Virus record (IMG/VR): IMGVR_UViG_3300025695_000017
Coordinates: 1 to 50,585 of that record
Length of the DNA stretch: 50,585 nucleotides
Strand: one strand, 5' to 3'
Source: a virus
Part shown: positions 1 to 50,585 of the stretch, piece by piece
How positions within the stretch are numbered: position 1 is the first letter of the stretch
Layout: every line of letters begins with the position of its first letter
Made by a program: the position numbers and the translations under genes
The notes under the pieces: model-generated
What the model saw: only the letters and a program-made list of their open reading frames with translations
What the model was told of the DNA's origin: nothing
The model's database searches: none

Positions 1-288
1 GTAGGACAACAAGCTCCTCTATGTGATGATGGTTCACCTATCTATGTTACAGTCCAATCAATCAAAGCACCAACCAAAGGAATCCAAATAGGGCCCTTTA
101 AATTCAAACAAAAGAAAACTTTGGTAACTGTTAAAGTTGTGAAAGATGGAGTTGAATCAATTGGTGAGGGTTCAGCGAAGATGAATGTATCTGCAACTCT
201 AATGCAATTGCAGGATGAAAATCTACCATTCGAACAAACGGAATTCTCAGTTGCAATGAAGAAGGCAATTGAGGATGCATTAGATTAA
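1..288 (+). CDS. Hypothetical phage protein, C-terminal fragment (5' truncated by window)
   Basis: Frame 1 is open from the first base to a TAA at 286-288, giving the last 95 residues of a protein that begins upstream of the window. The visible part is rich in Val, Lys and Gln and alternates hydrophobic and polar residues in a beta-like pattern (for example KTLVTVKVVKDG), then ends in an acidic helix (KKAIEDALD). It lies directly upstream of the baseplate cluster and shares its strand, so a structural or tail-assembly role is plausible. I recognise no family. The reading frame is certain; the function is unknown. Confidence 0.75.
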   Translation, partial: VGQQAPLCDDGSPIYVTVQSIKAPTKGIQIGPFKFKQKKTLVTVKVVKDGVESIGEGSAKMNVSATLMQLQDENLPFEQTEFSVAMKKAIEDALD

Positions 289-308
289 AATCACTTTTTA
301 GTTTATTG

Positions 309-317
309 ATATTTATA
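309..317 (+). promoter_or_regulatory. Putative phage late promoter motif ATATTTATA
   Basis: This is the first of thirteen copies of a nonamer ATA[T/C]TTATA, nearly all in gaps just upstream of structural genes. It sits 25 nt before the ATG at 343. The core TATTTATA is the reverse complement of the T4 late promoter TATAAATA, so direction is inferred from gene layout rather than from the motif itself. Confidence 0.6.
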
Positions 318-342
318 TATTGAACTAATATTGATAAACGTT

Positions 343-738
343 ATGACGGAAGATTTCGAATTATTTCCCGGTAAAAATCTAAGTGGATTATTTGAGGATA
401 TCTATAATAATCAAATAAATAAGAAAAGACACATCTCCGAAGTGATTGCTGAACTACGAAAGTTAGTTAGGAATCCAAATGATATGAGATATATTGGTCC
501 ACTTATCAAAGATTTAATTGATACATCCGTTCGTAATGATGAATCTCTACTTAAACTTGCTACAATTGCACAACGAATTATGGTTGCTGGAACTAAGAGT
601 GAGGGAGAAGCTGGTTTCCTTAGTGATGCTGAGAGAGAACAGCTCTTAGCAGAGATAGAACAAGTTCAAGATGAAATTGAACGTGTTGATAATATGGAAA
701 ACGAAATCGAAGAAGTTAAGAAAAAATTAGAAAATTAA
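343..738 (+). CDS. Hypothetical helical protein upstream of the baseplate spike gene
   Basis: The protein has 131 residues. I prefer the ATG at 343 over the in-frame TTG at 331, because ATG is the rule among neighbours and it leaves a normal leader after the promoter motif at 309-317. The N-terminal half (for example LFEDIYNNQINKKRH, and PNDMRYIGPLIKDLI) looks globular and helical. The C-terminal third is a charged, heptad-like coiled coil rich in Glu and Lys (EREQLLAEIEQVQDEIER). There is no signal peptide or membrane segment. It is followed without a gap by the spike-like gene at 739, so a role in tail or baseplate assembly is inferred from position. I do not recognise the family. Confidence 0.8.
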   Translation: MTEDFELFPGKNLSGLFEDIYNNQINKKRHISEVIAELRKLVRNPNDMRYIGPLIKDLIDTSVRNDESLLKLATIAQRIMVAGTKSEGEAGFLSDAEREQLLAEIEQVQDEIERVDNMENEIEEVKKKLEN

Positions 739-1977
739 ATGTTCGGAGATAGGAATCTTAATGTACAATCAAACCAATCAAACCAATCACCTCAAATTGA
801 TAAATCCAATATGGGTATTGTTTATCATGTGGTATTGGATGTTGATGATGAGAAATTAGATATACTTGAAATAGCAGATGATTTAAAGCCATTATATATA
901 GGGGCTATTCAATTTAGGAGTAATCGAGCAGCCAGTAAATCAGATGATGAGTTATCATTCGCACTTCCATATAAACAAAACTATATATCTTTGCCAACTA
1001 AAAATGAATTTGTTAGAATAATAAATGCAAAGGGTGGTGGGTATTATTATGAGAGAATCATAAAATCACAATTACCAAATGTTAACAATGTTGGTGATAC
1101 GATACGAAAATCGGTTTCTAAAGACTCATCTACACAAAACACATCTAAGGATTACTCAAATGTACAGACAACCAATATACCCAGAAGTACATCCGATGAT
1201 TCCGCTGATTATGATGGGTATGGTGATTACTTTGATGTAAATTCGAATCTTAATTATCTTAGGTTATATGAGGGTGATACTTTAATAGAAAGTAGATTTG
1301 GTTCATCAATTAGATTTAGCGGATATAATAATACTGAAAACTCATTTTCACCAACACTTATATTACGAAATGGGGAAAATCCACAAACATTAAATGCTGG
1401 TAATGGTATATCAACCGAAGAGGATATCAATAGAGATGGTAATATTATTCTATTGGGGTCTAACCAATATCAACTACCATTTCAACCTGGTACTGTTGAT
1501 GATAAAGGCAAAACTGAGTTTGAAACGACTCCTCTATCATTTAAGGATTATCCAAATGATTTGAAGGGAAATCAAATACTATTAAATTCGGATAGATTGA
1601 TATTCTCTGCAAAAACATCCGAAATGATTTTCTATTCTAAAGGAAACTACGGATTTATTTCAGATGGTGAATTATCTATTGATAATAAGTTTGGTATTCG
1701 GATGAACGTAAATGATGATATCAATATAACAACTAACGATAGAAATGTGAATATCAATAGTGGTAATGGTAATATAAACTTAGGTAATACAAACTTAGAA
1801 TCATTAGTAAAAGGTGAAACATTAGTACAACTAATGACTGAGCTGATTACAGCAATCGAAGCTATGACAGTAGCAACGGCAGCTGGTACATCATCGATAC
1901 CAATAAATGTAGCATCATTTAGTAAAGTGAAATCTCAATTAAAAACAATGTTGAGTAATCTAAACAAAACATCATAA
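739..1977 (+). CDS. Baseplate hub/spike-like protein (gp5-like, without lysozyme domain)
   Basis: The 412-residue protein probably forms the central hub and cell-puncturing spike of the contractile tail. The N-terminal part (about 25-110) has an OB-fold-like beta pattern ending in a GGGYYYERII stretch. A Ser/Thr/Asp-rich linker follows (about 130-160). Then comes a domain with LRLYEGDTLIESRFGSSI, typical of phage hub proteins. A repetitive beta region (DDINITTNDRNVNINSGNGN) resembles the beta-helical needle of gp5/Gp45-type spikes, and a hydrophobic helix follows. No lysozyme domain is visible, unlike T4 gp5. Its TAA overlaps the next ATG by one base (TAATG). The hub/spike call rests on architecture and the position upstream of gp25 and gp6. 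Confidence 0.6.
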   Translation: MFGDRNLNVQSNQSNQSPQIDKSNMGIVYHVVLDVDDEKLDILEIADDLKPLYIGAIQFRSNRAASKSDDELSFALPYKQNYISLPTKNEFVRIINAKGGGYYYERIIKSQLPNVNNVGDTIRKSVSKDSSTQNTSKDYSNVQTTNIPRSTSDDSADYDGYGDYFDVNSNLNYLRLYEGDTLIESRFGSSIRFSGYNNTENSFSPTLILRNGENPQTLNAGNGISTEEDINRDGNIILLGSNQYQLPFQPGTVDDKGKTEFETTPLSFKDYPNDLKGNQILLNSDRLIFSAKTSEMIFYSKGNYGFISDGELSIDNKFGIRMNVNDDINITTNDRNVNINSGNGNINLGNTNLESLVKGETLVQLMTELITAIEAMTVATAAGTSSIPINVASFSKVKSQLKTMLSNLNKTS

Positions 1978-2819
1978 TGTCTTGGAGTTTATTCAAAGCA
2001 AATATAATCCGAAAAACTAATCCTAAGTTTAACAACAACAATATAAATCAGGTTGCTAAGATTTGGGCTGATGAATATGATGCTGCTGTAAAAAGAGGTA
2101 AGGATTTTATAAACTTTGAATCAATACAAAGTGGTAATAAGGCAATAATGGAAACCTTATTTAAGGTTGCATTATTAAAAGGATTTACAACTCCACCGGG
2201 TCAAAACTTTTCATTAGTAAACGAATTCGGAAATGGTGTAAAGGCATATTGGGCGGGAGCTCAAATGAAACCATTCCCAATTCCATTAATACCAGCACCA
2301 GGTTCAATACAAAACATCTCAGTAAATTCAAATGTTGTGGTTAATGTGGGAACATGGCCGATATATCCACCACTAAGACCAGTAAGGAAGCAGGAAACGA
2401 TGGTAGATATGTTTATACTTGCGGCATTGATACATTTATTTTCAATTGGTGGTTTTATACAAACAACATCATTATACCCATCAGCACCATCACCAATACC
2501 AGCCCCAGGTGTTATTCCATGGACTGGTTATTTAGTACCACCTGCTATACCAATTCCAAATATCAACTTCCCATCGGAAGATGGTAGTGAACCGCCGGGA
2601 ATCGAACAACCTGATACGGATATTAATATATCCGATGAAAATGGTGGTGATAACATTGGACAAGGTAATGAAATAGTTGATGAGTTAGATGGTAATACTT
2701 CATTAGAAAATGTGATAAGTGTTTCCATACCATCGGATGTGGATAATGCATTGGAAATTGATAAGATTGTGGAAGATTTTAAACAACAAATTCAGATGGG
2801 TGGTACTAAGTGTGAATAA
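1977..2819 (+). CDS. Proline-rich tail/baseplate-associated protein of unknown function
   Basis: The 280-residue protein is translationally coupled to the spike gene through a TAATG overlap. Residues 1-95 look globular and helical (AKIWADEYDAAVKRGKDFI). The middle is unusually rich in Pro and Ile (PFPIPLIPAPGSI, YPSAPSPIPAPGVIP) and contains a hydrophobic stretch (VDMFILAALIHLFSIGGFI) that could be a membrane-active or buried helix. The C-terminal third is acidic and low in complexity (many D, E, N and G). It is embedded in the baseplate cluster, which suggests a virion or tail-assembly component. I recognise no family, and the hydrophobic segment could also be a trimerisation core. Confidence 0.7.
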   Translation: MSWSLFKANIIRKTNPKFNNNNINQVAKIWADEYDAAVKRGKDFINFESIQSGNKAIMETLFKVALLKGFTTPPGQNFSLVNEFGNGVKAYWAGAQMKPFPIPLIPAPGSIQNISVNSNVVVNVGTWPIYPPLRPVRKQETMVDMFILAALIHLFSIGGFIQTTSLYPSAPSPIPAPGVIPWTGYLVPPAIPIPNINFPSEDGSEPPGIEQPDTDINISDENGGDNIGQGNEIVDELDGNTSLENVISVSIPSDVDNALEIDKIVEDFKQQIQMGGTKCE

Positions 2820-2841
2820 AAAACGAAAAAACCCAAAACAA

Positions 2842-2850
2842 ATATTTATA
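2842..2850 (+). promoter_or_regulatory. Putative phage late promoter motif ATATTTATA
   Basis: This copy lies in the 54-nt gap before the gene at 2874, 23 nt upstream of its ATG. The right flank TAGA matches other copies. Confidence 0.6.
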
Positions 2851-2873
2851 TAGAAAGGAAAACATTTTATATA

Positions 2874-3446
2874 ATGAATACTGATAAATTAGTCAAAGCA
2901 ATACAAATTATTGTTAAAGAAGAAATTAAAGAAGCTCTTCCTAAATTGGTTAAAGAAGGTGTGAAAAGAGAGATGGCTAAGTTGTTGAAAGAAAACAAAC
3001 AATTGAGAGAAGCTCTTAAACCACAAAAGCCTCAACAACCAACATTTATGGATGAGACTGTTATGGAAAGTGTAGTACATCAGCCAACCCAACATCAAAC
3101 TCAACAAACACAAAGAAAGTTGAGTAAGAATCCGGTGTTAAACGAAATACTACAACAAACTCAACCATTTAATGGTTCTCAAAACACACCAACACCATCT
3201 TATGCTGGTGCACCAACTGAGGTATCAAATGGAACTATGCATTTTGATTCAAACTCAACTCATACATTGGGTGCTGGAAATATAGCACAAAAAATGGGAT
3301 ATGGTGATATGGTTCAACCAGGTCAAAGACAAGGATTAGGAGTACAAACAGGTAATCCATCTATTGATAAAGCATTGAATAGAGATTATAGTGGATTGAT
3401 GAAAGCATTAGATAAGAAGAAAGGTCCTTATAGACCGGGAATGTAA
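2874..3446 (+). CDS. Hypothetical low-complexity structural or assembly protein
   Basis: The 190-residue protein begins with a strongly amphipathic, Lys/Glu-rich helix (about 1-50, coiled-coil-like, for example KEEIKEALPKLVKEGVKRE). A Gln/Pro/Thr-rich, probably disordered linker follows (about 50-120), then a Gly-rich C-terminus ending KKKGPYRPGM. It starts a transcription unit of its own behind a late-type motif and sits eight bases upstream of gp25. The composition suits a scaffold or tether, possibly a baseplate assembly factor. I do not recognise a family. Confidence 0.75.
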   Translation: MNTDKLVKAIQIIVKEEIKEALPKLVKEGVKREMAKLLKENKQLREALKPQKPQQPTFMDETVMESVVHQPTQHQTQQTQRKLSKNPVLNEILQQTQPFNGSQNTPTPSYAGAPTEVSNGTMHFDSNSTHTLGAGNIAQKMGYGDMVQPGQRQGLGVQTGNPSIDKALNRDYSGLMKALDKKKGPYRPGM

Positions 3447-3454
3447 TATAGATT

Positions 3455-3883
3455 ATGGCAGTTGAGTTAGGAAGAAAGATTGTAAAAGATACCAAAGATT
3501 TTGCAAACTACGCAATTGGTATCACCTTACCATTAACGTTTGGTGAGAATACTTTCGAGCAATCTTATCTCACAAAAGACCAAGTTAAATCTAATATTAA
3601 AAACTTACTTTTAACAAAAAGAGGTGAACGAATATTACAACCAGAATTTGGTAGTGGATTACAATCATTGTTATTCGAACCAAATGTTGATGATTTGGAA
3701 GGTAGACTTGAGGATACTATTAATGAAAGTTTAGAACAATGGCTACCATACGTTACAGCAGAACAAATTGATATTGAAACAACCGATGAGTTGAAAGATA
3801 ATAACCAATTAAATGTTTCAATTGATTTTAGAATTGGTGATGATATCAATTTAGAAACATTAACATTTACAGTACAGGGATAA
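3455..3883 (+). CDS. 25: Baseplate wedge subunit gp25-like
   Basis: The 142-residue protein matches the gp25/W family of contractile-tail baseplate wedges, which nucleate sheath assembly next to gp6 and gp53. Family features are visible. After an N-terminal region there is a conserved helix with DQVKSNIKNLLLTKRGERILQ, followed by PEFGSGLQSLLFEPN, the hallmark of gp25-like proteins. The C-terminus ends in a beta hairpin (VSIDFRIGDDINLETLTF). The length is close to T4 gp25 (132). It is followed six bases later by gp6, the same partner as in other T4-like phages. Confidence 0.93.
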   Translation: MAVELGRKIVKDTKDFANYAIGITLPLTFGENTFEQSYLTKDQVKSNIKNLLLTKRGERILQPEFGSGLQSLLFEPNVDDLEGRLEDTINESLEQWLPYVTAEQIDIETTDELKDNNQLNVSIDFRIGDDINLETLTFTVQG

Positions 3884-3889
3884 TACGAT

Positions 3890-5923
3890 ATGGCAATTAC
3901 AAAAACAACAAAGAATTTTAAGAATAGGGGTAAGGATATAAAATACCTCAATAAGGATTTTGCTGAGTTTAGAGGTAACTTAATTGAGTTTGCTAAAACT
4001 TATTTCCCAACAACCTATTCTGATTTCAATGAATCATCACCAGGTATGATGTTTATTGAGATGGCATCTTATATTGGTGATTCACTTTCATATTATATTG
4101 ATGATACTCTTAAAGAATCCTTAATGGTTCATGCGGATGATATTGAGAACGTAATTGCACTTTCACAATATTTGGGATATAAGCCAAAAGTATCATCACC
4201 GTCCGTAACAACCTTATCGGTTTATCAATTAGTTCCTTCAATTGGAAATGGTACGGATAACACATATGATGAAACCTATTTGTTACGAATCAAAGAGGGT
4301 ATGTTGGTTGAATCTACTAATGGTGTATCTTTCATTACACAAGATGTGGTTGACTTTTCCGATGATACTGATAGAGAGATTACAATATATCAAACGGATT
4401 CGGTAACTGGTGAAACATCATTCTATTTGGTTAAAAAGCAAGTTAAAGCTATATCGGCTCAAATAGAAGAACAAGAATTTGAATTTGGTTCATATCAAGA
4501 ATTTCAAAGTATTAATTTAAGTGATACCAACATCATAGATATTTACGATGTAAGAGATTCAAATGGAAACAAATGGTATGAAGTTCCATATCTAGCACAA
4601 GAGTTAGTATTTACTGATTATCCAAATACTGAAGCAAATGACCCGGACTTATACCAATTCAAATCAACAGTTCCATATGTATTAAATACATTAAAAACAT
4701 CTCGTAGATTTGTAAGGCAGGTGAATGGTGATAGTACAACTACTATCCAATTTGGAGCTGGTGACCCAACTGTTAGTGAGGAAACTATTATTCCATCATT
4801 AAAAAATGTAGGATTGGGATTACCGAATTCAATATCTAAATTAGATGCATCGTTTGACCCAACAAACTTTTTGAAAACACAAACATATGGTACATCCCCA
4901 TCGAATACAACTTTGACTGTTAAGTATTTAGTTGGTGGTGGTGTTGAATCAAATGTGAAAAAGGGAACAATCACTCAAATAAGAAATGTAGAGTATGATG
5001 AGGATACAACGTTACTCACACCAAATCAGTTATCATTATACAACGCAGCTAAAAACTCAATAGCAGTTGATAACGAAGTTCCTGCAACTGGTGGTAAAGG
5101 TGGTGATACTTTAGAAGAGATTAGAGAAAACGCTTTAGCAAACTTTGGTTCTCAAAATAGAGCAGTAACCGCAAAGGATTATCAAATAAGAGTATTATCG
5201 ATGCCAACTAAGTATGGTTCAATTGCAAAAGCTTACGCTACGGCGGATGGTACATTGGATAATAACTCACCATCATCTATTTTAAGTTCCCCAAAAGCTC
5301 TGCAAGAGTTTACTGATTTGGTAATGAGCTTTGTGGATAAGCCTGATACGGAAGAGCCGGATAGACGAAGTGTTCAAACTGAACTTCAAAAGTTCTTAGT
5401 TGGTAAAACATCAAATGAAAACGAAAAGAATAATCCATTTGCAATCAACCTTTACTTATTAGGATATGATTCGGATGGTAAACTCACTTCATTAAATAGT
5501 GCAGTAAAGGAAAATTTAAAAACATATTTAAGTGAATATAAAATCCTAACCGATGGTGTAAATATCAACGATGGGTTTATTATCAATATTGGTGTTGAAT
5601 TTGAAATCATTACATATAAGAACTACAATAAATCCGAAGTTATTGGAAATTGTATTTCTGAATTAAAAGATTATTTAAATATTAATAATTGGACTTTCAA
5701 CAATACAATCAACCTATCTGAATTGGAATTGATAGTAGGAAATGTTGAAGGTGTGAGTTCAGTTCCAAAATTAAAAATTGTGAACAAATGTCATGGTAAC
5801 TATGCACCTAATTCATACAATATAGAAGCGGCAATTAAAGATAAGATTTTATATCCATCTTTAGACCCATCGGTTTTCGAAGTTAAATTCCCAGATGCGG
5901 ATATAAAAGGAAGAGCAAGATAA
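3890..5923 (+). CDS. 6: Baseplate wedge subunit gp6-like
   Basis: The 677-residue protein corresponds to gp6, the wedge protein that forms the continuous ring of the baseplate (T4 gp6 is about 660 residues). The N-terminus carries the typical gp6/J-family segment: YLNKDFAEFRGNLIEFAKTY, then SSPGMMFIEMASYIGDSLSY, which is conserved across T4-like phages. The middle is beta-rich with a TIQFGAGDPT segment. A later helix-rich part has LEEIRENALANFGSQNRAVT, matching the baseplate J-like motif. It ends with TAATG, overlapping the next gene by one base. The assignment is secure from the N-terminal motif, length and adjacency to gp25. Confidence 0.93.
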   Translation: MAITKTTKNFKNRGKDIKYLNKDFAEFRGNLIEFAKTYFPTTYSDFNESSPGMMFIEMASYIGDSLSYYIDDTLKESLMVHADDIENVIALSQYLGYKPKVSSPSVTTLSVYQLVPSIGNGTDNTYDETYLLRIKEGMLVESTNGVSFITQDVVDFSDDTDREITIYQTDSVTGETSFYLVKKQVKAISAQIEEQEFEFGSYQEFQSINLSDTNIIDIYDVRDSNGNKWYEVPYLAQELVFTDYPNTEANDPDLYQFKSTVPYVLNTLKTSRRFVRQVNGDSTTTIQFGAGDPTVSEETIIPSLKNVGLGLPNSISKLDASFDPTNFLKTQTYGTSPSNTTLTVKYLVGGGVESNVKKGTITQIRNVEYDEDTTLLTPNQLSLYNAAKNSIAVDNEVPATGGKGGDTLEEIRENALANFGSQNRAVTAKDYQIRVLSMPTKYGSIAKAYATADGTLDNNSPSSILSSPKALQEFTDLVMSFVDKPDTEEPDRRSVQTELQKFLVGKTSNENEKNNPFAINLYLLGYDSDGKLTSLNSAVKENLKTYLSEYKILTDGVNINDGFIINIGVEFEIITYKNYNKSEVIGNCISELKDYLNINNWTFNNTINLSELELIVGNVEGVSSVPKLKIVNKCHGNYAPNSYNIEAAIKDKILYPSLDPSVFEVKFPDADIKGRAR

Positions 5924-7005
5924 TGGCATATTATTTCTTAACAGCATCAAAGGATGCATCGGTTTACTTACAACAACCTGACCAAAATTGTGGTTTGGAT
6001 GAAATATTAGAAGTAAGTAAAGTTTACTATGGTAACATCAAAGATGTATCCAGAGCATTAATACAATTTAATGTAGATAACTTTTCATCATCACTATCTA
6101 ATGGGGATGTTGGATTTGAGGAAGCAACTTTGGTATTAAGGGAAACTGAATCAGAGGAACTACCATTAAATTTTACAATCGATATAAACCCAATCTCAGC
6201 TTCTTGGGAAATGGGTAATGGTACTCGTTTTGATGATATAACAACATCTGGTGTAACTTGGAATTATAGAGAAGGTGATTCATCGGATAGATGGGTAAAT
6301 AATGTTGTAAATGGTTCTATTGTATTTGCCCCAAACTCAACTGGTTCATTTGCTGGTAGAGGTGGAGTATGGTATTCTAACCTAAGTAGTTCGCAGGATT
6401 TTGCATACAAAACAAAAGATATAAACGCTGATATAAGTTCCATTTTCCAATCTTGGTTAAGTGGTTCAATCCAAAACGATGGATTGATTATAAAGCATGA
6501 AAATTCGGTAGAAGAGGATACTAATGATTATGGTATATTAAGATTCTTTTCTAAAGAAACGCATACAATTCACCAACCTAAAGTTAGGATTGGTTGGGAT
6601 GATGTAACTTTCACAACTGGTTCATTAACTGAATTGGATTCTGAGGAAATAAAAGTTGGTATTAGAAACTTTAAAAAAGAATACAAAGTAAATACAACAC
6701 CTAAGTTAAGAGTAGTGGGTAGGGATTTATACCCAGCTAAAACATTCTCATCAACGGCTCAATATGGTATTACTAAATTCTTACCAACAACATCATATTA
6801 TCAAATCAGAGATTATCACTCTAATGATATAATAGTACCATTTTCGGATTACACAAAATTAAGTTGTGATTCTAATGGTAACTTCTTCAATTTAAATTTA
6901 TCAAATTGGGAAGTGGATAGAGTATATAAAATCGAATTAAAAACTACAATCGGAGGAGTTGATTACTTCTTTGATGAGGATTATACATTTAGCGTAATTT
7001 CATAA
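5923..7005 (+). CDS. DNRLRE-like structural protein of the baseplate/tail
   Basis: The 360-residue protein begins MAYYFLTASKDASVYLQQ and continues with a beta-sandwich pattern (SRALIQFNVDNF, then EATLVLRETESEELPLNF). This resembles DNRLRE-type domains found in extracellular proteins. Further motifs include an ISASWEMGNG segment, a VTWNYREGD segment and DISSIFQSWLSGSIQNDGLI. The C-terminal third (about 245-360) is a second beta domain. Start and previous stop overlap (TAATG), so it is probably translated together with gp6. DNRLRE modules usually act as surface or carbohydrate-associated beta-sandwiches; a role as a baseplate-peripheral or fibre-attachment protein is inferred. No signal peptide is present. 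Confidence 0.7.
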   Translation: MAYYFLTASKDASVYLQQPDQNCGLDEILEVSKVYYGNIKDVSRALIQFNVDNFSSSLSNGDVGFEEATLVLRETESEELPLNFTIDINPISASWEMGNGTRFDDITTSGVTWNYREGDSSDRWVNNVVNGSIVFAPNSTGSFAGRGGVWYSNLSSSQDFAYKTKDINADISSIFQSWLSGSIQNDGLIIKHENSVEEDTNDYGILRFFSKETHTIHQPKVRIGWDDVTFTTGSLTELDSEEIKVGIRNFKKEYKVNTTPKLRVVGRDLYPAKTFSSTAQYGITKFLPTTSYYQIRDYHSNDIIVPFSDYTKLSCDSNGNFFNLNLSNWEVDRVYKIELKTTIGGVDYFFDEDYTFSVIS

Positions 7006-7007
7006 GG

Positions 7008-8063
7008 ATGAAAAACAGCGGATTAAAAAATGAACAAAAGGTTCAAGAATTACTAACGAAAGGTTCTAACGCTTTAGGTGATAAGAACTCCGCTGGTGTA
7101 CGTCTATTTAAGGAATCTGATTTAGGTGATGGTATTATAAGTGGAAAGTTAATACGACCAAAGTACAATAACTCAGAGTTGAAGAAATCAATAGATACTG
7201 AGATATTCGAACTACTTCCACAAGAAGCACCTGAGTTACCTGATATGGTACTCCGTTCGGTTTATAATGTAGCAACACAGTCAATCAACGATTTAACTTT
7301 ACAAGTCCAAAATTTAACTAATGAAGTTGGTGTATTGAATTCTGAGATAAGTGAATTACAAATCGTAAGTGAAAGTTTGAAAATTGAAGCCGATAATGAA
7401 AGATTGAAAGCTAATATTGCTGAACAACAAGCTACTACGGCAAATGAGCAAGTGGCATCAACTACTATCGATTTATCAAACGCTATTCAGAACTCAATTA
7501 ATGAATCGATTCAAAGAGTATCTTTAACCGCTAGAAATGAAGCTCTACTTCAAGAGAACGAATCATTAAGGGAACAATTATTTGGTTTATCAGCACAAAC
7601 CGCTGAAGGGGCTATTAGTGGTGGTGATAATGGATTTACTGTTAAAGTAAATAATGGAGATGGTGATGCGGAACAATTAACAGCAGACTTATATGCTAAA
7701 TGTAGTGCTAAAGATGCAGGTTCTCGTAAAATGACAAATACAATAGAAGTAAGTAACGTTACTACTGATAATAAAATAACTAATATTTCATTTGAATTTT
7801 CTGGAAGTCCTAAATGGTTTAAAGTAAAATCGGGAGCAAGTTCAATTGAACCTGAAAGTTCAGAAACATATGATTGTGAATTTGATAATGGTGTAATTGG
7901 TACATCTAAGAAAAAAGGTATTCAACCAAGAAGAAGAACATTTGGTTGGAAGGGAAAAGGACAAAATTATAAAGGATTATCATTAAAAGTTAAGGTAACA
8001 TTTGCGGATGGTACAAATGATGAGGTAACCCTAAAAACCGATTTAAGAAAAAATAGAGGATAA
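7008..8063 (+). CDS. Coiled-coil structural protein with C-terminal beta domain
   Basis: The 351-residue protein has three parts. Residues 1-85 are a basic N-terminal region. Residues about 85-190 form a long coiled coil (for example NLTNEVGVLNSEISELQIV and NEALLQENESLREQLFGL). A Gly/Asp-rich hinge leads to a C-terminal beta domain (about 205-351) containing an Arg/Lys-rich PRRRTFGWKGKGQ segment. The coiled coil suggests an oligomeric fibre-like or connector protein. It starts two bases after the previous stop and overlaps the next ATG (TAATG), so it belongs to the baseplate operon. I do not recognise the family. Confidence 0.75.
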   Translation: MKNSGLKNEQKVQELLTKGSNALGDKNSAGVRLFKESDLGDGIISGKLIRPKYNNSELKKSIDTEIFELLPQEAPELPDMVLRSVYNVATQSINDLTLQVQNLTNEVGVLNSEISELQIVSESLKIEADNERLKANIAEQQATTANEQVASTTIDLSNAIQNSINESIQRVSLTARNEALLQENESLREQLFGLSAQTAEGAISGGDNGFTVKVNNGDGDAEQLTADLYAKCSAKDAGSRKMTNTIEVSNVTTDNKITNISFEFSGSPKWFKVKSGASSIEPESSETYDCEFDNGVIGTSKKKGIQPRRRTFGWKGKGQNYKGLSLKVKVTFADGTNDEVTLKTDLRKNRG

Positions 8064-9253
8064 TGGCTATTAGAACATTTAAAGAAATAATAGATAACAA
8101 AGGATATCGTATCTCATCAAAGGATAGGGAGATATTCGAAGAAGGTACATTACAATCTTTCTTCGGATTTTCTGATTCTGATATGATTGAGTTTATCTTA
8201 TATGATGTAAATGATAACCAATTACCACAAGGTGAATTTGGTGAATCGGTTAGATACGTTCCTTTAAATTCGGAAAACATAAAAGATTATTTTTTAATAG
8301 CCGATGGTACTGAATTTCAAGCATTTCAATTTCCATCGGAATATTTTATTGATGTAGAGCGTTTGATAAAAGAAGGTGGTTATAATAATGGTATTTTTAA
8401 AACGCAAATTACACTATTAAATAAACGAGTAGGTTATAACTCTCCAAACGAAAAATTATGGATAAGTGAAATATCTCCATCCAGAACCGAAGTTAGATTA
8501 TTACCTATCTCAAATAAAGTATCTAAGCAAACTGATTTATTTGATAGATTTAATATAATGGTTAATGAAAATTCCAACTTTAGAGATGATATTACTCCAT
8601 TTATAGGTAATTTTATTAATACTATAAATCCATCTGATGTAAGTTCGTTTATTAAAAATACTTATGGTGAATCTTATTATAATGAATTTATATCTGAATT
8701 TGGTATAAATGGATTGGATATTTTAGCAACGAAAATTCATATGTCTTTTACGCAGGCTATGGGTTATGAGTTTTCTAATAGAGTTTCATCTATATCAAGT
8801 CCAAACTATGGTAAGGAAAAGAAATCAAAACCTTCTATTAAATTTTCAAAAGAAGATGTATATTTTGTAGCACAACGAATTTTAATAGAAGTTATTGATA
8901 AATTTTTACCTAATAGAACTATACAATCATCTACAAATGTTCAAACTGAGTTAGATGCTAGTATGGATGATGTTGGTAGAATCTTACAACGTAGGGAATC
9001 TGATGTAGTGATTAGACCTAAAAAAGTAGAGGTGGAAGTTACGAGAGAAAAGAAAAAGGAAGTTCAAGAATCTCAAAAAATAAGTAAGGAAATTATAAAG
9101 GAAGTACCCGCTGAATTACCTATACCAAAATTTACAAAACCAAATCCAATCAAACGCAGAAAACGTAGAGGTATATTTGGTAGACGTTATAGAACAAGAA
9201 ATAACATACGAAACTCGAATCGCTCATATGGTGATAGACCAGGCATTTCTTAA
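8063..9253 (+). CDS. Phage structural protein with Arg-rich C-terminal tail
   Basis: The 396-residue protein has an N-terminal domain (about 1-150) with FKEIIDNKGYRISSKDREIF and a beta-rich region, a helical middle, a Lys/Glu/Val-rich linker (about 305-355), and a strongly basic C-terminus (PIKRRKRRGIFGRRYRTRNN). The next gene's product ends with a closely related basic motif (NRRRRGFFGRRLD). The gene is coupled to its upstream neighbour by TAATG. I infer a virion structural role, probably baseplate wedge or tail fibre attachment, from its place in the cluster; the exact T4 equivalent is unclear. Confidence 0.75.
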   Translation: MAIRTFKEIIDNKGYRISSKDREIFEEGTLQSFFGFSDSDMIEFILYDVNDNQLPQGEFGESVRYVPLNSENIKDYFLIADGTEFQAFQFPSEYFIDVERLIKEGGYNNGIFKTQITLLNKRVGYNSPNEKLWISEISPSRTEVRLLPISNKVSKQTDLFDRFNIMVNENSNFRDDITPFIGNFINTINPSDVSSFIKNTYGESYYNEFISEFGINGLDILATKIHMSFTQAMGYEFSNRVSSISSPNYGKEKKSKPSIKFSKEDVYFVAQRILIEVIDKFLPNRTIQSSTNVQTELDASMDDVGRILQRRESDVVIRPKKVEVEVTREKKKEVQESQKISKEIIKEVPAELPIPKFTKPNPIKRRKRRGIFGRRYRTRNNIRNSNRSYGDRPGIS

Positions 9254-9271
9254 TACTAATATCATTTAACA

Positions 9272-9280
9272 ATATTTATA
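9272..9280 (+). promoter_or_regulatory. ATATTTATA motif immediately before a start codon
   Basis: This copy of the nonamer is only 3 nt upstream of the ATG at 9284, much closer than the other copies (14-50 nt). If it is a promoter, transcripts would begin inside or right at the annotated gene, so either the true start is downstream or the site serves the following genes. Confidence 0.5.
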
Positions 9281-9283
9281 CAT

Positions 9284-10630
9284 ATGGCACAACTATTTGA
9301 TGATTTTGGTAATAATAACAACGAACAAGATGGTTTCGATGTTTTTGGGGGTTCTAGTTCTAGAAACTACCTAATGGCTGCTGATAATGAAGGTGGTGGT
9401 AGTACTGGTGGTGGTGGTGGTGTTAGGATTACACAATCCAACTATGTACTCAATATTAAATCAAACATAAGAGGTGCTTTTGTACTAATAAATGGTGAAA
9501 TTTCTGCATATCGAACACCATCTCAACTTACAATCTCAAAACAGGAATTAATAGAGGGTGGTTCTAAGACCATAACACTTAGTAAAAATGGATATGTATC
9601 TAATGAAAAATATGTAATTTCATTAAATACAAATGGAACCCCAATAACACCCTATTATGCATATAATGGTGGTTATGGTAATTTATCTCAAACTGGCATT
9701 AGTGTTAGGTATTATATAAACAACATAGAGCAGAGATATATACAAAATGATGGTAGTTCAAAAGAATTATCATTTACATTATCAAAAAGTCCTGTTGAAA
9801 TCGTAGAACCTACTGATTATAATATTAAATTCCTAATTAGTGGTAAAGGTAACCCAGTTAGTGTTGTAAAAAATAGTACAACTAATGCTACATTTTTTCC
9901 AAACATTGGTGAAAGTTCTTATACAGATAAGAATGGTACTAAGTACAAAATATCTTCATCCGATACATCGTTATATCGAATTGTGAGAATAATATACAAT
10001 AGAGTACCTGATACAGTGGGTCCAATTACTGAAATTGCTGGGGATGGTGAGAGTTTAGATGTGGATATACTATTAAATACTTCTTATGAAATTCAAATAG
10101 AAACTGAAGAAATAGAGCCACAATTACCTGTATTAAATCCACAAATAGAATTGGTCAAAACTGATGCAAGAACATATAACATAAACTCAGAAGTGGGTGT
10201 ACCATTAATGTTCAGAAAAAATGAAGATGTGGAAGCTATAACTATTATAGTGGGTGATGATATCATAGAATTTGATGATTTGGATAATGGTAATTTATGT
10301 GGTATAACGATTCCGCATGATGTATTTGAAAAGATTGGAAAATATAATATTAAAATATATCCATTTTCTTTGGATGATTATGAAAACCAAGTTAGACCAG
10401 CTCCAATTGGTGATATCATAGAACCTAAACGGGTTAAAATTAAATATGATACAAGTGAAATACCTAAACCTGATTTACCAAAGTTAACTGATAGATTTAA
10501 TCGATATTCAACATCATCAAATAATATTAGTAATGGATTATCGGGTAGAAATAGACGTAGACGTGGTTTTTTTGGTCGTAGATTGGATTTAAACCAAAAT
10601 AATAGTGTACGAAATATAAGATTTTTATAA
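9284..10630 (+). CDS. PEGA-like domain structural protein with Arg-rich C-terminal tail
   Basis: The 448-residue protein has a Gly/Asn/Asp-rich N-terminus (about 1-48). A PEGA-like beta domain follows (about 53-110: LNIKSNIRGAFVLINGE, then SKTITLSKNGYVSNEKYVI), a fold common in surface proteins. Further beta domains fill about 110-400, and a basic C-terminus carries GRNRRRRGFFGRRLD. The tail motif recurs in the preceding protein. The late-type motif lies only 3 nt upstream of the annotated ATG; the in-frame Met at residue 31 (MAADNEGGG, nt 9374) is a possible alternative start. The next gene begins two bases after the stop. Inferred role: baseplate or fibre-attachment protein. Confidence 0.75.
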   Translation: MAQLFDDFGNNNNEQDGFDVFGGSSSRNYLMAADNEGGGSTGGGGGVRITQSNYVLNIKSNIRGAFVLINGEISAYRTPSQLTISKQELIEGGSKTITLSKNGYVSNEKYVISLNTNGTPITPYYAYNGGYGNLSQTGISVRYYINNIEQRYIQNDGSSKELSFTLSKSPVEIVEPTDYNIKFLISGKGNPVSVVKNSTTNATFFPNIGESSYTDKNGTKYKISSSDTSLYRIVRIIYNRVPDTVGPITEIAGDGESLDVDILLNTSYEIQIETEEIEPQLPVLNPQIELVKTDARTYNINSEVGVPLMFRKNEDVEAITIIVGDDIIEFDDLDNGNLCGITIPHDVFEKIGKYNIKIYPFSLDDYENQVRPAPIGDIIEPKRVKIKYDTSEIPKPDLPKLTDRFNRYSTSSNNISNGLSGRNRRRRGFFGRRLDLNQNNSVRNIRFL

Positions 10631-10632
10631 AG

Positions 10633-13600
10633 ATGGCAGTAAACAAAATACCTTTTTTTATGAGGAGGCGAGTTAGTGGACGAGGTTCTACTAATACATC
10701 AATAATGTCTACTATTTCATTATCGGATACGTTAAATCAATCACTATTAACTAAGCCAATTAATAATATAAACTACCCAATAAAACCAATTAATGATTTA
10801 GGATTAAAAACAAATTTACCTGATATTTCAGTATCGGATAGACCTAAACCTTTAATTGAAAAATTAGATGAAGGTATTTTGGATGTTGAAACAATTGATG
10901 TATCATCAAGAGGATTGGATTTAGTAATCAATGTAGTAGATGATGTATATGTTGATGTTCCTGATATTAGGCAGATTAAATATCCAAAGGAAGTAAGTGG
11001 AGCTGATTTTGCTGGTTATGATGTTGATTTTTCAATATCATTTGAAACCACCGATACCTCATATATAGAAGTTGGTATTGGTAGCACAAAGGTAGCTTAT
11101 AAAACTTCTGATACTGAATTAAGATTTAATGTAAAAGAACTTATCACACAATATCCTGATATTTTAGAAGGTAGTGATGGTGATAAAATATACATACCAA
11201 TAAACCTTACACCATTTAATGCAAAGACAAAGGATGTAGTTAGTGGTGAGACTGAAGTTATTAAAGTTTTATTCGATAAAGGTGATTTAGATATACCAAG
11301 GGAAACTGCTATAAATAGATTGGCTGAAGGGTTTATCACTCAATTTACAAATTGTGAATTTGATAATACTGAATACTTAACTCATTTACTACATTTAGGT
11401 GATGGTGATAATAAAGTTATAACAACTTGGGTAGGTGATGATGATTCATTGATTCTAAAATTATACGAACCATTACCAACATCAGTTCAACCAAACGATA
11501 AAGTTTGGATAACAAAAATACAATCAGAACCTATCATTGATACTGTAACAATGGTTGGTGAAGATGTTGATTATTGTCCACCACTAAAAGGACCTAACTT
11601 TAGTTTAGAGCCCGATAACGGAATTGGGTATCAAGTATATGATGACTTATTAGCTAGTGGTTCAACTACAAATACCGATTTAGTTAGAAAATATGTTTCT
11701 GGCTTAGGTATTGATACTGAAAAGTTAAATATAGAATATACTACTGGTTCAAATTACTACTTTGATAATTTTATACAATTCGGTTCAGCTGAAGAGAGAA
11801 TTAAAAACTTCTTATACAAAATTGAATTATTAGAATCGTATCAAGCTAAGTATACTGAATTGACTTCAACAACTGGAGTACAACTCTCATCAATACTTGC
11901 TGAGGGTGGTGTATTTGATGGTTACTTCTTAACAACTGAAAGTGATGAGGAGTTAAAAACGGATGCTACAAATGTAACCACAATATCCTTAATACAATCA
12001 AAACAACAATTAGATAATATAAATAATGTAATCACATCATTTGATGGATTTGAAAATTTCCTATATACATCTAATAGTGATTTGGCATATCCAAAGGATG
12101 GTAGTGTCATTAGAAATTCATCCGATTCTGAGGTAACTGTATGGTACAACTCCGCTGTTAATGAAGCAGCAGATTTCGATAGAAACAATGTAGATTACCT
12201 AAACAATAATCTTCCTGAGTTTATCAAAGAAGATTATCAGAATGTGGATTTCATGTTGTTTATGGATATGTTAGGACATCACTTTGATATTATTTGGGCA
12301 TACATAAACGCATTAACAAAACTTAAAACTCCACAACATAAAGCTGATAAAGGATTCTCAAACGAATTGGTTTATTCTATGTTGGAATCTATGGGATGGG
12401 AAGGTAAGAAAGCTTACGATTCTCAATTCTTATGGGAGTATGCATTCGGACAGTATAAAGATGGTACACAAAAATATCAACAATCACTTAAATCAGCAAA
12501 CGAAGAAGTTTGGAGAAGAATACTTAACAACTTACCTTACTTACTAAAACACAAAGGAACATCTCGTTCTTTGAAAGCAGTGATGGCTTGTTATGGTGTT
12601 CCACAATCACTCCTTACAATTATGGAGTTTGGTGGACCAACTGACCCAACTGATGGAGGTACTCAACCATTCACATTTGAAGATAGAACAGCCGCAATAT
12701 TACTAAGTGGTTCTCAACATATACTAACGGAATGGAACTCATCTGAGTTACCATTAAGTATTGAGATGAACGTTAAGTTTAATAAATCTCAAACTCATAA
12801 TTTGGTAAAGGGTATAGCGGGTGCTAATACTTATTTTGAATTAGAGGCAGTTCAAACAACTGGTTCATTTGGTAGGGTGGTATTCTCAATGTATTCTGGT
12901 AGTGGATTGACTCCATCTGGTGAACCACAAACAATAGAAACCAACGAACGAAAGTTATTTGATGGTGAATATAAAACGATAGCTATTACCAGAGCAGATG
13001 ATTCACTTAACTCTGGTTCATACTCACTATATTTAAAACAATCTGTAAATGATAGATTGATAATTGATGATTCTTACACCAAAGAACTTAGTAGTTCTTA
13101 TTGGGGTAATGCAACTGAATTAATGGTGGGTAGTTCATCATTCACATCGATTGATGAATTTAGATTATGGAACACTCCATTGGAGGATGGTGTAATAACA
13201 ACACATACTAAGATGCCTGATGCAACGAATGGTAACCACTATTCAGCATCATCTACCGAATTGATATTGAGGCATGATTTTGAATATCCAAAAAATAGAC
13301 ATACATCTGGTGATACTGATATTATAAATGTTGCTATTGCAGAAACATATAATGTACCATCATCATCGGCAGTTGGATTTACAAACGAAACAACGTATCC
13401 ATTCAATTATGAAACTTATGAAAGAAGTGTAACAGCTCAAGTTCCATCATTAGGGTTTAACCAAGCCGATAAGATTAGATTTGAAACTCAAACTTTAGTT
13501 GGTGATTTATCACATAAAGTAAGAGCAACTCAAAAATCATTAGATAGAGCACCAATTGATTCATCTCGATTAGGATTATTCTTCTCACCAATTAAGGAGT

Positions 13601-14721
13601 TGAATATGGATATCATCAAATCAATTGGCAACTTTAATATTGATAATTATATTGGAAATCCATCCGATGAATATAAAGATGATTACTCAGAATTAAAAGG
13701 TTTAAGAGATTACTATTTTGAAAGATTGGATAGGGATATCTATGAGTACATTAGATTAGTAAGGTACATCGATAAATCATTATTTGATGTATTGGAAGAT
13801 TTAGTACCTGCTAGAGCAAAAGTATCTAAGGGGTTATTGATTGAACCTCACTATTTAGAGAGAAGTAAAACTAAATGGGATAAACCAACATCGGTACAAA
13901 GGGATTATGAATCGTTTGTTGATGTTGATGATGATGTAAATTTAATTGGTGATAATAATCAGTTTGAAGGAAACTTAGATGCTGAACGAGATGCGAACCT
14001 ATCATATCAATACGATAACTATGATGGTATCGTAGATGCTGAAGAGGATGTAAACCTAACATCAGCTACACCATTCTATAATTCTGAAATAGTTGTTGAT
14101 GATGATACTGAATTGGAAGGAACATATCCAACATACAATTTGGAGATAGATGTACCTGATGGTAGTAGGTTGGATTCAACTGCAACATCATTTGGATTTG
14201 AACAAATTGGTATGGATGCTAATTCTTTAGATGTGGCTGGGTATGGGTTATATTCACCGATTGAGAAGCATAGTATTTTAAGCGATTTGGATATATTTGG
14301 TAACCTAACTTCAACCAGAGGGCAAGTTTATTTGGTTAAGGAATCGTATATTGAGTTAGTATCAACGCAAACCGAAGGATGGCCTGCTACAACAAATAAC
14401 GAACCAGTTAAATATGAGAATACTGAGATAACAAAATATAGATATAGAATAAGTAAAACACCATTTGGTTCAATCGACCCATCTGTTGGTAATGATATTG
14501 TTGAAGTAACTCCATTGGATGGATATTTCCCAACACACTATCGTTACAAAAACAATTTATCACAAGGTTTGAAATATTCGTTCTTCGAAGGTTCTAAACA
14601 AACAGCCGATACAACGCCTGATGGGTTATCACCTGTTGAAACATTTACTACAAATCCTAACATTCTTAGGGTGGCTAATACTGGTAGAGGTAGTGGTGAA
14701 CCTATATTAGAGGCAGATTAA
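10633..14721 (+). CDS. Large baseplate/tail protein with tail-protein-I-like and LamG-like domains
   Basis: The 1362-residue protein starts with a basic segment (FFMRRRVSGRGS) and beta-rich domains (about 1-500). The centre (about 530-675) contains MLFMDMLGHHFDIIWAYINA and RRILNNLPYLLKHKGTSRSL, which resembles the phage tail protein I/gp7-type wedge motif around a conserved hairpin. Residues about 685-900 form a LamG/concanavalin-like jelly roll (FDGEYKTIAITRADDS, IDEFRLWNTPLEDGVI), suggesting glycan binding. Near residue 1050 a helical VRYIDKSLFDVLEDLVPARA segment occurs. Acidic tandem repeats span about 1093-1200. The size and position after gp6 suggest a peripheral baseplate wedge protein analogous to T4 gp7/gp10; that equivalence is inference. 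Confidence 0.75.
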   Translation: MAVNKIPFFMRRRVSGRGSTNTSIMSTISLSDTLNQSLLTKPINNINYPIKPINDLGLKTNLPDISVSDRPKPLIEKLDEGILDVETIDVSSRGLDLVINVVDDVYVDVPDIRQIKYPKEVSGADFAGYDVDFSISFETTDTSYIEVGIGSTKVAYKTSDTELRFNVKELITQYPDILEGSDGDKIYIPINLTPFNAKTKDVVSGETEVIKVLFDKGDLDIPRETAINRLAEGFITQFTNCEFDNTEYLTHLLHLGDGDNKVITTWVGDDDSLILKLYEPLPTSVQPNDKVWITKIQSEPIIDTVTMVGEDVDYCPPLKGPNFSLEPDNGIGYQVYDDLLASGSTTNTDLVRKYVSGLGIDTEKLNIEYTTGSNYYFDNFIQFGSAEERIKNFLYKIELLESYQAKYTELTSTTGVQLSSILAEGGVFDGYFLTTESDEELKTDATNVTTISLIQSKQQLDNINNVITSFDGFENFLYTSNSDLAYPKDGSVIRNSSDSEVTVWYNSAVNEAADFDRNNVDYLNNNLPEFIKEDYQNVDFMLFMDMLGHHFDIIWAYINALTKLKTPQHKADKGFSNELVYSMLESMGWEGKKAYDSQFLWEYAFGQYKDGTQKYQQSLKSANEEVWRRILNNLPYLLKHKGTSRSLKAVMACYGVPQSLLTIMEFGGPTDPTDGGTQPFTFEDRTAAILLSGSQHILTEWNSSELPLSIEMNVKFNKSQTHNLVKGIAGANTYFELEAVQTTGSFGRVVFSMYSGSGLTPSGEPQTIETNERKLFDGEYKTIAITRADDSLNSGSYSLYLKQSVNDRLIIDDSYTKELSSSYWGNATELMVGSSSFTSIDEFRLWNTPLEDGVITTHTKMPDATNGNHYSASSTELILRHDFEYPKNRHTSGDTDIINVAIAETYNVPSSSAVGFTNETTYPFNYETYERSVTAQVPSLGFNQADKIRFETQTLVGDLSHKVRATQKSLDRAPIDSSRLGLFFSPIKELNMDIIKSIGNFNIDNYIGNPSDEYKDDYSELKGLRDYYFERLDRDIYEYIRLVRYIDKSLFDVLEDLVPARAKVSKGLLIEPHYLERSKTKWDKPTSVQRDYESFVDVDDDVNLIGDNNQFEGNLDAERDANLSYQYDNYDGIVDAEEDVNLTSATPFYNSEIVVDDDTELEGTYPTYNLEIDVPDGSRLDSTATSFGFEQIGMDANSLDVAGYGLYSPIEKHSILSDLDIFGNLTSTRGQVYLVKESYIELVSTQTEGWPATTNNEPVKYENTEITKYRYRISKTPFGSIDPSVGNDIVEVTPLDGYFPTHYRYKNNLSQGLKYSFFEGSKQTADTTPDGLSPVETFTTNPNILRVANTGRGSGEPILEAD
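13909..14235 (+). repeat. Acidic tandem protein repeats within the large baseplate protein
   Basis: About five degenerate units of roughly 20-25 codons share a pattern of acidic residues followed by N/R-L: VDVDDDVNLIG, LDAERDANLSY, VDAEEDVNLTS, VVDDDTELEGT and IDVPDGSRLDS. Each is followed by an aromatic-containing stretch. The units diverge at the DNA level, so they are old repeats, possibly Ca-binding or elongated spacer elements. Confidence 0.65.
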
Positions 14722-14739
14722 TTAAATTTGAAAAAAGTT

Positions 14740-14748
14740 ATATTTATA
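14740..14748 (+). promoter_or_regulatory. Putative phage late promoter motif ATATTTATA
   Basis: It lies in the 53-nt gap upstream of the gene at 14775, with 26 nt between motif and ATG. The downstream genes look highly expressed and end at a strong terminator, which agrees with a strong late promoter. Confidence 0.65.
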
Positions 14749-14774
14749 GATAATCAAAAGGGATTAAATAAATT

Positions 14775-15404
14775 ATGGGATATTTAGACAACACATCAAT
14801 TACAGTCGATGCGATTCTTACCAAAAAAGGTAGACAGAAGTTGGCATCGGGTCAATCCCTCGGAATTTCCAAATTCGCATTAGGAGATGATGAGATTGAC
14901 TATACATTGTACGAACCAGCGCACCCAAAGGGGTCAGCGTTTTATGATTCGGCAATTAAGGCGATTCCAATTACGGAAGCAAGTCCTGACGAAACACAAG
15001 TATTAAGATACAAGTTAGTTACATTACCAAAAGGTACAACACAAATTCCAATCGTAGCATTGGGTATTCCTTCAATAGGGGTTTATCAAGATGAAGGACA
15101 AGTTTCTCTTTCACCAACAACTTCACCTCAAGGAAATACAAACGCTGGATATACTGTTGTATTAGCAGACCAAAGAGCTGGTACATTAGCAGTAACACAA
15201 GGAGCAACAGCAGCCGGTTCGGTTCCTGTTTTCTTAGGAGAGGAAGTAACCACAACCGCACAAGTTGTAAGTGGTTTAGGATTTACATTCAGTCCGAATC
15301 CATCGTTAACTTCAAATGTATCAACAACTATCACAGTCTATGGTAACGAAACTGGTGGTTCACAAACCATTCCTGTTGTAGTAACTTATAGAAGTAACGT
15401 ATAA
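14775..15404 (+). CDS. Phage virion structural protein (GDDEIDY-type)
   Basis: The 209-residue protein begins MGYLDNTSITVDAILTKKGR and continues KLASGQSLGISKFALGDDEI, an N-terminal segment I associate with tail-related structural proteins of phages infecting Bacteroidetes. The remainder is Thr/Val/Gly-rich and beta-stranded, with an Ig-like C-terminal half (about 130-209). The base composition is less AT-rich than the baseplate genes, which suggests selection for high expression. It forms a two-gene unit with the gene at 15417, between a late-type motif and the terminator at 16645. The name is from memory of similar proteins, and the precise location in the virion is unknown. Confidence 0.65.
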   Translation: MGYLDNTSITVDAILTKKGRQKLASGQSLGISKFALGDDEIDYTLYEPAHPKGSAFYDSAIKAIPITEASPDETQVLRYKLVTLPKGTTQIPIVALGIPSIGVYQDEGQVSLSPTTSPQGNTNAGYTVVLADQRAGTLAVTQGATAAGSVPVFLGEEVTTTAQVVSGLGFTFSPNPSLTSNVSTTITVYGNETGGSQTIPVVVTYRSNV

Positions 15405-15416
15405 AGGAAATAAGAT

Positions 15417-16622
15417 ATGGCAATTATAAACGACCCAAATATAACTAATCAATTACAGGCCTTAGCACAAGGTGGAACTATCGACAGTTCTGATGTAGTA
15501 GCCCTTTTGAATTCTGCATTACCTGGTGGACAGCAAATCTCATTAGCAACAGGTGTATCATCTGGTGTATATAAAAGATTCGGTGAGTTTGATAAAGTAA
15601 ATTCTAAAGTAGAAGTAGTAACAACTGGTTTATGGACTGGTGATTCTGGTTCTTTAGTAAACGCATTTACATCATCAACTCAAGTAGCAGCAGCATCTGG
15701 TGAGTATTACTATAATGTATACGAATCAGACCCTGCAACTAATTCTTCAGCAGAAGTACAATTCGCAGTAGCATACGGACACGTTAATGGTAGTGGTTCT
15801 ATTTCATTACAAGCATCAGATGATGCATTGTTACCAACTAAAGCAACTTACGCTCAGTATAAATCTATTTTATTAGACCCAACCGATGATAAGTTCTCAT
15901 TTGAAGATGGTGCTGGTAATTCTGATGATTCGAATGATATTTATGTAATCAACGTAAATAGAGCTAGATATAGAGAAAAAATGGATCCAGGTAACTGGTC
16001 ATTACAATTAAGTGGTTCAAATGGTACTTTCACTTTCATTGATGACAGTGGTAAGAAATTTGGAGATACATTAGGAAAAGCTGGTAGAGTATTTAAAGTA
16101 GTAAGTGGTTCACTTAACTTAGGTACTGAAAACGAAGCAACGATTAATACTGTAACTTCATCTGGAGATGTAGGGTTTGGATTATTCTACCCTGATAGAG
16201 GTATCATAGTTCTATCTCCAGCCGCATTAGAAGATACTGTTGGAAACATCGGTGTTGATGGTTCTGAGGTAAGTATCGCTGGTGATTTGGGTGTAGATGC
16301 TGATAAGCAAAACCAAGAAAGATTGGTAAACTCAATTCGTTTAGGTGGTGATTTCCAAGCGAGAAGAACTGAAAATGTATCTACACAACACTTCTTCGTA
16401 AGAGCAACAAATAGAGAGTTCAACTACTCAAACAACCCAACATATGTAAACGCAAACGGAACGTTCGCTGAAACTACATTTGAAACCGACCCAAAAACTT
16501 ACATTACAACGGTGGGTTTATTGAACGATTCAAATGAGATGATTGCAGTAGCTAAAACTTCTCAACCGATTGAAAAATCATTTGATAAGGAAGTTCTAAT
16601 TAAAGTAAAACTTTCTTTCTAA
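15417..16622 (+). CDS. Virion structural protein, paralogue of the product of 16700-17638
   Basis: The 401-residue protein carries a C-terminal region I recall from T4-like marine phages: FFVRATNREFNYSNNPTYV, then a TYITTVGLLNDSNEMIAVAK segment and SFDKEVLIKVKL. An earlier segment GFGLFYPDRGIIVLS aligns with NVFYDRGLVVLTD in the next gene product, so the two are paralogous over about 170 C-terminal residues. The N-terminal part starts with a helix (ITNQLQALAQGG) and is otherwise beta-rich. Codon use is more GC-rich than in its neighbours, and a terminator with a TTCG tetraloop follows, consistent with an abundant protein. It is neither tail sheath nor capsid by any motif I can see. Confidence 0.75.
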   Translation: MAIINDPNITNQLQALAQGGTIDSSDVVALLNSALPGGQQISLATGVSSGVYKRFGEFDKVNSKVEVVTTGLWTGDSGSLVNAFTSSTQVAAASGEYYYNVYESDPATNSSAEVQFAVAYGHVNGSGSISLQASDDALLPTKATYAQYKSILLDPTDDKFSFEDGAGNSDDSNDIYVINVNRARYREKMDPGNWSLQLSGSNGTFTFIDDSGKKFGDTLGKAGRVFKVVSGSLNLGTENEATINTVTSSGDVGFGLFYPDRGIIVLSPAALEDTVGNIGVDGSEVSIAGDLGVDADKQNQERLVNSIRLGGDFQARRTENVSTQHFFVRATNREFNYSNNPTYVNANGTFAETTFETDPKTYITTVGLLNDSNEMIAVAKTSQPIEKSFDKEVLIKVKLSF

Positions 16623-16644
16623 GAATTTTTATTGATATACTAAG

Positions 16645-16675
16645 AACCTCACTTCGGTGGGGTTTTTTGTTTTTT
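16645..16675 (+). terminator. Rho-independent terminator with TTCG tetraloop
   Basis: An 8-bp stem (AACCTCAC / GTGGGGTT, one T-G wobble) is closed by a TTCG tetraloop with a C-G closing pair. The right arm runs into a T-rich tract (TTTTTTGTTTTT). It sits 22 bases after the stop of the structural gene ending at 16622 and just before the next late-type motif. Confidence 0.92.
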
Positions 16676-16676
16676 G

Positions 16677-16685
16677 ATATTTATA
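16677..16685 (+). promoter_or_regulatory. Putative phage late promoter motif ATATTTATA
   Basis: It directly follows the terminator T-tract and lies 14 nt before the ATG at 16700, so the terminator and a new promoter are arranged back to back. Confidence 0.65.
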
Positions 16686-16699
16686 GAAAAGTATTTTAA

Positions 16700-17638
16700 A
16701 TGATTAAAGAAATACCAAAATCGGATGTAGTAGTTAGACCTTTCAAAGTTTACAAAGAGTGGACTTTGGATGAAACTGATATTACCCCAATGTATGGAAC
16801 TAATCAGACTGATTTATATGATGTGGATACTGATTCAACAAATACTAATGGTATCTCAAAAAGAACATTGTATGATTCTATTAAAGCACAATTCTATTTA
16901 AACCCAGCCACATCATCTATTGTAACCGAAGTTGGTAAGAGAGAATCATATACATCAACTAATGAAAGGGTTATTGGTGATACTATTGGAGTAATCCCAA
17001 TCTCACAACAATACTATGGTGAGGGAATTAAAGTAGGTTCAATGATAGTTGAGTATGGTTCAATAACGGCAACTGATGATGGTAATTCAAACTTAATAGA
17101 TTCGGCATCTAATATAAAGGGTAATGTATTCTATGATAGGGGATTGGTTGTACTAACCGATGGAATTGTTGAGGATTCATCACTATCATCATTTGATGTA
17201 TCATATCGTTCTACAATGACAATTTATGAGAATGAGATATTCCTTTCGGTATTGGAGAATGAATTCAATGTTTCACAAAACCCATCTGCTGTATATGAAG
17301 TTGGTGGTAAAAAGATTACTACATCAATCACAAAACCAAAGACACGATTGATTGATGGTACAATGGTATCTCAATCATTTTATCAACCGGGAGCTAAATA
17401 TATTAAAAACGCAAACCACCCAATCGTTTCATCTTTAGATGGTGTTACTGAGGGAAGTTTTGATGATTACATAGTTAGTAGTTCGGTTGACCAGACTGGT
17501 TCATATCTTGCACCATTTATAACAACAATAGGTTTATATGATGATGAATTGAATATGGTGGCTGTGGCTAAATTACCACAACCGATTAAATCACTACCCG
17601 ATTACCCAGTCAACTTCATCGTTCGTTTCGATACATAA
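16700..17638 (+). CDS. Virion structural protein, paralogue of the product of 15417-16622
   Basis: The 312-residue protein shares the C-terminal module of its upstream neighbour: NVFYDRGLVVLTDGIVE, FLSVLENEFNVSQNPSAVY, and a final ITTIGLYDDELNMVAVAKLP segment followed by a beta strand. The N-terminal ~110 residues differ from the paralogue. It is expressed from its own unit, just after a terminator and a late-type motif, so its level can differ from that of the upstream paralogue. A tail or baseplate location is inferred from the neighbourhood. Confidence 0.75.
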   Translation: MIKEIPKSDVVVRPFKVYKEWTLDETDITPMYGTNQTDLYDVDTDSTNTNGISKRTLYDSIKAQFYLNPATSSIVTEVGKRESYTSTNERVIGDTIGVIPISQQYYGEGIKVGSMIVEYGSITATDDGNSNLIDSASNIKGNVFYDRGLVVLTDGIVEDSSLSSFDVSYRSTMTIYENEIFLSVLENEFNVSQNPSAVYEVGGKKITTSITKPKTRLIDGTMVSQSFYQPGAKYIKNANHPIVSSLDGVTEGSFDDYIVSSSVDQTGSYLAPFITTIGLYDDELNMVAVAKLPQPIKSLPDYPVNFIVRFDT

Positions 17639-17642
17639 GATA

Positions 17643-17651
17643 ATATTTATA
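17643..17651 (+). promoter_or_regulatory. Putative phage late promoter motif ATATTTATA
   Basis: It is 19 nt upstream of the ATG of the small gene at 17671, in a 32-nt intergenic gap that is otherwise A/T only. Confidence 0.6.
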
Positions 17652-17670
17652 TAATATAAAAAAGACTATT

Positions 17671-17877
17671 ATGACTTTAGAAGAAAGATTAAAACAAACT
17701 CCACCAGCAGCATCAAAAGCAAATACTAAAGGTGGTGATAAAACACCATTAGAAGCAGATGGTGGATTGGATTTATCAAAGGATGAAAAAGCCATCGAAA
17801 AATCAGGTGGTAGAAAATTAGGAAAAGGTGCAGCTGGGCATACTCCTGCAAAACCTTATTCTGATATATTTAAATAA
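17671..17877 (+). CDS. Small, probably disordered basic protein
   Basis: The 68-residue protein is made mostly of Lys, Gly, Ala, Asp and Pro (for example TKGGDKTPLEADGGLDLS, and GGRKLGKGAAGHTPAKPY). It has almost no hydrophobic core, so it is predicted to be disordered. It has its own late-type motif, which argues that it is a real gene despite its size. It may be a minor virion or DNA-associated protein. No family is recognised. Confidence 0.65.
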   Translation: MTLEERLKQTPPAASKANTKGGDKTPLEADGGLDLSKDEKAIEKSGGRKLGKGAAGHTPAKPYSDIFK

Positions 17878-17882
17878 ATTGA

Positions 17883-18347
17883 ATGTTAAATTGGTTATGG
17901 GAAGGTAACGATGTTACCGAAGAAGTTATACCTGAAGATGCCGTAGGATTTGTTTATATGATTGAACACATTCCTACCGGCAAATATTATATTGGTAAGA
18001 AATCCTTAGAGAGTGTCCGAAATGTAAAAATCGGAGTTAGAGAATTAGCTCGTATCAAAGAAGAACGAAAGTTAAAAGGTATAAGGGGTTCACTACCAAA
18101 AAAGAAAAAAGTTAGAAAATCATCTGACTGGCAGAAATACTATTCATCAAACGATTGGATAAGAGAACAAATCTCAGAAGGAAAGGAAGATGAGTTCAAA
18201 CGTAAAATACTACAATTCTGCTATTCCAAAAAATCATTATCATACTACGAAGTACATTGGATGTTTCATTACGATGTACTATCAGATGATAATTCTCTCA
18301 ACGGAAATATATTAGGAAAATTTTATAGAAAAGATTTGGATAAGTAA
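17883..18347 (+). CDS. GIY-YIG-type endonuclease-like protein
   Basis: The 154-residue protein has the GIY-YIG core near the N-terminus in the form GFVYMIEHIPTGKYYIGKKS (about 21-40), where VYM and YIG are the two signature strands. After a Lys/Arg-rich loop (about 55-80) comes SDWQKYYSSNDWIREQI, which resembles the conserved Tyr and helix region of the fold. A later Glu in YYEVHWMFHYDVL is a candidate metal ligand, by analogy with GIY-YIG nucleases. It could be a homing-type or DNA-degrading nuclease like T4 Seg or EndoII proteins, but it is not inserted in a gene here and sits between the structural and replication blocks. The family is moderately secure; the biological role is unknown. Confidence 0.7.
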   Translation: MLNWLWEGNDVTEEVIPEDAVGFVYMIEHIPTGKYYIGKKSLESVRNVKIGVRELARIKEERKLKGIRGSLPKKKKVRKSSDWQKYYSSNDWIREQISEGKEDEFKRKILQFCYSKKSLSYYEVHWMFHYDVLSDDNSLNGNILGKFYRKDLDK

Positions 18348-18366
18348 AATATTATTTGTATATTAG
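18335..18366 (+). promoter_or_regulatory. Putative host-type (Bacteroidetes sigma) promoter, TTTG-N20-TATATTAG
   Basis: TTTG at 18335-18338 and TATATTAG at 18359-18366 are separated by exactly 20 nt, matching TTTG / TANNTTTG apart from one base in the -7 box. An A/T-rich inverted repeat (AATATTATTT ... AAATAATATT, about 18349-18394) surrounds the start region before the ATG at 18397. Confidence 0.55.
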
Positions 18367-18396
18367 TGTTTAATTGTATATACACAAAATAATATT

Positions 18397-18600
18397 ATGA
18401 ACTTACAACAAATAGCACAGAAGTATGGAGTAAATCCAAATTCATTGAACGCAAAAGATGATGCATTAAAGATTGGAATTAAATCAGTTCAACATCTAGT
18501 CAAAGAAATGGAAGCTCGTAAAGTCGATAAAGATATCATCGATAGTTTAAAACGATTAGGTAGTTTTATGTTTGATATATCAGATTCAACAATAGGATAA
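18397..18600 (+). CDS. Small helical protein upstream of primase, function unknown
   Basis: The 67-residue protein is predominantly helical. The start LQQIAQKYGVNPNSLN could be part of a helix-turn-helix, and it is followed by IGIKSVQHLVKEMEARKVD and DIIDSLKRLGSF. It is preceded by a host-type promoter and followed by another one overlapping its 3' end, placing it among early genes. A regulatory or replication-accessory role is possible from context, but no family is recognised. Confidence 0.65.
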   Translation: MNLQQIAQKYGVNPNSLNAKDDALKIGIKSVQHLVKEMEARKVDKDIIDSLKRLGSFMFDISDSTIG

Positions 18601-18632
18601 TTTGGTAAATCCAAATATTTTTCGTATATTTG
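18601..18632 (+). promoter_or_regulatory. Host-type promoter, perfect Bacteroidetes consensus TTTG-N20-TATATTTG
   Basis: TTTG at 18601-18604 and TATATTTG at 18625-18632 have a 20-nt spacer, a perfect match to the Bacteroidetes housekeeping promoter. It starts right after the previous stop codon and lies 16 nt before the primase ATG, leaving a very short leader. The -33 box is also part of a small inverted repeat TTTGG-TAAAT-CCAAA. Confidence 0.8.
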
Positions 18633-18648
18633 TTCCAAATTAAAGTTT

Positions 18649-19590
18649 ATGCTCTCCGCTAGAAACAAATTAGTTGTTATTAATGTATTAGATTCTGCTT
18701 TAGGTGTTGGTTCATCTTTAAAGGGAAATGAACAGGCACATCATTGTCCGTTCTGCCACCACCATAAGAAGAAACTACAAATAAATGTTGAAACTCAATA
18801 TTGGCATTGTTGGGTATGTGATTCAAAGGGTAGAAGTATCCAATCACTACTCAATCGCTTAAATGTTGATAGAAATGATATAGGTAAAATTATTTCTATA
18901 TATGGTGAATACAAGCCAACTAACAATCAAAGGGAGATTGAAAAGGTAGTACTCAAACTACCAAAGGAATTTAAATCACTCTACCACAAACCGAAATCAA
19001 TCAACCCAATTTACAATCAGGCTATTGGATATCTACTGAATAGAGGTATTACAATGGATGAGGTATTAAAATACAATATTGGGTATTGTGAAGATGGATT
19101 GTATGGTGGTAGAGTGATTATTCCATCTTATAGTGAAGAGGGTGAACTGAACTATTTTATAGCTCGTTCCTTTTATAAGGATTCAACTATGAAGTATAAA
19201 AATCCACCAGTCAGTAGAAATGTAATTGTATTTGATAACCAAATTAATTGGAATGAGCCAATCACCTTAGTTGAAGGTGTGTTTGATTCATTCGCAGTTA
19301 AGAGAAACGTAATCCCAATCTTAGGGAAGTTTCTACCTCGAACTTTGAAAGAAAAGATTTTCGAAAAAGGTGTAAGGGAAATCAACATACTATTAGATTC
19401 AGATGCAGTGGATGATTCCACACAACACGCTAATTACTTTATTCAAAATGGTATAAAAGTAACGAACATCATTCCAAACGGAAATTCAGATGCAGGTGAG
19501 TTGGGATTTGATAAAGTAAACGAATTACTAAAAGAAACCGAAGAAAGTGGTTGGGATGATTTAATCCTATCAAAACTAAACAATTTATGA
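18649..19590 (+). CDS. 61: DNA primase, T4 gp61-like
   Basis: The 313-residue protein makes RNA primers for lagging-strand replication, normally with the gp41 helicase. The N-terminal zinc-binding domain shows C33-P-F-C36 and C54-W-V-C57. The TOPRIM core is visible as LVEGVFDSFAVK with its catalytic Glu (about residue 207) and the DxD motif in INILLDSDAVDDS (about 248). Its length is close to T4 gp61 (342). It is transcribed from the host-type promoter at 18601 and its TGA overlaps the next ATG (ATGA), coupling it to the gp47-gp46 fusion. T4 primase is likewise a separate protein from the helicase. Confidence 0.92.
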   Translation: MLSARNKLVVINVLDSALGVGSSLKGNEQAHHCPFCHHHKKKLQINVETQYWHCWVCDSKGRSIQSLLNRLNVDRNDIGKIISIYGEYKPTNNQREIEKVVLKLPKEFKSLYHKPKSINPIYNQAIGYLLNRGITMDEVLKYNIGYCEDGLYGGRVIIPSYSEEGELNYFIARSFYKDSTMKYKNPPVSRNVIVFDNQINWNEPITLVEGVFDSFAVKRNVIPILGKFLPRTLKEKIFEKGVREINILLDSDAVDDSTQHANYFIQNGIKVTNIIPNGNSDAGELGFDKVNELLKETEESGWDDLILSKLNNL

Positions 19591-22500
19591 AGGTAGAAAA
19601 GATTTACCATTTAGCGGATTTACATATCCGTAATTTGAAAAGACATACGGAGTATAGAGAAGTATTCCAAAAGTTCTTAGATAATGTAGATAGAGATAAT
19701 ATCGAAAACTCTATCATTTATTTAGCTGGTGATATTGCACATGCTAAAACCGAAATGAGTCCCGAATTAGTAAGGGAGATTAGTTGGTTCTTAACTGAGT
19801 GTGCTAATCGAAAGGAAACATTTATGATTACTGGTAATCACGATTGTAACCTAAATAATAATTATCGTTTGGATGTACTAACTCCAATCGTAGAAAACTT
19901 AAACAATGAAAGAATACATTACCTTAGAGATACTGGTATCTATCCCTTCCATAATATTACTTTTGTGGTATATTCGATACTCGATGAAAAAGAGAATTGG
20001 CCAAAGGCGGAATTGGTAGAAGGTGAGAATACTATATGTTTATTCCATGGACCTGTAAACTTAGCACAAACTGATATCGGATACACTGTATCATCCAACT
20101 CATTCACAACTGATATGTTTGAAGGATTTGATATGGTGATGTTAGGTGATATCCACAAAAGACAAACTTTAGGTTCACCAACGATTGCATATGCTGGTTC
20201 TATGATTCAACAAAATCACGGAGAAGCATTGGATAAGCATGGTTATCTATTATGGGATGTTGAAAGTAGAACGTTCGAAGAGTTTGATATTGAAAATGAT
20301 TATGGATTCTATACCTTAGATGTAAACGATGGTGTAGTTCCAAATGTTTCAGATATGCCAAAGAAACCCCGATTGAGAGTTCGTATTTCAAATACTGACC
20401 CAACTCAGATTAAGAGAGCATTAACTGAAATCAAAAAGAAATATAAGGTAGAGGAATTTACTGTTACGAGAATGGATACACTCTCAAAACAAAAGACTGG
20501 TAACTTTGATGATAAGTTGGCAATCGGAAATGTGAGAGATGTGGAATTCCAAAACGAACTGATTAAGGATTACTTAGAAAGACAATACTTAGCAGATGAG
20601 GATACTGTTGATAAGATTCAACAACTCAATAGGGATATGAATACAAAGTTGGTAGATGATGATGTTGTACCGAACATCCAATGGATACCAAAGACATTTG
20701 AGTTCTCTAATATGTTCTCTTATGGTGAGAACAACAAAATTAGATTCGATAACGCTAAAGGAATGGTGGGAGTATTTGCACCAAACGCTAGTGGTAAATC
20801 ATCTTTATTTGATGCTATCTCATTTTGTATTTTCGATAAGACGAGTAGAACTTATATGGCAAAAAACATAATGAATAATAGAAAAGATAAATTCTATTGT
20901 AAATTAAGTTTTCAGATTGATGGTGTAGATTACTTTATTGAAAGAAGTGCTAAACTAATCAACAAAGGTAAGAATGTAAAAGTAGATGTTTCTTTTTGGA
21001 GAGAAGATGATGGTGGTATCACTTCTTTAAATGGAGAGCAGAGAAGAGAAACCAACGCAAATATTCAACAATACTTAGGTACTTATGATGATTTCGTTTT
21101 AACCACTCTTTCTCTTCAAGGAAACAACGCTTTATTTATTGATAAATCTCAAACTGAGAGAAAGGAAATCTTAGCTCAATTTATGGGTGTAGATGTGTTT
21201 GATAAACTATACTCTTTTGCACAAGAAGAGAATAGAGATAACTCATCTTTAATCCGTAAGTTTAAGCAAGATGATTTTACTCAAAAGTTGGCTGATATCG
21301 AAACTACCTTAAAGGAGAAGGAATCTGAATATAAACTTACTGAGATTCAGTTAAATAGTTCTAAGAGTGAAGTTGAGAAGCACAATCAAAAGTTAATTTC
21401 TCTAAATGAGAAAATTGTAAAAGTTAAATCAGATAACTATTCGTTGGATGCGTTGGAAACTAATAAATTAAAATTAGAATCATCTATTACTGATTTAGAA
21501 GAGCAACGTAATACTACTCAAAGTATAATTAATGAGTTAGAAGAAAAGCAACTTAAATTAGAAGAAGAGATTGATACCTATGATGAAGATAAAATCACAA
21601 AAGAACATCAATTATTCAACAAATATACATCCGATTTAAAGGATTTAGATAATGAGTTAGATAAGTTGAAAATCAAAGAAGATTCTTTGATGGATAGAAT
21701 GAGGCATTTGGAATCACATAAATACAATAAAGATTGTGATATTTGTATGGAGAATTCTGAATCAATCATTGATGCTAAAGTTGGTGTTGAAGCTGATTTA
21801 GCTACTATCGAAGTTGATAAGAAACAAATGTTTGAAGATAAGAATGTTCTACTTCTTGCTATTGATACTCGTAAAAAGTATTCTGATTTGTTAAGTAACC
21901 TTACCAAATTAAAATCAGATGAGGAAAGGGTAAGTAAAAATATTAACACACTTATCAACAAGTTATCAACATTCGAAACCAAAGAAATCAAACTAAATAA
22001 CGAAGTTCTACAAGTTATACAACTTATTGAAGATTATTTAGATAATGAGAAGCAGATTGAAATCAATCAACAATTGAGAGTAGATATGAAGAATGTTCGA
22101 AACGAACTAAGTTCAGCTAAGAATACTACTGATTCACTAAATACTCAGATTCTTAAACTAAATGGTGAGGTATCATCGTTAAAGAATCAAAAGGAAACTA
22201 TTGAAGAGAGAATCAAAGAGGTAGAACAATTAGAAGAACAACATGGTTTGTTTGAGTATTACCTAAACGCTTTGGGTAAGGATGGTGTATCTTATGAATT
22301 GATTTCTAAGGCACTACCAATGATTGAAGGTGAGGTAAACAACATCTTAGGTCAGATTGTAGATTTCGGATTACAATTAGATATGGATGGTAAGAACATC
22401 AACGCTAACATCGTTTACGATGACCAGAAATGGAGTTTAGAGATGTGTAGTGGTATGGAGAAGTTCATTAGTGGTTTAGCGATTAGAATCGCTCTAATCA

Positions 22501-22718
22501 ACGTATGTAACCTACCTCGTCCAAACTTCTTAGTTGTAGATGAAGGATTTGGTACATTAGATAATGAAAACCTAACATCATTGTATATGTTGTTCGCTTA
22601 TCTAAAAACACAATTCGATTTCGTAATGATTATCTCACACATCGATTCAATGAGAGATGTAGTTGATAACCTAATGGAAATCAAAAAAGTAAATGGATTT
22701 AGTAATATTAAATTTTAA
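19587..22718 (+). CDS. 47-46: Fused recombination nuclease gp47-gp46 (SbcD-SbcC / Mre11-Rad50) in one chain
   Basis: The 1043-residue protein fuses two proteins that are separate in T4 and most organisms. Residues 1-~340 are an Mre11/SbcD calcineurin-like phosphoesterase: D11-L-H13, G48-D49, GNHD at 83-86, and GDIHKRQT further on. Residues ~365-1043 are a Rad50/SbcC ATPase: Walker A at 398-406 (APNASGKSS), a long coiled coil, a zinc-hook C717-D-I-C720, an ABC signature region (MCSGMEKFISG), Walker B VVDEGFG with D985-E986, and an ISHID switch. The frame is continuous and all motifs are intact, so this is not a frameshift artefact. It resects DNA ends for recombination-dependent replication. 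It follows primase by an ATGA overlap. Confidence 0.93.
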   Translation: MKVEKIYHLADLHIRNLKRHTEYREVFQKFLDNVDRDNIENSIIYLAGDIAHAKTEMSPELVREISWFLTECANRKETFMITGNHDCNLNNNYRLDVLTPIVENLNNERIHYLRDTGIYPFHNITFVVYSILDEKENWPKAELVEGENTICLFHGPVNLAQTDIGYTVSSNSFTTDMFEGFDMVMLGDIHKRQTLGSPTIAYAGSMIQQNHGEALDKHGYLLWDVESRTFEEFDIENDYGFYTLDVNDGVVPNVSDMPKKPRLRVRISNTDPTQIKRALTEIKKKYKVEEFTVTRMDTLSKQKTGNFDDKLAIGNVRDVEFQNELIKDYLERQYLADEDTVDKIQQLNRDMNTKLVDDDVVPNIQWIPKTFEFSNMFSYGENNKIRFDNAKGMVGVFAPNASGKSSLFDAISFCIFDKTSRTYMAKNIMNNRKDKFYCKLSFQIDGVDYFIERSAKLINKGKNVKVDVSFWREDDGGITSLNGEQRRETNANIQQYLGTYDDFVLTTLSLQGNNALFIDKSQTERKEILAQFMGVDVFDKLYSFAQEENRDNSSLIRKFKQDDFTQKLADIETTLKEKESEYKLTEIQLNSSKSEVEKHNQKLISLNEKIVKVKSDNYSLDALETNKLKLESSITDLEEQRNTTQSIINELEEKQLKLEEEIDTYDEDKITKEHQLFNKYTSDLKDLDNELDKLKIKEDSLMDRMRHLESHKYNKDCDICMENSESIIDAKVGVEADLATIEVDKKQMFEDKNVLLLAIDTRKKYSDLLSNLTKLKSDEERVSKNINTLINKLSTFETKEIKLNNEVLQVIQLIEDYLDNEKQIEINQQLRVDMKNVRNELSSAKNTTDSLNTQILKLNGEVSSLKNQKETIEERIKEVEQLEEQHGLFEYYLNALGKDGVSYELISKALPMIEGEVNNILGQIVDFGLQLDMDGKNINANIVYDDQKWSLEMCSGMEKFISGLAIRIALINVCNLPRPNFLVVDEGFGTLDNENLTSLYMLFAYLKTQFDFVMIISHIDSMRDVVDNLMEIKKVNGFSNIKF

Positions 22719-22720
22719 AA

Positions 22721-23539
22721 ATGAAAATAGGAATTATAGGACAGGGGTTTGTTGGTAATGCAGTTTATCAAAAGTTTAAAGAACATTATAATGTATTGAC
22801 TTACGATTTGGATGAAACTAAATGTAACTCCACATTTGAAGATGTATCTAAATGTGATTATGTATTTACCTGCTTACCCACTCCTATGAATTCTGATGGT
22901 AGTTGTAATACTAATATCGTAGAAGATGTAATCAAACAAATTGATGAGGTTGGTATAACCAAAGGGATTGTTGTTAAATCAACTATTACACCTGGCACTA
23001 CTCAAAGTTGGAATGATACATACAACACAAACATTGTATTCAACCCAGAGTTCTTAACCGAACGAAACGCGGTAAAGGATTACGAAAATCAGAATAGGAT
23101 TATATTAGGAGGACCAAGACCAACAACAACTTACCTTAAACGAATATTCTCAAATGTATTCCCAAAAGCACATATAGTAAAAACGGATTCAACTCATGCT
23201 GAGATGGTAAAGTATTTAACAAATACATTCTTAGCAACTAAAGTATCATTCGCTAATGAGATGTATCAGATTTGTGAGAAGTTGAATATAGATTATGATA
23301 AGGTAGTAGAATATTCAACCTTTGATGATAGGTTAGGTAAATCACATTGGAATGTACCAGGACCTGATGGTGATTTTGGATATGGTGGACATTGTTTTCC
23401 AAAGGATGTTAATGCACTAATTCATTTAGCTGATGAGTTGGGATTATATCCAACTATGTTAATGGCTACTAATCGTAAAAATGATGTAGTACGAAAAAAT
23501 AGGGATTGGGAAGGTATGAAAGGTAGAGCAGTTACTTAG
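22721..23539 (+). CDS. Nucleotide-sugar (UDP-glucose type) dehydrogenase, short form
   Basis: The 272-residue protein oxidises a nucleotide sugar to its uronic acid if the family function is retained. The N-terminal Rossmann motif is G7-Q-G-F-V-G12. Next come CLPTPMNSDGSCNT, VVKSTITPGTT and FNPEFLTERNAVKDY, all family hallmarks, then AEMVKYLTNTFLATKVSFAN. The catalytic Cys is C225 in GYGGHCFPKD. Typical enzymes have about 390-450 residues; this one ends after the central helical domain and lacks the C-terminal UDP-binding domain. No continuation is visible in another frame. Such short forms may act as dimers with altered specificity or on GDP/UDP sugars; the substrate is unknown. It starts two bases after the fusion nuclease. 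Confidence 0.88.
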   Translation: MKIGIIGQGFVGNAVYQKFKEHYNVLTYDLDETKCNSTFEDVSKCDYVFTCLPTPMNSDGSCNTNIVEDVIKQIDEVGITKGIVVKSTITPGTTQSWNDTYNTNIVFNPEFLTERNAVKDYENQNRIILGGPRPTTTYLKRIFSNVFPKAHIVKTDSTHAEMVKYLTNTFLATKVSFANEMYQICEKLNIDYDKVVEYSTFDDRLGKSHWNVPGPDGDFGYGGHCFPKDVNALIHLADELGLYPTMLMATNRKNDVVRKNRDWEGMKGRAVT

Positions 23540-23702
23540 TTTTAAGAACATTAGAAGGAAGGGGTTTCACATTTGGTGAAACCTTTTCTTTTATAAGAGA
23601 TTCTACCAACCCATTCATTTTATATCCTCTATTCTTACAAAACTCCTTTAATAATTGATGAACTTCGGCATCAATTTGTAACATTGCATATTTTTTACTC
23701 AT
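23532..23702 (-). CDS. Small ribbon-helix-helix-like putative DNA-binding protein, antisense
   Basis: This is the only minus-strand gene I support. The complement reads from ATG (23702-23700) to TAA (23534-23532) and encodes 56 residues: a short strand KYAMLQIDAEV, a helix HQLLKEFCKNRG, then a second helix NGLVESLIKEKV. This strand-helix-helix layout fits MetJ/Arc/CopG-type dimeric repressors. It ends by overlapping the 3' end of the dehydrogenase by 8 bases, tail to tail. Three 10-bp direct repeats cover its start and upstream region. An RNA hairpin for the opposite strand is embedded in its 3' half. The fold call is by pattern only; regulation of the giant fibre gene or of itself is inferred. 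Confidence 0.7.
   Translation of the reverse strand: MSKKYAMLQIDAEVHQLLKEFCKNRGYKMNGLVESLIKEKVSPNVKPLPSNVLKTK
23563..23592 (+). terminator. Rho-independent terminator after the replication/sugar operon
   Basis: A perfect 8-bp stem GGTTTCAC / GTGAAACC with a 5-nt loop ATTTG is followed by TTTTCTTTT. It lies 24 bases after the dehydrogenase stop and ends the rightward transcript. On the other strand the same bases encode part of the small ribbon-helix-helix protein; the hairpin can be extended by A-T and G-T pairs. Confidence 0.85.
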
Positions 23703-23730
23703 TTCTTTAGAACTCTTTAGTTTTCTTTAG
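23701..23730. repeat. Three direct repeats spaced exactly 10 bp, candidate repressor operator
   Basis: The hexamer CTTTAG occurs at 23705-23710, 23715-23720 and 23725-23730. The flanks are similar (ATTT, AACT, TTTT). The 10-bp phase places the repeats on one face of the helix. The first repeat overlaps the start codon region of the minus-strand gene. Tandem sites with helical phasing are typical of ribbon-helix-helix repressors, so autoregulation is a natural hypothesis. Confidence 0.6.
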
Positions 23731-23758
23731 TATAACTATTTTAAATATAAATTTTGGA

Positions 23759-23767
23759 ATATTTATA
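23759..23767. promoter_or_regulatory. Putative late promoter motif ATATTTATA (reads TATAAATA on the minus strand)
   Basis: It lies 29 nt before the ATG of the giant fibre gene at 23797. Here the site is between divergent genes: on the minus strand it reads as the exact T4 late box TATAAATA, 57 nt before the ATG of the antisense gene. It could serve either gene. Confidence 0.6.
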
Positions 23768-23796
23768 ACAACAAACACTAATAGGTAAATTGGTAA

Positions 23797-26700
23797 ATGG
23801 CAAGAATTAAGAAGTACTCACCCGAACAAAAGTTATCATCATTTCAGACATTTTTAGTAGATGATAATCCCAATTCAGATTATTTTAGAATAACCGAATT
23901 TAAAGATACATTTACTGGTGGTAAAAACGGATTCCTCATAGAGGGTTCGGAATATCTAAAGGAATCAACTGAGATTAAGATTGAAATTTTAGATGTAGAA
24001 GGTAATACTGTATATTACGAACCAGGTAATGGTATACCAGAATACTATGAGGGTATATCTAAATTAGTAGCTGTTTATGTATATAACGATACTCCAATTG
24101 GTTTAGGTAAAATTACCATTTTAGGTGAACTTAAAGAGTATGATGAAAATGGTGTAAAGCGAACAATTCCAGATGAATGGAAGGGAGCTTATAATGTTAA
24201 GTGGGAACGAACATTTCAGATAAATAAACTACTTGCAAATGAGGATAAGGTTAGATTTTATCGTAGGCCTGATGTATCTATTGATGAATTTGTAAAACCT
24301 ATATTTAGTGGGAATCCACCAACAGTCACTCAGACTGGTTCAGTGAGTGGTATACCATTAGCTCCATCTGAAAACCAAAACCTATCTAATTTTTCTTTAC
24401 CAACATCATATAGATTGAATATAGATAGTGGTGATAAATGGACTGGTTCCATAGTAGGACAACCTATTAATTTTACCAACCTAAACTATACTCCAATTGT
24501 TGATGATGTGGTTAATGGAACTGAATTAATAGTATCACCACCCTATACTGAAAATGATTTAGCTAAATCATTTAATAATGAAGAATACTCAGTAACATTC
24601 CCATATATCGAAGGTGTAACTGATTTAGCAACTGCTTTAACTGGTTCATTTGCTAAAATTAGTATTACTGATATGAAAACTTTTGTAGGTGATGCTGCAA
24701 GGGTAAAGGTATTTAGACGGTCTCAATCAAATTTAACTGATTTTGAATTCGTACAAGAAATTCAGTTGGAATCAAATGAATTATTAAAAGATATTACTAC
24801 TTTTGATAAAAAGGAAGAGAATTATGGTATCTTTACTGAAGATATTTTAGATTCATATTGGATTACATCATCAAATGATTTTAATATTTCATTTAATCAA
24901 GACTTTTTATATAATTCAGTTAATTTAGATTCCACTCCAACAAATTACTTTTTTACATCGGAAAGCTTTTCTATTGGAAGTGGTGTTGAGTATTCTTTGG
25001 ATTTTAATGTTAGGAAGGAAACAACTGACCCTAATGCATATTTAAAGGTATTTTTAAGTGGTTCTAATAATGATAAAGGTGTAGAACAACAAATAATAAA
25101 TATACCAGCATCAACAACAATACTTCAGAAAACAAACTTTAGTGAAAATATAGTTGCAAATGATTTTGATAATGCTAAATTATATTTTGAAGTAAGTGGT
25201 AGTGATTGGTATGTAAATAATGTAAGTTTAAAGGCATCACAAGAAACTTCATTTTCACCTGATGAGATTACCTTTATTCAACAAGTTCCAAAAACATTAG
25301 TATCTGAAACATTTGATTATCGTTTTGAGTTTTATGATATCAATAATAACTACATACCAGTTAGAGTAGAGGAAACGAAAACATTTACTGGTGGTAATAC
25401 AAACTTGTTTAATAAGAGTTTGGATATAACACCAGACAATTTATACTTCTCATTCGATTCAGCATCAAATCCTGCAAACGCAGTTCCACCATTTGTAATC
25501 AACTTTGATGTGGAAACTAATTTGGTTACAGGTTCAATTACCTATACATCTGGTGCATATGATTTCTTCGGAAATGAAATATCACAATCTGAATATGCTG
25601 GTGGTATCTATCCTGGTTACTTAACTAATTGGGATGTTGATGGGGGTAGACAGCCATTCCTAAGAGTGCAAGATTTTACTGGTTCTAGAGATGATATATC
25701 CGTTCAATTTATAAGATATAATGCTGAAGTTGAGGGTGTAACCGATACATTTGTTATTACCAGAGTTGAAGATGGTAAGGGTGGTGTAAGTTTTGAGATA
25801 GTACCATTCAGAGGTACTCAAATTAAAAACAAAGAAGATAAGACATTAGAGATACAAGCGGTAAGGGTTGATGGTATCAATCGTATTGATTTACAAAGTG
25901 GATTGGCTAGAGGTTTCTCTGATGCTAAACTACATTTATTATCATCATCATTAGATGGTACCCAAACTTATGTTTCACTTTCCCAAGCGATTACTGACCC
26001 TAACTTTATAGAAGGTGTAAGTGCTGGTACAACTGGTAGTGGTGAGATTGATTACAACGCAATTTTTACAAGAGATTCTATTGATAATGAGTTGACGGTT
26101 TATCTTATGGATGGACCTACATCTGAATCAATTTTAACATCACAAATCCTAACCGATTTGAAAGATGGTTTGAATAATGGTATTGTTACTTCAACAACTG
26201 AACAATTTAATATAAAGTACAAACCCAGAGAAATTAATGATTTCAACCCATTACAATCAATAGTAACTGCATCGTTCCAACGAAGAGGTACAACATTAAA
26301 TCCCTTATCGGCTAGTTTGTTGATTATACCATCTTCTTCAAAGGAACCTAAAACCGAATTACCACATTATTATATGTTCTATGAAACTGGGGCATTTGAT
26401 AGTACAATTACATTATCGGTAACTGATTTTGCTGGAAATGTAATTGATAATGGTGTACCTGGAAATGGTATTCCATATTATTCGGCAATTGATACAAAGC
26501 AATTAAACTTAGAGTTTACATATACTGAGCCAATTACATCAGCATCCGTAACTGCAAATAAATCATTCTTCATTACACCTGATGGTTTACCTGGGCAAGA
26601 TTCAATTGTAATTGATATAGACCCTCAACCAGTTTCATTGGGTTCAAATCACAAAGGTGAGGTTTATAATTACGCATTAGCAAATACTGATATACAATTA

Positions 26701-29700
26701 ACACAAGGTGATTTATTCTTAATAAATACTGCAAGTGGCGATCCTGGTACGTTTACCACCCGTTCAATAGTTACAACTAATATTGAGTATGGGACATTGG
26801 TTGGTGATTCAACCACAACAATGAGTTTGGCTGGATTCGAAACAATGTCAGCACTAAGTGCTAGTGTTAGATATGATTTTGATATCTACCCATACTTTAC
26901 ATCATCATTGGTAACTGCAAGTAGAACTCAAAAGTTCACTAAGGTAGTTGATGGTGGTGGGCCTATTGAAGTTACAATAGAACCAATGGCAGTTGCATTA
27001 AATGCTGATGAGATTGGATATGTTTCCAATTATTCAAGTGCAACAACTGAAGTATTTATAAAACAAAATGATGAGTTCTTCTTCTATGATGAATTTGATG
27101 GTGGTAGACCTGGTACATTTGTAACGCAATCTATAACACAACGAAATATACAATTTTCAGAAGTTTCATCTTCATTTAGGGATTTAATTGCATCTGGTAG
27201 TGTATCTTCATCTGATGGAGAAATATTACATTTTAAAGGATTTGGGGGATTGGCAAATAATCAACCATCTGGTAGTATTACATATAAATTTAAGGTTTAT
27301 CCTTATTCATTGACTGCTGGTGTAGGTGGTGTTCCTAGAATAGTTTCAGCAACTCAAACATTTTCAAAAGTAAGTGATGGAACTGCTGCAAGAAAGGTTA
27401 GTTTAATAGCTAGTAGTGATACTGTTATTTATGATGGTGATGGGCTTAAAGTTGCACCGGTAGGTGATGTTGATTTATCTGCAATTGCTATAAATGTAAC
27501 TGGTTCTGCTTTTTTTAAATTCTTAAATGATGATGGTTCCACAATACAAGCATCATCGACAGATAGCACAACTACTATTGGTGATTTACCATCTACTGGT
27601 TCAGCAAAAACATTTACAGTTGAATTACGAGATGGTAATCCTAATGGAGTGGTGGTTGATACCGATACTGTAACTATATCTGGTATATCGGAGGGTTCAA
27701 CTGCATATTCGGCAGTAGTAACAAATCCAGCATCTTCTATAACTGTTGAAGTTGATGGTACAACATTTGTTGAAAACACAAGTACATTAATACGAGCATA
27801 TAAGGGTGGGACTGAATTACAATATGTTGAGGAATATGATGAAGCGGCATTAGACCCAATTACATTCTTACCAATCGGTACATTTGGACAATTTTCAGCA
27901 TCTATACATGATATATCACCATTCCTAACACATAATGATGGTAGGTTGTTGGAAACTTCTGGTGAATTATATGCTAGTTCGTCTGGTATATCGGATTGGA
28001 CCGAACCTCAATCAAATACACAGGGATTCATTGTATATAAACTTGACTTTGAGAATGGTAGAGGTGAGCAATTTGTACAACAATCATTCTCAGCTGTTTT
28101 TGAAGGAGCAACTGGGCCTGGTATTGTAATGAGGGGTGAGTGGACCGGTAGTATTGCATACATATTTGACCAAGGTAACCAAAGGAGAGATGCTGTACTT
28201 AGGAACGTTGATGGGACAACTCATTATTGGGCAACAACACAATTAATACCATCTGGTTCAGAATACACCGATGGTGATGATGAATACACACCAGAACCAC
28301 AACTACCATCACAAACAAATCCTGATGGTACTTATGTTGAGGGAACTATTGATACTAATGGTTGGGAGTATTTGGGTCAGCAAGAACTATTCGTTGCAGC
28401 TAAGATTGCAATATTTGATGAATCGTTTGTAAAAAATACAATTAATGTAGGTGAACCAACAACCGATTATGATACCAATCCCCAAATTGCGATTGTTGGT
28501 GGAACCGATGAACCTTATATATCGATAGGGCAGAGTATTCAAGGATATGGACAACAGGGTGCATATATTGGTGTAACCAACAATGGAGGACCAACTGGAA
28601 CCGCAGGTACATCAGGTCTATTATCATTATCAGGTGACCCAACGGAACCATCATATAATTCATTAAAGTGGGATGGTCAAACACTTTTAATCAGAGGTGC
28701 AATTAGACAAACTGCAGCAGGTTCAATAGAACCACAATTAAGAGGTGATTGGACAGATGGTGCATATTATAATACTGATGATTCGGTTTTATATCTAAAT
28801 CAAAGTTTTAGAGCAAGTGCACCACATACAGCATCTCAGGGTGATGGAGTTTTTGGGGAACCAAACATTGGAGATGTATGGGATGCATCGTCTGGTGTTG
28901 GTAAAACGGCAACATTAGCAGCATCTACTTTTGTTATTGAGTTTGACCAAGATGGAAATAATCCATCTCCAAGTAGTATCAACTTAATTGCATCATCATC
29001 AAACTTTGTAAATCCTTTCTTTAAATTTACAGGCGGTGGTACATTCCATAATAATGATGTTTCCTTTTACGATGGTAATGATGTTGAAAATCATTTATCA
29101 AGTAGTATAGATTTAAGTTCAGCAACTATATCTGATATGCCTCTACAATTTAGATTAGGTGTTTCTGATGCTGACCAAGTTGAAGTAGTTAGTGATGTGA
29201 TTAACATATTTGGGGTTAAACCAGGTTCCGATACTGTACCAAATTATTTCATTACTCCAATCGCTGGTGGTACTCAAATAAAAAATAGTAGTGGTACTAT
29301 TACACTACAAGTTCAAAAAGCAGATATTAGTGGAATAACTGATATAACATCTGGTACTGATGCACAAATTTATGATGGTGGAACTTTATTAGCCGTACAA
29401 AGTGGTGTTAGTGATGCTGGTAATGGGGTAGTTTATAATCCAAACATTACATCGGATTTTATTACTGGAACTAAAACACTTTTACTAAAAGATAATGGTG
29501 GTACGGTATTAGATTCTATAACACTATTGGATGTAACCGATGGTTTAGGTGGTGGTTCATTTATAGCACCTAACTTAAAAACAAATAGAAATACATCAGT
29601 TACTCCGAACACATTTAGTCCAAGTTACTTATCCGCAACCGCATCATTCTACGATACATCTGGAACTGAATACACTCAAAGTGTTACTATTACTCCATCG

Positions 29701-32700
29701 TTTAGTGTTGGTGTGGATAGAATGGCTGTATCAACTGGTGTTGGTGATACTACAAATATTACGATTACAGCTGGTGATGGTGATGGTGGAACCATTACAT
29801 TAGGTGGAGCATCGGTACCTACAAAAGATACTGTATTAACCGCAATATTTACTGACCCTGCAACTGGACAGACAAACACAATAAATGAAACATTCTATAT
29901 TGTATCTGATGGTGTGGATGGTGTTGATGCAATAACTGTAATTAATACAAACCAAGCACACACACTTCCAGCTTCATCTGCTGGTGTGGTTTCATCATAT
30001 ACTGATAGTGGTACGGTGATACGAGTATTTGAAGGTGTACTCGAACTATACTACACAAACGGAACACCAAGTGATGGTGAATTTACAATATCAGCTACAC
30101 AAAGCCCATCAGGTGTTATGAATACACCATCTATCGATGTAGAAGAAGCAGGAGAAGAACCAGCTGAAGTTGCTGATTTTACTTCAATGGATAATGCACA
30201 AGATTCGGTTATTGTAACGTATACCATAACCGGTCTGAGAAGTGGTGGGGCATCATTTACATCAACCACAACACAAACTTTAACTAAAGTAAAAGATGGT
30301 ACGGATGGTGAAGATGGTGGTGTAGTATATGCTGGTGAATGGAAACTAACACTATCCGATGGTACAACACCAACTATAAGTGATAAGGTGGTATATTTGG
30401 CTGAAGATAATTTAAAGTATGTGACTAAGTATAATAATAGTTATTATATATGTGCAACAACACATAGATATGCGGGTGCTTGGGATGGTAGTGAAGATTA
30501 CCTTGAAGGTGATGTAGTATTGGAAAGTGGTACTTACTATCGTGCTGGGCAAGATATTCTTGCGGGGGATTTCTTTCCGGGTGACCCTGAATGGCCATCG
30601 GTTGGTTCATCAATTGAACCTGGAACTTGGACAGCTGGGTGGGAATCCTTCGGAGCAGAGTTTACTTCTGTGGCAACTGATATTCTTTTTGCACAAGATG
30701 TTTATGCTGATAGAACTATAAATATTGGTTCAAATGGTTCAAGTGCAGTTATTCAATTAAACGCAGATACATCTAATTCAAATCAAAACCCATTTTTATC
30801 TATTGGACAAAATGGGACAGAAGGATATGGTAATCCTGGTATGTTCTTTGGATTTGATAGTGGTTCCGAAAAACTTTCTATTTCTGGTTCTGGTGGTGCA
30901 CTAACTTTTGATGGTAATTTATTTAATTATAGTGGAACAATTAGTGCGGGTACATTAAATGGTATGACTTTAATTGGAGGTACAATTAGTGTTCCCAATG
31001 CAACAAACCCACTATTCTCAGTAGATTCCGAAGGTAACATGTCTGCACAAGATGCAAACATATCTGGTTCATTTAATATAGAATCTGGTAAAATTGGTAA
31101 TTGGGTAATTGATGATATAGCTAATGGTGGGTTTTTACGAGATGTTGATAATAGGATAGTACTAAATCCAACGGATAAGAAAATTCAATTATTTAATCAA
31201 TCAAATGAACTAAAGGCAAAAATTAATGCGGATGACACACTTTCTAACATTGCTGGTGGTAATCTAAATGTTTCCGGTCTTAATACTACAAGTATAGCTG
31301 CACCATCAGGCCCATCATTAACAAGTGCTGGGTTCAGTACAATAACGGGTACATATCAATTCGGTAATGAAGTTTCGGTAACGGTTCAAGATGCGGGGGA
31401 GTATTCAATTAGTGGATTATTTGATTATACTTCGATACCAATACCAAATCTTACTACATCCGGACTTTCAAATGTATCAACTAGTACTGGAAGTCCAAAT
31501 GGATATATAAATGTAGGTTCTGGTGCACCATCACCATACTCATTTGATGGATATTACTCAAGTGGAATTTCACCTAGATATGCATATCAATATTTTTATT
31601 TAGAGATTGTAGATGCGGGTGGAACAGTTATACACAGAGAACAAATTTCTTATGCTTACGCAAGGAGTGGATATAGTTTGGGTAACTATTATACACACCC
31701 AAATCCATATGGATCTGTAACCAACACTGGGTGGCAATATCAGAGTGGGTATAGTTCAGCTGCAAACTCATTTTCATATTCAAGTATTAGTGCAAATCAT
31801 AGCTTTGAAGTAGACCTAACTCCACAAACTTATAAATTTAGGTATAGTACTGTAATGAAAAATAGAAATGGAGTTGCATCTTACTTAAATGGTCAAACAA
31901 CTACACCAACTTATACTTATTACAGTCACACAAAGAGTGGTCTTAGTTTTTCAACAAGTGAATTAGATTCTTCAGTTACTGCCGCAGCACCTGCAAACTT
32001 TATTGAATTATCGGGTGGGGGGTTCCAAGCTGCAACAAATTCTAACCAGTTTGTTAAGATATTTAGAAATTCTCCAACTTCTTATAATAGTACTCTTATA
32101 CAGGCTAAAGGTGGTTATGTGAACTTACAACAATCTGATAAAGGAGATAAGTCTTTAGATGTTCAAGGAACATCAACATTTGGCGGCCAGGTTAATATTG
32201 GTGTTAATTGGGGTTCCTCCTTTGATAATGGAAAAGGTTATACTGTTTTGAAAAGTCCTGTTTTTCAATATAAAACTTACAGTTCTGGAGGAGCCATAAC
32301 CTCTCCACTATTTATTGATGTACGGGAAGCTAGTTTTTTTAGGTTAAGAGCTACTTCTACTTCTAATAGATACTTTGAATTACCACATAAACAATTTGCA
32401 AGTAGTACTGCTGTTCCATTTAGAGAAAGAGACAGGGACAATTCAAATGAGATTTATGGTGTTGATGATTTTGAAGTGGGGCATTTAGCAATACTATTTA
32501 ATTACAACTATGATGATGATGCTTGTTATATTGCTGGAATATCTGGTAGAGCTGATGATAATGGGTGGTATACACTAAATGGGGGTAGATGTATTATGGT
32601 TGTTTATGATAAATATGCACTCCAGCATGGTGGTAGTTCACTTAATACCGATGCAGAGGGTGGTTGGATAATCGTAAATGGAGATACATCTACGGTAAAC

Positions 32701-32712
32701 TCATGGGCTTAA
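23797..32712 (+). CDS. Giant tail fibre / receptor-binding protein
   Basis: The 2971-residue protein is the largest gene here. Residues 1-~170 look like a baseplate-attachment domain. A Ser/Thr/Gly-rich series of beta domains follows. Three related modules begin near residues 935 (SIVIDIDPQPVSLG), 1056 (VTIEPMAVALNADEIG) and 2045 (AITVINTNQAHTLPAS). Another pair is near 665 and 1815, sharing GTQIKN. GEW/GDW modules near 1441, 1647 and 2176 (GIVMRGEWTGS, RGDWTDGAYY, YAGEWKL) resemble CBM5/12-type carbohydrate-binding elements. A block GWE..., INVG/INIG..., SIGQ...GYG is duplicated near 1525 and 2285. The C-terminus (about 2800-2971) is a distinct tip domain. Context: followed by a fibre assembly chaperone-like gene. 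The fibre role is well supported; the receptor is unknown. Confidence 0.85.
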   Translation: MARIKKYSPEQKLSSFQTFLVDDNPNSDYFRITEFKDTFTGGKNGFLIEGSEYLKESTEIKIEILDVEGNTVYYEPGNGIPEYYEGISKLVAVYVYNDTPIGLGKITILGELKEYDENGVKRTIPDEWKGAYNVKWERTFQINKLLANEDKVRFYRRPDVSIDEFVKPIFSGNPPTVTQTGSVSGIPLAPSENQNLSNFSLPTSYRLNIDSGDKWTGSIVGQPINFTNLNYTPIVDDVVNGTELIVSPPYTENDLAKSFNNEEYSVTFPYIEGVTDLATALTGSFAKISITDMKTFVGDAARVKVFRRSQSNLTDFEFVQEIQLESNELLKDITTFDKKEENYGIFTEDILDSYWITSSNDFNISFNQDFLYNSVNLDSTPTNYFFTSESFSIGSGVEYSLDFNVRKETTDPNAYLKVFLSGSNNDKGVEQQIINIPASTTILQKTNFSENIVANDFDNAKLYFEVSGSDWYVNNVSLKASQETSFSPDEITFIQQVPKTLVSETFDYRFEFYDINNNYIPVRVEETKTFTGGNTNLFNKSLDITPDNLYFSFDSASNPANAVPPFVINFDVETNLVTGSITYTSGAYDFFGNEISQSEYAGGIYPGYLTNWDVDGGRQPFLRVQDFTGSRDDISVQFIRYNAEVEGVTDTFVITRVEDGKGGVSFEIVPFRGTQIKNKEDKTLEIQAVRVDGINRIDLQSGLARGFSDAKLHLLSSSLDGTQTYVSLSQAITDPNFIEGVSAGTTGSGEIDYNAIFTRDSIDNELTVYLMDGPTSESILTSQILTDLKDGLNNGIVTSTTEQFNIKYKPREINDFNPLQSIVTASFQRRGTTLNPLSASLLIIPSSSKEPKTELPHYYMFYETGAFDSTITLSVTDFAGNVIDNGVPGNGIPYYSAIDTKQLNLEFTYTEPITSASVTANKSFFITPDGLPGQDSIVIDIDPQPVSLGSNHKGEVYNYALANTDIQLTQGDLFLINTASGDPGTFTTRSIVTTNIEYGTLVGDSTTTMSLAGFETMSALSASVRYDFDIYPYFTSSLVTASRTQKFTKVVDGGGPIEVTIEPMAVALNADEIGYVSNYSSATTEVFIKQNDEFFFYDEFDGGRPGTFVTQSITQRNIQFSEVSSSFRDLIASGSVSSSDGEILHFKGFGGLANNQPSGSITYKFKVYPYSLTAGVGGVPRIVSATQTFSKVSDGTAARKVSLIASSDTVIYDGDGLKVAPVGDVDLSAIAINVTGSAFFKFLNDDGSTIQASSTDSTTTIGDLPSTGSAKTFTVELRDGNPNGVVVDTDTVTISGISEGSTAYSAVVTNPASSITVEVDGTTFVENTSTLIRAYKGGTELQYVEEYDEAALDPITFLPIGTFGQFSASIHDISPFLTHNDGRLLETSGELYASSSGISDWTEPQSNTQGFIVYKLDFENGRGEQFVQQSFSAVFEGATGPGIVMRGEWTGSIAYIFDQGNQRRDAVLRNVDGTTHYWATTQLIPSGSEYTDGDDEYTPEPQLPSQTNPDGTYVEGTIDTNGWEYLGQQELFVAAKIAIFDESFVKNTINVGEPTTDYDTNPQIAIVGGTDEPYISIGQSIQGYGQQGAYIGVTNNGGPTGTAGTSGLLSLSGDPTEPSYNSLKWDGQTLLIRGAIRQTAAGSIEPQLRGDWTDGAYYNTDDSVLYLNQSFRASAPHTASQGDGVFGEPNIGDVWDASSGVGKTATLAASTFVIEFDQDGNNPSPSSINLIASSSNFVNPFFKFTGGGTFHNNDVSFYDGNDVENHLSSSIDLSSATISDMPLQFRLGVSDADQVEVVSDVINIFGVKPGSDTVPNYFITPIAGGTQIKNSSGTITLQVQKADISGITDITSGTDAQIYDGGTLLAVQSGVSDAGNGVVYNPNITSDFITGTKTLLLKDNGGTVLDSITLLDVTDGLGGGSFIAPNLKTNRNTSVTPNTFSPSYLSATASFYDTSGTEYTQSVTITPSFSVGVDRMAVSTGVGDTTNITITAGDGDGGTITLGGASVPTKDTVLTAIFTDPATGQTNTINETFYIVSDGVDGVDAITVINTNQAHTLPASSAGVVSSYTDSGTVIRVFEGVLELYYTNGTPSDGEFTISATQSPSGVMNTPSIDVEEAGEEPAEVADFTSMDNAQDSVIVTYTITGLRSGGASFTSTTTQTLTKVKDGTDGEDGGVVYAGEWKLTLSDGTTPTISDKVVYLAEDNLKYVTKYNNSYYICATTHRYAGAWDGSEDYLEGDVVLESGTYYRAGQDILAGDFFPGDPEWPSVGSSIEPGTWTAGWESFGAEFTSVATDILFAQDVYADRTINIGSNGSSAVIQLNADTSNSNQNPFLSIGQNGTEGYGNPGMFFGFDSGSEKLSISGSGGALTFDGNLFNYSGTISAGTLNGMTLIGGTISVPNATNPLFSVDSEGNMSAQDANISGSFNIESGKIGNWVIDDIANGGFLRDVDNRIVLNPTDKKIQLFNQSNELKAKINADDTLSNIAGGNLNVSGLNTTSIAAPSGPSLTSAGFSTITGTYQFGNEVSVTVQDAGEYSISGLFDYTSIPIPNLTTSGLSNVSTSTGSPNGYINVGSGAPSPYSFDGYYSSGISPRYAYQYFYLEIVDAGGTVIHREQISYAYARSGYSLGNYYTHPNPYGSVTNTGWQYQSGYSSAANSFSYSSISANHSFEVDLTPQTYKFRYSTVMKNRNGVASYLNGQTTTPTYTYYSHTKSGLSFSTSELDSSVTAAAPANFIELSGGGFQAATNSNQFVKIFRNSPTSYNSTLIQAKGGYVNLQQSDKGDKSLDVQGTSTFGGQVNIGVNWGSSFDNGKGYTVLKSPVFQYKTYSSGGAITSPLFIDVREASFFRLRATSTSNRYFELPHKQFASSTAVPFRERDRDNSNEIYGVDDFEVGHLAILFNYNYDDDACYIAGISGRADDNGWYTLNGGRCIMVVYDKYALQHGGSSLNTDAEGGWIIVNGDTSTVNSWA

Positions 32713-32726
32713 AATAATAATTAATT

Positions 32727-33209
32727 ATGAAATTAAAATACGATATATACGCAACGCAATCTGGGTCTGAAATAATATACCCATATAATTTGTATGAATT
32801 TGTAGATATAAAACAAAAGAAAAATGACCGATATACATTTGAAGATATAACGGATGCCGAGCTACTTAGTTCAAGCATTTATCCATTTATAGAAGCGGAT
32901 ATACCAAACCTCAATTACAGTCAATCTTTGATTGAAATAACACCTATCTTTAGTGAATCTAAATACTATCAACAATGGGAAGTTGGTCTTATTGACCCTG
33001 TCATACTTGAATATGATAAATCATTGGAATGGAATTCTATTAGAGTAAAGCGAAATGAATTACTCCAAGATTCCGATTGGGTACTCCTACCATATTCACC
33101 AATAACTGGTTCTAAATTAGATGAGTGGGTACAATATAGAGAAAATTTAAGAAATATAACAAATAACGATAACCCATTTGAAATAGAATGGCCAACTAAA
33201 CCAGAATAA
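32727..33209 (+). CDS. Tail fibre assembly chaperone-like protein
   Basis: The 160-residue protein ends with the motif set of phage tail-fibre assembly proteins: WNSIRVKRNELLQDSDWVLL, then LDEWVQYRENLRNI, then NPFEIEWPTKP. This pattern (Trp/Arg-x-x-Arg, sDW, WxxYRxxLR, WPxxP) is characteristic of the family that helps fold and trimerise the fibre encoded just upstream. The N-terminal ~85 residues are more variable, as usual. It starts 14 bases after the fibre stop, with no separate promoter, so it is cotranscribed with its likely client. Confidence 0.85.
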   Translation: MKLKYDIYATQSGSEIIYPYNLYEFVDIKQKKNDRYTFEDITDAELLSSSIYPFIEADIPNLNYSQSLIEITPIFSESKYYQQWEVGLIDPVILEYDKSLEWNSIRVKRNELLQDSDWVLLPYSPITGSKLDEWVQYRENLRNITNNDNPFEIEWPTKPE

Positions 33210-33210
33210 A

Positions 33211-33438
33211 ATGACTGAATTTGAATTTATAATTGAAGATTCTAATGGTACTCGTGTAACGCAAACATTAAAAAATGAAAAGTCGATATATGATATAGAT
33301 TTGCAAATAGAAATAGATTCATATTTAAATCACTATGTTTTGGAGTGGGATAAAGCGAATAAAGATAATAATATAGAGCTAGCTCGTTTAGAATTATACT
33401 ATGATAATCAAATAATTAGAGAAATAACTAAAAATTAA
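33211..33438 (+). CDS. Small acidic protein of unknown function
   Basis: The 75-residue protein starts one base after the stop of the fibre chaperone and is probably cotranscribed. It is acidic and mixed alpha/beta (EFEFIIEDSNGTRVTQTL, then an amphipathic helix HYVLEWDKANKDNNIELAR). It has no membrane segment or recognised motif. It could assist fibre assembly, but that rests only on position. The following 104 bases (33439-33542) contain no gene or clear RNA element that I can see. Confidence 0.65.
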   Translation: MTEFEFIIEDSNGTRVTQTLKNEKSIYDIDLQIEIDSYLNHYVLEWDKANKDNNIELARLELYYDNQIIREITKN

Positions 33439-33542
33439 TTTTAGTTAAATAAAAAAGAATACATTAATAGAGTTTCCATCTACTATTAGAAATTAATCAT
33501 TTTCAAAAATTTCTGAATTGATAGTTTGGATTTACCTGATAA

Positions 33543-34112
33543 ATGGTAACACATAATATGAGTTATATTTACAAATATGGTGATATTGAAGTTTACAATA
33601 AATTCCAACAACCAACTAAGCAAATATTTCATAAATGGAGAAGTGAATTTCTTCAAAATAACAATTTAGATAACTATAATATTTTGTTTATGGGAAATGC
33701 TGCGGAGATTCTATTTGGTATTTCAAAACTACAAACCTATGATATCGATATTATTTTAAGTGGTGAAATTGATTCATATGAAAACTTATCCAAATTAATG
33801 AATTCAGCATTTTCAATTGGTTTAAAATATAATTTGTGTATCGATATATTTCACCTTGATATAAATGTTTTTGAAATAGAATGGTGGAGTTCTTATAATA
33901 AGATACGTTTGTATGATAGACTTACAAATTCCAATGGTAATGTATATCGTATCCCTTATAAAATAGAAGATTTACCATTTGGGTTACATAAATTTGGAGA
34001 ACCCAATATTATTGGTAAATCCCATAGAAAGCACTTAGATAGAATCAAATCCGGTCAATATCTTGGATTACGATTTGATTTAAAAACTATGAGATTAATT
34101 TCGTTTAATTAG
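33543..34112 (+). CDS. Possible nucleotidyltransferase-fold protein
   Basis: The 189-residue protein (or 184 if it starts at ATG 33558) carries a pattern reminiscent of the pol-beta/MNT nucleotidyltransferase fold: MGNAAEILFG, then YDIDIILSG (a D-x-D pair), then a helix (ENLSKLMNSAFSIGL), then CIDIFHLDINVF with a possible third Asp. The C-terminal half is basic (GKSHRKHLDRIKSGQYLG). The spacing is compatible with the fold but the first motif is not the canonical GSxxxG. Such proteins can act as tRNA-modifying toxins, antitoxins or nucleotidyl transferases; I cannot choose. It stands alone between the fibre unit and the glycosylation island. Confidence 0.5.
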   Translation: MVTHNMSYIYKYGDIEVYNKFQQPTKQIFHKWRSEFLQNNNLDNYNILFMGNAAEILFGISKLQTYDIDIILSGEIDSYENLSKLMNSAFSIGLKYNLCIDIFHLDINVFEIEWWSSYNKIRLYDRLTNSNGNVYRIPYKIEDLPFGLHKFGEPNIIGKSHRKHLDRIKSGQYLGLRFDLKTMRLISFN

Positions 34113-34120
34113 AAATATAT

Positions 34121-34129
34121 ATACTTATA
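34121..34129 (+). promoter_or_regulatory. Variant late promoter motif ATACTTATA
   Basis: It differs from the majority motif by T to C at the fourth position and lies 19 nt before the ATG at 34149. A second copy of the same variant precedes the gene at 42940. Confidence 0.5.
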
Positions 34130-34148
34130 TATAAACATTAATAACGTT

Positions 34149-34421
34149 ATGGAAAAAAAGACAGAAGCTTTAGATAAGGAAATTATTGAAAAGCTATCAA
34201 AAATTCAGAATGAGCAAGATAGTATGGTAATTGCTTTAGGGCAGGTTGCTGTACAACGTAGACAATTTCAGCAAAATCTTGATGAATTAAGTAAGAAAGA
34301 GAATGAGTTTGGTGCACGATTGGATAAATCTATAAATGAACTCAATATTGAATTGGCTGAGTTGGATAAAAAATACCCAAACGGACAGATTGATTTAGAA
34401 AATGGTACGATAATTTATTAA
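34149..34421 (+). CDS. Coiled-coil protein, left-flank paralogue of the glycosylation island
   Basis: The 90-residue protein is almost entirely heptad-repeat coiled coil (for example QNLDELSKKENEFGARLDKS), ending with YPNGQIDLENGTIIY. The gene at 38992 encodes a longer protein that aligns over the full length of this one and ends its homologous part with YPRGQLNLEEGTITY. Both have their own late-type motif. The two copies flank the sugar genes 34495-38940. Function unknown; it may be an assembly or scaffold-like factor. Confidence 0.75.
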   Translation: MEKKTEALDKEIIEKLSKIQNEQDSMVIALGQVAVQRRQFQQNLDELSKKENEFGARLDKSINELNIELAELDKKYPNGQIDLENGTIIY

Positions 34422-34426
34422 GAATA

Positions 34427-34458
34427 TTTGGTATTCTAATATTTTTTTTGTATATTTG
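34427..34458 (+). promoter_or_regulatory. Host-type promoter, perfect Bacteroidetes consensus TTTG-N20-TATATTTG
   Basis: TTTG at 34427-34430 and TATATTTG at 34451-34458 are 20 nt apart, identical to the arrangement before primase. It drives the glycosylation island starting at 34495, after a leader with an inverted repeat. Confidence 0.82.
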
Positions 34459-34463
34459 TATAG

Positions 34464-34481
34464 TAGTGTAACTATACACTA
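34464..34481. repeat. Inverted repeat just downstream of the island promoter
   Basis: A perfect 7-bp inverted repeat, TAGTGTA / TACACTA, with a 4-bp centre ACTA begins 5 nt after the -7 box, that is at about the transcription start. It could be an operator for a dimeric regulator or a 5' leader hairpin. Confidence 0.5.
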
Positions 34482-34494
34482 AATAATTTGTGTT

Positions 34495-36672
34495 ATGTCC
34501 AATAAGAAAAAATTAATATATGTAGCATCTCACCTATCAACTGGTGGGATGCCACAATACCTTCTTAAACAAATTCAAATATTCAATAAAGAATTTGATA
34601 TACAAGTCGTTGAATATAATGACCATAGTGGTGGTGTATTTGTAGTTCAAAAGAACCAAATAAACGATTTGGTAAAACTACATACTCTTTATCATAATAA
34701 GGGGGAAACTCTTATTGATATCATAAAAACGGAAGAGCCGGATATCATCCACTTTACTGAAATTCCCGAACACTTTATAGAACACTCTACATTAGATACT
34801 ATCTTTGGAAACGAAAATAGAAAGTATCATATAGTTTGTTCAACACATGGTTCATTCACCAATCCAGATGAAATTCGATATCAACCTGATAGATATGTTT
34901 TAGTATCTGAATGGAGTAGAAGAAAGTTCGAACATTTGGGAGTTGATACTAAAGTATGGGAATATCCAATTGAAAATATTAAATACAATAAAGATGCTGC
35001 AAAAGAAGAATTGGGATTTGAAAAAGATTGGAAGCATGTATTGATGGTTGGATTATTTTCTGAAGGTAAAAATCAGAGTGAGATATTTGATGTAGCTAGA
35101 TTATTAGAAAAGTATAAAATAAAATTTCACTTTGTTGGTAACCAAGCTTCAAACTTCGAAGATTATTGGGGACCTTTAATGAAATTTAAACCTTCCAATT
35201 GTATTATACATGGTGAAAGAACCGATACTGATAAATTCTACAAAGCATCGGATATGTTCTACTTCAGTTCAAAGTTGGAATTAAATCCACTTTCAATCAA
35301 AGAAGCATTATCATATGGATTACCATCCATATTCAGAAAATTACACACTTATTTGGATAAGTATGATGATAACGAATTGGTTACTTATATTAATGATGAT
35401 ATCCATCAAACCAAACATCGCATACTAACAAAGTTAAAGCCTGAGTTTAATGAAATACCTGGTTGGTTCTCATATGAGGAATTTTATACGGATGTAGTTG
35501 ATAAGTTACCAAATAACTCAAACATCGTAGAGGTGGGTGCTTGGTTTGGGAAATCAACTAACTTTATGGCTAATAAAATTAAAGATAGTGGTAAGAATGT
35601 AAACTTTACAACAGTTGATACTTTTAAAGGTTCTCCTACCGAAGATATTCATAACAATACATTAAGTGTATTTGATAATGATATCTATTCTGAGTTTATG
35701 GATTCAGCTATACTGTTGGATAATTTAGATACTATAAATGTAATTAAAGATACATCCGTTAACGCTAAAGATTCTTTCATCAACAATTCATTAGATTTCA
35801 TAATGATTGATGCCGGTCATACCTATGATGATGTTAAGAGTGATATCAATGCATGGTTTCATAAAGTAAAGCAAGGAGGTATTATTTCTGGTGATGATTA
35901 CATCCCAGTATTTCAAGGTGTAATAGATGCTGTAAATGAATATTTTTATGGACAGATTAGTAGAACTAACACAGGTTGGTTTAGAAAGAAACCAAAGATT
36001 CAGATTCTACATTTAATGACCAGACCCGATGATGTGAGAGAGAAATTGAGTTCAACATCATTAAAACAATTACAAAGATTGGGATTTGATTATATTCCAA
36101 TGGTAAACGAAGTTTATGAAGGTGAAGTTCCATCCGAATTTTGTAGAAGGCCTGATATGATAACCACATCACCTACCTATATTGGTGAACATGGAGTTGG
36201 TACATTGACGAAAAGGCATTATGGGTGTTTCACATCTCATATAAATGCATTGAAGAATATAGATACTGATAATTACGATTACACTCTTATATTTGAGGCT
36301 GATGCATTTATCTATTCATCTTTAAGGGATTTTGCTGAGATAATATACAAGGCATGTTTTATATCTGAACGAGATAATGTTCCTTATATTTCATTTGCCA
36401 ATAATCCATCTTGGCAACGTTGGGATGTGGATACAAACTTTGCTAAAACTGATTTCAATCAGGATTGGGCACATTGTTACCTAATTCCAAATAGAGATAA
36501 ACAATGGTATATGGATAGAATTGAAGATACTCCATGGGATGGGTATGATATTTGGCTAAATGAGATATTCTATCACAATAGAGATAAAGTTAGATATACT
36601 ACCCATTATCCATTTTGTAAGCAAGCCGAAGGTATTTCTTTATTAGATAATTTAAATAAAAGTTGGAAGTGA
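34495..36672 (+). CDS. Three-domain glycosyltransferase-methyltransferase-glycosyltransferase (GT4 / MT24-like / GT25-like)
   Basis: The 725-residue protein joins three enzyme domains. Residues 1-~310 are a GT4/GT-B glycosyltransferase (ASHLSTGGMPQYLLKQI near the N-terminus; LNPLSIKEALSYGLPSIF near 262, the nucleotide-sugar-binding E-x7-E region). Residues ~325-490 are a class I methyltransferase (IVEVGAWFGKSTNF near 345; FIMIDAGHTYDDV near 433). Residues ~500-725 are GT25-like, as in LPS/collagen-type transferases (GCFTSHINALKNI near 576; IFEADAF near 600, where an E-A-D replaces the usual E-D-D). It is the first gene of the island and overlaps the next start (GTGA). Substrates are unknown; a role in building a methylated glycan is inferred. 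Confidence 0.85.
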   Translation: MSNKKKLIYVASHLSTGGMPQYLLKQIQIFNKEFDIQVVEYNDHSGGVFVVQKNQINDLVKLHTLYHNKGETLIDIIKTEEPDIIHFTEIPEHFIEHSTLDTIFGNENRKYHIVCSTHGSFTNPDEIRYQPDRYVLVSEWSRRKFEHLGVDTKVWEYPIENIKYNKDAAKEELGFEKDWKHVLMVGLFSEGKNQSEIFDVARLLEKYKIKFHFVGNQASNFEDYWGPLMKFKPSNCIIHGERTDTDKFYKASDMFYFSSKLELNPLSIKEALSYGLPSIFRKLHTYLDKYDDNELVTYINDDIHQTKHRILTKLKPEFNEIPGWFSYEEFYTDVVDKLPNNSNIVEVGAWFGKSTNFMANKIKDSGKNVNFTTVDTFKGSPTEDIHNNTLSVFDNDIYSEFMDSAILLDNLDTINVIKDTSVNAKDSFINNSLDFIMIDAGHTYDDVKSDINAWFHKVKQGGIISGDDYIPVFQGVIDAVNEYFYGQISRTNTGWFRKKPKIQILHLMTRPDDVREKLSSTSLKQLQRLGFDYIPMVNEVYEGEVPSEFCRRPDMITTSPTYIGEHGVGTLTKRHYGCFTSHINALKNIDTDNYDYTLIFEADAFIYSSLRDFAEIIYKACFISERDNVPYISFANNPSWQRWDVDTNFAKTDFNQDWAHCYLIPNRDKQWYMDRIEDTPWDGYDIWLNEIFYHNRDKVRYTTHYPFCKQAEGISLLDNLNKSWK

Positions 36673-37811
36673 TTTACAAAAAAATAAAACGAAATCAAAA
36701 TAACATTCTTAATATTAAAAATAGAGTTTCCATATCATATGTATATGGGCCTAAAGTAGAAATATTAGGAAATGTTGATGAAACTTATAGAGTAGAATTC
36801 ATTGATAAAGCAACCAACGTTATTCAGTTTGAAACTGAAATAAAAAACAATTGTTGGGCATCTTGTAATATCCGATACTTTGTGGATTGGAGAATCCGAG
36901 TTTGGAATGGTACTGAATTATTCCATGAAGAAGATTATAATGCAACCGATATGAGAGTATATGTTGCATTGGATTCGAAAGCATTGGGTGATACATTAGC
37001 ATGGTTTCCATATGTTGAGGAATTTGGTAAGAAACATAATTGTAAGATGGTAACATCTACATTCCATAACGAAATGCTAATCCAACAATATCCGAATATT
37101 GAATTTATAAACCCTGGTGAAATTGCAGAAAACTTATACGCTATGTATGGGTTGGGATTATTTTACAACGAAGATGGTTCGGTAAATTTACATAAAAACC
37201 GAAGAGACCCTAAGGGATTATCAATGCAGGAAATGGCTACTGATATCTTAGGATTGGAATTTGTAGAAGTAAAACCAAAGTTGGGTAAACGAAATGTTGA
37301 AAAGGATGATAAACTAATTACCATTGCAATTCACGGAACCGCTCAATCAAAGTATTGGAATAACCCAACTGGTTGGCAAGAAGTAGTAGATTGGTTAACG
37401 GGTAGGGGATATCGAATCAGATTACTATCCAAAGAACAAACTGGGTTTATGGGTAACTTTGAACCAACTGGTATTGAAAAACATCCATGGGGGCCTTTGG
37501 AGTTGGTTATGGATGAAATGGTTAAATCAAAAGCATTCATTGGTATTGGTAGTGGGTTGAGTTGGTTAAGCTGGGGATTGGGAACTAAAACAGTTCTCAT
37601 AAGTGGATTTTCATACGATTGGGCAGAGATGAGTGATTGTGTACGAATCAGTTCACCAAAAGATATATGTGGTGGTTGCTTCAATAGATTAAAATTAGAT
37701 GCTGGTGATTGGAATTGGTGTCCAGACCATAAAGGTACTAATAGGCAATTTGAGTGTACTAAATCTATCACTGGTGAGATGGTAATTAAAGAATTAGAAA
37801 AGTTTTTATAA
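36669..37811 (+). CDS. Autotransporter-type O-heptosyltransferase (BAHT/TibC-like, GT9-related)
   Basis: The 380-residue protein begins at GTG 36669, overlapping the previous TGA by 4 bases; an in-frame TTG at 36663 is less likely. The centre has DSKALGDTLAWFPYVEEF, the GT9/heptosyltransferase N-lobe motif, and TIAIHGTAQSKYWNNPTGWQ and AFIGIGSGLSWLSWGLG in the C-lobe. Four Cys near the C-terminus are arranged C-x2-C-x13-C-x11-C (334, 337, 351, 363). This resembles the iron-binding finger of the TibC family, which transfers heptose from ADP-heptose onto Ser of beta-helical surface proteins. The next two genes encode the two halves of ADP-heptose synthase, which supports the call. The acceptor is unknown. 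Confidence 0.85.
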   Translation: MIYKKIKRNQNNILNIKNRVSISYVYGPKVEILGNVDETYRVEFIDKATNVIQFETEIKNNCWASCNIRYFVDWRIRVWNGTELFHEEDYNATDMRVYVALDSKALGDTLAWFPYVEEFGKKHNCKMVTSTFHNEMLIQQYPNIEFINPGEIAENLYAMYGLGLFYNEDGSVNLHKNRRDPKGLSMQEMATDILGLEFVEVKPKLGKRNVEKDDKLITIAIHGTAQSKYWNNPTGWQEVVDWLTGRGYRIRLLSKEQTGFMGNFEPTGIEKHPWGPLELVMDEMVKSKAFIGIGSGLSWLSWGLGTKTVLISGFSYDWAEMSDCVRISSPKDICGGCFNRLKLDAGDWNWCPDHKGTNRQFECTKSITGEMVIKELEKFL

Positions 37812-38195
37812 ATGAAAGTTTGGATTAACGGATGTTTTGATGTTTTACATTATGGACATTTTCAATTAATTTCTCATGCTAAATCATTGGGTGGTGAGCT
37901 AAAAATTGGAATAGATTCCGATAAAAGAGTGAAAGAATCTAAAGGAGATAGTAGACCATTCCATACTGAGAATCAGCGAATATTCAACTTACTTCAAATT
38001 GAAGGTGTGAATAGTGTTGTAGTATTTGATTCTGATAAAGAACTATCTGATTTAATTAAAGATTACAAACCTGATATTTTTGTAATTGGTGATGAATATA
38101 AGGATAGGGGAATTATTGGTAGAAAGCATGCTAAACGAATTGAATACTTTCCAAAAGTGGAAGGATTCTCAACAACTGGATTATTAGATGAATAG
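37812..38195 (+). CDS. rfaE2: ADP-heptose synthase, adenylyltransferase half (HldE C-terminal domain-like)
   Basis: The 127-residue protein transfers AMP to heptose-1-phosphate to give ADP-heptose. The nucleotidyltransferase core shows NGCFDVLHYGH (HxGH at 13-16), SDKRVKESKGDSRP (K44-P49, a signature of the HldE/RfaE C-terminal domain), DIFVIGDEY and GFSTTGLL. The length is about that of the free-standing domain. TagD/GCT-type cytidylyltransferases share the HxGH motif, but the KGDSRP motif and the adjacent HldE-like kinase favour ADP-heptose. It begins right after the heptosyltransferase stop (TAA, ATG) and overlaps the kinase gene by 8 bases. Confidence 0.87.
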   Translation: MKVWINGCFDVLHYGHFQLISHAKSLGGELKIGIDSDKRVKESKGDSRPFHTENQRIFNLLQIEGVNSVVVFDSDKELSDLIKDYKPDIFVIGDEYKDRGIIGRKHAKRIEYFPKVEGFSTTGLLDE

Positions 38196-38940
38196 AGTAT
38201 TAGTTATAGGAGAAAGGTGTGATGATATCTTCATTTATGGTGATACTCCCCGTTTATCACCCGAAGGACCGGCACCAGTATTTATTCCAACGAGAGAAGT
38301 TTACAATGGTGGGATGGGTGAAAATGTGATGAATAATCTACTATCTTTAAAAATTGATGTAGATTTCGAACATCAGAAATCACCAATTACAAAGACAAGA
38401 CATATTCACGAATCATCGAATACCTTATTGTTAAGAATTGATGAAGATGGAAATACAGATAATATAGGTGATAGATTACCTAAAATAGATTTTTGGGAAT
38501 ATCAAATGGTAGTAATTTCAGATTACAACAAAGGTTTCCTATCTGAAGAAGATATTGCTTATATAGCATATAAACACCCAAACACAATTTGTGATACCAA
38601 AAAGAAGTTGGGTGATTGGTGTAAAGATTTACGATTCATAAAGCTTAATCGTACTGAGTTCAATAATAATAAAGAATTTATTCAAGAAAACGATTGGATT
38701 TTAGAAAAGTTGATAATTACATTAGATAAGGATGGATGTATGTACAATGGTACATCATATCCAACCGAACAAGTAGAGATTATGGATATCTCAGGAGCTG
38801 GTGATACATTCGTAGCGGGATTTGTGAAGATGTTCTTAGATACCGAAGATATTCCAAAATCAATACAATATGCTAATCGTTGTTCAGCGCAGGTTGTACA
38901 AAAACGAGGTGTAACAACAATAGATTACGAAAACTTATAA
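38188..38940 (+). CDS. rfaE1: Heptose-7-phosphate kinase half of HldE (PfkB family)
   Basis: The 250-residue protein phosphorylates heptose-7-phosphate at C1 in ADP-heptose synthesis. The N-terminal strand VLVIGERCDDIFIYG is followed by PRLSPEGPAPVF (21-32), a hallmark of HldE kinases, and GGMGENVMNNL. The C-terminal PfkB signature is DISGAGDTFVAGF, with G203-A-G-D206 (anion hole and catalytic base). At 250 residues it is shorter than E. coli HldE-N (about 318) by loss of part of the middle, but core motifs are intact. The start overlaps the adenylyltransferase by 8 bases (ATGAATAG), indicating translational coupling and matched expression. Confidence 0.88.
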   Translation: MNRVLVIGERCDDIFIYGDTPRLSPEGPAPVFIPTREVYNGGMGENVMNNLLSLKIDVDFEHQKSPITKTRHIHESSNTLLLRIDEDGNTDNIGDRLPKIDFWEYQMVVISDYNKGFLSEEDIAYIAYKHPNTICDTKKKLGDWCKDLRFIKLNRTEFNNNKEFIQENDWILEKLIITLDKDGCMYNGTSYPTEQVEIMDISGAGDTFVAGFVKMFLDTEDIPKSIQYANRCSAQVVQKRGVTTIDYENL

Positions 38941-38945
38941 TTTAT

Positions 38946-38954
38946 ATATTTATA
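38946..38954 (+). promoter_or_regulatory. Putative phage late promoter motif ATATTTATA
   Basis: It begins 5 nt after the kinase stop and lies 37 nt before the ATG at 38992. The flanks extend the alternation (TAT on both sides). Confidence 0.6.
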
Positions 38955-38991
38955 TATGAATTCAAAATAAATTATTTAATTTAAAGGTCAT

Positions 38992-39390
38992 ATGGCAAAG
39001 GAACAAAAAAATCAAATCGAATTGGTAACAGTTGAGTTATCTGAGGATAAACTCAATGAGATTAAAGAGTACAATTCACAACTGAATCAGATAATGACTC
39101 AGATTGGTCAGTTACATATCAGAAGAAACGAATTAACTTCTGAGTTGGAAAAGATTGAAGCAGCATTCGGTGAAGCTGAAAGTGGGTTTACTGAAACTAA
39201 CTCTGAAATGAGAAAAGAGTTGAATAAACTTGAAAGAGATTACCCAAGAGGTCAATTGAATCTTGAAGAAGGTACAATTACTTACAACAAAGCATATAAA
39301 GAGCAGTTGGAGAAGCAGGTTCAACAACAGCAAAATCCAAACGGAATCGCTGGTGGTGATACAGTTGATGCTCCATTCTCTAAGGTGTAA
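38992..39390 (+). CDS. Coiled-coil protein, right-flank paralogue of the glycosylation island
   Basis: The 132-residue protein is paralogous to the 90-residue product of 34149-34421. They align over the shorter protein's whole length: IGQLHIRRNELTSELEKI corresponds to LGQVAVQRRQFQQNLDEL, and the C-terminal YPRGQLNLEEGTITY matches. This copy has an N-terminal extension (about 15 residues) and a Gln/Asn-rich C-terminal tail ending DAPFSKV. It is a coiled coil throughout. It has its own late motif. Role unknown, perhaps structural; the duplication suggests that the island was inserted or arose between two copies. Confidence 0.75.
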   Translation: MAKEQKNQIELVTVELSEDKLNEIKEYNSQLNQIMTQIGQLHIRRNELTSELEKIEAAFGEAESGFTETNSEMRKELNKLERDYPRGQLNLEEGTITYNKAYKEQLEKQVQQQQNPNGIAGGDTVDAPFSKV

Positions 39391-39411
39391 ATGGGTAAAC
39401 TCAAAAATCGT

Positions 39412-39420
39412 ATATTTATA
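39412..39420 (+). promoter_or_regulatory. Putative phage late promoter motif ATATTTATA
   Basis: Full local context CGTATATTTATATAGT resembles the copies at 45891 and 48181. It is 27 nt before the ATG at 39448. Confidence 0.65.
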
Positions 39421-39447
39421 TAGTACAATAGAAAACGTACTATTACA

Positions 39448-41136
39448 ATGAACGAATTATCTCAATTTTTAGTAGAGAGTATATTAGGGGAAGCGGACAG
39501 TGTAGACAACAAAGTTGTAGTTTACTCTGGCCGCTTTCAACCGTTTCATAAGGGGCATTACGCAACATATTCTCACTTAGTAAAAAAGTTTGGAAAGGAA
39601 AATGTTTTTATCGGAACATCCAACAAAACCGATAATAAGAAATCACCTTTCAACTTTAAAGAGAAAAAGCAAATAATGACAACGATGTTTGGTGTTCCAT
39701 CAAACAAAATTGTTGAAGTTAAGAATCCATATGTACCAACTGAGGTACTAAAGAAATTCGATAAAGATACTACATCATTCATCACAGTTGTTGGTAAGAA
39801 AGATGCAAATAGATTAGGTGGTAAGTTCTTTACCCCTTACAAAGATAACTTAGATTTTGAAGGATATGAGGATAGGGGGTATGTTTATATAGCTCCCCAA
39901 CAATCCAATCCAATAAGTGGAACCGATGTTCGTATGGGATTACGAAAAGGTTCTGATGCGGATAAGAAAGAGTTCTTTACTAAAAAGGCTTATGGTAAGT
40001 TCAATCCAAAAATATTTAAATTCATAGCAGGTAAACTATCACAACTACCAGAAATAACTTCGGAAAATATTTGGATTCCAAAACACATATTAGAAAATTG
40101 GATAGTTGATAATACTGATTTAATAAATGAAGTTACTACTACAATGGGTAGAGATTCAGTAGATGATGGACCAAACTATATCTATCCAAATTTCAATACA
40201 TTTAATAAGGTTTCTCAAAAAAGAGCAGAGGAAATTGGATACACTGTTTTATCACAAATTATGAGTGATGAACTTACTGATATTGATGACCATCCAATAT
40301 ATCCAAAAGGACCTATAAAAGCAGTAACCCCATTTCCTGCGGGTGTTGCTGGTAAAACCACATCTACTAACCAAAAAGATTTCTATGGTTCTGAGGCTTA
40401 TAATAAGTGGTTTAAACATATAGCTAAGATAGTTGGTATAGTTGGATATTCTTTCGTTGATTACATTGATTTAAATATCGATAAAACTCAATCACTAAGA
40501 GATTTAGATAGTGAGGGTGATGACGTTGGAAATACTTTAAAAGAAGATATCAACCTTCCAGTAAATGTTGGAGATACTATCCTAACAGGTAGATTTAAAA
40601 ACAAAAAGACAGTTGTTAAAACCATTGGTAAGGATGAGTATGGGATGCCAACTATCAATGGTAGAAAGGTTGTAAACTTTCGAATTGTAAGTGAAGGTGT
40701 AAAAGTTCAACTCAACGAAATTCCAATGGGAGACCTTCAAAAGATTGATACATTTGCTGATAAGCAATTAAAACCAGTGGATGTGGTTCTAACTGGTAAA
40801 CATTTCTTCGATAGATTAAATGACCCAAGAAACGGAAAAGAAGTAACAAACGCTGAGTTGATTGGTTTCTTTAAAAGATTGGGTAAAAAGAAAAAAGAAT
40901 TTGTAAACTTCCTTAATCAATATAATCAGATTGTAGCAAAGGATAATAGAACTAATATTAATATTCCATTTATGAAACAAGCGAATAAAGTAATCGCTAA
41001 AACCATAATGAGAAAAGATGACTTTAAAACATCAGACCCGGAATATAAATTTGAAAAATTAGAAAAGGAAAAGTTGAAATACAATGAGCCATACGCTTTA
41101 AGTGGTGGTATCTCTGAATCAACTAATAAAAAATAA
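39448..41136 (+). CDS. Prohead-targeted polyprotein with N-terminal NMN-adenylyltransferase-like domain
   Basis: The 562-residue protein starts MNELSQFLVESILGEADS, similar to T4 capsid-targeting peptides and containing LVE (8-10) and LGE (13-15), which fit the prohead protease rule [L/I]xE. Residues ~20-205 are a nucleotidyltransferase (VVYSGRFQPFHKGHYATY with HxGH; NPISGTDVRMGL, the ISSTxxR-type motif), as in NMN adenylyltransferase. A further I-N-E site at 226-228 separates it from a middle region, an L-N-E site at 422-424 from a C-terminal domain (HFFDRLNDPRNGKEVTNAEL), and an L-K-E at 364-366 is internal. The middle contains VGDTILTGRFKNKKTVVK. The processing model is inferred; the NTase motifs are clear. 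Confidence 0.78.
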   Translation: MNELSQFLVESILGEADSVDNKVVVYSGRFQPFHKGHYATYSHLVKKFGKENVFIGTSNKTDNKKSPFNFKEKKQIMTTMFGVPSNKIVEVKNPYVPTEVLKKFDKDTTSFITVVGKKDANRLGGKFFTPYKDNLDFEGYEDRGYVYIAPQQSNPISGTDVRMGLRKGSDADKKEFFTKKAYGKFNPKIFKFIAGKLSQLPEITSENIWIPKHILENWIVDNTDLINEVTTTMGRDSVDDGPNYIYPNFNTFNKVSQKRAEEIGYTVLSQIMSDELTDIDDHPIYPKGPIKAVTPFPAGVAGKTTSTNQKDFYGSEAYNKWFKHIAKIVGIVGYSFVDYIDLNIDKTQSLRDLDSEGDDVGNTLKEDINLPVNVGDTILTGRFKNKKTVVKTIGKDEYGMPTINGRKVVNFRIVSEGVKVQLNEIPMGDLQKIDTFADKQLKPVDVVLTGKHFFDRLNDPRNGKEVTNAELIGFFKRLGKKKKEFVNFLNQYNQIVAKDNRTNINIPFMKQANKVIAKTIMRKDDFKTSDPEYKFEKLEKEKLKYNEPYALSGGISESTNKK

Positions 41137-41146
41137 TAGGATTATT

Positions 41147-41629
41147 ATGATTAAGTTAACCGATTTATTATCAGAAATTGGAGATGGTTCTTCTAAACCA
41201 TACAAATGGAAAGCTCTTTCAAAGAGTAAGATGAAAATAGGAAAAGGACATTCTTACTTCTATAAATTCACCACAGACAATGGAATAGAGTATGATGCTG
41301 AATTCTACTACTCGGTTATTGATGGTAAAAAAGGAAAATTACTTTATCTATTTGAATTTGCACCATCGGATGCTTTTGATGGCGGTGATGATGGTAACCC
41401 ACTGGTTACCGGTGAAGGTGCACCACTTCGTATAATGTCTACTATCGTTCAGATTCTAAAAGACTTTATCGGTAAAAACCCAACAGCTGCCATTGAATAC
41501 TCAGCAGGAAAGAATTTTAGCGGAGATACAAGACGTGCTAAACTTTATATGGCTTATATAAAGAGGTTACTACCTTCTAATTATAAAGTTAGACCCAAGG
41601 GAGATGATGTTCTTATTCAACCTAAATAA
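41147..41629 (+). CDS. Hypothetical prohead-targeted protein
   Basis: The 160-residue protein starts at ATG 41147, ten bases after the previous stop; the longer frame opening at 41102 overlaps the upstream gene and is rejected. The N-terminus MIKLTDLLSEIGDG resembles the targeting peptides of its neighbours, with L-S-E at 8-10. The body is alpha/beta: KIGKGHSYFYKFTTDNGIEY, AEFYYSVIDG, and APLRIMSTIVQILKDFIG, then TRRAKLYMAYIKRLLP. No family is recognised. It has no promoter of its own and probably shares the transcript with 39448 and 41649, hence a likely capsid-interior protein. Confidence 0.75.
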   Translation: MIKLTDLLSEIGDGSSKPYKWKALSKSKMKIGKGHSYFYKFTTDNGIEYDAEFYYSVIDGKKGKLLYLFEFAPSDAFDGGDDGNPLVTGEGAPLRIMSTIVQILKDFIGKNPTAAIEYSAGKNFSGDTRRAKLYMAYIKRLLPSNYKVRPKGDDVLIQPK

Positions 41630-41648
41630 TTAACAAATAAAACCTATT

Positions 41649-42893
41649 ATGATAAGATTAAAAAAATTACTAAGTGAAGTTCTTCTAAATGAAGGTGGTG
41701 CATATGGGCATATGAATCACCCATTCGATACCGAAATCAATTTAACTTTTGGTCAACTTAAAGATATTGTAAATAAAGCATTAGAAGGAAACTTAGATTT
41801 AGCAAGAGAAAAAACCGATGGACAGGCATTAGCTGTAAGTTGGAGAGATGGTAGATTAGTTGCTGCGAGAAACAAAGGACACTTAAAGAACAAAGGTGAA
41901 AACGCTTTGGATATAAAAGGTGTAGCTACTAAGTTTGCTGGTAGAGGTGAATTAGAAAAGGCATATAACTTTGCTATGAATGATTTATCAAAAGCAATCA
42001 AATCACTTTCTGAAAAACAAAGAGATAAAATCTTTAAAGGTGGTGCATGTTTTATGAACTTAGAAGTAATATACCCAACTTCAGTAAATGTAATACCTTA
42101 TGGACAAGCACTATTGGTATTTCATGGTACTATGGAATTTAATGAAGATGGTGTAGCAATTGGTGAAAATCAAAATGCGGCTAAGATACTTGCTGGAATG
42201 ATTAAACAAGTAAATCAAGATGTACAATCAGCATATACAATATCAGGTCCTCCAATTAATCAATTACCTAAGAGTAAAGATTTAACTTCTCTGAAGGGTA
42301 AATACAATTCTAAAATATCAAAATTACAATCTAAATACAAATTAAAAGATACTGATGGAATTGCTGATTATCATCAAGCCTTTTGGATGGATTTCGTAAC
42401 TAAAAAATCACCAACAAAATTAGATAATAGAACTCTAATGGGATTGGTAAAAAGATGGGCATTCTATGATAAGAGTTTCCGTTTAGACAAGAAGAATTTT
42501 AGTGATGAGAAAACTTTAGAATGGGCAAAGGGAATTGATAAGAATGACCATGCTAAGATTGCTAAAGATAACATCAGACCATTTGAAGATATCTTCTTAG
42601 GTGTAGGTGCAGATATTCTATCTTTTATGAGTTCAGTACTTGCAGCTAACCCTGATAAAGCAGTTAGGGATATGAAGAAGAGATTGGATAAAACTATCAA
42701 AGATGTTCAAAAGAGTGGCGATGAAAAGAAAATCAACAAACTTAAATTGGAACTACAAAGATTGAACGCAATCGGTGGTAAAGATAAGATTGTTCCTAAT
42801 GAGGGTATTGTATTTGTATACAATGGAAAGACTTTCAAACTGACTGGAACCTTCGCTCCTCTTAATCAGATATTGGGATTATTTTACGAATAG
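41649..42893 (+). CDS. DNA/RNA ligase-fold nucleotidyltransferase, probably prohead-targeted
   Basis: The 414-residue protein has the core motifs of covalent nucleotidyltransferases (ATP- or NAD-dependent ligases and capping enzymes). Motif I is K55-T-D-G58 in AREKTDGQALAV, with nearby R69 and R74. A motif III-like Glu occurs in FMNLEVIYP (E139). Motif IV is E385-G-I-V388, and motif V is FKLTG with K397. Spacing between III and IV is longer than usual because of a helical insertion (about 220-370, LKLELQRLNAIGG). The N-terminus MIRLKKLLSEVLLNEGG has L-S-E and L-N-E sites like its neighbours. Nick sealing or RNA repair is inferred; substrate unknown. No OB-fold domain is evident after motif V. 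Confidence 0.75.
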   Translation: MIRLKKLLSEVLLNEGGAYGHMNHPFDTEINLTFGQLKDIVNKALEGNLDLAREKTDGQALAVSWRDGRLVAARNKGHLKNKGENALDIKGVATKFAGRGELEKAYNFAMNDLSKAIKSLSEKQRDKIFKGGACFMNLEVIYPTSVNVIPYGQALLVFHGTMEFNEDGVAIGENQNAAKILAGMIKQVNQDVQSAYTISGPPINQLPKSKDLTSLKGKYNSKISKLQSKYKLKDTDGIADYHQAFWMDFVTKKSPTKLDNRTLMGLVKRWAFYDKSFRLDKKNFSDEKTLEWAKGIDKNDHAKIAKDNIRPFEDIFLGVGADILSFMSSVLAANPDKAVRDMKKRLDKTIKDVQKSGDEKKINKLKLELQRLNAIGGKDKIVPNEGIVFVYNGKTFKLTGTFAPLNQILGLFYE

Positions 42894-42904
42894 TATAAAT
42901 TACA

Positions 42905-42913
42905 ATACTTATA
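42905..42913 (+). promoter_or_regulatory. Variant late promoter motif ATACTTATA
   Basis: Same T to C variant as at 34121. It lies 26 nt before the ATG at 42940, followed by an alternating TA tract. Confidence 0.5.
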
Positions 42914-42939
42914 TATATATATGAATATATAAGATAGTT

Positions 42940-43611
42940 ATGGCAGATAAAAAATTTGAAAGAAAGTTCATGCACCCAACTCGTAGAAAGTTGGTTGATA
43001 TGGTTCATACTGGTGAGTATCAAAAAGATACTAAAATTTCTCTATCCGATGTAAAAGAAGAAACCAAACGTAATGTTGGTGATAAGTGGGAAGAAGATGG
43101 AGTAGTTTGGGAAGAAAAATCATATGGTAGAGTAAAGCAATCAAAGGCATCATCTGAACTTTCAAAGGTAAGAAAGTATTTAGAGAAAACATCGGAATGT
43201 AAATCAGATACTTGTAAAAAGAATAAGTACGGACCAACCGATAAGACTCTAATCAAAAAATCAGGATATTGTTCGGTGTGTTTAGCTGAGAAAGAACAAA
43301 TCATCAAAACAGATGGATTGTGGGAAGCTTATAATGAATATAAAGTTTATTCTAATATGGCTGTATATGGTACTGAGGTATTATATAAATGGACTGAGGC
43401 ATTAGGTGAAGTCAATAACATACATACTTTTGTAAATGAAGATGGTTCAGTTGAAAAGTGGGTACAAAATGTAGATACCGATTTTTTAAGAGAACAATTG
43501 GAAGGTGATATCGAAAAGGGTAAGAAAGAATTATTAGAGGTTATTGAAAAGAGAAACGCAGCATATGAACTATTAAAAGATAAAAACTACGAATTAGTAC
43601 AACCTTTATAA
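42940..43611 (+). CDS. Hypothetical zinc-binding phage protein
   Basis: The 223-residue protein begins with a basic segment (KKFERKFMHPTRRKLVDMVH). In the middle there is a four-Cys site: C-x4-C in SECKSDTCKKNK, then C-x2-C in GYCSVCLAEKE, about 30 residues later, consistent with a zinc ribbon. The C-terminal third is helical and charged (EGDIEKGKKELLEVIEKRNA). It follows a late-type motif and precedes the membrane protein pair. I recall similar proteins in T4-like marine phages but no assigned function; DNA binding or a packaging accessory role is a guess. Confidence 0.7.
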   Translation: MADKKFERKFMHPTRRKLVDMVHTGEYQKDTKISLSDVKEETKRNVGDKWEEDGVVWEEKSYGRVKQSKASSELSKVRKYLEKTSECKSDTCKKNKYGPTDKTLIKKSGYCSVCLAEKEQIIKTDGLWEAYNEYKVYSNMAVYGTEVLYKWTEALGEVNNIHTFVNEDGSVEKWVQNVDTDFLREQLEGDIEKGKKELLEVIEKRNAAYELLKDKNYELVQPL

Positions 43612-43612
43612 G

Positions 43613-43999
43613 ATGAATAGTAATACAAAAATATATTTAATATTGATTGTTATCTTAGGATTTGTAGGATACAATCTAATGGTAATGCATGATATCCAAA
43701 CGGATGTTGCTGCATTTGATGAAAAGATTGAAATGATTCAAAGTGATATTGATTCAATCGCAATAGCCAACGATGAGTTGGATTCCAAAATAGAATCGTT
43801 ACATTCAGAAATAGAACTAATTGATAGTGATATCAACAAAGTACAAAATAACATCACTACAATAAAAAACAAAACGAATGAAAAAGTCAATAATGTTGAT
43901 GTTCTTACTTTCGATGAGCTTATCCAGTTTTTCACAAACCGTTACCAAAAGGGACTCGGTGGTGAAACTAAAAGTTCCGATAGTAAGGATGGTAATTAA
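43613..43999 (+). CDS. N-terminally anchored coiled-coil membrane protein (inner-membrane spanin-like)
   Basis: The 128-residue protein has one N-terminal transmembrane helix (about 7-24, YLILIVILGFVGYNLM), with the remainder predicted outside the cytoplasm as a coiled coil (MIQSDIDSIAIANDELDSKI and further). The topology matches an inner-membrane spanin. Its 3' end overlaps the next gene by 122 nt in a different frame, as Rz/Rz1 genes do. It starts one base after the upstream stop. Function is inferred from topology and overlap; no sequence family is recognised. Confidence 0.65.
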   Translation: MNSNTKIYLILIVILGFVGYNLMVMHDIQTDVAAFDEKIEMIQSDIDSIAIANDELDSKIESLHSEIELIDSDINKVQNNITTIKNKTNEKVNNVDVLTFDELIQFFTNRYQKGLGGETKSSDSKDGN

Positions 44000-44291
44000 A
44001 GATTTAGTTACCTTTGATGGTTTAAAATTAGAACTGATAGAAACTAAAGACTTACTAAGATTATCACATGATAAACTTGTGTTAAAGGATAGTGTTATTA
44101 CTAATTTAAATGGTAAGGTTCTTAATTTAGAAGGTATTATTCAAAAAAAGGATGAACAATTCGGTTTAGAGAGTGAAAAATCTAAACAATTACTAAAAGA
44201 ACTAAAAAGGCAAAAACGAAATACCTTCTTATGGAAATTGGGAACAATTGGTGGTGTGGTACTTAGTTTGTTCTTTGCCGCTGGTGGATAA
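43878..44291 (+). CDS. Signal-peptide coiled-coil protein with C-terminal membrane segment (spanin partner candidate)
   Basis: The 137-residue protein starts within the preceding gene, in another frame. Residues 1-~20 form a signal peptide (MKKSIMLMFLLSMSLSSFSQ, typical of Bacteroidetes), without the Cys of a lipobox. The middle is a coiled coil (LVLKDSVITNLNGKVLNLEG, KSKQLLKELKRQKRN). The C-terminus has a hydrophobic helix (about 119-137, LGTIGGVVLSLFFAAGG). An outer-membrane spanin would normally be a lipoprotein, and a single-protein spanin has a C-terminal membrane helix, so this protein mixes both. The pair probably acts in lysis, but this is inference from arrangement. Confidence 0.65.
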   Translation: MKKSIMLMFLLSMSLSSFSQTVTKRDSVVKLKVPIVRMVIKDLVTFDGLKLELIETKDLLRLSHDKLVLKDSVITNLNGKVLNLEGIIQKKDEQFGLESEKSKQLLKELKRQKRNTFLWKLGTIGGVVLSLFFAAGG

Positions 44292-44294
44292 TTT

Positions 44295-45878
44295 ATGGCT
44301 AAACAAAGACAATCTTTAAAAGCAATTATAGCTCAGGAGTATCAGAAATGTGCTTCTGACCCAATATACTTTATGAAGAAGTATTGTATGATTCAACATC
44401 CGGTGAGAGGAAAAATTCCTTTTCACCTTTTTCCGTTTCAAGAGGAAACATTAGTTGACTTTAAAGACCATCGTTACAATATCATTCTTAAATCCAGACA
44501 AACTGGTATCTCAACACTAACCGCAGGATTCTCTTTGTGGAAAATGTTATTCAATCAAGATTACAATGTATTGGTAATTGCAACTAAGCAAGAGGTAGCC
44601 AAAAACTTGGTAACAAAAGTAAGGGTAATGAATCAGTACTTACCATCTTGGTTAAAGTTGGAAACTGTTGAAGATAACAAACTATCATTACGATATGCAA
44701 ATGGTTCTCAAATTAAAGCAACTTCTGCTGCTGGTGATGCTGGTCGTTCGGAAGCACTATCTTTATTGGTGTTTGATGAGGCAGCATTTATCGATAAGAT
44801 TGAAGAGATATGGGTATCAGCTCAATCTACATTATCAACGGGGGGTTCGGCAATTATCCTTTCTACTCCAAATGGTGTGGGTAACTTTTTCCACAAAACT
44901 TGGGTGGGTTCTGAAGAAGGTTCAAATGGATTCAACAATATCAGATTACATTGGAGTGTTCACCCTGAAAGAGACCAAGATTGGAGAGATGAACAAGAAA
45001 CACTATTAGGACCTAAAGGAGCAGCACAAGAATGTGATTGTGATTTCGTTTCTTCTGGGGATAGTGTGATAGACCCACAACTTTTACAATTCTACAAAGA
45101 TACCTATGTTCAAGACCCAATCGAAAAAGGTGGGTTTGATGGAAATCTTTGGAAGTGGGCATATCCAGATTATAATAAATCATATATAGTTGTTGCCGAT
45201 GTTGCGAGGGGTGATTCATCGGATTATTCCGCATGCCATGTAATTGATATAGAGGCATCTGAGCAAGTTGCTGAGTATAAGGGTAAATTAGATACAAAAG
45301 ATTTTGGAAACTTCTTAGTATCTCTTTCTACGGATTACAACAACGCATTGTTGGTAATTGAAAACGCAAACATTGGTTGGGCTTGTATTCAACAAGTAAT
45401 TGATAGAAACTATTCTAACCTATATTATACCAACAAAGATTTGAAGTATGTGGATAGTGAGAATCAATTCTCAAACAAATACCGAGCGCAAGATAGAAAT
45501 CAAGTAGCCGGTTTCTCAACTACCTCTCGAACTAGACCTTTGATTATTTCAAAGTTGGAAGAGTATATCAGAGATAAATCAATCACAATCCGTTCAGTAC
45601 GAACTATCGATGAATTGTTTACATTTATTTGGAATAATGGTAGAGCAGAAGCGATGAGAGGTTATAATGATGATTTAACTATGAGTTTAGCTATTTCACT
45701 TTGGGTAAGGGATACTGCTCTTAGATTAAGACAAGAAGGTGTAGATTTAACCAAAAGAGCTATTGATGGTATTTCTACTTATACTTATAATGGGGTATAT
45801 GGTGGAACTAACAACGATGATAATCCTTGGCAAATGGAATTCGGAGATGGATTCGAAGATTTGACAAAATGGTTATAA
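44295..45878 (+). CDS. 17: Terminase large subunit, T4 gp17-like
   Basis: The 527-residue protein is the packaging motor ATPase and headful nuclease. The ATPase has a Walker A variant SRQTGIST (67-74) and Walker B LLVFDEAAF (D161-E162), followed by the coupling motif IILSTPNG (about 187-194). The RNase H-like nuclease begins VVADVARGDSSDYSA (D302 and D310 as metal ligands), with a later acidic YNDDLTMSLA segment that holds the third Asp. T4 gp17 is 610 residues; the shorter N-terminus is usual outside coliphages. It lies just before the portal region, as expected. No small terminase gp16 is recognised in the window. Confidence 0.95.
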   Translation: MAKQRQSLKAIIAQEYQKCASDPIYFMKKYCMIQHPVRGKIPFHLFPFQEETLVDFKDHRYNIILKSRQTGISTLTAGFSLWKMLFNQDYNVLVIATKQEVAKNLVTKVRVMNQYLPSWLKLETVEDNKLSLRYANGSQIKATSAAGDAGRSEALSLLVFDEAAFIDKIEEIWVSAQSTLSTGGSAIILSTPNGVGNFFHKTWVGSEEGSNGFNNIRLHWSVHPERDQDWRDEQETLLGPKGAAQECDCDFVSSGDSVIDPQLLQFYKDTYVQDPIEKGGFDGNLWKWAYPDYNKSYIVVADVARGDSSDYSACHVIDIEASEQVAEYKGKLDTKDFGNFLVSLSTDYNNALLVIENANIGWACIQQVIDRNYSNLYYTNKDLKYVDSENQFSNKYRAQDRNQVAGFSTTSRTRPLIISKLEEYIRDKSITIRSVRTIDELFTFIWNNGRAEAMRGYNDDLTMSLAISLWVRDTALRLRQEGVDLTKRAIDGISTYTYNGVYGGTNNDDNPWQMEFGDGFEDLTKWL

Positions 45879-45890
45879 ATTATCTTTGTT

Positions 45891-45899
45891 ATATTTATA
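45891..45899 (+). promoter_or_regulatory. Putative phage late promoter motif ATATTTATA
   Basis: It lies in the 49-nt gap after terminase, 28 nt before the ATG at 45928; context GTTATATTTATATAGTAT matches the copy at 39412. Confidence 0.65.
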
Positions 45900-45927
45900 T
45901 AGTATAAGTTTAATTATAGGATTTTAA

Positions 45928-46335
45928 ATGGAGAATTACTCAGAGGAACTTTATAACGAATTCAAATTAGGATTGGATGAAAACATCGAAGAATATGATG
46001 TTGAAAACTGTGAAGATTTGAAAGAGTTTATCCACTTTCTAAAAAATATGAAAGAGGAACTTACTGAAGCTGAATATCAAGGTAGAAAGGTAAAACTTAA
46101 TAAACCAATGGATGGTGATGTAAAGAAGTTCAAAGTGTATGTAAAAAATCCAAAGGGAAATGTTGTAAAAGTAAACTTTGGACATGGTGGTTCATCTGCT
46201 AAAAAAGCTGGTGAAAAAACTATGAGGATTAAGAAAGATAATCCAGAAAGAAAAAAAGCATTTAGAGCAAGACACAATTGTGATTCACCTGGCCCAAGAC
46301 ACAAAGCTAGGTATTGGAGTTGTAAAGCTTGGTAA
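45928..46335 (+). CDS. Conserved phage protein with predicted prohead protease site
   Basis: The 135-residue protein has an acidic helical N-terminus (1-44) ending with KEELTE, an L-T-E site (45-47) of the prohead protease type. The remainder is a basic domain starting AEYQGRKVKLNKP, with VKKFKVYVKNPKGNVVKV and a conserved end AFRARHNCDSPGPRHKARYW. I recall this end from many T4-like marine phages, where it often occurs within larger proteins. Cleavage would release an ~88-residue, strongly basic peptide that could bind packaged DNA. It sits between terminase and portal. The cleavage and DNA-binding ideas are inference. Confidence 0.8.
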   Translation: MENYSEELYNEFKLGLDENIEEYDVENCEDLKEFIHFLKNMKEELTEAEYQGRKVKLNKPMDGDVKKFKVYVKNPKGNVVKVNFGHGGSSAKKAGEKTMRIKKDNPERKKAFRARHNCDSPGPRHKARYWSCKAW

Positions 46336-46339
46336 TAAA

Positions 46340-46371
46340 TTAGGATAATTCAATAATTTTTCGTATCTTAG
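46340..46371 (+). promoter_or_regulatory. Weak host-type promoter variant, TTAG-N20-TATCTTAG
   Basis: TTAG at 46340-46343 and TATCTTAG at 46364-46371 keep the 20-nt spacing of the two perfect copies, but both boxes carry TTAG instead of TTTG. It lies 26 nt before the portal ATG. The spacing supports it; the changed bases weaken it. Confidence 0.45.
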
Positions 46372-46397
46372 ATAGATTATAAGATAAAGTAAATAGA

Positions 46398-48155
46398 ATG
46401 GCAGAAGAACAAAATAGTTCATTTTTTAATCGATTAACGAAACTCTTTTCTACCCAAGCAATCGTAACGGTTGATAAGGAAGGAAAAAGAAAAGTTGTTG
46501 ATGTAGATGATAGACAGCAAGGTGGTACTAACTTAATGAATTTAAGGGATAGGTACACCAAACTACAAAGGTCTTTTTATGGGGACCAGATGGCAGCTCA
46601 ATCAATGGCTTATCATCAAGTTCGTAGAGAATTATTCAGAGATTACGATGCTATGGATAATGACCCAATCATCTCATCGGCATTAGATATTTACGCAGAT
46701 GAGTGTACTCTTAAAAACGAATTCGGTGAAGTAGTACAAATCAAAACACAAAACGAAAAAGTAAAGGAAGTATTAGAAAACCTTTTCTATGATATTCTTA
46801 ACATAGAGTTCAACCTTTGGTCTTGGACTCGTAATATGGTTAAGTATGGTGATTTCTTCTTAGTACAAGAAATCCAAGAAGGAGTGGGTATTATAAATGT
46901 AAAACCACTTCCAGTTTATGAAACTGAAAGATTGGAGAATACCGACCCAAACAACGCAAACTATGTTAAGTTTAATGTAAACCATGACCCAAATGGGAAA
47001 GGTGAATATGAGAACTATGAAGTAGTACACTTTAGATTATTATCAGATACCAACTTCTTACCTTATGGAAAGGCAATGATTGAAAATGGTAGAAGAATTT
47101 GGAAGCAAGTTTCTTTGATGGAAGATGCTATGTTGATTCATAGAATTATGAGAGCACCTGATAAGAGAGTTTTCAAAATTGATATTGGTAATATCCCACC
47201 ACAAGAAGTTGATAATTATATGCAGAAGATTATCAACAAAATGAAGAAAACTCCATTTGTAGATAAAAAGACTGGTGATTACAACTTAAAGTATAATATC
47301 CAAAACCTAACTGAAGATTTCTTCTTACCTGTTAGGGGTGGTGATAGTGGTACTGAAATTGATTCATTGGGTGGATTAGAGTACACCGCAATTGATGATA
47401 TTGATTACTTAAAGAATAAACTATTTGCAGCACTTAAAATTCCAAAAGCATATTTGGGATATGATGAGAATGTAAATGGTAAAGCAACTCTTGCTGCAGA
47501 GGATGTGAGATTTGCAAGAACAATCGAGAGAATTCAAAGAACTCTTATATCGGAACTTACTAAGATTGCAGTAACACATTTAGCAGCACAAGGTTTCGAA
47601 GGTAAGGAAATGGTTGATTTTGAATTGGATTTGGTAAACCCATCTACAATCTATGAGCAAGAGAAAGTAAACCTTTGGAGTGAAAAAGTAAGATTAGTTT
47701 CTGATATTACTCAGTTGAATATGATTTCAAAGGAATGGGCTTATAAGAATATCTTTAATATGAGTACTGATGAAATTGATTATCAGAAAACTCAAATGAT
47801 TAATGACTTGAAAGATAGATTCAGATATCGTTCTATTGAAGATGAAGGTAATGACCCAGCAATGGAAAGTGAACCAACTGATGTAGAAGATGAGTTGGAA
47901 GAAATTAAATCATCTTTAAAGGATAAAGGTGGTAGACCAAGGGAGGGAAATACTTATGGTAAGGATAAACACCCATATGGTAGAGACCCGTTAGGAGCAA
48001 AGGAGAATCACAAAGCATTGAAAAAAACCGAAGGTAAAGTTACTAAAAAGGCAGGTAAATTTGCTAAGGAATATGTTAATGGAGTATCCGCAAAACGAAA
48101 GTTAATGAGTGAAGGCGGAGACTTTTTAGATGATTCAAATTTGATTGATGAATAA
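46398..48155 (+). CDS. 20: Portal vertex protein, T4 gp20-like
   Basis: The 585-residue protein forms the dodecameric ring through which DNA enters the head. T4 gp20-type motifs are visible: YDAMDNDPIISSALDIYADE near residue 82, LEYTAIDDIDYLKNKLFAAL near 335, then IPKAYLGYDENVNGKATLAA, followed by EDVRFARTIERIQRTLISEL. The length is near T4 gp20 (524), with a longer, charged C-terminal tail. It is preceded by a variant host-type promoter and followed by prohead genes. The order terminase, portal, prohead core, protease is the canonical T4 order. Confidence 0.95.
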   Translation: MAEEQNSSFFNRLTKLFSTQAIVTVDKEGKRKVVDVDDRQQGGTNLMNLRDRYTKLQRSFYGDQMAAQSMAYHQVRRELFRDYDAMDNDPIISSALDIYADECTLKNEFGEVVQIKTQNEKVKEVLENLFYDILNIEFNLWSWTRNMVKYGDFFLVQEIQEGVGIINVKPLPVYETERLENTDPNNANYVKFNVNHDPNGKGEYENYEVVHFRLLSDTNFLPYGKAMIENGRRIWKQVSLMEDAMLIHRIMRAPDKRVFKIDIGNIPPQEVDNYMQKIINKMKKTPFVDKKTGDYNLKYNIQNLTEDFFLPVRGGDSGTEIDSLGGLEYTAIDDIDYLKNKLFAALKIPKAYLGYDENVNGKATLAAEDVRFARTIERIQRTLISELTKIAVTHLAAQGFEGKEMVDFELDLVNPSTIYEQEKVNLWSEKVRLVSDITQLNMISKEWAYKNIFNMSTDEIDYQKTQMINDLKDRFRYRSIEDEGNDPAMESEPTDVEDELEEIKSSLKDKGGRPREGNTYGKDKHPYGRDPLGAKENHKALKKTEGKVTKKAGKFAKEYVNGVSAKRKLMSEGGDFLDDSNLIDE

Positions 48156-48180
48156 AAATTTAGGAAATCAAAAATAACTT

Positions 48181-48189
48181 ATATTTATA
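48181..48189 (+). promoter_or_regulatory. Putative phage late promoter motif ATATTTATA
   Basis: It lies in the 84-nt gap after the portal gene, 50 nt before the ATG at 48240, the longest leader among the copies. Confidence 0.6.
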
Positions 48190-48239
48190 TACAACGTAAA
48201 GTATCGTATATTGATATATTATTATAGGATAAAAATATA

Positions 48240-49109
48240 ATGAAGAGGGTAAAACATTCAAAATTTAAGAATACTGGGATTCTATTCGAACTTCTCGTAA
48301 GACAAATTACGTTAGAAGTTCTTAATGGTGATACCACAGAGAAAGCAAAGAAAATTGTGGCTGAGTTTTTCAGTCCAAAAACCGAGCTTAATAAGGAGTT
48401 AAGATTGTACGAACTTTTAACTAAGGAAAAGTACAATTCAGAATCAAGAGCTGATAAGTTTATTGATACTGTAAATGAAGCTCATAGTAGAATCAATCAG
48501 AAACAACTTCAATCGGAGAAGTATAATCTTATCAAAAAGATTAACGAATCATTCAATATGGATGAATTCTTATCTTCACCAATTACCAACTATAAGGTAT
48601 TGGCATCTATCTATAAGGTTTTTGAATCTAAGAGATATGAAAACTACGATGTAAAGGATGTATTTAACTCAAAGATTACCCTAATTGAGAACATAACATC
48701 AAAACCTGCTGCGATTACCGAATCTAAAAAAGATAAAGTAATTGAGGCTTACAAACAACAAGATAAAGATTTACGATTACTTACTTATAAAACATTAGTT
48801 GAGACCTTTAACAAAAAGTATTCAAACTTAAACGAAGCTCAAAAGAGGTTGTTGAAAGAATACATCAATAACTTAACTAACACAACGGGATTCAAATCAT
48901 ATATTGAAAACGAAATCCCTTCTATCGTAAAAGAACTAAAATCTATCGAATCTCAGATTGGTGATAAAGTAACTAAAATTAAACTTAGTGAAACTATCTC
49001 TCAGTTAGCTAGTACAAAGATTGGAAGAAAAGTTTCAGATAATCAAGTTTCATCACTAATGATGTCTTACGAACTAATCAAAGAATTAAAGAGTAAAGTT
49101 AATGAGTAA
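48240..49109 (+). CDS. Prohead core/scaffold-like helical protein
   Basis: The 289-residue protein is highly charged and almost all helical (for example NKELRLYELLTKEKYNSESR, and SNLNEAQKRLLKEYINNL). It starts MKRVKHSKFKNTGILFELLV. An I-T-E site occurs in the middle (AAITESKKDK), which could be cut by the prohead protease. The position between portal and protease corresponds to T4 genes 67/68 (prohead core). It overlaps the next start by 8 bases. Function by position and composition only. Confidence 0.7.
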   Translation: MKRVKHSKFKNTGILFELLVRQITLEVLNGDTTEKAKKIVAEFFSPKTELNKELRLYELLTKEKYNSESRADKFIDTVNEAHSRINQKQLQSEKYNLIKKINESFNMDEFLSSPITNYKVLASIYKVFESKRYENYDVKDVFNSKITLIENITSKPAAITESKKDKVIEAYKQQDKDLRLLTYKTLVETFNKKYSNLNEAQKRLLKEYINNLTNTTGFKSYIENEIPSIVKELKSIESQIGDKVTKIKLSETISQLASTKIGRKVSDNQVSSLMMSYELIKELKSKVNE

Positions 49110-49548
49110 TCTAAGAAAGCTAATTGAGGATTTAATAGAAGAAATCCAAAATGAAGAAATGGATATTGAGGAAGTAACCACCACTGGTGATATAGCTGGA
49201 TACAATACTCCTAACGCTTTTAAGTCTACGGATGGTACTGATGAAGATGATGAATCGGATGATGATTATATTGATGCCATTAACAAAGCAACTGGTTACA
49301 AAAGAGTTGATGAAAATCGTTGGCATGAATTAAGGAAATCCGAAGGTACTCCTAAGCAAAAAATCGGAGTTGGTATTAGCAGTATCAACAAACAACTTTC
49401 TGAAATGGAAACGTTTCTAAAGTGGTATGGTAAGATTAAGAAAGAGAGTGGTATGAAAACTGAGGACCAATGGAAACGAACACAAAAGCATCTCTATAAA
49501 ATTAGAGAGAGGTTAAATAGAATTTCAACATCAATATCAGAATTATAA
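49102..49548 (+). CDS. Prohead core-like protein with N-terminal processing sites
   Basis: The 148-residue protein begins MSNLRKLIEDLIEEIQNEE with L-I-E at 7-9 and 11-13. A further I-E-E precedes VTTTGDIAGYNTPNAF; the same E|VTTT junction occurs in the polyprotein at 39448 (LINEVTTTM). An acidic stretch follows (TDEDDESDDDYIDAI), then a helical basic half (GKIKKESGMKTEDQWKRTQ). The gene overlaps the upstream gene by 8 bases. It fits a small prohead core or internal protein processed by the gp21-like protease. Confidence 0.72.
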   Translation: MSNLRKLIEDLIEEIQNEEMDIEEVTTTGDIAGYNTPNAFKSTDGTDEDDESDDDYIDAINKATGYKRVDENRWHELRKSEGTPKQKIGVGISSINKQLSEMETFLKWYGKIKKESGMKTEDQWKRTQKHLYKIRERLNRISTSISEL

Positions 49549-49564
49549 AATATAATTGGCAATT

Positions 49565-50473
49565 ATGAATATTACCAGAGAAACTATCAAAGAAACTATA
49601 AAAACAGTAATGGCTGAGGAAGCTGATTACAAAGCATTTTTCAAAAAGGCATTAGAAAAAGCTGGAAAATCTATCCCATCTATGAGTGATGAAGAAAAGA
49701 AAGAGTTCTTCAACAAAATTGATGCGGCTTGGAACGCTAAGGGTGAAAAGAATGAAGCTCTTAAAGGAGACCAACATGAATTGGATGTTGATGGTGATGG
49801 TGATATTGAAGCTGATGATTTAGCAGATTTAAGAGCTGGTAAGAAGATAAACAAAGAATCAATAGTAACTGAAGCTGATAACTTCGCTGGATGGATTGCA
49901 ATTGACCATAGAGGTAAAAAAATTGAAATCAAAAAAGGTGAAGCTAAAGACCTTTACAACGCAAAACTATTGGCAATTAAAAAATTAAAAGTTCCTAAAT
50001 CAAAAGTAGGAATGTTAGCAATCAAACCAGCCGTAAATGAATCAGCTGGATGTAATTGTGGATGTGGGGGGTGTTCAACGCCTGTAACTGAGGGTAGAGC
50101 ATTTATCAACGCTGCTAAAAAAGCAAAAGAAGAGGGTAAAACTGAATTTGAGTTTAATGGTAAAACATATCCAGTAACTTTAAAGGAATCAATAGTAACT
50201 GAAGCACGTTTAGGAAAAGTTTCTTTATTGAGAAGTGTTGAAAGTGGTGATAGTTCGCATGTTGAGGGAGTAAAGATTTCTCCATCATTGGCATTTGAAT
50301 TACGAATGTTTTTAGAAAGACCAATGTTAGCTAAAACCAGAACTGGTATCGCTATTAATAACGCACAAATGAAAGATGCAATTGGTATGTTGGCTAAAGT
50401 TGGTGTACATAAGAGATTATCTTCTGGGGTGAAGAAAGAGTTTGCAGATTTATTAAAGAAATATAACAAATAA
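49565..50473 (+). CDS. Prohead core polyprotein with EF-hand-like loop and repeated processing sites
   Basis: The 302-residue protein starts at ATG 49565 (MNITRETIKETIKTVMAEEA); an in-frame TTG at 49556 is rejected. A Ca-binding loop typical of EF-hands or dockerins is present (LDVDGDGDIEADDL, about 78-91). Two identical ESIVTEA junctions separate domains, and PVTEGRAF and NESAGC mark further boundaries. Between them is a Cys-rich patch CNCGCGGC and a module NAAKKAKEEGKTEFEFNGKT known to me from T4-like phages. The C-terminal piece is helical (FADLLKKYNK). The gene directly precedes the protease gene, consistent with a scaffold or internal-protein precursor. Confidence 0.72.
   Translation: MNITRETIKETIKTVMAEEADYKAFFKKALEKAGKSIPSMSDEEKKEFFNKIDAAWNAKGEKNEALKGDQHELDVDGDGDIEADDLADLRAGKKINKESIVTEADNFAGWIAIDHRGKKIEIKKGEAKDLYNAKLLAIKKLKVPKSKVGMLAIKPAVNESAGCNCGCGGCSTPVTEGRAFINAAKKAKEEGKTEFEFNGKTYPVTLKESIVTEARLGKVSLLRSVESGDSSHVEGVKISPSLAFELRMFLERPMLAKTRTGIAINNAQMKDAIGMLAKVGVHKRLSSGVKKEFADLLKKYNK
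49856..49875 (+). repeat. 20-bp direct repeat, copy 1 of 2 (encodes ESIVTEA junction)
   Basis: A 20-bp sequence, identical at 50186-50205, encodes the protein junction ESIVTEA. It marks a putative protease site between two domains of the prohead polyprotein. Confidence 0.75.
50186..50205 (+). repeat. 20-bp direct repeat, copy 2 of 2 (encodes ESIVTEA junction)
   Basis: Identical at the DNA level to 49856-49875, 330 bp downstream and in the same frame. Confidence 0.75.
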
Positions 50474-50480
50474 GGATACT

Positions 50481-50585
50481 ATGAAAGGTCTATTGATTGA
50501 AACAAATTTGTTTGAAGGAAGGGTGAATGAGGATTCATCTGGTAGAACCTTAGTTAAAGGTGTCCTTCAACGTTCTGGTGCAGAA
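50481..50585 (+). CDS. 21: Prohead core protease gp21-like, N-terminal fragment (truncated by window)
   Basis: Only the first 35 residues are visible: MKGLLIETNLFEGRVNEDSS, then GRTLVKGVLQRSGAE. The second part matches the N-terminal strand of T4-type prohead proteases, which typically read KGxLQRAGxxNxNGR. The first 16 residues have L-I-E and L-F-E sites, consistent with autocleavage of the zymogen. The position after portal and prohead core genes is canonical. The catalytic Ser/His lie beyond the window. Confidence 0.8.
   Translation, partial: MKGLLIETNLFEGRVNEDSSGRTLVKGVLQRSGAE

Follow-up and report, generated by a model that had tools for sequence, protein, structure and literature searches.

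A repeated nonamer in the gaps of the window

The window, meaning the whole stretch analysed, comprises 50,585 nt (positions 1 to 50,585 of IMGVR_UViG_3300025695_000017). An automatic gene caller placed 42 of its 43 genes on one strand and a single gene on the minus strand. The phage is probably a member of the T4 superfamily and probably infects Bacteroidota. Flavobacterium is the host of one cultured relative of this T4-like group. A terminase search of bacterial genome contigs, run to find a host, matched no relative, and public viral contigs yielded at least 596 terminase relatives.

The nonamer ATAYTTATA occurs 15 times on the two strands of the window, a number reached by none of 100 shuffles (mean 6.28). 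Thirteen of the 14 plus-strand copies lie wholly inside gaps, upstream of plus-strand genes (Table 1), as a preliminary description had reported with coordinates that all proved exact. Two copies missing from its list are located within the terminase ORF (45781, plus strand) and the fibre ORF (30717, minus strand). It had also pointed to a copy at 27053, which is indeed inside the fibre ORF and corresponds to TATTTATA without the leading A. Gaps, as defined from the ORFs, hold only 1185 of 50577 9-mer positions (2.3%). Dinucleotide shuffles of the gaps (n=2000) averaged 0.59 copies and never exceeded 4, against the 13 observed. With the ORF-based gene list, no minus-strand ATAYTTATA and no plus-strand TATAAATA were found in the window gaps; with the automatic gene caller, one antisense TA[T/C]TTATA was.

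Table 1. Predicted late and host-type promoter elements in the window
Element	Positions	Strand	Context
late -10 element ATATTTATA	309..317	+	before gene 331/343-738
late -10 element ATATTTATA	2842..2850	+	before gene 2874
late -10 element ATATTTATA	9272..9280	+	3 nt to ATG, gene 9284
late -10 element ATATTTATA	14740..14748	+	before gene 14775
late -10 element ATATTTATA	16677..16685	+	before gene 16700
late -10 element ATATTTATA	17643..17651	+	before gene 17671
late -10 element ATATTTATA	23759..23767	+	before ORF 23797, 2971 aa ("fibre" in the preliminary description)
late -10 element ATACTTATA	34121..34129	+	before gene 34149
late -10 element ATATTTATA	38946..38954	+	before gene 38992
late -10 element ATATTTATA	39412..39420	+	before gene 39448
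late -10 element ATACTTATA	42905..42913	+	before gene 42940
late -10 element ATATTTATA	45891..45899	+	before gene 45928, ahead of portal gene 46398
late -10 element ATATTTATA	48181..48189	+	before gene 48240
host-type -7 element TATATTTG	18625..18632	+	before primase gene 18649 and SbcC/SbcD-like gene 19587; TAHHTTTG of PMC6847099
host-type -7 element TATATTTG	34451..34458	+	before gene 34495 (glycosyltransferase/methyltransferase matches)
host-type -7 variant TATATTAG	18359..18366	+	before gene 18397
host-type -7 variant TATCTTAG	46364..46371	+	before portal gene 46398; weaker assignment

Measured from the motif end, the usual spacing of 14-50 nt to the ATG given earlier is true of 12 of the 13 copies; the copy at 9272 is the shortest, and a similarly short spacing is found in L320. 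The genes downstream had been called mostly structural. In immuto, copies stand ahead of genes annotated as terminase, portal (gp20), sheath, tail completion, hub and tape measure, and 7 of the 24 copies are outside the virion half (78-160 kb). In the window the statement can be checked only in part, because a minority of the scanned proteins match a PHROG whose function is known; the portal gene at 46398 matches phrog_213.

Orientation and conservation in relatives

In the 836 distinct gaps of a first set of IMG/VR relatives, TATTTATA was found 323 times in the sense and 11 times in the antisense orientation, and TATAAATA 11 and 323 times, respectively. The most over-represented 8-mer of the relatives' gaps is ATATTTAT, present in 363 gaps for 44.7 expected. 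A second set, 269 gaps from 80 further loci of other lineages, gave 87 sense and 10 antisense copies of TATTTATA. The bias was also seen in immuto (24 sense, 8 antisense; shuffled mean 2.6) and Mel-JY01 (14 and 3; shuffled mean 2.9), and for TA[T/C]TTATA in two large relatives of about 260 kb, G001 (40 and 6) and G015 (42 and 12). LR756508 carries the sigma described below and the motif is scarce there, with one sense TATTTATA and three sense TA[T/C]TTATA in 68 gaps. As controls, a scan of the T4 gaps between 75 and 125 kb gave 10 sense and 6 antisense TATAAATA, a poor contrast that we attribute to T4 having genes on both strands; in P-HM2, with genes on one strand in the scanned part, CTAAATA occurred 6 times in sense and never in antisense.

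The motif precedes the start codon of the relatives by a median of 24 nt. Upstream of it, read with the gene, a G/C-then-AT pattern is in register with the motif. The G/C preference, 18-19 nt upstream, is weak in the 35 promoter clusters and absent in Mel-JY01, and no conserved -35 hexamer was seen in these clusters.

The preliminary description emphasised that the core of the nonamer is the reverse complement of the T4 late promoter. As letters this is correct; as a mechanism it misleads, because TAT..ATA is self-complementary and the difference is confined to the central pair of bases (AA to TT). A gp55-like sigma reading TATAAATA on the minus strand would fire away from or across the gene. 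The exact TATAAATA does stand on that strand at 11 of the 13 sites, but any TATTTATA would produce it. Moreover, the copies run with the genes, which themselves lie almost entirely on one strand (279 of 286 called genes in G001, besides those of the window), and the G/C-then-AT pattern is upstream in the gene direction. Opposite-orientation reading, one of the options raised earlier, is likewise unsupported by the distance to the start codon and by the location of the motif in gaps other than the host-type ones. On the orientation of the copies we reject it as extremely improbable.

The proximity to start codons would also fit a role of the nonamer in RNA or DNA other than initiation, for example as a translation-start or RNA-processing signal. 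Such a role is quite improbable given the variable distance to the start codon (3 to 50 nt in the window) and the upstream base preference in register with the motif, this register being the one examined. In addition, all 13 window copies are in gaps of at least 25 nt and none at starts within tightly packed operons.

Late and host-type elements occupy separate gaps

The -7 element of the Bacteroidota primary sigma is reported as TAHHTTTG, with a nearly invariant G-5 (PMC6847099). The late element departs from it at two positions, with A in place of T-7 and of G-5. When host-type elements were scanned as TAHHTT[T/A]G in 758 pooled gaps of at least 25 nt, 369 gaps had the late element only, 77 the host-type element only, 312 neither and none both. 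With A-7, A-5 and separate gaps, the motif does not match the host -7 element itself.

The motif could still be a variant of that element at which the host sigma acts together with a phage activator, no phage sigma being involved. The two have T-12, A-11, T-8 and T-6 in common, and AT-rich stretches upstream of the motif resemble those reported for F. johnsoniae (PMC6847099). We consider this reading unlikely: no gap contains both elements, the host G-5 is A in all copies (by definition of the motif), and a homologue of the phage sigma is present in immuto, Mel-JY01 and some of the IMG/VR records.

In the 800 bp or less upstream of the sigma gene, in 56 of a set of 80 loci, the late element was never found, a host-type element was found in 17 and neither in 39. 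Certain replication genes have host-type elements in place of the late one, as does the sigma operon in a fraction of the relatives.

A gp55-like sigma as the probable reader

In longer relatives, a gene for a gp55-like sigma lies just left of the counterpart of the window. It is absent from the 50,585 nt of the window, and L245, with 2.1 kb more on the left side, stops short of it. Homologues were found in immuto, Mel-JY01, LR756508, several long IMG/VR contigs and, distantly, RM378; among 15 IMG/VR records (the window and 14 others retrieved through their terminase or portal, the majority probably fragments) three have one. A check for gp55 and gp33 homologues elsewhere in the genome, as had been proposed, turned up this gp55-like sigma in relatives, beyond the span of the window, and no gp33.

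The top structural match of the sigma model is T4 gp55 in the open complex (7d7c_F, 2.6 A over 104 residues). Its Z of 10.5 is equalled by other sigma factors and is a modest value for a fold made of helices. The phage sigma thus appears, from this model, to have a gp55-like domain 2. Sequence matches are faint. The gp55 family phrog_234 gave E 0.008 in a one-genome search and 0.5 in the whole library, and is not among the 17 PHROGs matched by any of 40 sigma members; Sigma70_r2 matched one of the 40 (E 0.0098). Hhalign against the gp55 family model returned a probability of 27%, a 53-sequence sigma profile retrieved T4 gp55 at E 0.13 amid unrelated ORFs, and a search of PDB sequences matched no sigma. 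The phage RNA polymerase family PF00940 matched none of 13 records, but the control was likewise without a match, so that absence is not implied.

In T4, gp55 pockets receive A-12 (Y97), A-9 (N13, H95) and A-8 (T99) (PMC7892883). In the late element, TT would replace the AA of T4 TATAAATA at -10/-9 (T4 numbering), so that A-12 and A-8 are kept and A-9 is lost. Y97, the tyrosine holding the flipped A-12, is kept in all 53 sigmas. N13 is replaced in all 53 (T in 49), R57 is kept in one and T in 52, and T99, said to contact the retained A-8, is T in two and G in 31. E77, a clamp-helix contact in T4, is kept in none of the 53. Among the other pocket and clamp-helix positions, those of F86, D74 and E70 are F/Y in 53, acidic in 52 and acidic in 41, respectively. 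The change of H95 to F was rejected as sole cause of the changed specificity, and is no mark of it, since gp55 of P-HM2 also has F there.

Taken together, the nonamer is very likely the late -10 element of a T4-superfamily, probably Bacteroidota phage, read in the usual direction by a gp55-like sigma on the host core RNA polymerase. The evidence is best fitted by a gp55-type sigma of changed specificity, the first option of the preliminary description. Carried by the host core enzyme, this sigma would transcribe the virion genes from the nonamer. The phage sigma is probably the reader, and transcription would start just downstream of the motif.

Possible coupling to replication and the extra sigma domain

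The classic example of a replication clamp that switches on genes is late transcription in T4. In T4, a C-terminal tail is common to gp55, gp33 and gp43. Among the called genes, exactly two in G001 (of 286) and two in G015 (of 332) have an FF[S/A][F/Y]-type ending, and in both genomes these are the sigma and the DNA polymerase (FFSY/FFSF and FFAY/FFAF). In the lineage of the window, a C-terminal tail of the FF[S/A]Y type, or one resembling it, probably attaches the sigma to the sliding clamp, as happens with gp55 and gp33 in T4; late transcription would then be coupled to replication. Elsewhere the sigmas have DFW-like tails, sometimes non-terminal, or none (immuto), and the tail pattern ends none of the 220 called genes of immuto and none of the 235 of Mel-JY01. 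Homologues of gp45 were found in four of seven long IMG/VR relatives; searches in immuto, Mel-JY01, LR756508 and RM378 found none.

The sigma is unusually long, with an extra C-terminal four-helix domain. By fold and profile this domain gave no clear match to sigma4 or gp33, and its best structural rows (SRP, TFIIB, homeodomain; Z of 5.3 or less) are too weak to use. Tentatively, and with some doubt, the protein might be a natural fusion that reads TATTTATA, joining the gp55-like domain 2, a C-terminal domain that stands in for gp33 or sigma domain 4 at the flap of the polymerase, and one clamp-binding tail. Why there is no such fused late sigma, or why none has turned up, is a question raised in a review of T4 late transcription (PMC2988020, section 9). 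The extra domain, together with no detectable gp33, makes this old question directly testable.

The late start signal appears, at the level of sequence, to differ from that of T4 by two letters, and our analysis suggests that a long sigma may tie it to DNA replication. An arrangement like that of T4 seems to operate in a group of hosts whose promoters are very different, with the DNA signal and the DNA-reading pockets of the sigma both changed. Nature thus offers an experiment on how the code read by a sigma changes. The group is common among public viral contigs, and the late operons of its members can now be located by sequence.

Comparison with known systems

Judged by titles or the beginnings of abstracts, none of the papers listed by the literature searches describes a phage late promoter of sequence TATTTATA or a late sigma of fused type. 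As in the T4 late system (gp55, gp33, gp45), a -10-like element is oriented with the gene upstream of virion genes, the modelled sigma has a gp55-like domain 2 in which the tyrosine of the pocket is conserved, and the sigma and DNA polymerase of two genomes have a C-terminal motif in common, reminiscent of the T4 clamp-binding tails. In contrast to T4, TATTTATA takes the place of TATAAATA, N13, R57 and T99 are mostly replaced, the sigma has its additional four-helix domain, and gp33 was not found. The motif follows neither the T4 consensus TATAAATA nor the cyanophage NATAAATA.

Cyanophages also combine a short late element (NATAAATA in S-PM2, CTAAATA in P-HM2) with a gp55 homologue (PMC2984593), but their element retains the central AA and their gp55 is short (156 aa in P-HM2). 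Bacteroidota primary sigma promoters resemble the motif in TA at -12/-11, T at -8 and -6 and an AT-rich upstream region (PMC6847099); they differ in having T-7 and G-5 where the motif has A-7 and A-5, and in standing in different gaps. Finally, the repeated TATTTAA of Rhodothermus phage RM378 (31 sense, 16 antisense; shuffled mean 2.2) has the same TATTTA core and is accompanied by a distant homologue of the long sigma, whereas it ends in AA instead of TA and the genes of RM378 lie on both strands.

A probable late promoter element in the window

The late element, the nonamer ATAYTTATA read in the sense of the downstream gene, contains the octamer TATTTATA or TACTTATA (T or C at the third base) and is, judging from sequence, almost certainly a late promoter. 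All thirteen positions assigned to it in the preliminary description are exact, and these copies are indeed intergenic: 13 of the 14 plus-strand occurrences lie wholly within gaps of the ORF-based gene list, which provide 1185 of the 50577 possible 9-mer positions. In 2000 dinucleotide-preserving shuffles of the gaps, copies averaged 0.59 and never exceeded 4. These gaps contain no minus-strand copy; with an automatic gene caller, which has one minus-strand gene, one antisense copy is counted. In total, 13 of the 18 gaps of at least 25 nt carry one late element apiece.

The T4 late promoter octamer, TATAAATA, occurs three times on the plus strand of the window and never in a gap. The late element had been described as its reverse complement, which is correct as letters but does not stand as a reading in the opposite direction. 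Because the octamer ends TAT and ATA are mutually complementary, reverse-complementing TATAAATA alters the two central bases only. On the simple reading, this is a T4-type promoter in which TT stands in place of AA and which is read in its usual direction.

At 9272-9283, only 3 nt separate the end of the motif from the annotated ATG, so that a normal start site would coincide with the start codon or fall within it. The true start may lie further on, or else the spacing differs here. A similar case is seen at another locus, L320.

Two promoter classes

Four of the five window gaps devoid of a late element contain TAHHTT[T/A]G, and the fifth, at 33439, has neither. This host-type pattern, chosen after examples had been viewed, extends the -7 element TAHHTTTG reported for Flavobacterium johnsoniae (PMC6847099) by allowing A for the last T. 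Among 758 pooled gaps, which are related to one another, none had both elements: 369 carried just the late one, 77 just the host-type one and 312 neither. The looser TAHHTTTG also matches two late gaps of the window (14723 and 45881), and G001 and G015, two relatives of about 260 kb, each have both element types before one gene.

Host-type elements in gaps of the window, and ATAYTTATA copies within its ORFs
Feature	Position	Strand	Remark
ATAYTTATA, 14th copy	45781	+	inside terminase ORF
ATAYTTATA, single minus-strand copy	30717	-	inside fibre ORF
Host-type element	gap before gene 18397	+	TAHHTT[T/A]G
Host-type element	gap before primase 18649 and SbcC/SbcD-like 19587	+	TAHHTT[T/A]G
Host-type element	gap before gene 34495	+	TAHHTT[T/A]G
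Host-type element	gap before portal gene	+	TAHHTT[T/A]G

The operon downstream of one host-type promoter includes a single 1043-aa ORF (19587-22718), whose residues 2-345 match an SbcD-like profile and 297-1041 an SbcC-like profile; it is apparently a fusion of two recombination nuclease subunits, counterparts of T4 gp47 and gp46. A GIY-YIG endonuclease ORF (SegE-like, PF19835; 17883-18347) lies between late and host-type promoters.

Conservation of the motif in relatives

The 50.6-kb viral record is probably a genome fragment. It encodes a gp6-like baseplate protein, a portal and a large terminase; by the last two, the nearest named phages are Flavobacterium phage immuto and Mel-JY01, and we infer that the host probably belongs to the Bacteroidota. 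Mel-JY01 (PP395634) has Microcystis as host on record, whereas its terminase and portal cluster with those of the Flavobacterium phage; this label fits the grouping poorly and deserves a check. Its gaps contain TAHHTTTG 17 times in sense and 9 in antisense (shuffled mean 5.2).

In 836 distinct upstream gaps from 301 IMG/VR loci, TATTTATA was found 323 times in sense versus 11 in antisense, and TACTTATA 55 versus 15. These loci, up to the best 80 for each of the terminase, portal, baseplate and sigma queries, are biased to close relatives and those neighbourhoods. Another 80 loci, surrounding sigmas that are more distant, supplied 269 gaps, in which TATTTATA gave 87 versus 10. Removal of near-copies from the first set left 155 sites, in which the octamer core is fixed by site choice. 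Of these, 98% have the leading A, the third octamer base is T (90%) or C (10%), and the start codon follows at a median of 24 nt.

The motif is found 24 times in sense and 8 in antisense in 99 gaps of immuto (shuffled mean 2.6), with 17 of the 24 sense copies in the virion half (78-160 kb) and the remaining 7 elsewhere, and 14 and 3 times in 103 gaps of Mel-JY01 (shuffled mean 2.9). Another repeated gap motif of immuto, TTTAGGTA and ATATTTAG (L150-L153; 17 gaps in sense and 2 in antisense each), is possibly an early or middle promoter. In LR756508, of which 100 kb were read, the sigma described below is present, but TATTTATA occurs just once in 68 gaps. Phage RM378 has no sense TATTTATA in its gaps; its commonest gap 7-mer, TATTTAA (31 copies in sense and 16 in antisense, against a shuffled mean of 2.2; L329, L422, L423), is a possible late promoter. 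In addition, RM378 carries an annotated second sigma (Rm378p144, phrog_1740). As controls, CTAAATA in cyanophage P-HM2 gave 6 sense and no antisense copies, and TATAAATA in T4 (75-125 kb) 10 and 6; this contrast is weak, and genes there lie on both strands.

Around half of the sites have G or C 19 and 18 nt 5' of the first T (background 22%), followed by A/T (one vote for each of 35 promoter clusters; p 6e-4 each, uncorrected for testing 60 positions). There is a hint of this preference in immuto (12/24 at -18) and none in Mel-JY01. Since stretches rich in A and T, centred at -18 and -28, likewise occur in F. johnsoniae promoters (PMC6847099), the pattern may be a feature of the host polymerase.

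A gp55-like candidate sigma factor

The reader of the motif is probably a gp55-like candidate sigma. When 12 records were searched for the gp55 family, one candidate besides T4 emerged, at 78186-78521 of immuto (E 0.008, just 0.5 against the whole library). It or its homologues were found in 5 of 17 records (immuto, Mel-JY01 and three IMG/VR contigs reached by terminase or portal), in LR756508 and, as a distant form, in RM378; six further long contigs were chosen by the sigma itself and are uninformative on its frequency. Its profile has no match in the window or in T4. Relative to the counterpart of the first whole gene in the window, the sigma gene lies about 3.4 kb to the left in G001 and directly adjacent in immuto.

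Sequence searches linking this sigma to known families were weak or empty. The best structural match of its AlphaFold model (pLDDT 76.6, pTM 0.43) is T4 gp55 in the open complex (Z 10.5, 2.6 A over 104 residues), with which other sigma factors tie; Foldseek by itself gave no E below 0.02. At 56 loci examined out of 80, the 800 bp upstream of the sigma never contained the late element and contained the host-type element in 17 cases, as expected if the sigma is produced earlier than the late genes; with these patterns, the other 39 have neither.

In the T4 complex, Y97 stacks with A-12, N13 and H95 form a shallow A-9 pocket and T99 touches A-8 (PMC7892883). The motif retains A-12 and A-8 and differs at -10 and -9. 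In 53 new sigmas, whose alignment to T4 gp55 is distant, Y97 is always retained, H95 is always replaced by F or Y, N13 by T (49), G (3) or D (1), and R57 by T in all except Mel-JY01 (R). The altered pocket matching the altered base is suggestive. P-HM2 gp55 also has F at H95, but retains N, K, Y and T elsewhere among these positions. Position 99 (G 31, Q 11, S 9, T 2) does not track the retained A-8; this weakens the pocket argument about as much as the 80 added loci strengthen the motif, leaving our assessment unchanged.

Comparison with the T4 late transcription system

T4 gp55 has 185 residues, whereas the listed new sigmas have 222-262, with a conserved extra domain. Modelled alone, this domain forms four helices (pLDDT 91.9), with no clear match in fold and profile comparisons. 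Apart from T4, 12 records, including the window, gave no gp33 homologue, which is weak evidence because gp33 is short and divergent. Of seven long IMG/VR relatives, four have homologues of the clamp gp45; none was found in immuto, Mel-JY01, LR756508 or RM378.

T4 gp55, gp33 and the polymerase gp43 have similar tails, which bind the clamp (PMC2988020). Only 2 of 286 called genes in G001 and 2 of 332 in G015 end in a tail of the FF[S/A][F/Y] kind, each time the sigma and the DNA polymerase, identified by homology to the Mel-JY01 family B polymerase (FFSY with FFSF in G001, FFAY with FFAF in G015). Other lineages have DFW-like sigma tails, terminal in some but not all; the immuto sigma has no such tail, and in neither immuto nor Mel-JY01 does any called gene have the pattern at its end. 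For the lineage of the window, it is plausible that late transcription is coupled to replication. In a 2010 review the question was raised why a fused late sigma does not exist or has not been found (PMC2988020). The sigma of these phages could be such a fusion, though this is less likely than not: a protein that joins a gp55-like domain 2 to a C-terminal domain in the role of gp33 or sigma4, carries one clamp-binding tail and reads a shifted promoter.

Follow-up and report, generated by a model that had tools for sequence, protein, structure and literature searches.

The window analysed here is a whole stretch of 50,585 bases from an IMG/VR viral record, and it ends 11.6 kb past a cassette of four glycosylation-related genes. 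The cassette and the features around it are as follows:

23797–32712, + strand: 2971-aa tail-fibre-like protein, earlier proposed as the acceptor and now a weaker candidate
34149–34421, + strand: small coiled-coil protein, upstream flank of the cassette, found at the same place in relatives
34495–36672, + strand: three-domain protein (GT4, O-methyltransferase, GT25-like), 725 aa
36669–37811, + strand: TibC/Aah-type protein O-glycosyltransferase (heptosyltransferase family), P0002, GTG start, 380 aa
37812–38195, + strand: HldE C-terminal-like nucleotidyltransferase, 127 aa
38188–38940, + strand: short HldE N-terminal-like PfkB sugar kinase, 250 aa
38992–39390, + strand: small coiled-coil protein, downstream flank of the cassette, paralogue of 34149–34421
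39448–41136, + strand: NMNAT/NadR-like nucleotidyltransferase with a long C-terminal part (phrog_395, PF01467)

The first-pass annotation described the cassette as four tightly coupled genes, and all of the reading frames and junctions it listed are present, on a single strand. The start of P0002 is best set at the GTG at 36669, which produces a GTGA overlap with the preceding gene and fits the 'MIY' start conserved among relatives; the stop at 37811 abuts the nucleotidyltransferase start at 37812, and the nucleotidyltransferase and kinase genes overlap by 8 bp. The same gene order was sought in 80 related viral contigs or loci, some of which are near-duplicates. All four genes occur in unchanged order in 46 of these, the GT4/MT/GT25–TibC pair only in 29, and the pair with the nucleotidyltransferase alone in 3–4; the GT4/MT/GT25 gene accompanies TibC wherever the flank is present. 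Recurrence in 46 of 80 relatives places the cassette far beyond chance. Across the cassette region no terminator-like sites were found, the Rfam scan gave no matches, and promoter-like sites were no commoner than in shuffles.

The cassette lies between fibre/chaperone genes and terminase/portal genes. Its two coiled-coil flanking proteins are paralogues (24% identity over 90 aa, E = 2e-9), and the NMNAT/NadR-like gene, syntenic in relatives, is a conserved downstream marker of the locus outside the cassette itself. Matches to portal, terminase and baseplate proteins support the earlier description of the phage as T4-like. The portal protein is closest to those of Microcystis phage Mel-JY01 (51%) and Flavobacterium phage immuto (47%); the cassette is absent from the stretch of immuto that was examined. 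The gene psbA, used as a test of a photosynthetic host, was not found in the TibC-bearing records, and a 2.1-kb segment of the window had no DNA-level relatives among sequenced phages.

P0002 scores 269.2 bits against TIGR04414 (TibC/Aah), passing the curated cut-off of 200, and its homology to the TibC structures 4rap/4rb4 in the PDB (E = 2.5e-49) is near full-length. With the functional residues of TibC taken from a published study (PMC4358343), the equivalents of the catalytic base Asp110 and of the donor-binding Thr226 and Lys230 (β-phosphate) and Trp305 (heptose contact) are kept in 81 of 81 cassette copies. The four iron-finger cysteines (TibC Cys339/342/358/370) correspond to C336, C339, C353 and C365 of P0002 and are invariant. 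Heptosyl transfer to Ser/Thr and assembly into a dodecameric ring are further marks of the TibC/Aah family. P0002 nevertheless differs from TibC/Aah in being phage-borne, in belonging to a branch that forms a clade separate from the canonical enzymes, and in two substitutions, Pro300 to Gly and Arg286 to Val. Arg286 of TibC is an adenine contact that gives ADP specificity and is needed for activity (PMC4358343); because it is Val in all 81 copies, the predicted ADP specificity of P0002 is not assured.

The 725-aa protein encoded upstream contains Glycos_transf_1 (40.7 bits) and Methyltransf_24 (65.4 bits) domains, both above the Pfam cut-offs, together with a Glyco_transf_25 match of 22.5 bits, slightly under the gathering cut-off of 24. 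Foldseek matches to its AF2 model (mean pLDDT 75) include BshA (GT4), the O-methyltransferases MeT1/SpnH and, among the top matches, COLGALT1 (GT25). Coupling or fusion to GT4/GT25/methyltransferase domains is a further feature that separates the P0002 branch from TibC/Aah, and in other viral contigs the cassette domains are joined in one chain: a 1602-aa GT4–GT25–TibC–FkbM methyltransferase fusion (L208) adjoins an ORF with 189 triplet repeats of the kind described below, and in Mel-JY01 TibC is the terminal part of a 1227-aa fusion protein, annotated as an FkbM methyltransferase, whose gene has a triplet-repeat ORF in its vicinity.

The two remaining enzymes are each best matched by an HldE domain. 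The first-pass annotation was right on the enzyme families and on their coupling. The nucleotidyltransferase (phrog_7878), which contains invariant residues, scores 100.7 bits against TIGR02199 (HldE-C), below the cut-off of 181.5, and only 58.9 against TagD (TIGR01518). The kinase (phrog_8133) scores 104.5 bits against TIGR02198 (HldE-N), below the cut-off of 345, and is ~65 residues shorter than this 315-position model; its GAGDTF motif (GAGD anion hole) is invariant, and the best seven PDB fold matches of its AF2 model (pLDDT 87) are all the heptose-7-phosphate kinase HldA. Compared with HldE/HldA, the cassette enzymes are two separate short proteins, under the curated cut-offs and without GmhA/GmhB. 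The product of an HldE-type kinase is heptose-1,7-bisphosphate, and GmhB is required before the adenylyltransferase step. Neither GmhB (TIGR00213) nor GmhA (TIGR00441) was found in nine IMG relatives, contigs of 61–271 kb that are fragments or of unknown completeness, and the cassette is therefore not the self-contained system that had been claimed. Since 29 of the 80 relatives lack both the kinase and the nucleotidyltransferase, donor synthesis by the phage itself is dispensable. A link to heptose is supported by the HldA-like fold of the kinase and by huge phages that have TibC, in which either an HldE-N-type kinase (306 bits) or GmhA (251 bits, above cut-off) is independently present.

Whereas the acceptors of TibC/Aah are strand-loop-strand β-helix proteins, the partners of the P0002 branch carry Gly-Thr/Ser-Ser triplet repeats, to which this branch is tightly linked in genomes. 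Strand-loop-strand repeats (TIGR04415) were found neither in 12 TibC-bearing phage records nor in six genomes with related TibC. A triplet-repeat ORF is present at 14 of 19 TibC loci in the genome collection, mostly within 1.5 kb, and in four genomes (G020–G023) every match to the triplet pattern adjoins TibC. As with TibC/Aah, the wider branch has its gene beside, or a short way from, that of a surface protein that is repetitive and rich in Ser and Thr. The pattern occurs in 7 of 11 TibC-bearing phage records and in none of nine T4-like or cyanophage records, the latter chosen for other reasons. Among 214 viral contigs selected solely for Gly-Thr/Ser-Ser repeats, 23 carry TibC, compared with 0 of 120 Gly-Pro-Ala controls (Fisher p = 2e-5). 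The TibC-bearing record LR756504 and three TibC-bearing fragments (46–61 kb) gave no triplet matches. Two close relatives (G003 and G005) encode giant tail fibres with 94–326 triplets, and next to these lies a homologue of a tail-fibre assembly chaperone. These fibres begin 37–40 kb downstream of the cassette, a distance past the end of the present fragment, and no triplet-rich fibre lies within the window.

We propose, with a probability of roughly 0.6, that the cassette is a module for glycosylating the phage's own triplet-repeat tail fibres, with heptose the likeliest sugar, subsequently extended or capped. From the gene order, the enzyme families, the conserved active-site residues, the genomic linkage of this TibC branch to triplet-repeat proteins and the triplet fibres of close relatives, we infer that within the infected cell the TibC-like enzyme would take a sugar, most likely heptose from ADP-heptose, and attach it to Ser/Thr within collagen-like triplet repeats of the form Gly-[Thr/Ser]-[Ser/Thr/Ala], carried by giant fibres whose genes lie in other parts of the genome. 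The coupled protein, with its GT4, GT25-like and O-methyltransferase domains, would then extend and cap this sugar on the fibre. The kinase and nucleotidyltransferase would be an optional add-on, supplying more donor from heptose-7-phosphate and relying on host GmhA/GmhB. Weighing against this reading are the Val in place of Arg286, the sub-threshold scores of the kinase and nucleotidyltransferase, the 29 relatives without these two genes, the lack of a triplet-rich fibre in the window and the TibC-bearing records without triplet matches. We put at even odds the wider proposition that a previously unrecognised branch of TibC-type transferases, with members in bacteria as well as in phages and huge phages, serves as the dedicated glycosyltransferase of collagen-like Gly-[Thr/Ser]-[Ser/Thr/Ala] repeat proteins, and that the giant tail fibres of T4-like phages, this one included, are hyperglycosylated by it at hundreds of sites, in part with a sugar whose synthesis the phage assists.

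Protein glycosylation was also the first choice of the first-pass annotation, and this part is better supported than modification of host glycans; its choice of the adjacent 2971-aa fibre as acceptor fares less well. That fibre adjoins the cassette, has more Ser and Thr than the other ORFs (20.8% versus 14.6%), and shares short Gly-Thr-Ala/Ser stretches with its relatives (GPTGTAGTS at residue 1598). However, it has no strand-loop-strand (TIGR04415) match and, when triplets in runs are counted, just two of the form Gly-[T/S/A]-[T/S/A]; on the comparison with the counts in the relatives' other fibres it was demoted as main acceptor. As the genome-wide association points to triplet repeats, and fibres bearing them exist in close relatives and partner this TibC branch, the 2971-aa fibre is probably not the acceptor; that it or another virion protein plays this part is unlikely.

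In the literature, phage clusters of kinase, nucleotidyltransferase and glycosyltransferase genes, including those of the cyanophage type, are usually assigned to modification of the host surface (PMC7824862; PMC7029224). On this reading the enzymes would alter LPS or another glycan on the surface of the infected cell, so that competing phages could no longer adsorb (superinfection exclusion). The sugar clusters of cyanophages P-SSM2, S-SM2 and S-CAM3 do share homologues of both the kinase and the nucleotidyltransferase (35–46% identical), and LPS enzymes exist within the GT4 and GT25 families. The cyanophage clusters differ from the cassette in having genes annotated as phosphoheptose isomerase, nucleotide-sugar epimerase and carbamoyltransferase, and they gave no matches to TibC (tblastn) or to the triplet pattern. 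The anchor of the cassette, by contrast, is a TibC-type enzyme above its curated cut-off, and the members of that family are known to act on proteins (PMC4358343); its usual neighbours in bacteria and phages are triplet-repeat proteins, and the cassette sits among virion genes, which together make a host-surface role improbable. About as improbable is that the kinase–nucleotidyltransferase pair produces a different NDP-sugar, or alters host ADP-heptose, a metabolite relevant to signalling and defence, and adjoins the transferase only incidentally. The sub-threshold HldE scores, the replaced Arg286, the missing GmhA and GmhB, and the occurrence of the enzyme pair without TibC in cyanophages and of TibC without the pair in 29 relatives would all fit such a role, but HldE domains are the best family for each enzyme, both genes directly follow the transferase in 46 of 80 relatives, and different heptose enzymes are encoded by two other huge phages that have TibC.

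A literature search on phage TibC, phage ADP-heptose and glycosylated collagen-like phage fibres found nothing on point. Virion glycosylation is on record for mycobacteriophages, whose capsid and tail-tube subunits bear glycans at their C-termini (Freeman et al. 2023, as cited in PMC12619734); the citing passage mentions neither a TibC-type enzyme nor a triplet-repeat acceptor. Phage glycosyltransferases are routinely annotated as modifiers of host LPS or DNA, and our proposal, if true, would add a newly recognised means of viral self-glycosylation in a family of large aquatic phages. If the cassette does put a sugar coat on the fibres, virion glycosylation in aquatic phages would have a concrete enzyme and acceptor, the acceptor rule of Gly-Thr/Ser-Ser triplets could be tested throughout a large branch of the TibC homologues, and the heptose enzymes that phages carry would have an explanation; the coat could also affect adsorption, stability and evasion of bacterial recognition. 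A parallel exists in Bacillus BclA, a collagen-like protein that is O-glycosylated inside its Gly-X-X triplet repeats, although BclA, unlike a phage fibre, is located on the bacterial spore surface and is modified by other transferases with other sugars.

Sequence inspection bore out the four open reading frames (ORFs) of the cassette at the positions given in the first-pass annotation, together with the couplings it described, including the GTGA overlap at the start of the TibC-like gene. Since this overlap is in frame and relatives start with MIY at the same site, GTG 36669 is the most likely start. The window, an IMG/VR record, is 50,585 bases long. The T4-like classification also stood, the baseplate, terminase and portal proteins being of that type; a DNA-level search of one 2.1-kb window segment against sequenced phages returned no similar phage.

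Features of the window
19587–22718: 1043-aa protein, SbcD-like phosphoesterase joined to SbcC/Rad50-like ATPase, which in T4 are separate genes (gp47/gp46)
22721–23539: 272-aa nucleotide-sugar dehydrogenase-like protein (partial coverage of the family model), a further sugar-nucleotide gene near the fibre
23797–32712: 2971-aa fibre
33543–34112: 189-aa ORF, unmatched in Pfam and PHROG and without an NCBIfam hit over cut-off; by eye like a small nucleotidyltransferase-fold protein
34149–34421 and 38992–39390: two paralogous small coiled-coil genes, one on each side of the cassette
34495–38940, plus strand: cassette (GT4/MT/GT25 protein, TibC-like transferase, nucleotidyltransferase, kinase)
39448–41136: NMNAT/NadR-like protein; in many relatives its match is split or interrupted, which suggests inserted sequence or a middle part that varies

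The TibC-like protein, P0002, matched TIGR04414 (autotransporter strand-loop-strand O-heptosyltransferase) with 269 bits (cut-off 200) and aligned with TibC (PDB 4rap, 4rb4) over almost its full length. The key residues of TibC are Asp110, Thr226, Lys230, Arg286, Pro300, Trp305 and four iron-binding cysteines (PMC4358343). Asp110, Thr226, Lys230, Trp305 and the cysteines are conserved in all 81 cassette copies, but Arg286 is replaced by Val and Pro300 by Gly in 81 of 81, so that the sequence supports the proposed TibC-like transferase well and leaves its ADP specificity unproven. Arg286 is retained by canonical reference enzymes and absent from many relatives of the wider TibC branch. In a tree, the cassette TibCs form a single clade (100/100), adjoining homologues of Methylococcaceae and other viruses and separate from canonical TibC.

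The kinase and nucleotidyltransferase had the two halves of HldE as top family match, each under the curated cut-off. When the kinase was modelled with AlphaFold (pLDDT 87), the seven closest PDB structures were all HldA. Heptose-7-phosphate is produced by GmhA; the HldE kinase product is heptose-1,7-bisphosphate, from which GmhB strips the 7-phosphate ahead of adenylylation. Searches of nine IMG relatives turned up no GmhA and no GmhB; the phage would therefore raise donor synthesis without completing the pathway, which makes the earlier description of a self-contained protein-glycosylation system an overstatement. Heptose as the sugar is supported by other heptose enzymes in two TibC-bearing huge phages, an HldE-N-type kinase in LR756501 (306 bits, cut-off of 345 not reached) and GmhA in LR756504 (251 bits, above cut-off). 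The first cassette protein has three domains (GT4, O-methyltransferase and GT25-like), and its model, of moderate confidence (pLDDT 75, pTM 0.59), matched BshA, sugar O-methyltransferases and human collagen galactosyltransferase COLGALT1, among others. Several other contigs encode TibC as a fusion with GT4, GT25 or methyltransferase domains.

Scanning 2.9 million viral contigs with P0002 yielded 366 relatives, 80 of which were kept. The same four-gene order, sought as a check on the cassette, is present in 46 of the 80, while 29 have only GT4/MT/GT25 and TibC, and 3–4 have the nucleotidyltransferase after TibC without the kinase; near-identical copies are included, and these figures therefore count contigs, not events. 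The GT4/MT/GT25–TibC pair is thus the core, with sugar activation as an optional module. Both coiled-coil flanking genes occur in 61 of the 80 and one in 19 (some contigs are cut), and the pair might be a trace of the cassette insertion route.

In the genome collection, TibC homologues have among their neighbours proteins with many Gly-[Thr/Ser/Ala]-[Ser/Thr/Ala] triplets. Several of these carry an apparent signal peptide. A triplet-repeat ORF lies near TibC at 14 of 19 loci, mostly <1.5 kb and often <200 bp away; triplet-pattern matches adjoin TibC in all cases in genomes G020–G023 and in 5 of 6 in G015. No triplets occur near the canonical Pantoea and Paraburkholderia genes, and an AIDA-repeat protein adjoins the Pantoea enzyme. 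Two of the 19 loci (L093, L096), binned as Rickettsiaceae and Bacteroidetes MAGs, are apparent phage contigs, judging by tail-fibre and structural neighbours and TibC fusions.

The link also holds in phages. The pattern is found in 7 of 11 TibC-bearing phage records (maximum 1278 matches, LR756501; a single match in G010), three of the four others being 46–61 kb fragments, and is absent from all nine records of T4-like phages, cyanophages or huge phages chosen on other grounds. In the reverse test, viral contigs selected by triplet repeats alone contained TibC in 23 of 214 cases (a sample estimate of the rate), in the ~9 kb covered of each contig, compared to 0 of 120 Gly-Pro-Ala-repeat controls (Fisher p = 2e-5), which are a different repeat type, in part probably non-coding frames, and not a random phage set. 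TibC and the triplet ORF are 0–50 bp apart in several contigs (e.g. L208, L249, L217, L383, L467).

Among the window's close viral relatives, giant fibres carry 326 and 94 triplets in G003, and 278 and 102 in G005. These begin 37–40 kb downstream of the cassette, and next to each fibre set lies a homologue of the tail-fibre assembly chaperone encoded in the window; in G008, triplet matches lie ~46 kb downstream. Since the window continues for just 11.6 kb beyond the cassette, any triplet fibre that this phage has would be encoded outside it. The 2971-aa fibre, previously considered an obvious candidate acceptor, has two triplets in runs versus 94–326 in the giant fibres, and is no longer favoured. 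The relatives' tail-fibre open frames (L120–L121, L124; G003 21853–49313, G005 1–22260) are 3100–4600 aa long, a size out of the ordinary for T4-like phages, and contain as many as 326 Gly-X-X triplets.

Alongside the observed linkage and active-site conservation, we infer transfer, sugar identity, acceptor and step order, most likely as follows: the TibC-like enzyme would put the first sugar, probably heptose, on Ser/Thr of tail-fibre triplet-repeat stretches, the GT4/GT25/MT protein would lengthen the glycan and cap it with methyl, and the kinase and nucleotidyltransferase would boost donor supply. Modification of the host surface by the cassette, the main rival, is how the literature usually interprets related clusters (PMC7029224, PMC7824862), and we consider it unlikely here. 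In the open-access literature, no paper was found tying TibC-type or ADP-heptose enzymes to phage virions, which is weak evidence, as most subscription journals lie outside that scope. In Microcystis phage Mel-JY01 (PP395634.1; L003), a 906-aa plus-strand open frame (3–2723) full of Gly-Thr-Ser/Gly-Ser-Ser triplets overlaps an annotated opposite-strand gene (410–1969, minus), and the plus-strand frame looks like the true fibre gene.

Follow-up and report, generated by a model that had tools for sequence, protein, structure and literature searches.

Genes and targeting tags at the locus

The window, by which we mean the whole 50,585-nucleotide stretch of viral DNA analysed, ends in a block of head genes in which a terminase large subunit, a portal protein and the start of a prohead protease lie beside three cargo ORFs, encoding an NMNAT-like protein, a 160-aa protein and a ligase-like nucleotidyltransferase (Table 1). 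Propeptides of 15, 10 and 15 residues that end in L/I-X-E precede the domain in these three ORFs, within the range of about 10-19 residues that marks T4-type internal proteins, and the boundary is conserved in relatives. The window represents a split form, in which each of the three ORFs has its own tag. Assembly error is an unlikely source of the split, given that contig L084, whose ligase is 100% identical, is split in the same way and that other relatives are split with a 4-base stop/start overlap.

Table 1. Features of the head-gene block and its cargo ORFs (window positions)
Feature	Position	Strand	Details
NMNAT-like cargo ORF, 562 aa	39448..41136	+	tag MNELSQFLVESILGE at 39448-39492, then A
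Motifs of NMNAT-like ORF	HxGH 39529-39558; ISGTDVR 39913-39933	+	from alignment
50-aa module DINLPVNVGDTIL...NFRIVSE in NMNAT-like ORF	40546..40695	+	LKE directly before
IPMGDLQKID...HFFDRLNDPRN module, ~111 aa, in NMNAT-like ORF	40720..41052	+	QLNE directly before
160-aa cargo protein	41147..41629	+	tag MIKLTDLLSE, 41147-41176, then I
Ligase-like nucleotidyltransferase, 414 aa	41649..42893	+	tag MIRLKKLLSEVLLNE at 41649-41693, read as MIRLKKLLSE|VLLNE|G
Motif I EKTDGQ of ligase-like ORF	41808-41825	+	motif
Conserved 223-aa protein	42940..43611	+	without tag
Terminase large subunit	44295..45878	+	without tag; product name from same-place genes annotated in Mel-JY01 and immuto
Basic DNA-binding-like protein	45928..46335	+	PHROG_7595 match over residues 42-135 only
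Acidic propeptide of basic protein	45928-46068		47 aa, net charge -12
Site EELTE|AE	46054-46068		internal
Body of basic protein	46069-46332		88 aa, net charge +18
Portal protein, gp20 type	46398..48155	+	Pfam Portal_T4, E 2.8e-73
289-aa conserved head-cluster protein	48240..49109	+	N-terminus conserved, not tag-like
148-aa protein	49102..49548	+	tag-like N-terminus MSNLRKLIEDLIEE at 49102-49143
302-aa protein, second modular chain	49565..50473	+	sites inside
Inner sites of 302-aa protein	49856-49873; 50081-50092; 50186-50203		ESIVTE|ADN; PVTE|GRAF; ESIVTE|ARLG
Prohead protease, S77 type	50481..50585	+	first 35 residues, broken off by window end; N-terminus MKGLLIETNLFE at 50481-50516, then G

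The six [L/I]xE-type motifs picked out by an earlier, sequence-only reading are all present, five of them N-terminal and one internal. One of these, LLIETNLFEG, belongs to the N-terminus of the prohead protease, which the window end cuts off, and not to a cargo enzyme. The basic peptide that this reading described is there, as an acidic propeptide followed, after the internal site, by a strongly basic body; among relatives, E precedes AEYQGR in 51/51 distinct contexts. That reading passed over further sites at module seams inside the NMNAT-like and 302-aa ORFs, and the fact that in relatives the cargo ORFs are joined into a single modular polyprotein whose seams bear these sites too. Among the relatives listed, counterparts of the 302-aa protein are 131-526 aa long and contain other modules.

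Within the window, [LI]xE ends at residues 6-22 in 7/11 head-block ORFs versus 8/31 others (Fisher p=0.031), and the reversed motif, used as a control, does so in 6/11 versus 10/31 (p=0.17). The excess from the window alone is weak, and six motifs chosen by eye would prove little. Matches also occur inside folded domains (e.g., LSE|KQR and IGE|NQ in the ligase), and site accessibility must therefore matter.

Cargo proteins

The NMNAT-like ORF belongs to PHROG_395, matches Pfam CTP_transf_like at 39.5 bits (cut-off 21) and contains the HxGH and ISxTxxR motifs that, with this domain, characterize HIGH-type nucleotidyltransferases, which bears out the original NMNAT-like assignment. These features support a predicted identity as an NMN adenylyltransferase. 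Nucleotidyltransferases related to NMN adenylyltransferase act on other substrates. The 50-aa module of this ORF occurs in relatives as a free tagged ORF and also at other positions, and the ~111-aa HFFDRL module stands as an ORF of its own in Flavobacterium phage immuto and in Melnitz phages; for the latter, a RegB match in immuto fell below the cut-off and is a weak lead only, and the structure model (pLDDT 54) is too poor for use. In one relative, L141, the NMNAT has no tag at all and an in-frame stop lies upstream.

The ligase-fold assignment made at the outset stood with respect to motif I and the register of its lysine, and fold scores were weak. K, D and G of motif I (KxDG) are invariant across 33 ligase-like sequences, and structural alignments place the motif I lysine in register with K92 (8uci), K99 (5tt6), K35 (2hvr) and K170 (Naegleria). 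RNA ligases top the fold-match lists for the ligase model, with a best Z of only 5.1. Foldseek with this model gave no match at E<=0.001, and no ligase was among the matches when PDB sequences were searched with the ligase profile; these were weak and mostly to ribosomal protein eS6, and we took them as chance. The data support a putative ligase-type covalent nucleotidyltransferase, an assignment for which, among the fold results, we lean only on the lysine register. We rejected a cellular origin of the ligase, as only 2 genome-contig loci were found, both of them in a single Pelagibacteraceae MAG, and their genes make them look like phage contigs. In relatives of the 160-aa protein, E occupies P1 in 14/14 contexts, and several kinds of tag end at the same boundary.

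Predicted cleavage motifs at the seams of a modular polyprotein

In relatives, the NMNAT-like and ligase-like proteins are fused in 80 ORFs, 60 of them distinct and the longest of 1980 aa; the NMNAT is N-terminal, the ligase-like domain C-terminal and exchangeable modules lie between them (CCA-adding, HD, GNAT, Zeta-toxin, ParB-like and Zn-ribbon). In Microcystis phage Mel-JY01 the fused protein is 639 aa long, with the predicted site IIAE|GGLGGHM between NMNAT and ligase. These chains of several unlike domains lie beside head genes: across 122 loci, 2.4-4.3 kb separate the cargo end from the start of the portal gene that follows. The same domains are found as free ORFs with tags ending at the boundary that is used in the fused chains, and in 5/78 fused chains the tag is retained, including its Met.

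An [L/I/V/M]-x-E site is located at most of the polyprotein seams. At the ligase seam, P1 is E in 59/59 distinct 14-mers and P3 is L or I in 58, the remaining one having an X, and all 29 of the 29 unlike upstream contexts before the ligase have E at P1 and L or I at P3, with varied codons. Over eight module types, 71/74 boundary classes fit [LIVM]xE and 3/74 do not, and among six negative anchors there was no match at five and a match in 2/29 contexts at the sixth. Because the unlike ligase contexts are invariant and the boundary classes fit so widely, the relatives raise the predicted cleavage signal convincingly far above chance.

An earlier junction test against random positions raised the reversed motif too, and for this reason it was replaced by one using motif-independent junctions, composition-keeping shuffles and independent clusters. 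The motif was found in 134/174 contexts versus a shuffled mean of 66 and, by independent cluster, in 16/30 versus 9.3 expected, a level reached in 0/500 shuffles; 14/30 clusters have no [LI]xE within 8 residues. The reversed motif was found in 109/174 contexts versus 66, with its cluster level reached by 36/500 shuffles, a rise that is partly due to the occurrence of sites in pairs. The cargo proteins could instead be unpackaged late enzymes whose ends are rich in E and L and match by chance and composition; in favour of this, 8 of the 31 other ORFs in the window carry the motif too. The ligase-seam invariance despite varied codons, the shuffles, the negative anchors and the S-CREM2 enrichment with its null control motifs (below) make this explanation very improbable.

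We give equally little credence to a chain of the polyvalent type that is cut by an embedded peptidase instead of the head protease. Polyvalent proteins use embedded metallopeptidases (PMC5512222, excerpts), a PHROG metallo-protease matched 1/39 of the polyproteins and a HELVH-type pattern occurs in 3 distinct contexts; however, none of the 14 Pfam families found in the 39 polyproteins is a peptidase, and the seams follow the rule of the S77 protease and the capsid protein.

Prohead protease, capsid protein and virion proteins

The S77 prohead protease that accompanies T4-type targeted cargo is encoded in the window's own head cluster. A PF03420 search of the window's own record gave no match because only 35 protease residues lie in it; among relatives, the protease gene is present in 52/53 of those loci that contain both cargo and portal and continue for at least 3.2 kb downstream, and in Mel-JY01 and immuto Pfam S77 scores above the cut-off. 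Like the window's protease, T4 gp21 carries a site of this [L/I]xE type close to its N-terminus (PMC9026906, excerpts). In the clade's capsid proteins, the site NQA[KR]Q[LI]..E follows the same rule in 9/9 distinct sequences. Comparison demonstrates the predicted tags and seams, the exchange of modules and a rule common to cargo and capsid protein.

In T4, the targeting function of the tag is separable from processing, and D at position 10 stops processing and permits targeting (PMC9026906, excerpts), so tags and seams could serve for core docking, or as flexible linkers, and remain uncut. Such a role is improbable, since invariance falls precisely on P1 and P3 of the rule for this protease, with the rest varying, and the maturation site of the capsid protein obeys that rule as well.

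S-CREM2 is a T4-like cyanophage of another clade. In its published mass spectrometry, N-termini of this kind occur in 9/15 of the detected non-tail virion proteins versus 21/127 (p=0.0006), a proteome for which the authors allow for contamination (PMC10665884, excerpts), and control motifs show no excess. The virion NMNAT of S-CREM2, gp154, belongs to PHROG_395, as does the window's, and begins MKNFSSFLTE|A. Comparison and these virion data from another T4-like phage together give good support to the prohead targeting and protease processing claimed at the outset.

Proposed mechanism and implications

We consider it likely, from sequence comparison, that the locus of this T4-like phage, like those of many uncultured relatives, encodes head-targeted cargo, in the form of a true polyprotein in relatives, that is cut by a gp21-type protease and probably injected. 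We infer cleavage, packaging, injection and cargo function as follows. Short N-terminal tags would bring the cargo proteins to the prohead core, where the gp21-type S77 protease (gene start 50481) would cut after the E of [L/I/V/M]-x-E. The cargo, released in this way from both tag and core, would remain inside the head alongside the DNA. Most relatives have the cargo as a modular polyprotein with one or several sites at most seams, and this protease would divide it there into single enzymes; the cargo would probably enter the host together with the DNA. The cargo set (RNA-ligase-like, CCA-adding, HD and NMNAT) points to a role against host defences, in which cleaved tRNA is repaired early and NAD is kept up, and such an RNA-repair/NAD theme is plausible.

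Proteins that are packaged and cut could, alternatively, serve the head itself, in core building or DNA condensation, rather than act on the host. The cargo genes adjoin those for portal, protease and scaffold, some cargo proteins are basic or highly charged, and in T4 IPIII contributes to head morphogenesis (PMC9026906, excerpts), yet the enzyme motifs are conserved and the CCA-adding, GNAT, HD and Zeta-toxin kinase modules vary between phages, a pattern closer to an arms race than to a structural component. We therefore regard a head role as unlikely, although less so than the other alternatives, and favour injected, host-acting cargo.

More broadly, we lean towards the view that tailed phages run a true polyprotein strategy like that of RNA viruses, with loading by one tag, cutting in the prohead, an injected RNA-repair/NAD kit and units that shuttle by fusion and fission; a fast-changing chain of host-acting enzymes, with the capsid-maturation protease as processor, would be part of that strategy. 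A search of one library of published journal papers, few of them from subscription titles, did not find this arrangement in print. With a portable tag ending in [LIVM]xE before a domain as the criterion, proteins that are packaged in the head and probably injected could be catalogued from genome sequence alone, extending to uncultured and huge phages. The cargo system also connects T4 capsid targeting with polyvalent effectors, which are separate ideas in the excerpts cited here, and raises the testable question of whether the capsid-maturation protease is also the processor of an effector polyprotein.

Comparison with known systems

A close counterpart of the NMNAT-like cargo is the cytidyltransferase (NMNAT homologue) gp154 of S-CREM2, likewise in PHROG_395 and detected in virions by mass spectrometry; it is 286 aa long and has no ligase fusion, and the available excerpts of PMC10665884 do not mention a targeting tag. 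In SPN3US and phiKZ-type phages, the maturation of ejected head proteins is likewise by cutting after E, with the S77-type prohead protease gp245; of 14 mapped sites, 13 serve to take off N-terminal propeptides and one a C-terminal propeptide of the protease itself, and, unlike in our relatives' chains, separation of enzyme units is not described in the excerpts of that source (PMC10052503).

The T4 internal proteins IPI-III and Alt have a short N-terminal tag, which the S77 prohead protease gp21 removes by cutting behind L/I-X-E, and are packaged and injected (PMC9026906, excerpts). The cargo described here resembles them in its short tag ending in L/I-X-E and its S77 protease, but T4 has single small proteins plus Alt, whereas here the enzymes are larger and relatives chain many units with a site at the seams. 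The tags of the huge phage LR756500 and of S-CREM2 closely resemble the T4 tag.

Polyvalent proteins, found in phages and conjugative elements (Iyer et al. 2017, PMC5512222, excerpts), likewise combine many unlike host-acting domains per chain and are predicted to be injected, and the ParB-like, GNAT, peptidase and kinase-type domains are common to both. The relatives have such unlike domains in one chain; the window itself is split. Release of polyvalent proteins involves embedded metallopeptidases, whereas here it would involve sites of a separate capsid-maturation protease; prohead-protease seams are not described for them in the excerpts of PMC5512222, a paper in which the term appears a single time, among the references. 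Because the cargo chains, apart from the few matches given above, do not show the embedded peptidase that marks polyvalent proteins, we do not file them as such, even though a chain would work like one. The cargo system unites T4 internal proteins with 'polyvalent' effectors.

Predicted cargo domains alternate between fused and tagged single forms

The window, 50,585 bases from a T4-like myovirus, encodes a gp20-type portal (Pfam Portal_T4, E 2.8e-73). Among isolates, Microcystis phage Mel-JY01 (50.7%) and Flavobacterium phage immuto (47.4%) have the closest portals; both are annotated with a large terminase, a prohead protease and a major capsid protein, in a common order. The sequence-only reading had noted at least six proteins from position 39448 onward with short N-terminal or internal peptides ending in [LI]xE, and had proposed that they are packaged in the head, processed and injected. 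All six motifs were found in place, but LLIETNLFEG sits within the N-terminal dozen residues of the prohead protease rather than in a cargo protein; just 35 residues of this protease lie inside the window, and complete relatives give the same N-terminal reading. Within the window, 7 of 11 ORFs from 39448 on have an [LI]xE that ends at residues 6-22, compared with 8 of the 31 that precede them (p=0.031; p=0.17 with the motif reversed), a count that would not settle the matter alone.

We scanned viral contigs with the portal, ligase-like and NMN-adenylyltransferase-like (NMNAT) proteins as queries, taking the best 80 loci each for portal and ligase (loci L004-L196 overall). Among the matches listed, at least 80 ORFs with either domain (60 distinct; 639-1980 aa) contain both, the smallest being that of Mel-JY01 (639 aa). 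In the examples inspected NMNAT is N-terminal and the ligase C-terminal, and the modules between them vary from contig to contig. Pfam searches of 39 such polyproteins identified CTP_transf_like in 38, DUF5661 in 15 and a HypA-like zinc ribbon in 9, and more rarely PolyA_pol (4), HD (4), Zeta_toxin (2) and GNAT (2); PHROGs gave one match each to ParB-like, Lar-like and metallo-protease families. In the window the two domains are separate, with a third ORF in between, and contig L084 has an identical split and a 100% identical ligase; in immuto, several modules are individual tagged ORFs. Among the matches listed, all 15 free ligase ORFs begin with a tag (MIRLxKxLxEVLLxE or a near form), and 5 of 78 fused ligases retain it, including its Met, within the chain. 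A second modular chain in the window likewise has a site at its seams. What appears new is a polyprotein whose seams carry predicted protease sites, together with the ease with which domains pass between the chain and single tagged proteins.

Features of the window and of related loci
Feature	Record	Position	Length	Basis or remark
Sugar-nucleotide-dehydrogenase-like ORF	window	22721-23539		name by eye
Giant tail-fibre protein (probable)	window	23797-32712	2971 aa	name by eye
Sugar-decoration-like set	window	34495-38940		four consecutive genes
Glycosyltransferase/methyltransferase-like ORF	window	within 34495-38940	725 aa	
Heptosyltransferase-like ORF	window	within 34495-38940	382 aa	
Heptose-phosphate adenylyltransferase-like protein	window	within 34495-38940		PHROG_7878, E 1.3e-34
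PfkB kinase	window	within 34495-38940		Pfam
NMNAT ORF	window	39448-41136		
160-aa protein	window	41147	160 aa	
Ligase-like ORF	window	41649-42893		
Basic protein	window	45928-46335		
Second modular chain	window	49565-50473		
Prohead protease	window	from 50481		
Cargo-type ORF	immuto (L002)	7055-7519		
HFFDRL module	immuto (L002)	8568-9326		
gp12, Cas9-like	S-CREM2 (L200)	7704-10313		
Tandem 160-aa paralogues	L214	5968-8599		five
Tandem 160-aa paralogues	L209	3556-5773		three
ORFs sharing an N-terminus	LR756500 (L203)	35183-38494	176, 203, 338 aa	neighbouring

Sites at module seams

Among the matches listed, the ligase seam is represented by 59 distinct 14-mers, in which the residue before the predicted cut (P1) is always E, P3 is L or I in 58 and X in one, and P2 is free. 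Their upstream sequences form 29 classes, mutually little alike, and the P1 and P3 residues are kept in all 29; the codons vary, which excludes a conserved DNA junction as the reason. Across eight types of module, [LIVM]xE fits 71 of 74 boundary classes (ligase 24/24, IPM 9/9, basic 8/8, GDT 13/14, Zn-ribbon 4/4, GRAF 6/6, LGKV 3/3 and CGCGG 4/6). The boundary anchors were picked by eye from residues after the seam, with the offset fitted for GDT and Zn-ribbon; excluding these two, the fit is 54/56. Seven control anchors inside conserved regions yielded one without usable context, five with zero matches and one with 2/29.

As a motif-independent test, we compared insertion/deletion junctions among 46 polyproteins with shuffles. 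Sites were present in 134 of 174 junction contexts (shuffled mean 66) and in 16 of 30 independent clusters (9.3 expected), a value reached by 0 of 500 shuffles; the reversed motif was raised over all contexts (109/174) and hardly at clusters (13/30; 36/500 shuffles). The site is absent from its expected place in 3 of 74 boundary classes and 14 of 30 clusters, no tag was found on the NMNAT of contig L141, and motif matches occur inside folded domains too.

Portable tags

Relatives of the 160-aa protein are found in 14 contexts, one of them within an 894-aa chain, and their N-termini are of several kinds; every tag has E at P1 and I, L or M at P3, directly before the domain. Tandem paralogues of this family each carry their own tag, in arrays that closely resemble those of internal proteins in T4 relatives. 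In the basic protein, E precedes the body in 51/51 distinct contexts; net charge is -12 in the 47-residue propeptide and +18 in the body, which alone is covered by the PHROG family (residues 42-135). The ligase of the huge phage LR756500 begins with MKFLKSYEEFLNE, a tag type found on some other ORFs of this phage too: the pattern, derived from the first examples, matches 9 of 113 N-termini versus 6 of 565 internal stretches (~119 of 462 kb). Three LR756500 ORFs share an identical N-terminal MKYILEYEEFLLE, and by this shared start are probably further cargo.

A scaffold C-terminal peptide, R[MFW].[KQ]LAG[IL], is common to the clade (L001, L002, L045, L072, L081 and L082), and an immuto cargo-type ORF has a like peptide, RMQKLAGIITE, near its N-terminus, directly before a site. 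Such peptides may perhaps be a core-binding element of scaffold and cargo.

Head protease, capsid and virion proteins

Of 66 portal loci with 3.2 kb or more downstream, 65 have a prohead protease ORF; among the 53 of these that also contain cargo, the figure is 52. Pfam S77 scored above cut-off in the Mel-JY01, immuto, S-CREM2, LR756508 and LR756500 records; a Pfam search of the MAG record of L204 found none. Among capsid proteins of the clade, 9/9 distinct sequences (12 ORFs) carry NQA[KR]Q and, after it, a site whose final E is near residue 60 and whose P3 is L, I or V; T4 gp23 is cut at a similar place.

For the T4-like cyanophage S-CREM2, we compared the published virion table (PMC10665884) with N-termini from two genome stretches (99 of 175 kb), in which 26 of 52 detected proteins are complete. 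Setting aside seven tail/neck proteins and the portal, protease, scaffold and capsid proteins leaves 15. Of these 15, 9 have an [LI]xE whose last residue falls at positions 6-22, compared with 21 of the 127 undetected ORFs (p=0.0006); for [LIV]xE the counts are 10 and 27 (p=0.0006). No excess among the 15 over the 127 was seen for the reversed motif or for the D and K controls. Tagged virion proteins include a SAM hydrolase (MKDFDSFLEE), a kinase (VKRFDAFLTE), a small protein (MKDLHSFLTE) and an NMNAT (gp154, MKNFSSFLTE), which shares PHROG_395 with the window NMNAT. The authors describe cytidyltransferases as frequent in cyanophage virions and allow for contamination (PMC10665884). The virion-detected gp12 has a tag-like FASFMAE|A ending at residue 25.

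Predicted activities and comparison with T4

The NMNAT assignment is supported by Pfam and motifs. In the ligase, KxDG is invariant, and RNA ligases top a weak structural list for the model (pLDDT 82; best Z 5.1). K40 of the ligase domain is in register with K92 (P. pacificus), K99 (T4 Rnl1) and K170 (Naegleria), the residues mutated in those entries according to their titles, and with K35, the corresponding lysine of T4 Rnl2. Evidence for the ligase fold itself is weak. The predicted ligase, with the CCA-adding and HD modules of relatives, would fit RNA repair, and the predicted NAD-making enzyme would fit NAD upkeep; both are listed as phage counter-measures (PMC9503650). The immuto HFFDRL module, a weak match to Pfam REGB_T4 (17.2 bits; cut-off 27), is a possible packaged endoribonuclease.

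In T4, gp21 cleaves after L/I-X-E, and the N-terminal 10 residues of IPIII are sufficient for its packaging (PMC9026906). There is a good likelihood that the predicted cargo is packaged and processed as originally proposed, and delivery of a toolkit to the host is plausible.

Follow-up and report, generated by a model that had tools for sequence, protein, structure and literature searches.

An RNA-ligase-like nucleotidyltransferase with a capsid-targeting-like N terminus, usually the last module of a fused protein, in aquatic phages

The ORF located at positions 41,649 to 42,893 (plus strand, 414 amino acids) of the window, i.e., the whole stretch of 50,585 nucleotides of viral DNA that was analyzed, encodes an RNA-ligase-like nucleotidyltransferase, as indicated by its sequence, the alignment of its relatives and its predicted fold, and its place, strand and length are those of the original prediction. 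Considering the evidence as a whole, we lean, by a little, toward a head-packaged, ATP-using RNA-end adenylyltransferase/ligase that would be part of an injected repair kit. The original prediction had missed that this ligase mostly forms the end of a polyprotein, which is probably cleavable, that it has an NMN-adenylyltransferase-like partner and that it is akin to DUF6267. Host anticodon nucleases and NADases act fast, and a repair enzyme in the capsid, if indeed packaged, would be at work before phage gene expression begins.

Conserved motifs of the ligase-like protein

The features that characterize the covalent nucleotidyltransferase superfamily, i.e., the lysine of the KxDG motif together with motifs Ia, III, IV and V, are present in the protein, with the exception of the second lysine of motif V. 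In particular, motif I (EKTDG, 41,808 to 41,822) contains K55, the predicted AMP acceptor, and its E, K, D and G are invariant in 50/50 rows of the alignment, as are A73, R74 and K76 of motif Ia (ARNKG, 41,865 to 41,879) and E139 of motif III (MNLEVI, 42,054 to 42,071), which aligns with NFEFVA of T4 RNA ligase 1 (Rnl1). An N-x-I-x-Y motif (N147 and Y151; 42,087 to 42,101) aligns with the same motif of DUF6267, and the alignment of relatives places motif IV (EGIVF, with E385 in a PNEGIVF context) at 42,801 to 42,815 and motif V (FKLTG, with K397) at 42,834 to 42,848, all on the plus strand. The relatives in the alignment are 48 to 87% identical to the window protein, and the residues identical in all 50 rows are E54, K55, D57, G58, A73, R74, K76, E139, P383, E385, G386, K397, T399 and G400; after the addition of three relatives at 37 to 41% identity, E54, K55, D57, G58, R74, E139, E385, G386 and K397 are still invariant. 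The four motifs originally named (KTDG with K55, E139, EGIV with E385 and FKLTG with K397) could all be found and are no chance occurrence, their catalytic residues being the same in each of the 50 rows.

The separation between motifs III and IV, originally given as about 245 residues with a helical insertion, amounts to 246 residues with helices in between, and the predicted model delimits the insertion, from motif IIIa to motif IV, to residues 176 to 382 (42,174 to 42,794, plus strand). In motif V, a threonine replaces the second lysine (KLTG), whereas T4 Rnl1 has KIK. Since the chain stops 14 residues past FKLTG, the window ligase has neither an OB-fold nor any other C-terminal domain.

Predicted structure and likely substrate

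The window protein matches none of the families of Pfam, PHROGs or NCBIfam. When the PDB was searched by sequence, either with the protein or with its profile, only chance-like matches came up, such as ribosomal protein eS6 (E value of 0.0038) within the insertion, and these were discarded. The AlphaFold model has a pLDDT of 83.9 and a pTM of 0.79, with residues 1 to 28 below a pLDDT of 50. The top 14 rows of the Foldseek comparison with the PDB are all RNA ligases, with modest E values (0.025 to 0.24) that lie above 0.001, and the VIA-align Z scores are 8.2 for the Naegleria RNA ligase, 7.7 for T4 Rnl1, 7.5 to 7.9 for fungal tRNA ligase and 5.0 to 6.9 for DNA ligases, where a Z score of about 8 may, according to the alignment tool, mean merely a common arrangement. 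The hhalign comparison puts motifs I, Ia and III of the window family in register with those of T4 Rnl1 at a marginal E value of 0.19, and it is marginal elsewhere too (0.051 to Rnl2 and 0.033 to DUF6267). The insertion folded alone (pLDDT of 72.7) has no significant match among the solved structures, the best E value being 1.1. No single fold score is decisive, yet the motif order and the predicted fold agree, in keeping with the covalent nucleotidyltransferase originally proposed, and the window protein almost certainly adopts a nucleotidyltransferase fold.

Two sealing roles had been put forward, on DNA and on RNA. Since RNA ligases are the solved structures closest to the model (Z up to 8.2) and the chain is too short past motif V to hold an OB-fold, RNA sealing fits the model better than DNA sealing, for which the structural matches score 5.0 to 6.9. 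The fold likeness and the missing OB domain make RNA the probable substrate, and, given its predicted fold and its neighbors, the protein may act in RNA repair.

Distribution of the family

The ligase family is common in aquatic viral contigs, large and unnamed. One scan of the IMG/VR viral contigs found at least 591 loci encoding a relative of the window ligase, and a second scan, with a profile, found 580, the best 80 of which for the more distant query were retained; the working set consists of 160 IMG/VR loci (80 from each scan) and three phage records. The latter, at 37 to 41% identity, were found by tblastn in 50,697 phage records; two belong to uncultured phages lacking annotation, and the third is Microcystis phage Mel-JY01, the sole named phage in which the family was found. 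Prokaryote genomes contributed 9 loci, all in assemblies titled as MAG or uncultured, several of which resemble phage contigs. The commonest family match is Pfam RNA_ligase (PF09414), which occurs in 25/50 relatives at E values up to 0.1 (best, 0.0012) and is absent from the window copy; PF09511, the T4 Rnl1 model, matches neither the window protein nor appears among the 25 families listed for the 50 relatives.

The counts below exclude some loci. L085 (ligase module at 2,426 to 3,661), which has one in-frame stop codon inside the ligase module, was left out of profile A2 and of the tree, L064 (module start cut off) of the counts of 162, and L077 (with an X) of the representatives. L081, which is the window itself, was left out of the fused-state and HIGH counts, of the window-control site count and of the 110-module tree. 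The junction count covers 162 sites from 164 loci, with L081 included and L064 and L024 (start near the contig end) excluded.

Capsid-targeting-like N terminus

Residues 1 to 15, MIRLKKLLSEVLLNE (41,649 to 41,693, plus strand), form a capsid-targeting-like propeptide, proposed on the basis of the tag pattern and lying within the low-pLDDT residues 1 to 28. The first ten residues of T4 IPIII are reported to be enough for packaging, with positions 4 and 7 mattering for targeting and positions 8 and 10 for processing (PMC9026906). These key positions have their counterpart in the window ligase, which has hydrophobic residues at 4, 7 and 8 and a glutamate at 10, and two candidate prohead protease cuts can be recognized, one after E10 and the other after E15, before GGAYGH.

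The removable, capsid-targeting-like peptide of the original prediction finds support in the occurrence of the T4-position pattern in 3/42 window genes versus 0.05 expected from shuffles (maximum of 2 in 1,000); this pattern replaced an earlier one fitted to the window genes (4/41), although the choice of its residue classes was again made with the window genes already known. The three matching genes are consecutive, starting at 39,448, 41,147 and 41,649. Thus, as judged from the sequence, the N-terminal likeness to the T4 tag exceeds chance. The same pattern matches 2/50 genes of the T4 58- to 83-kb region, which are exactly ipII and ipIII, ipI being missed. It also occurs in 8/23 genes around the distant relative L204 (27% identity), the ligase relative included, in 2/15 around another distant relative (L205), in 1/14 in a region of Flavobacterium phage immuto (L167) and, near the protease of closer relatives, in 1/11 (L181) and 0/14 (L182) genes. 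The replication region of S-PM2 has no match among 19 genes.

The eight genes of L204 (1,441 to 9,568; uncultured Firmicutes assembly RUG343) start with MKSLxxYIxE-like, T4-type targeting peptides and form a long array of probable head cargo; a HIGH-type gene is also found there, at 314 to 1,417.

Partner genes and further modules

The gene at 39,448 to 41,136 (plus strand) starts with MNELSQFLVE, a capsid-targeting-like peptide according to the tag pattern (39,448 to 39,477, plus strand), and encodes a HIGH-type, NMN-adenylyltransferase-like domain (PF01467, E value of 7.9e-10, and PDB matches) along with more modules. Between it and the ligase lies a small gene (41,147 to 41,629, plus strand; 160 amino acids) that begins with MIKLTDLLSE, matches the tag pattern and has weak family matches. 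A HIGH motif occurs upstream of the ligase in 55/56 loci having 4 kb of upstream sequence, and the HIGH module is part of 69/70 complete fused ORFs, its best PDB matches being NMN adenylyltransferases (2qjt, E value of 6e-7). Further modules vary among phages and include AAA_33/zeta-like kinase, HD, GNAT and RNase T; in L067, the HD module is similar to the one in CCA tRNA nucleotidyltransferase, with a match below the cut-off.

Several regions deserve a separate mention. The C-terminal module of the 39,448 gene (residues 425 to 531; window positions 40,720 to 41,040) also occurs in Flavobacterium phage immuto, Methylophilales phage Melnitz and Sinorhizobium phages phiM12/phiN3, in each case within hypothetical proteins. 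Phage immuto (L167, 668 to 3,391) has a 907-amino-acid gene whose annotation is NMN adenylyltransferase (NadR); it precedes the terminase gene, other large genes lying in between, and this is possibly a similar cargo region. Elsewhere in the window, a multidomain glycosyltransferase-like ORF is followed by a cytidylyltransferase gene (PF01467) and then a PfkB kinase gene (37,812 to 38,940), a pair reminiscent of the two halves of ADP-heptose synthase RfaE, and the 1,043-amino-acid ORF at 19,587 to 22,718 looks, from its sequence, like a fusion of the T4 gp47 (Mre11/SbcD) and gp46 (Rad50/SbcC) types.

Fusion, junction and putative protease sites

The window ligase is a separate gene, situated upstream of the terminase gene in a head-gene neighborhood, whereas in 135/162 loci the module extends an open frame of at least 100 amino acids and closes a long fused protein; it stands alone in 13 loci, and the remaining 14 were not assigned. 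At least four changes between the fused and the separate state are counted on the tree of 110 modules. The junction LLx(E/M)GG has E in 133 and M in 28 of the 162 sites, with GG in 161, and the form LLx(E or M)GGA is alike in the fused and separate states. Furthermore, the stand-alone start MIRLK(K/E)LLNE persists inside the fused protein of L003, L021 and L022, and of L002 too; in the first three loci, the upstream part ends with ITEST, similar to the ISESTNKK end of the 39,448 gene of the window.

Sites resembling those of prohead protease ([LI]xE[AGS]) are enriched between modules, outside the tag, the junction and the HIGH core, with 62 observed versus 26.8 expected in 30 partly related ORFs (z of 7.0; seven control patterns, z of -2.2 to 3.0), and ten control proteins of the window have 16 versus 12.2. 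The depletion of sites inside the ligase module (1 versus 16.5) was not taken as proof, the control patterns ranging there from z of -3.1 to 5.5, a wide variation that arises because the rows are homologous. A gene for T4-type prohead protease (PF03420; gp21 type) is present in the records of 10/11 relatives, the window, as a 50.6-kb piece, being outside that count. T4 Alt is reported to be cut at ITE-6 and LTE-619 (PMC5694885), and therefore trimming of a cargo protein can take place at its N terminus as well as at its C terminus. Near the prohead protease gene, L181 (4,424 to 5,173) and L182 (5,806 to 7,092) encode two versions of one gene, with the starts MIKLTDLLNEEETF and MIKLGGLIDLKPITEADVF, where a gp21-like site appears again.

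Because of the tag, the conserved junction, the enrichment of sites and the head-gene context, packaging of the window ligase into the head appears likely from the sequence data. Our literature searches returned no description of a member of this ligase family as a virion protein, a paper naming both a capsid targeting sequence and an RNA ligase being left out of account.

Relationship with DUF6267

In the viral structure library, besides close relatives, the model matches an S-PM2 protein annotated as cytidyltransferase-like (E value of 6.7e-4), which consists of DUF6267 (E value of 1.6e-111) followed by a HIGH-type transferase. DUF6267 (PF19782; cyanophage T4-GC 71) shares with the window family, in the same order, an N-terminal HxxH followed by acidic residues, KxDG, NxIxY, FH, EG(F/I)V and K, and both are paired with a HIGH-type cytidyl/adenylyltransferase. 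They differ in the insertion, in the head-gene context and targeting peptide of the window ligase, and in module order, since the ligase precedes HIGH in S-PM2 and follows it in the window family. DUF6267 relatives of S-PM2 are present in 471 of 50,697 phage records, mostly cyanophages. Among the eight DUF6267 loci examined, the HIGH domain is fused in S-PM2 and a gene annotated as cytidyltransferase or cytitidyltransferase adjoins DUF6267 in DSL-LC02, P-TIM40, S-BM1, Syn19 and S-SZBM1, while the annotation of HTVC008M and Bellamy shows no cytidyltransferase gene beside it.

The DUF6267 of cyanophages is the nearest relative family of the window ligase. Since the DUF6267 Pfam model matches neither the window protein nor appears among the families listed for the 50 relatives, the tie is a superfamily link rather than membership. 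The search with profile A2 found nothing in the records of S-PM2, PA5oct, immuto and phiM12, and therefore sequence alone gives no bridge to DUF6267; the hhalign comparison of this profile with the single S-PM2 sequence was too weak to be retained (E value of 0.11). Moreover, the cyanophage DUF6267 genes adjoin replication genes and the pattern finds no tag in the S-PM2 region, and thus packaging is not required in all relatives. Literature searches found nothing on DUF6267, on Mel-JY01 or on cytitidyltransferase in connection with cyanophages. Through this link, a function open to testing can be proposed for an uncharacterized gene of T4-like cyanophages.

Proposed role and alternative explanations

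It is possible to hypothesize that the ligase, made late alongside the head genes, would enter the prohead core by means of its T4-type N-terminal tag, lose this tag to the prohead protease so as to begin with GGAYGH, and be injected with the genome. In most relatives, it would be the last module of a polyprotein that also carries the NMN-adenylyltransferase-like enzyme and other cargo, which the prohead protease would separate. The tag and the near-constant NAD-synthesis-like partner lead us to regard the ligase as probably part of a premade kit injected with phage DNA. Once in the cell, this kit would mend RNA that host defense has cleaved, probably tRNA, and would restore NAD at once, before phage gene expression: K55 would accept AMP from ATP and hand it to a 5'-phosphate, the strand would then be sealed, and the helical insertion would grip the substrate, as the C-terminal domain does in T4 Rnl1 and Rnl2.

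The linkage to the HIGH module could also be read in another way, which we consider unlikely, namely, that the protein is an adenylyltransferase acting with its NMN-adenylyltransferase-like partner on an NAD-centered reaction (RNA capping, or transfer of AMP or NMN to an RNA end or a small molecule) with no strand joining. The near constancy of the linkage, the opposite-order pairing in S-PM2, the neighboring genes in 5/7 other DUF6267 loci examined and the missing second lysine of motif V would suit such a reaction; however, the linkage may reflect shared delivery alone, and we know of no member of the ligase or HIGH fold that performs a paired reaction of this kind.

As for delivery, the location of cyanophage DUF6267 genes among replication genes would agree with an enzyme that is synthesized after infection and never packaged, its likeness to the T4 tag being coincidental or serving another purpose. 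This is improbable in view of the three consecutive tagged genes out of 42, the junction kept in fused and separate forms, the enrichment of protease sites and the position upstream of the terminase gene. Packaging would also suit a DNA ligase-like enzyme sealing nicks or ends of the injected genome, since it would be delivered together with the DNA, and DNA ligases belong to the same superfamily and are among the structural matches (Z of 5.0 to 6.9); nevertheless, RNA ligases score higher structurally, neither an OB-fold nor a motif VI exists past motif V, and hhalign finds motifs I, Ia and III in register with those of T4 Rnl1, so that this reading is hardly probable. Finally, a structural or scaffold protein retaining the ligase fold without catalysis, which the head-gene neighborhood and the altered motif V might suggest, is most improbable given the invariance of the other catalytic residues in relatives down to 37% identity.

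Extending the favored reading of a head-packaged RNA-end ligase, we tentatively propose, though we would not count on it, that a head-delivered polyprotein is widespread in aquatic phages, many of which would have it cut by the prohead protease into a ready kit (NMN-adenylyltransferase-like and RNA-ligase-like enzymes and, in some, kinase, HD, acetyltransferase and exonuclease) for RNA repair and NAD restoration from injection, with the ligase in an unnamed superfamily that also explains DUF6267.

Comparison with known systems

The window ligase is distinct from gp30, Rnl1 and Rnl2 in size and arrangement, as originally stated. It shares with T4 Rnl1 (PF09511) the core fold, the motif register and the surroundings of motif III (NLEVIYPT versus NFEFVAPT in Rnl1), but lacks the C-terminal helical domain after motif V and the second motif V lysine, has the helical insertion and has no Pfam match. 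T4 RNA ligase 2 and the Naegleria RNA ligase (PF09414 type) have a similar core fold (Z of 6.6 to 8.2), and a weak PF09414 match occurs in 25/50 relatives, but the window ligase is without the C-terminal domain of Rnl2 and has the insertion and the HIGH partner. ATP-dependent DNA ligases carry an OB-fold with motif VI after motif V, whereas the window ligase has no residues for one; the NAD-dependent DNA ligase LigA has a Ia domain before motif I, whereas the window ligase has only 53 residues before EKTDG and no family match.

As regards delivery, the T4 internal proteins (IPI to IPIII and Alt) resemble the window ligase in the tag of 10 residues, in which positions 4, 7 and 8 are hydrophobic and position 10 is E, and relatives of the window have the T4-type protease gene; different is the cargo, which is here a ligase-fold enzyme, often in a polyprotein. 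A review of jumbo phages treats RNA ligases, kinases and NAD synthesis as counter-defense (PMC7824862). Polyvalent proteins are head-borne, multidomain effectors likened by their authors to viral polyproteins; the available part of that report describes no ligase among their domains and states that their 2H domains were not observed with RNA ligases (PMC5512222). The fused relatives of the window ligase, itself a separate gene, would be similar to them in that a single, probably head-associated chain combines many enzyme domains unrelated to each other, but their release would be by the prohead protease rather than by an embedded peptidase. If the prohead protease indeed cuts fused cargo, this would represent a second release route for polyvalent cargo, beside the embedded peptidases.
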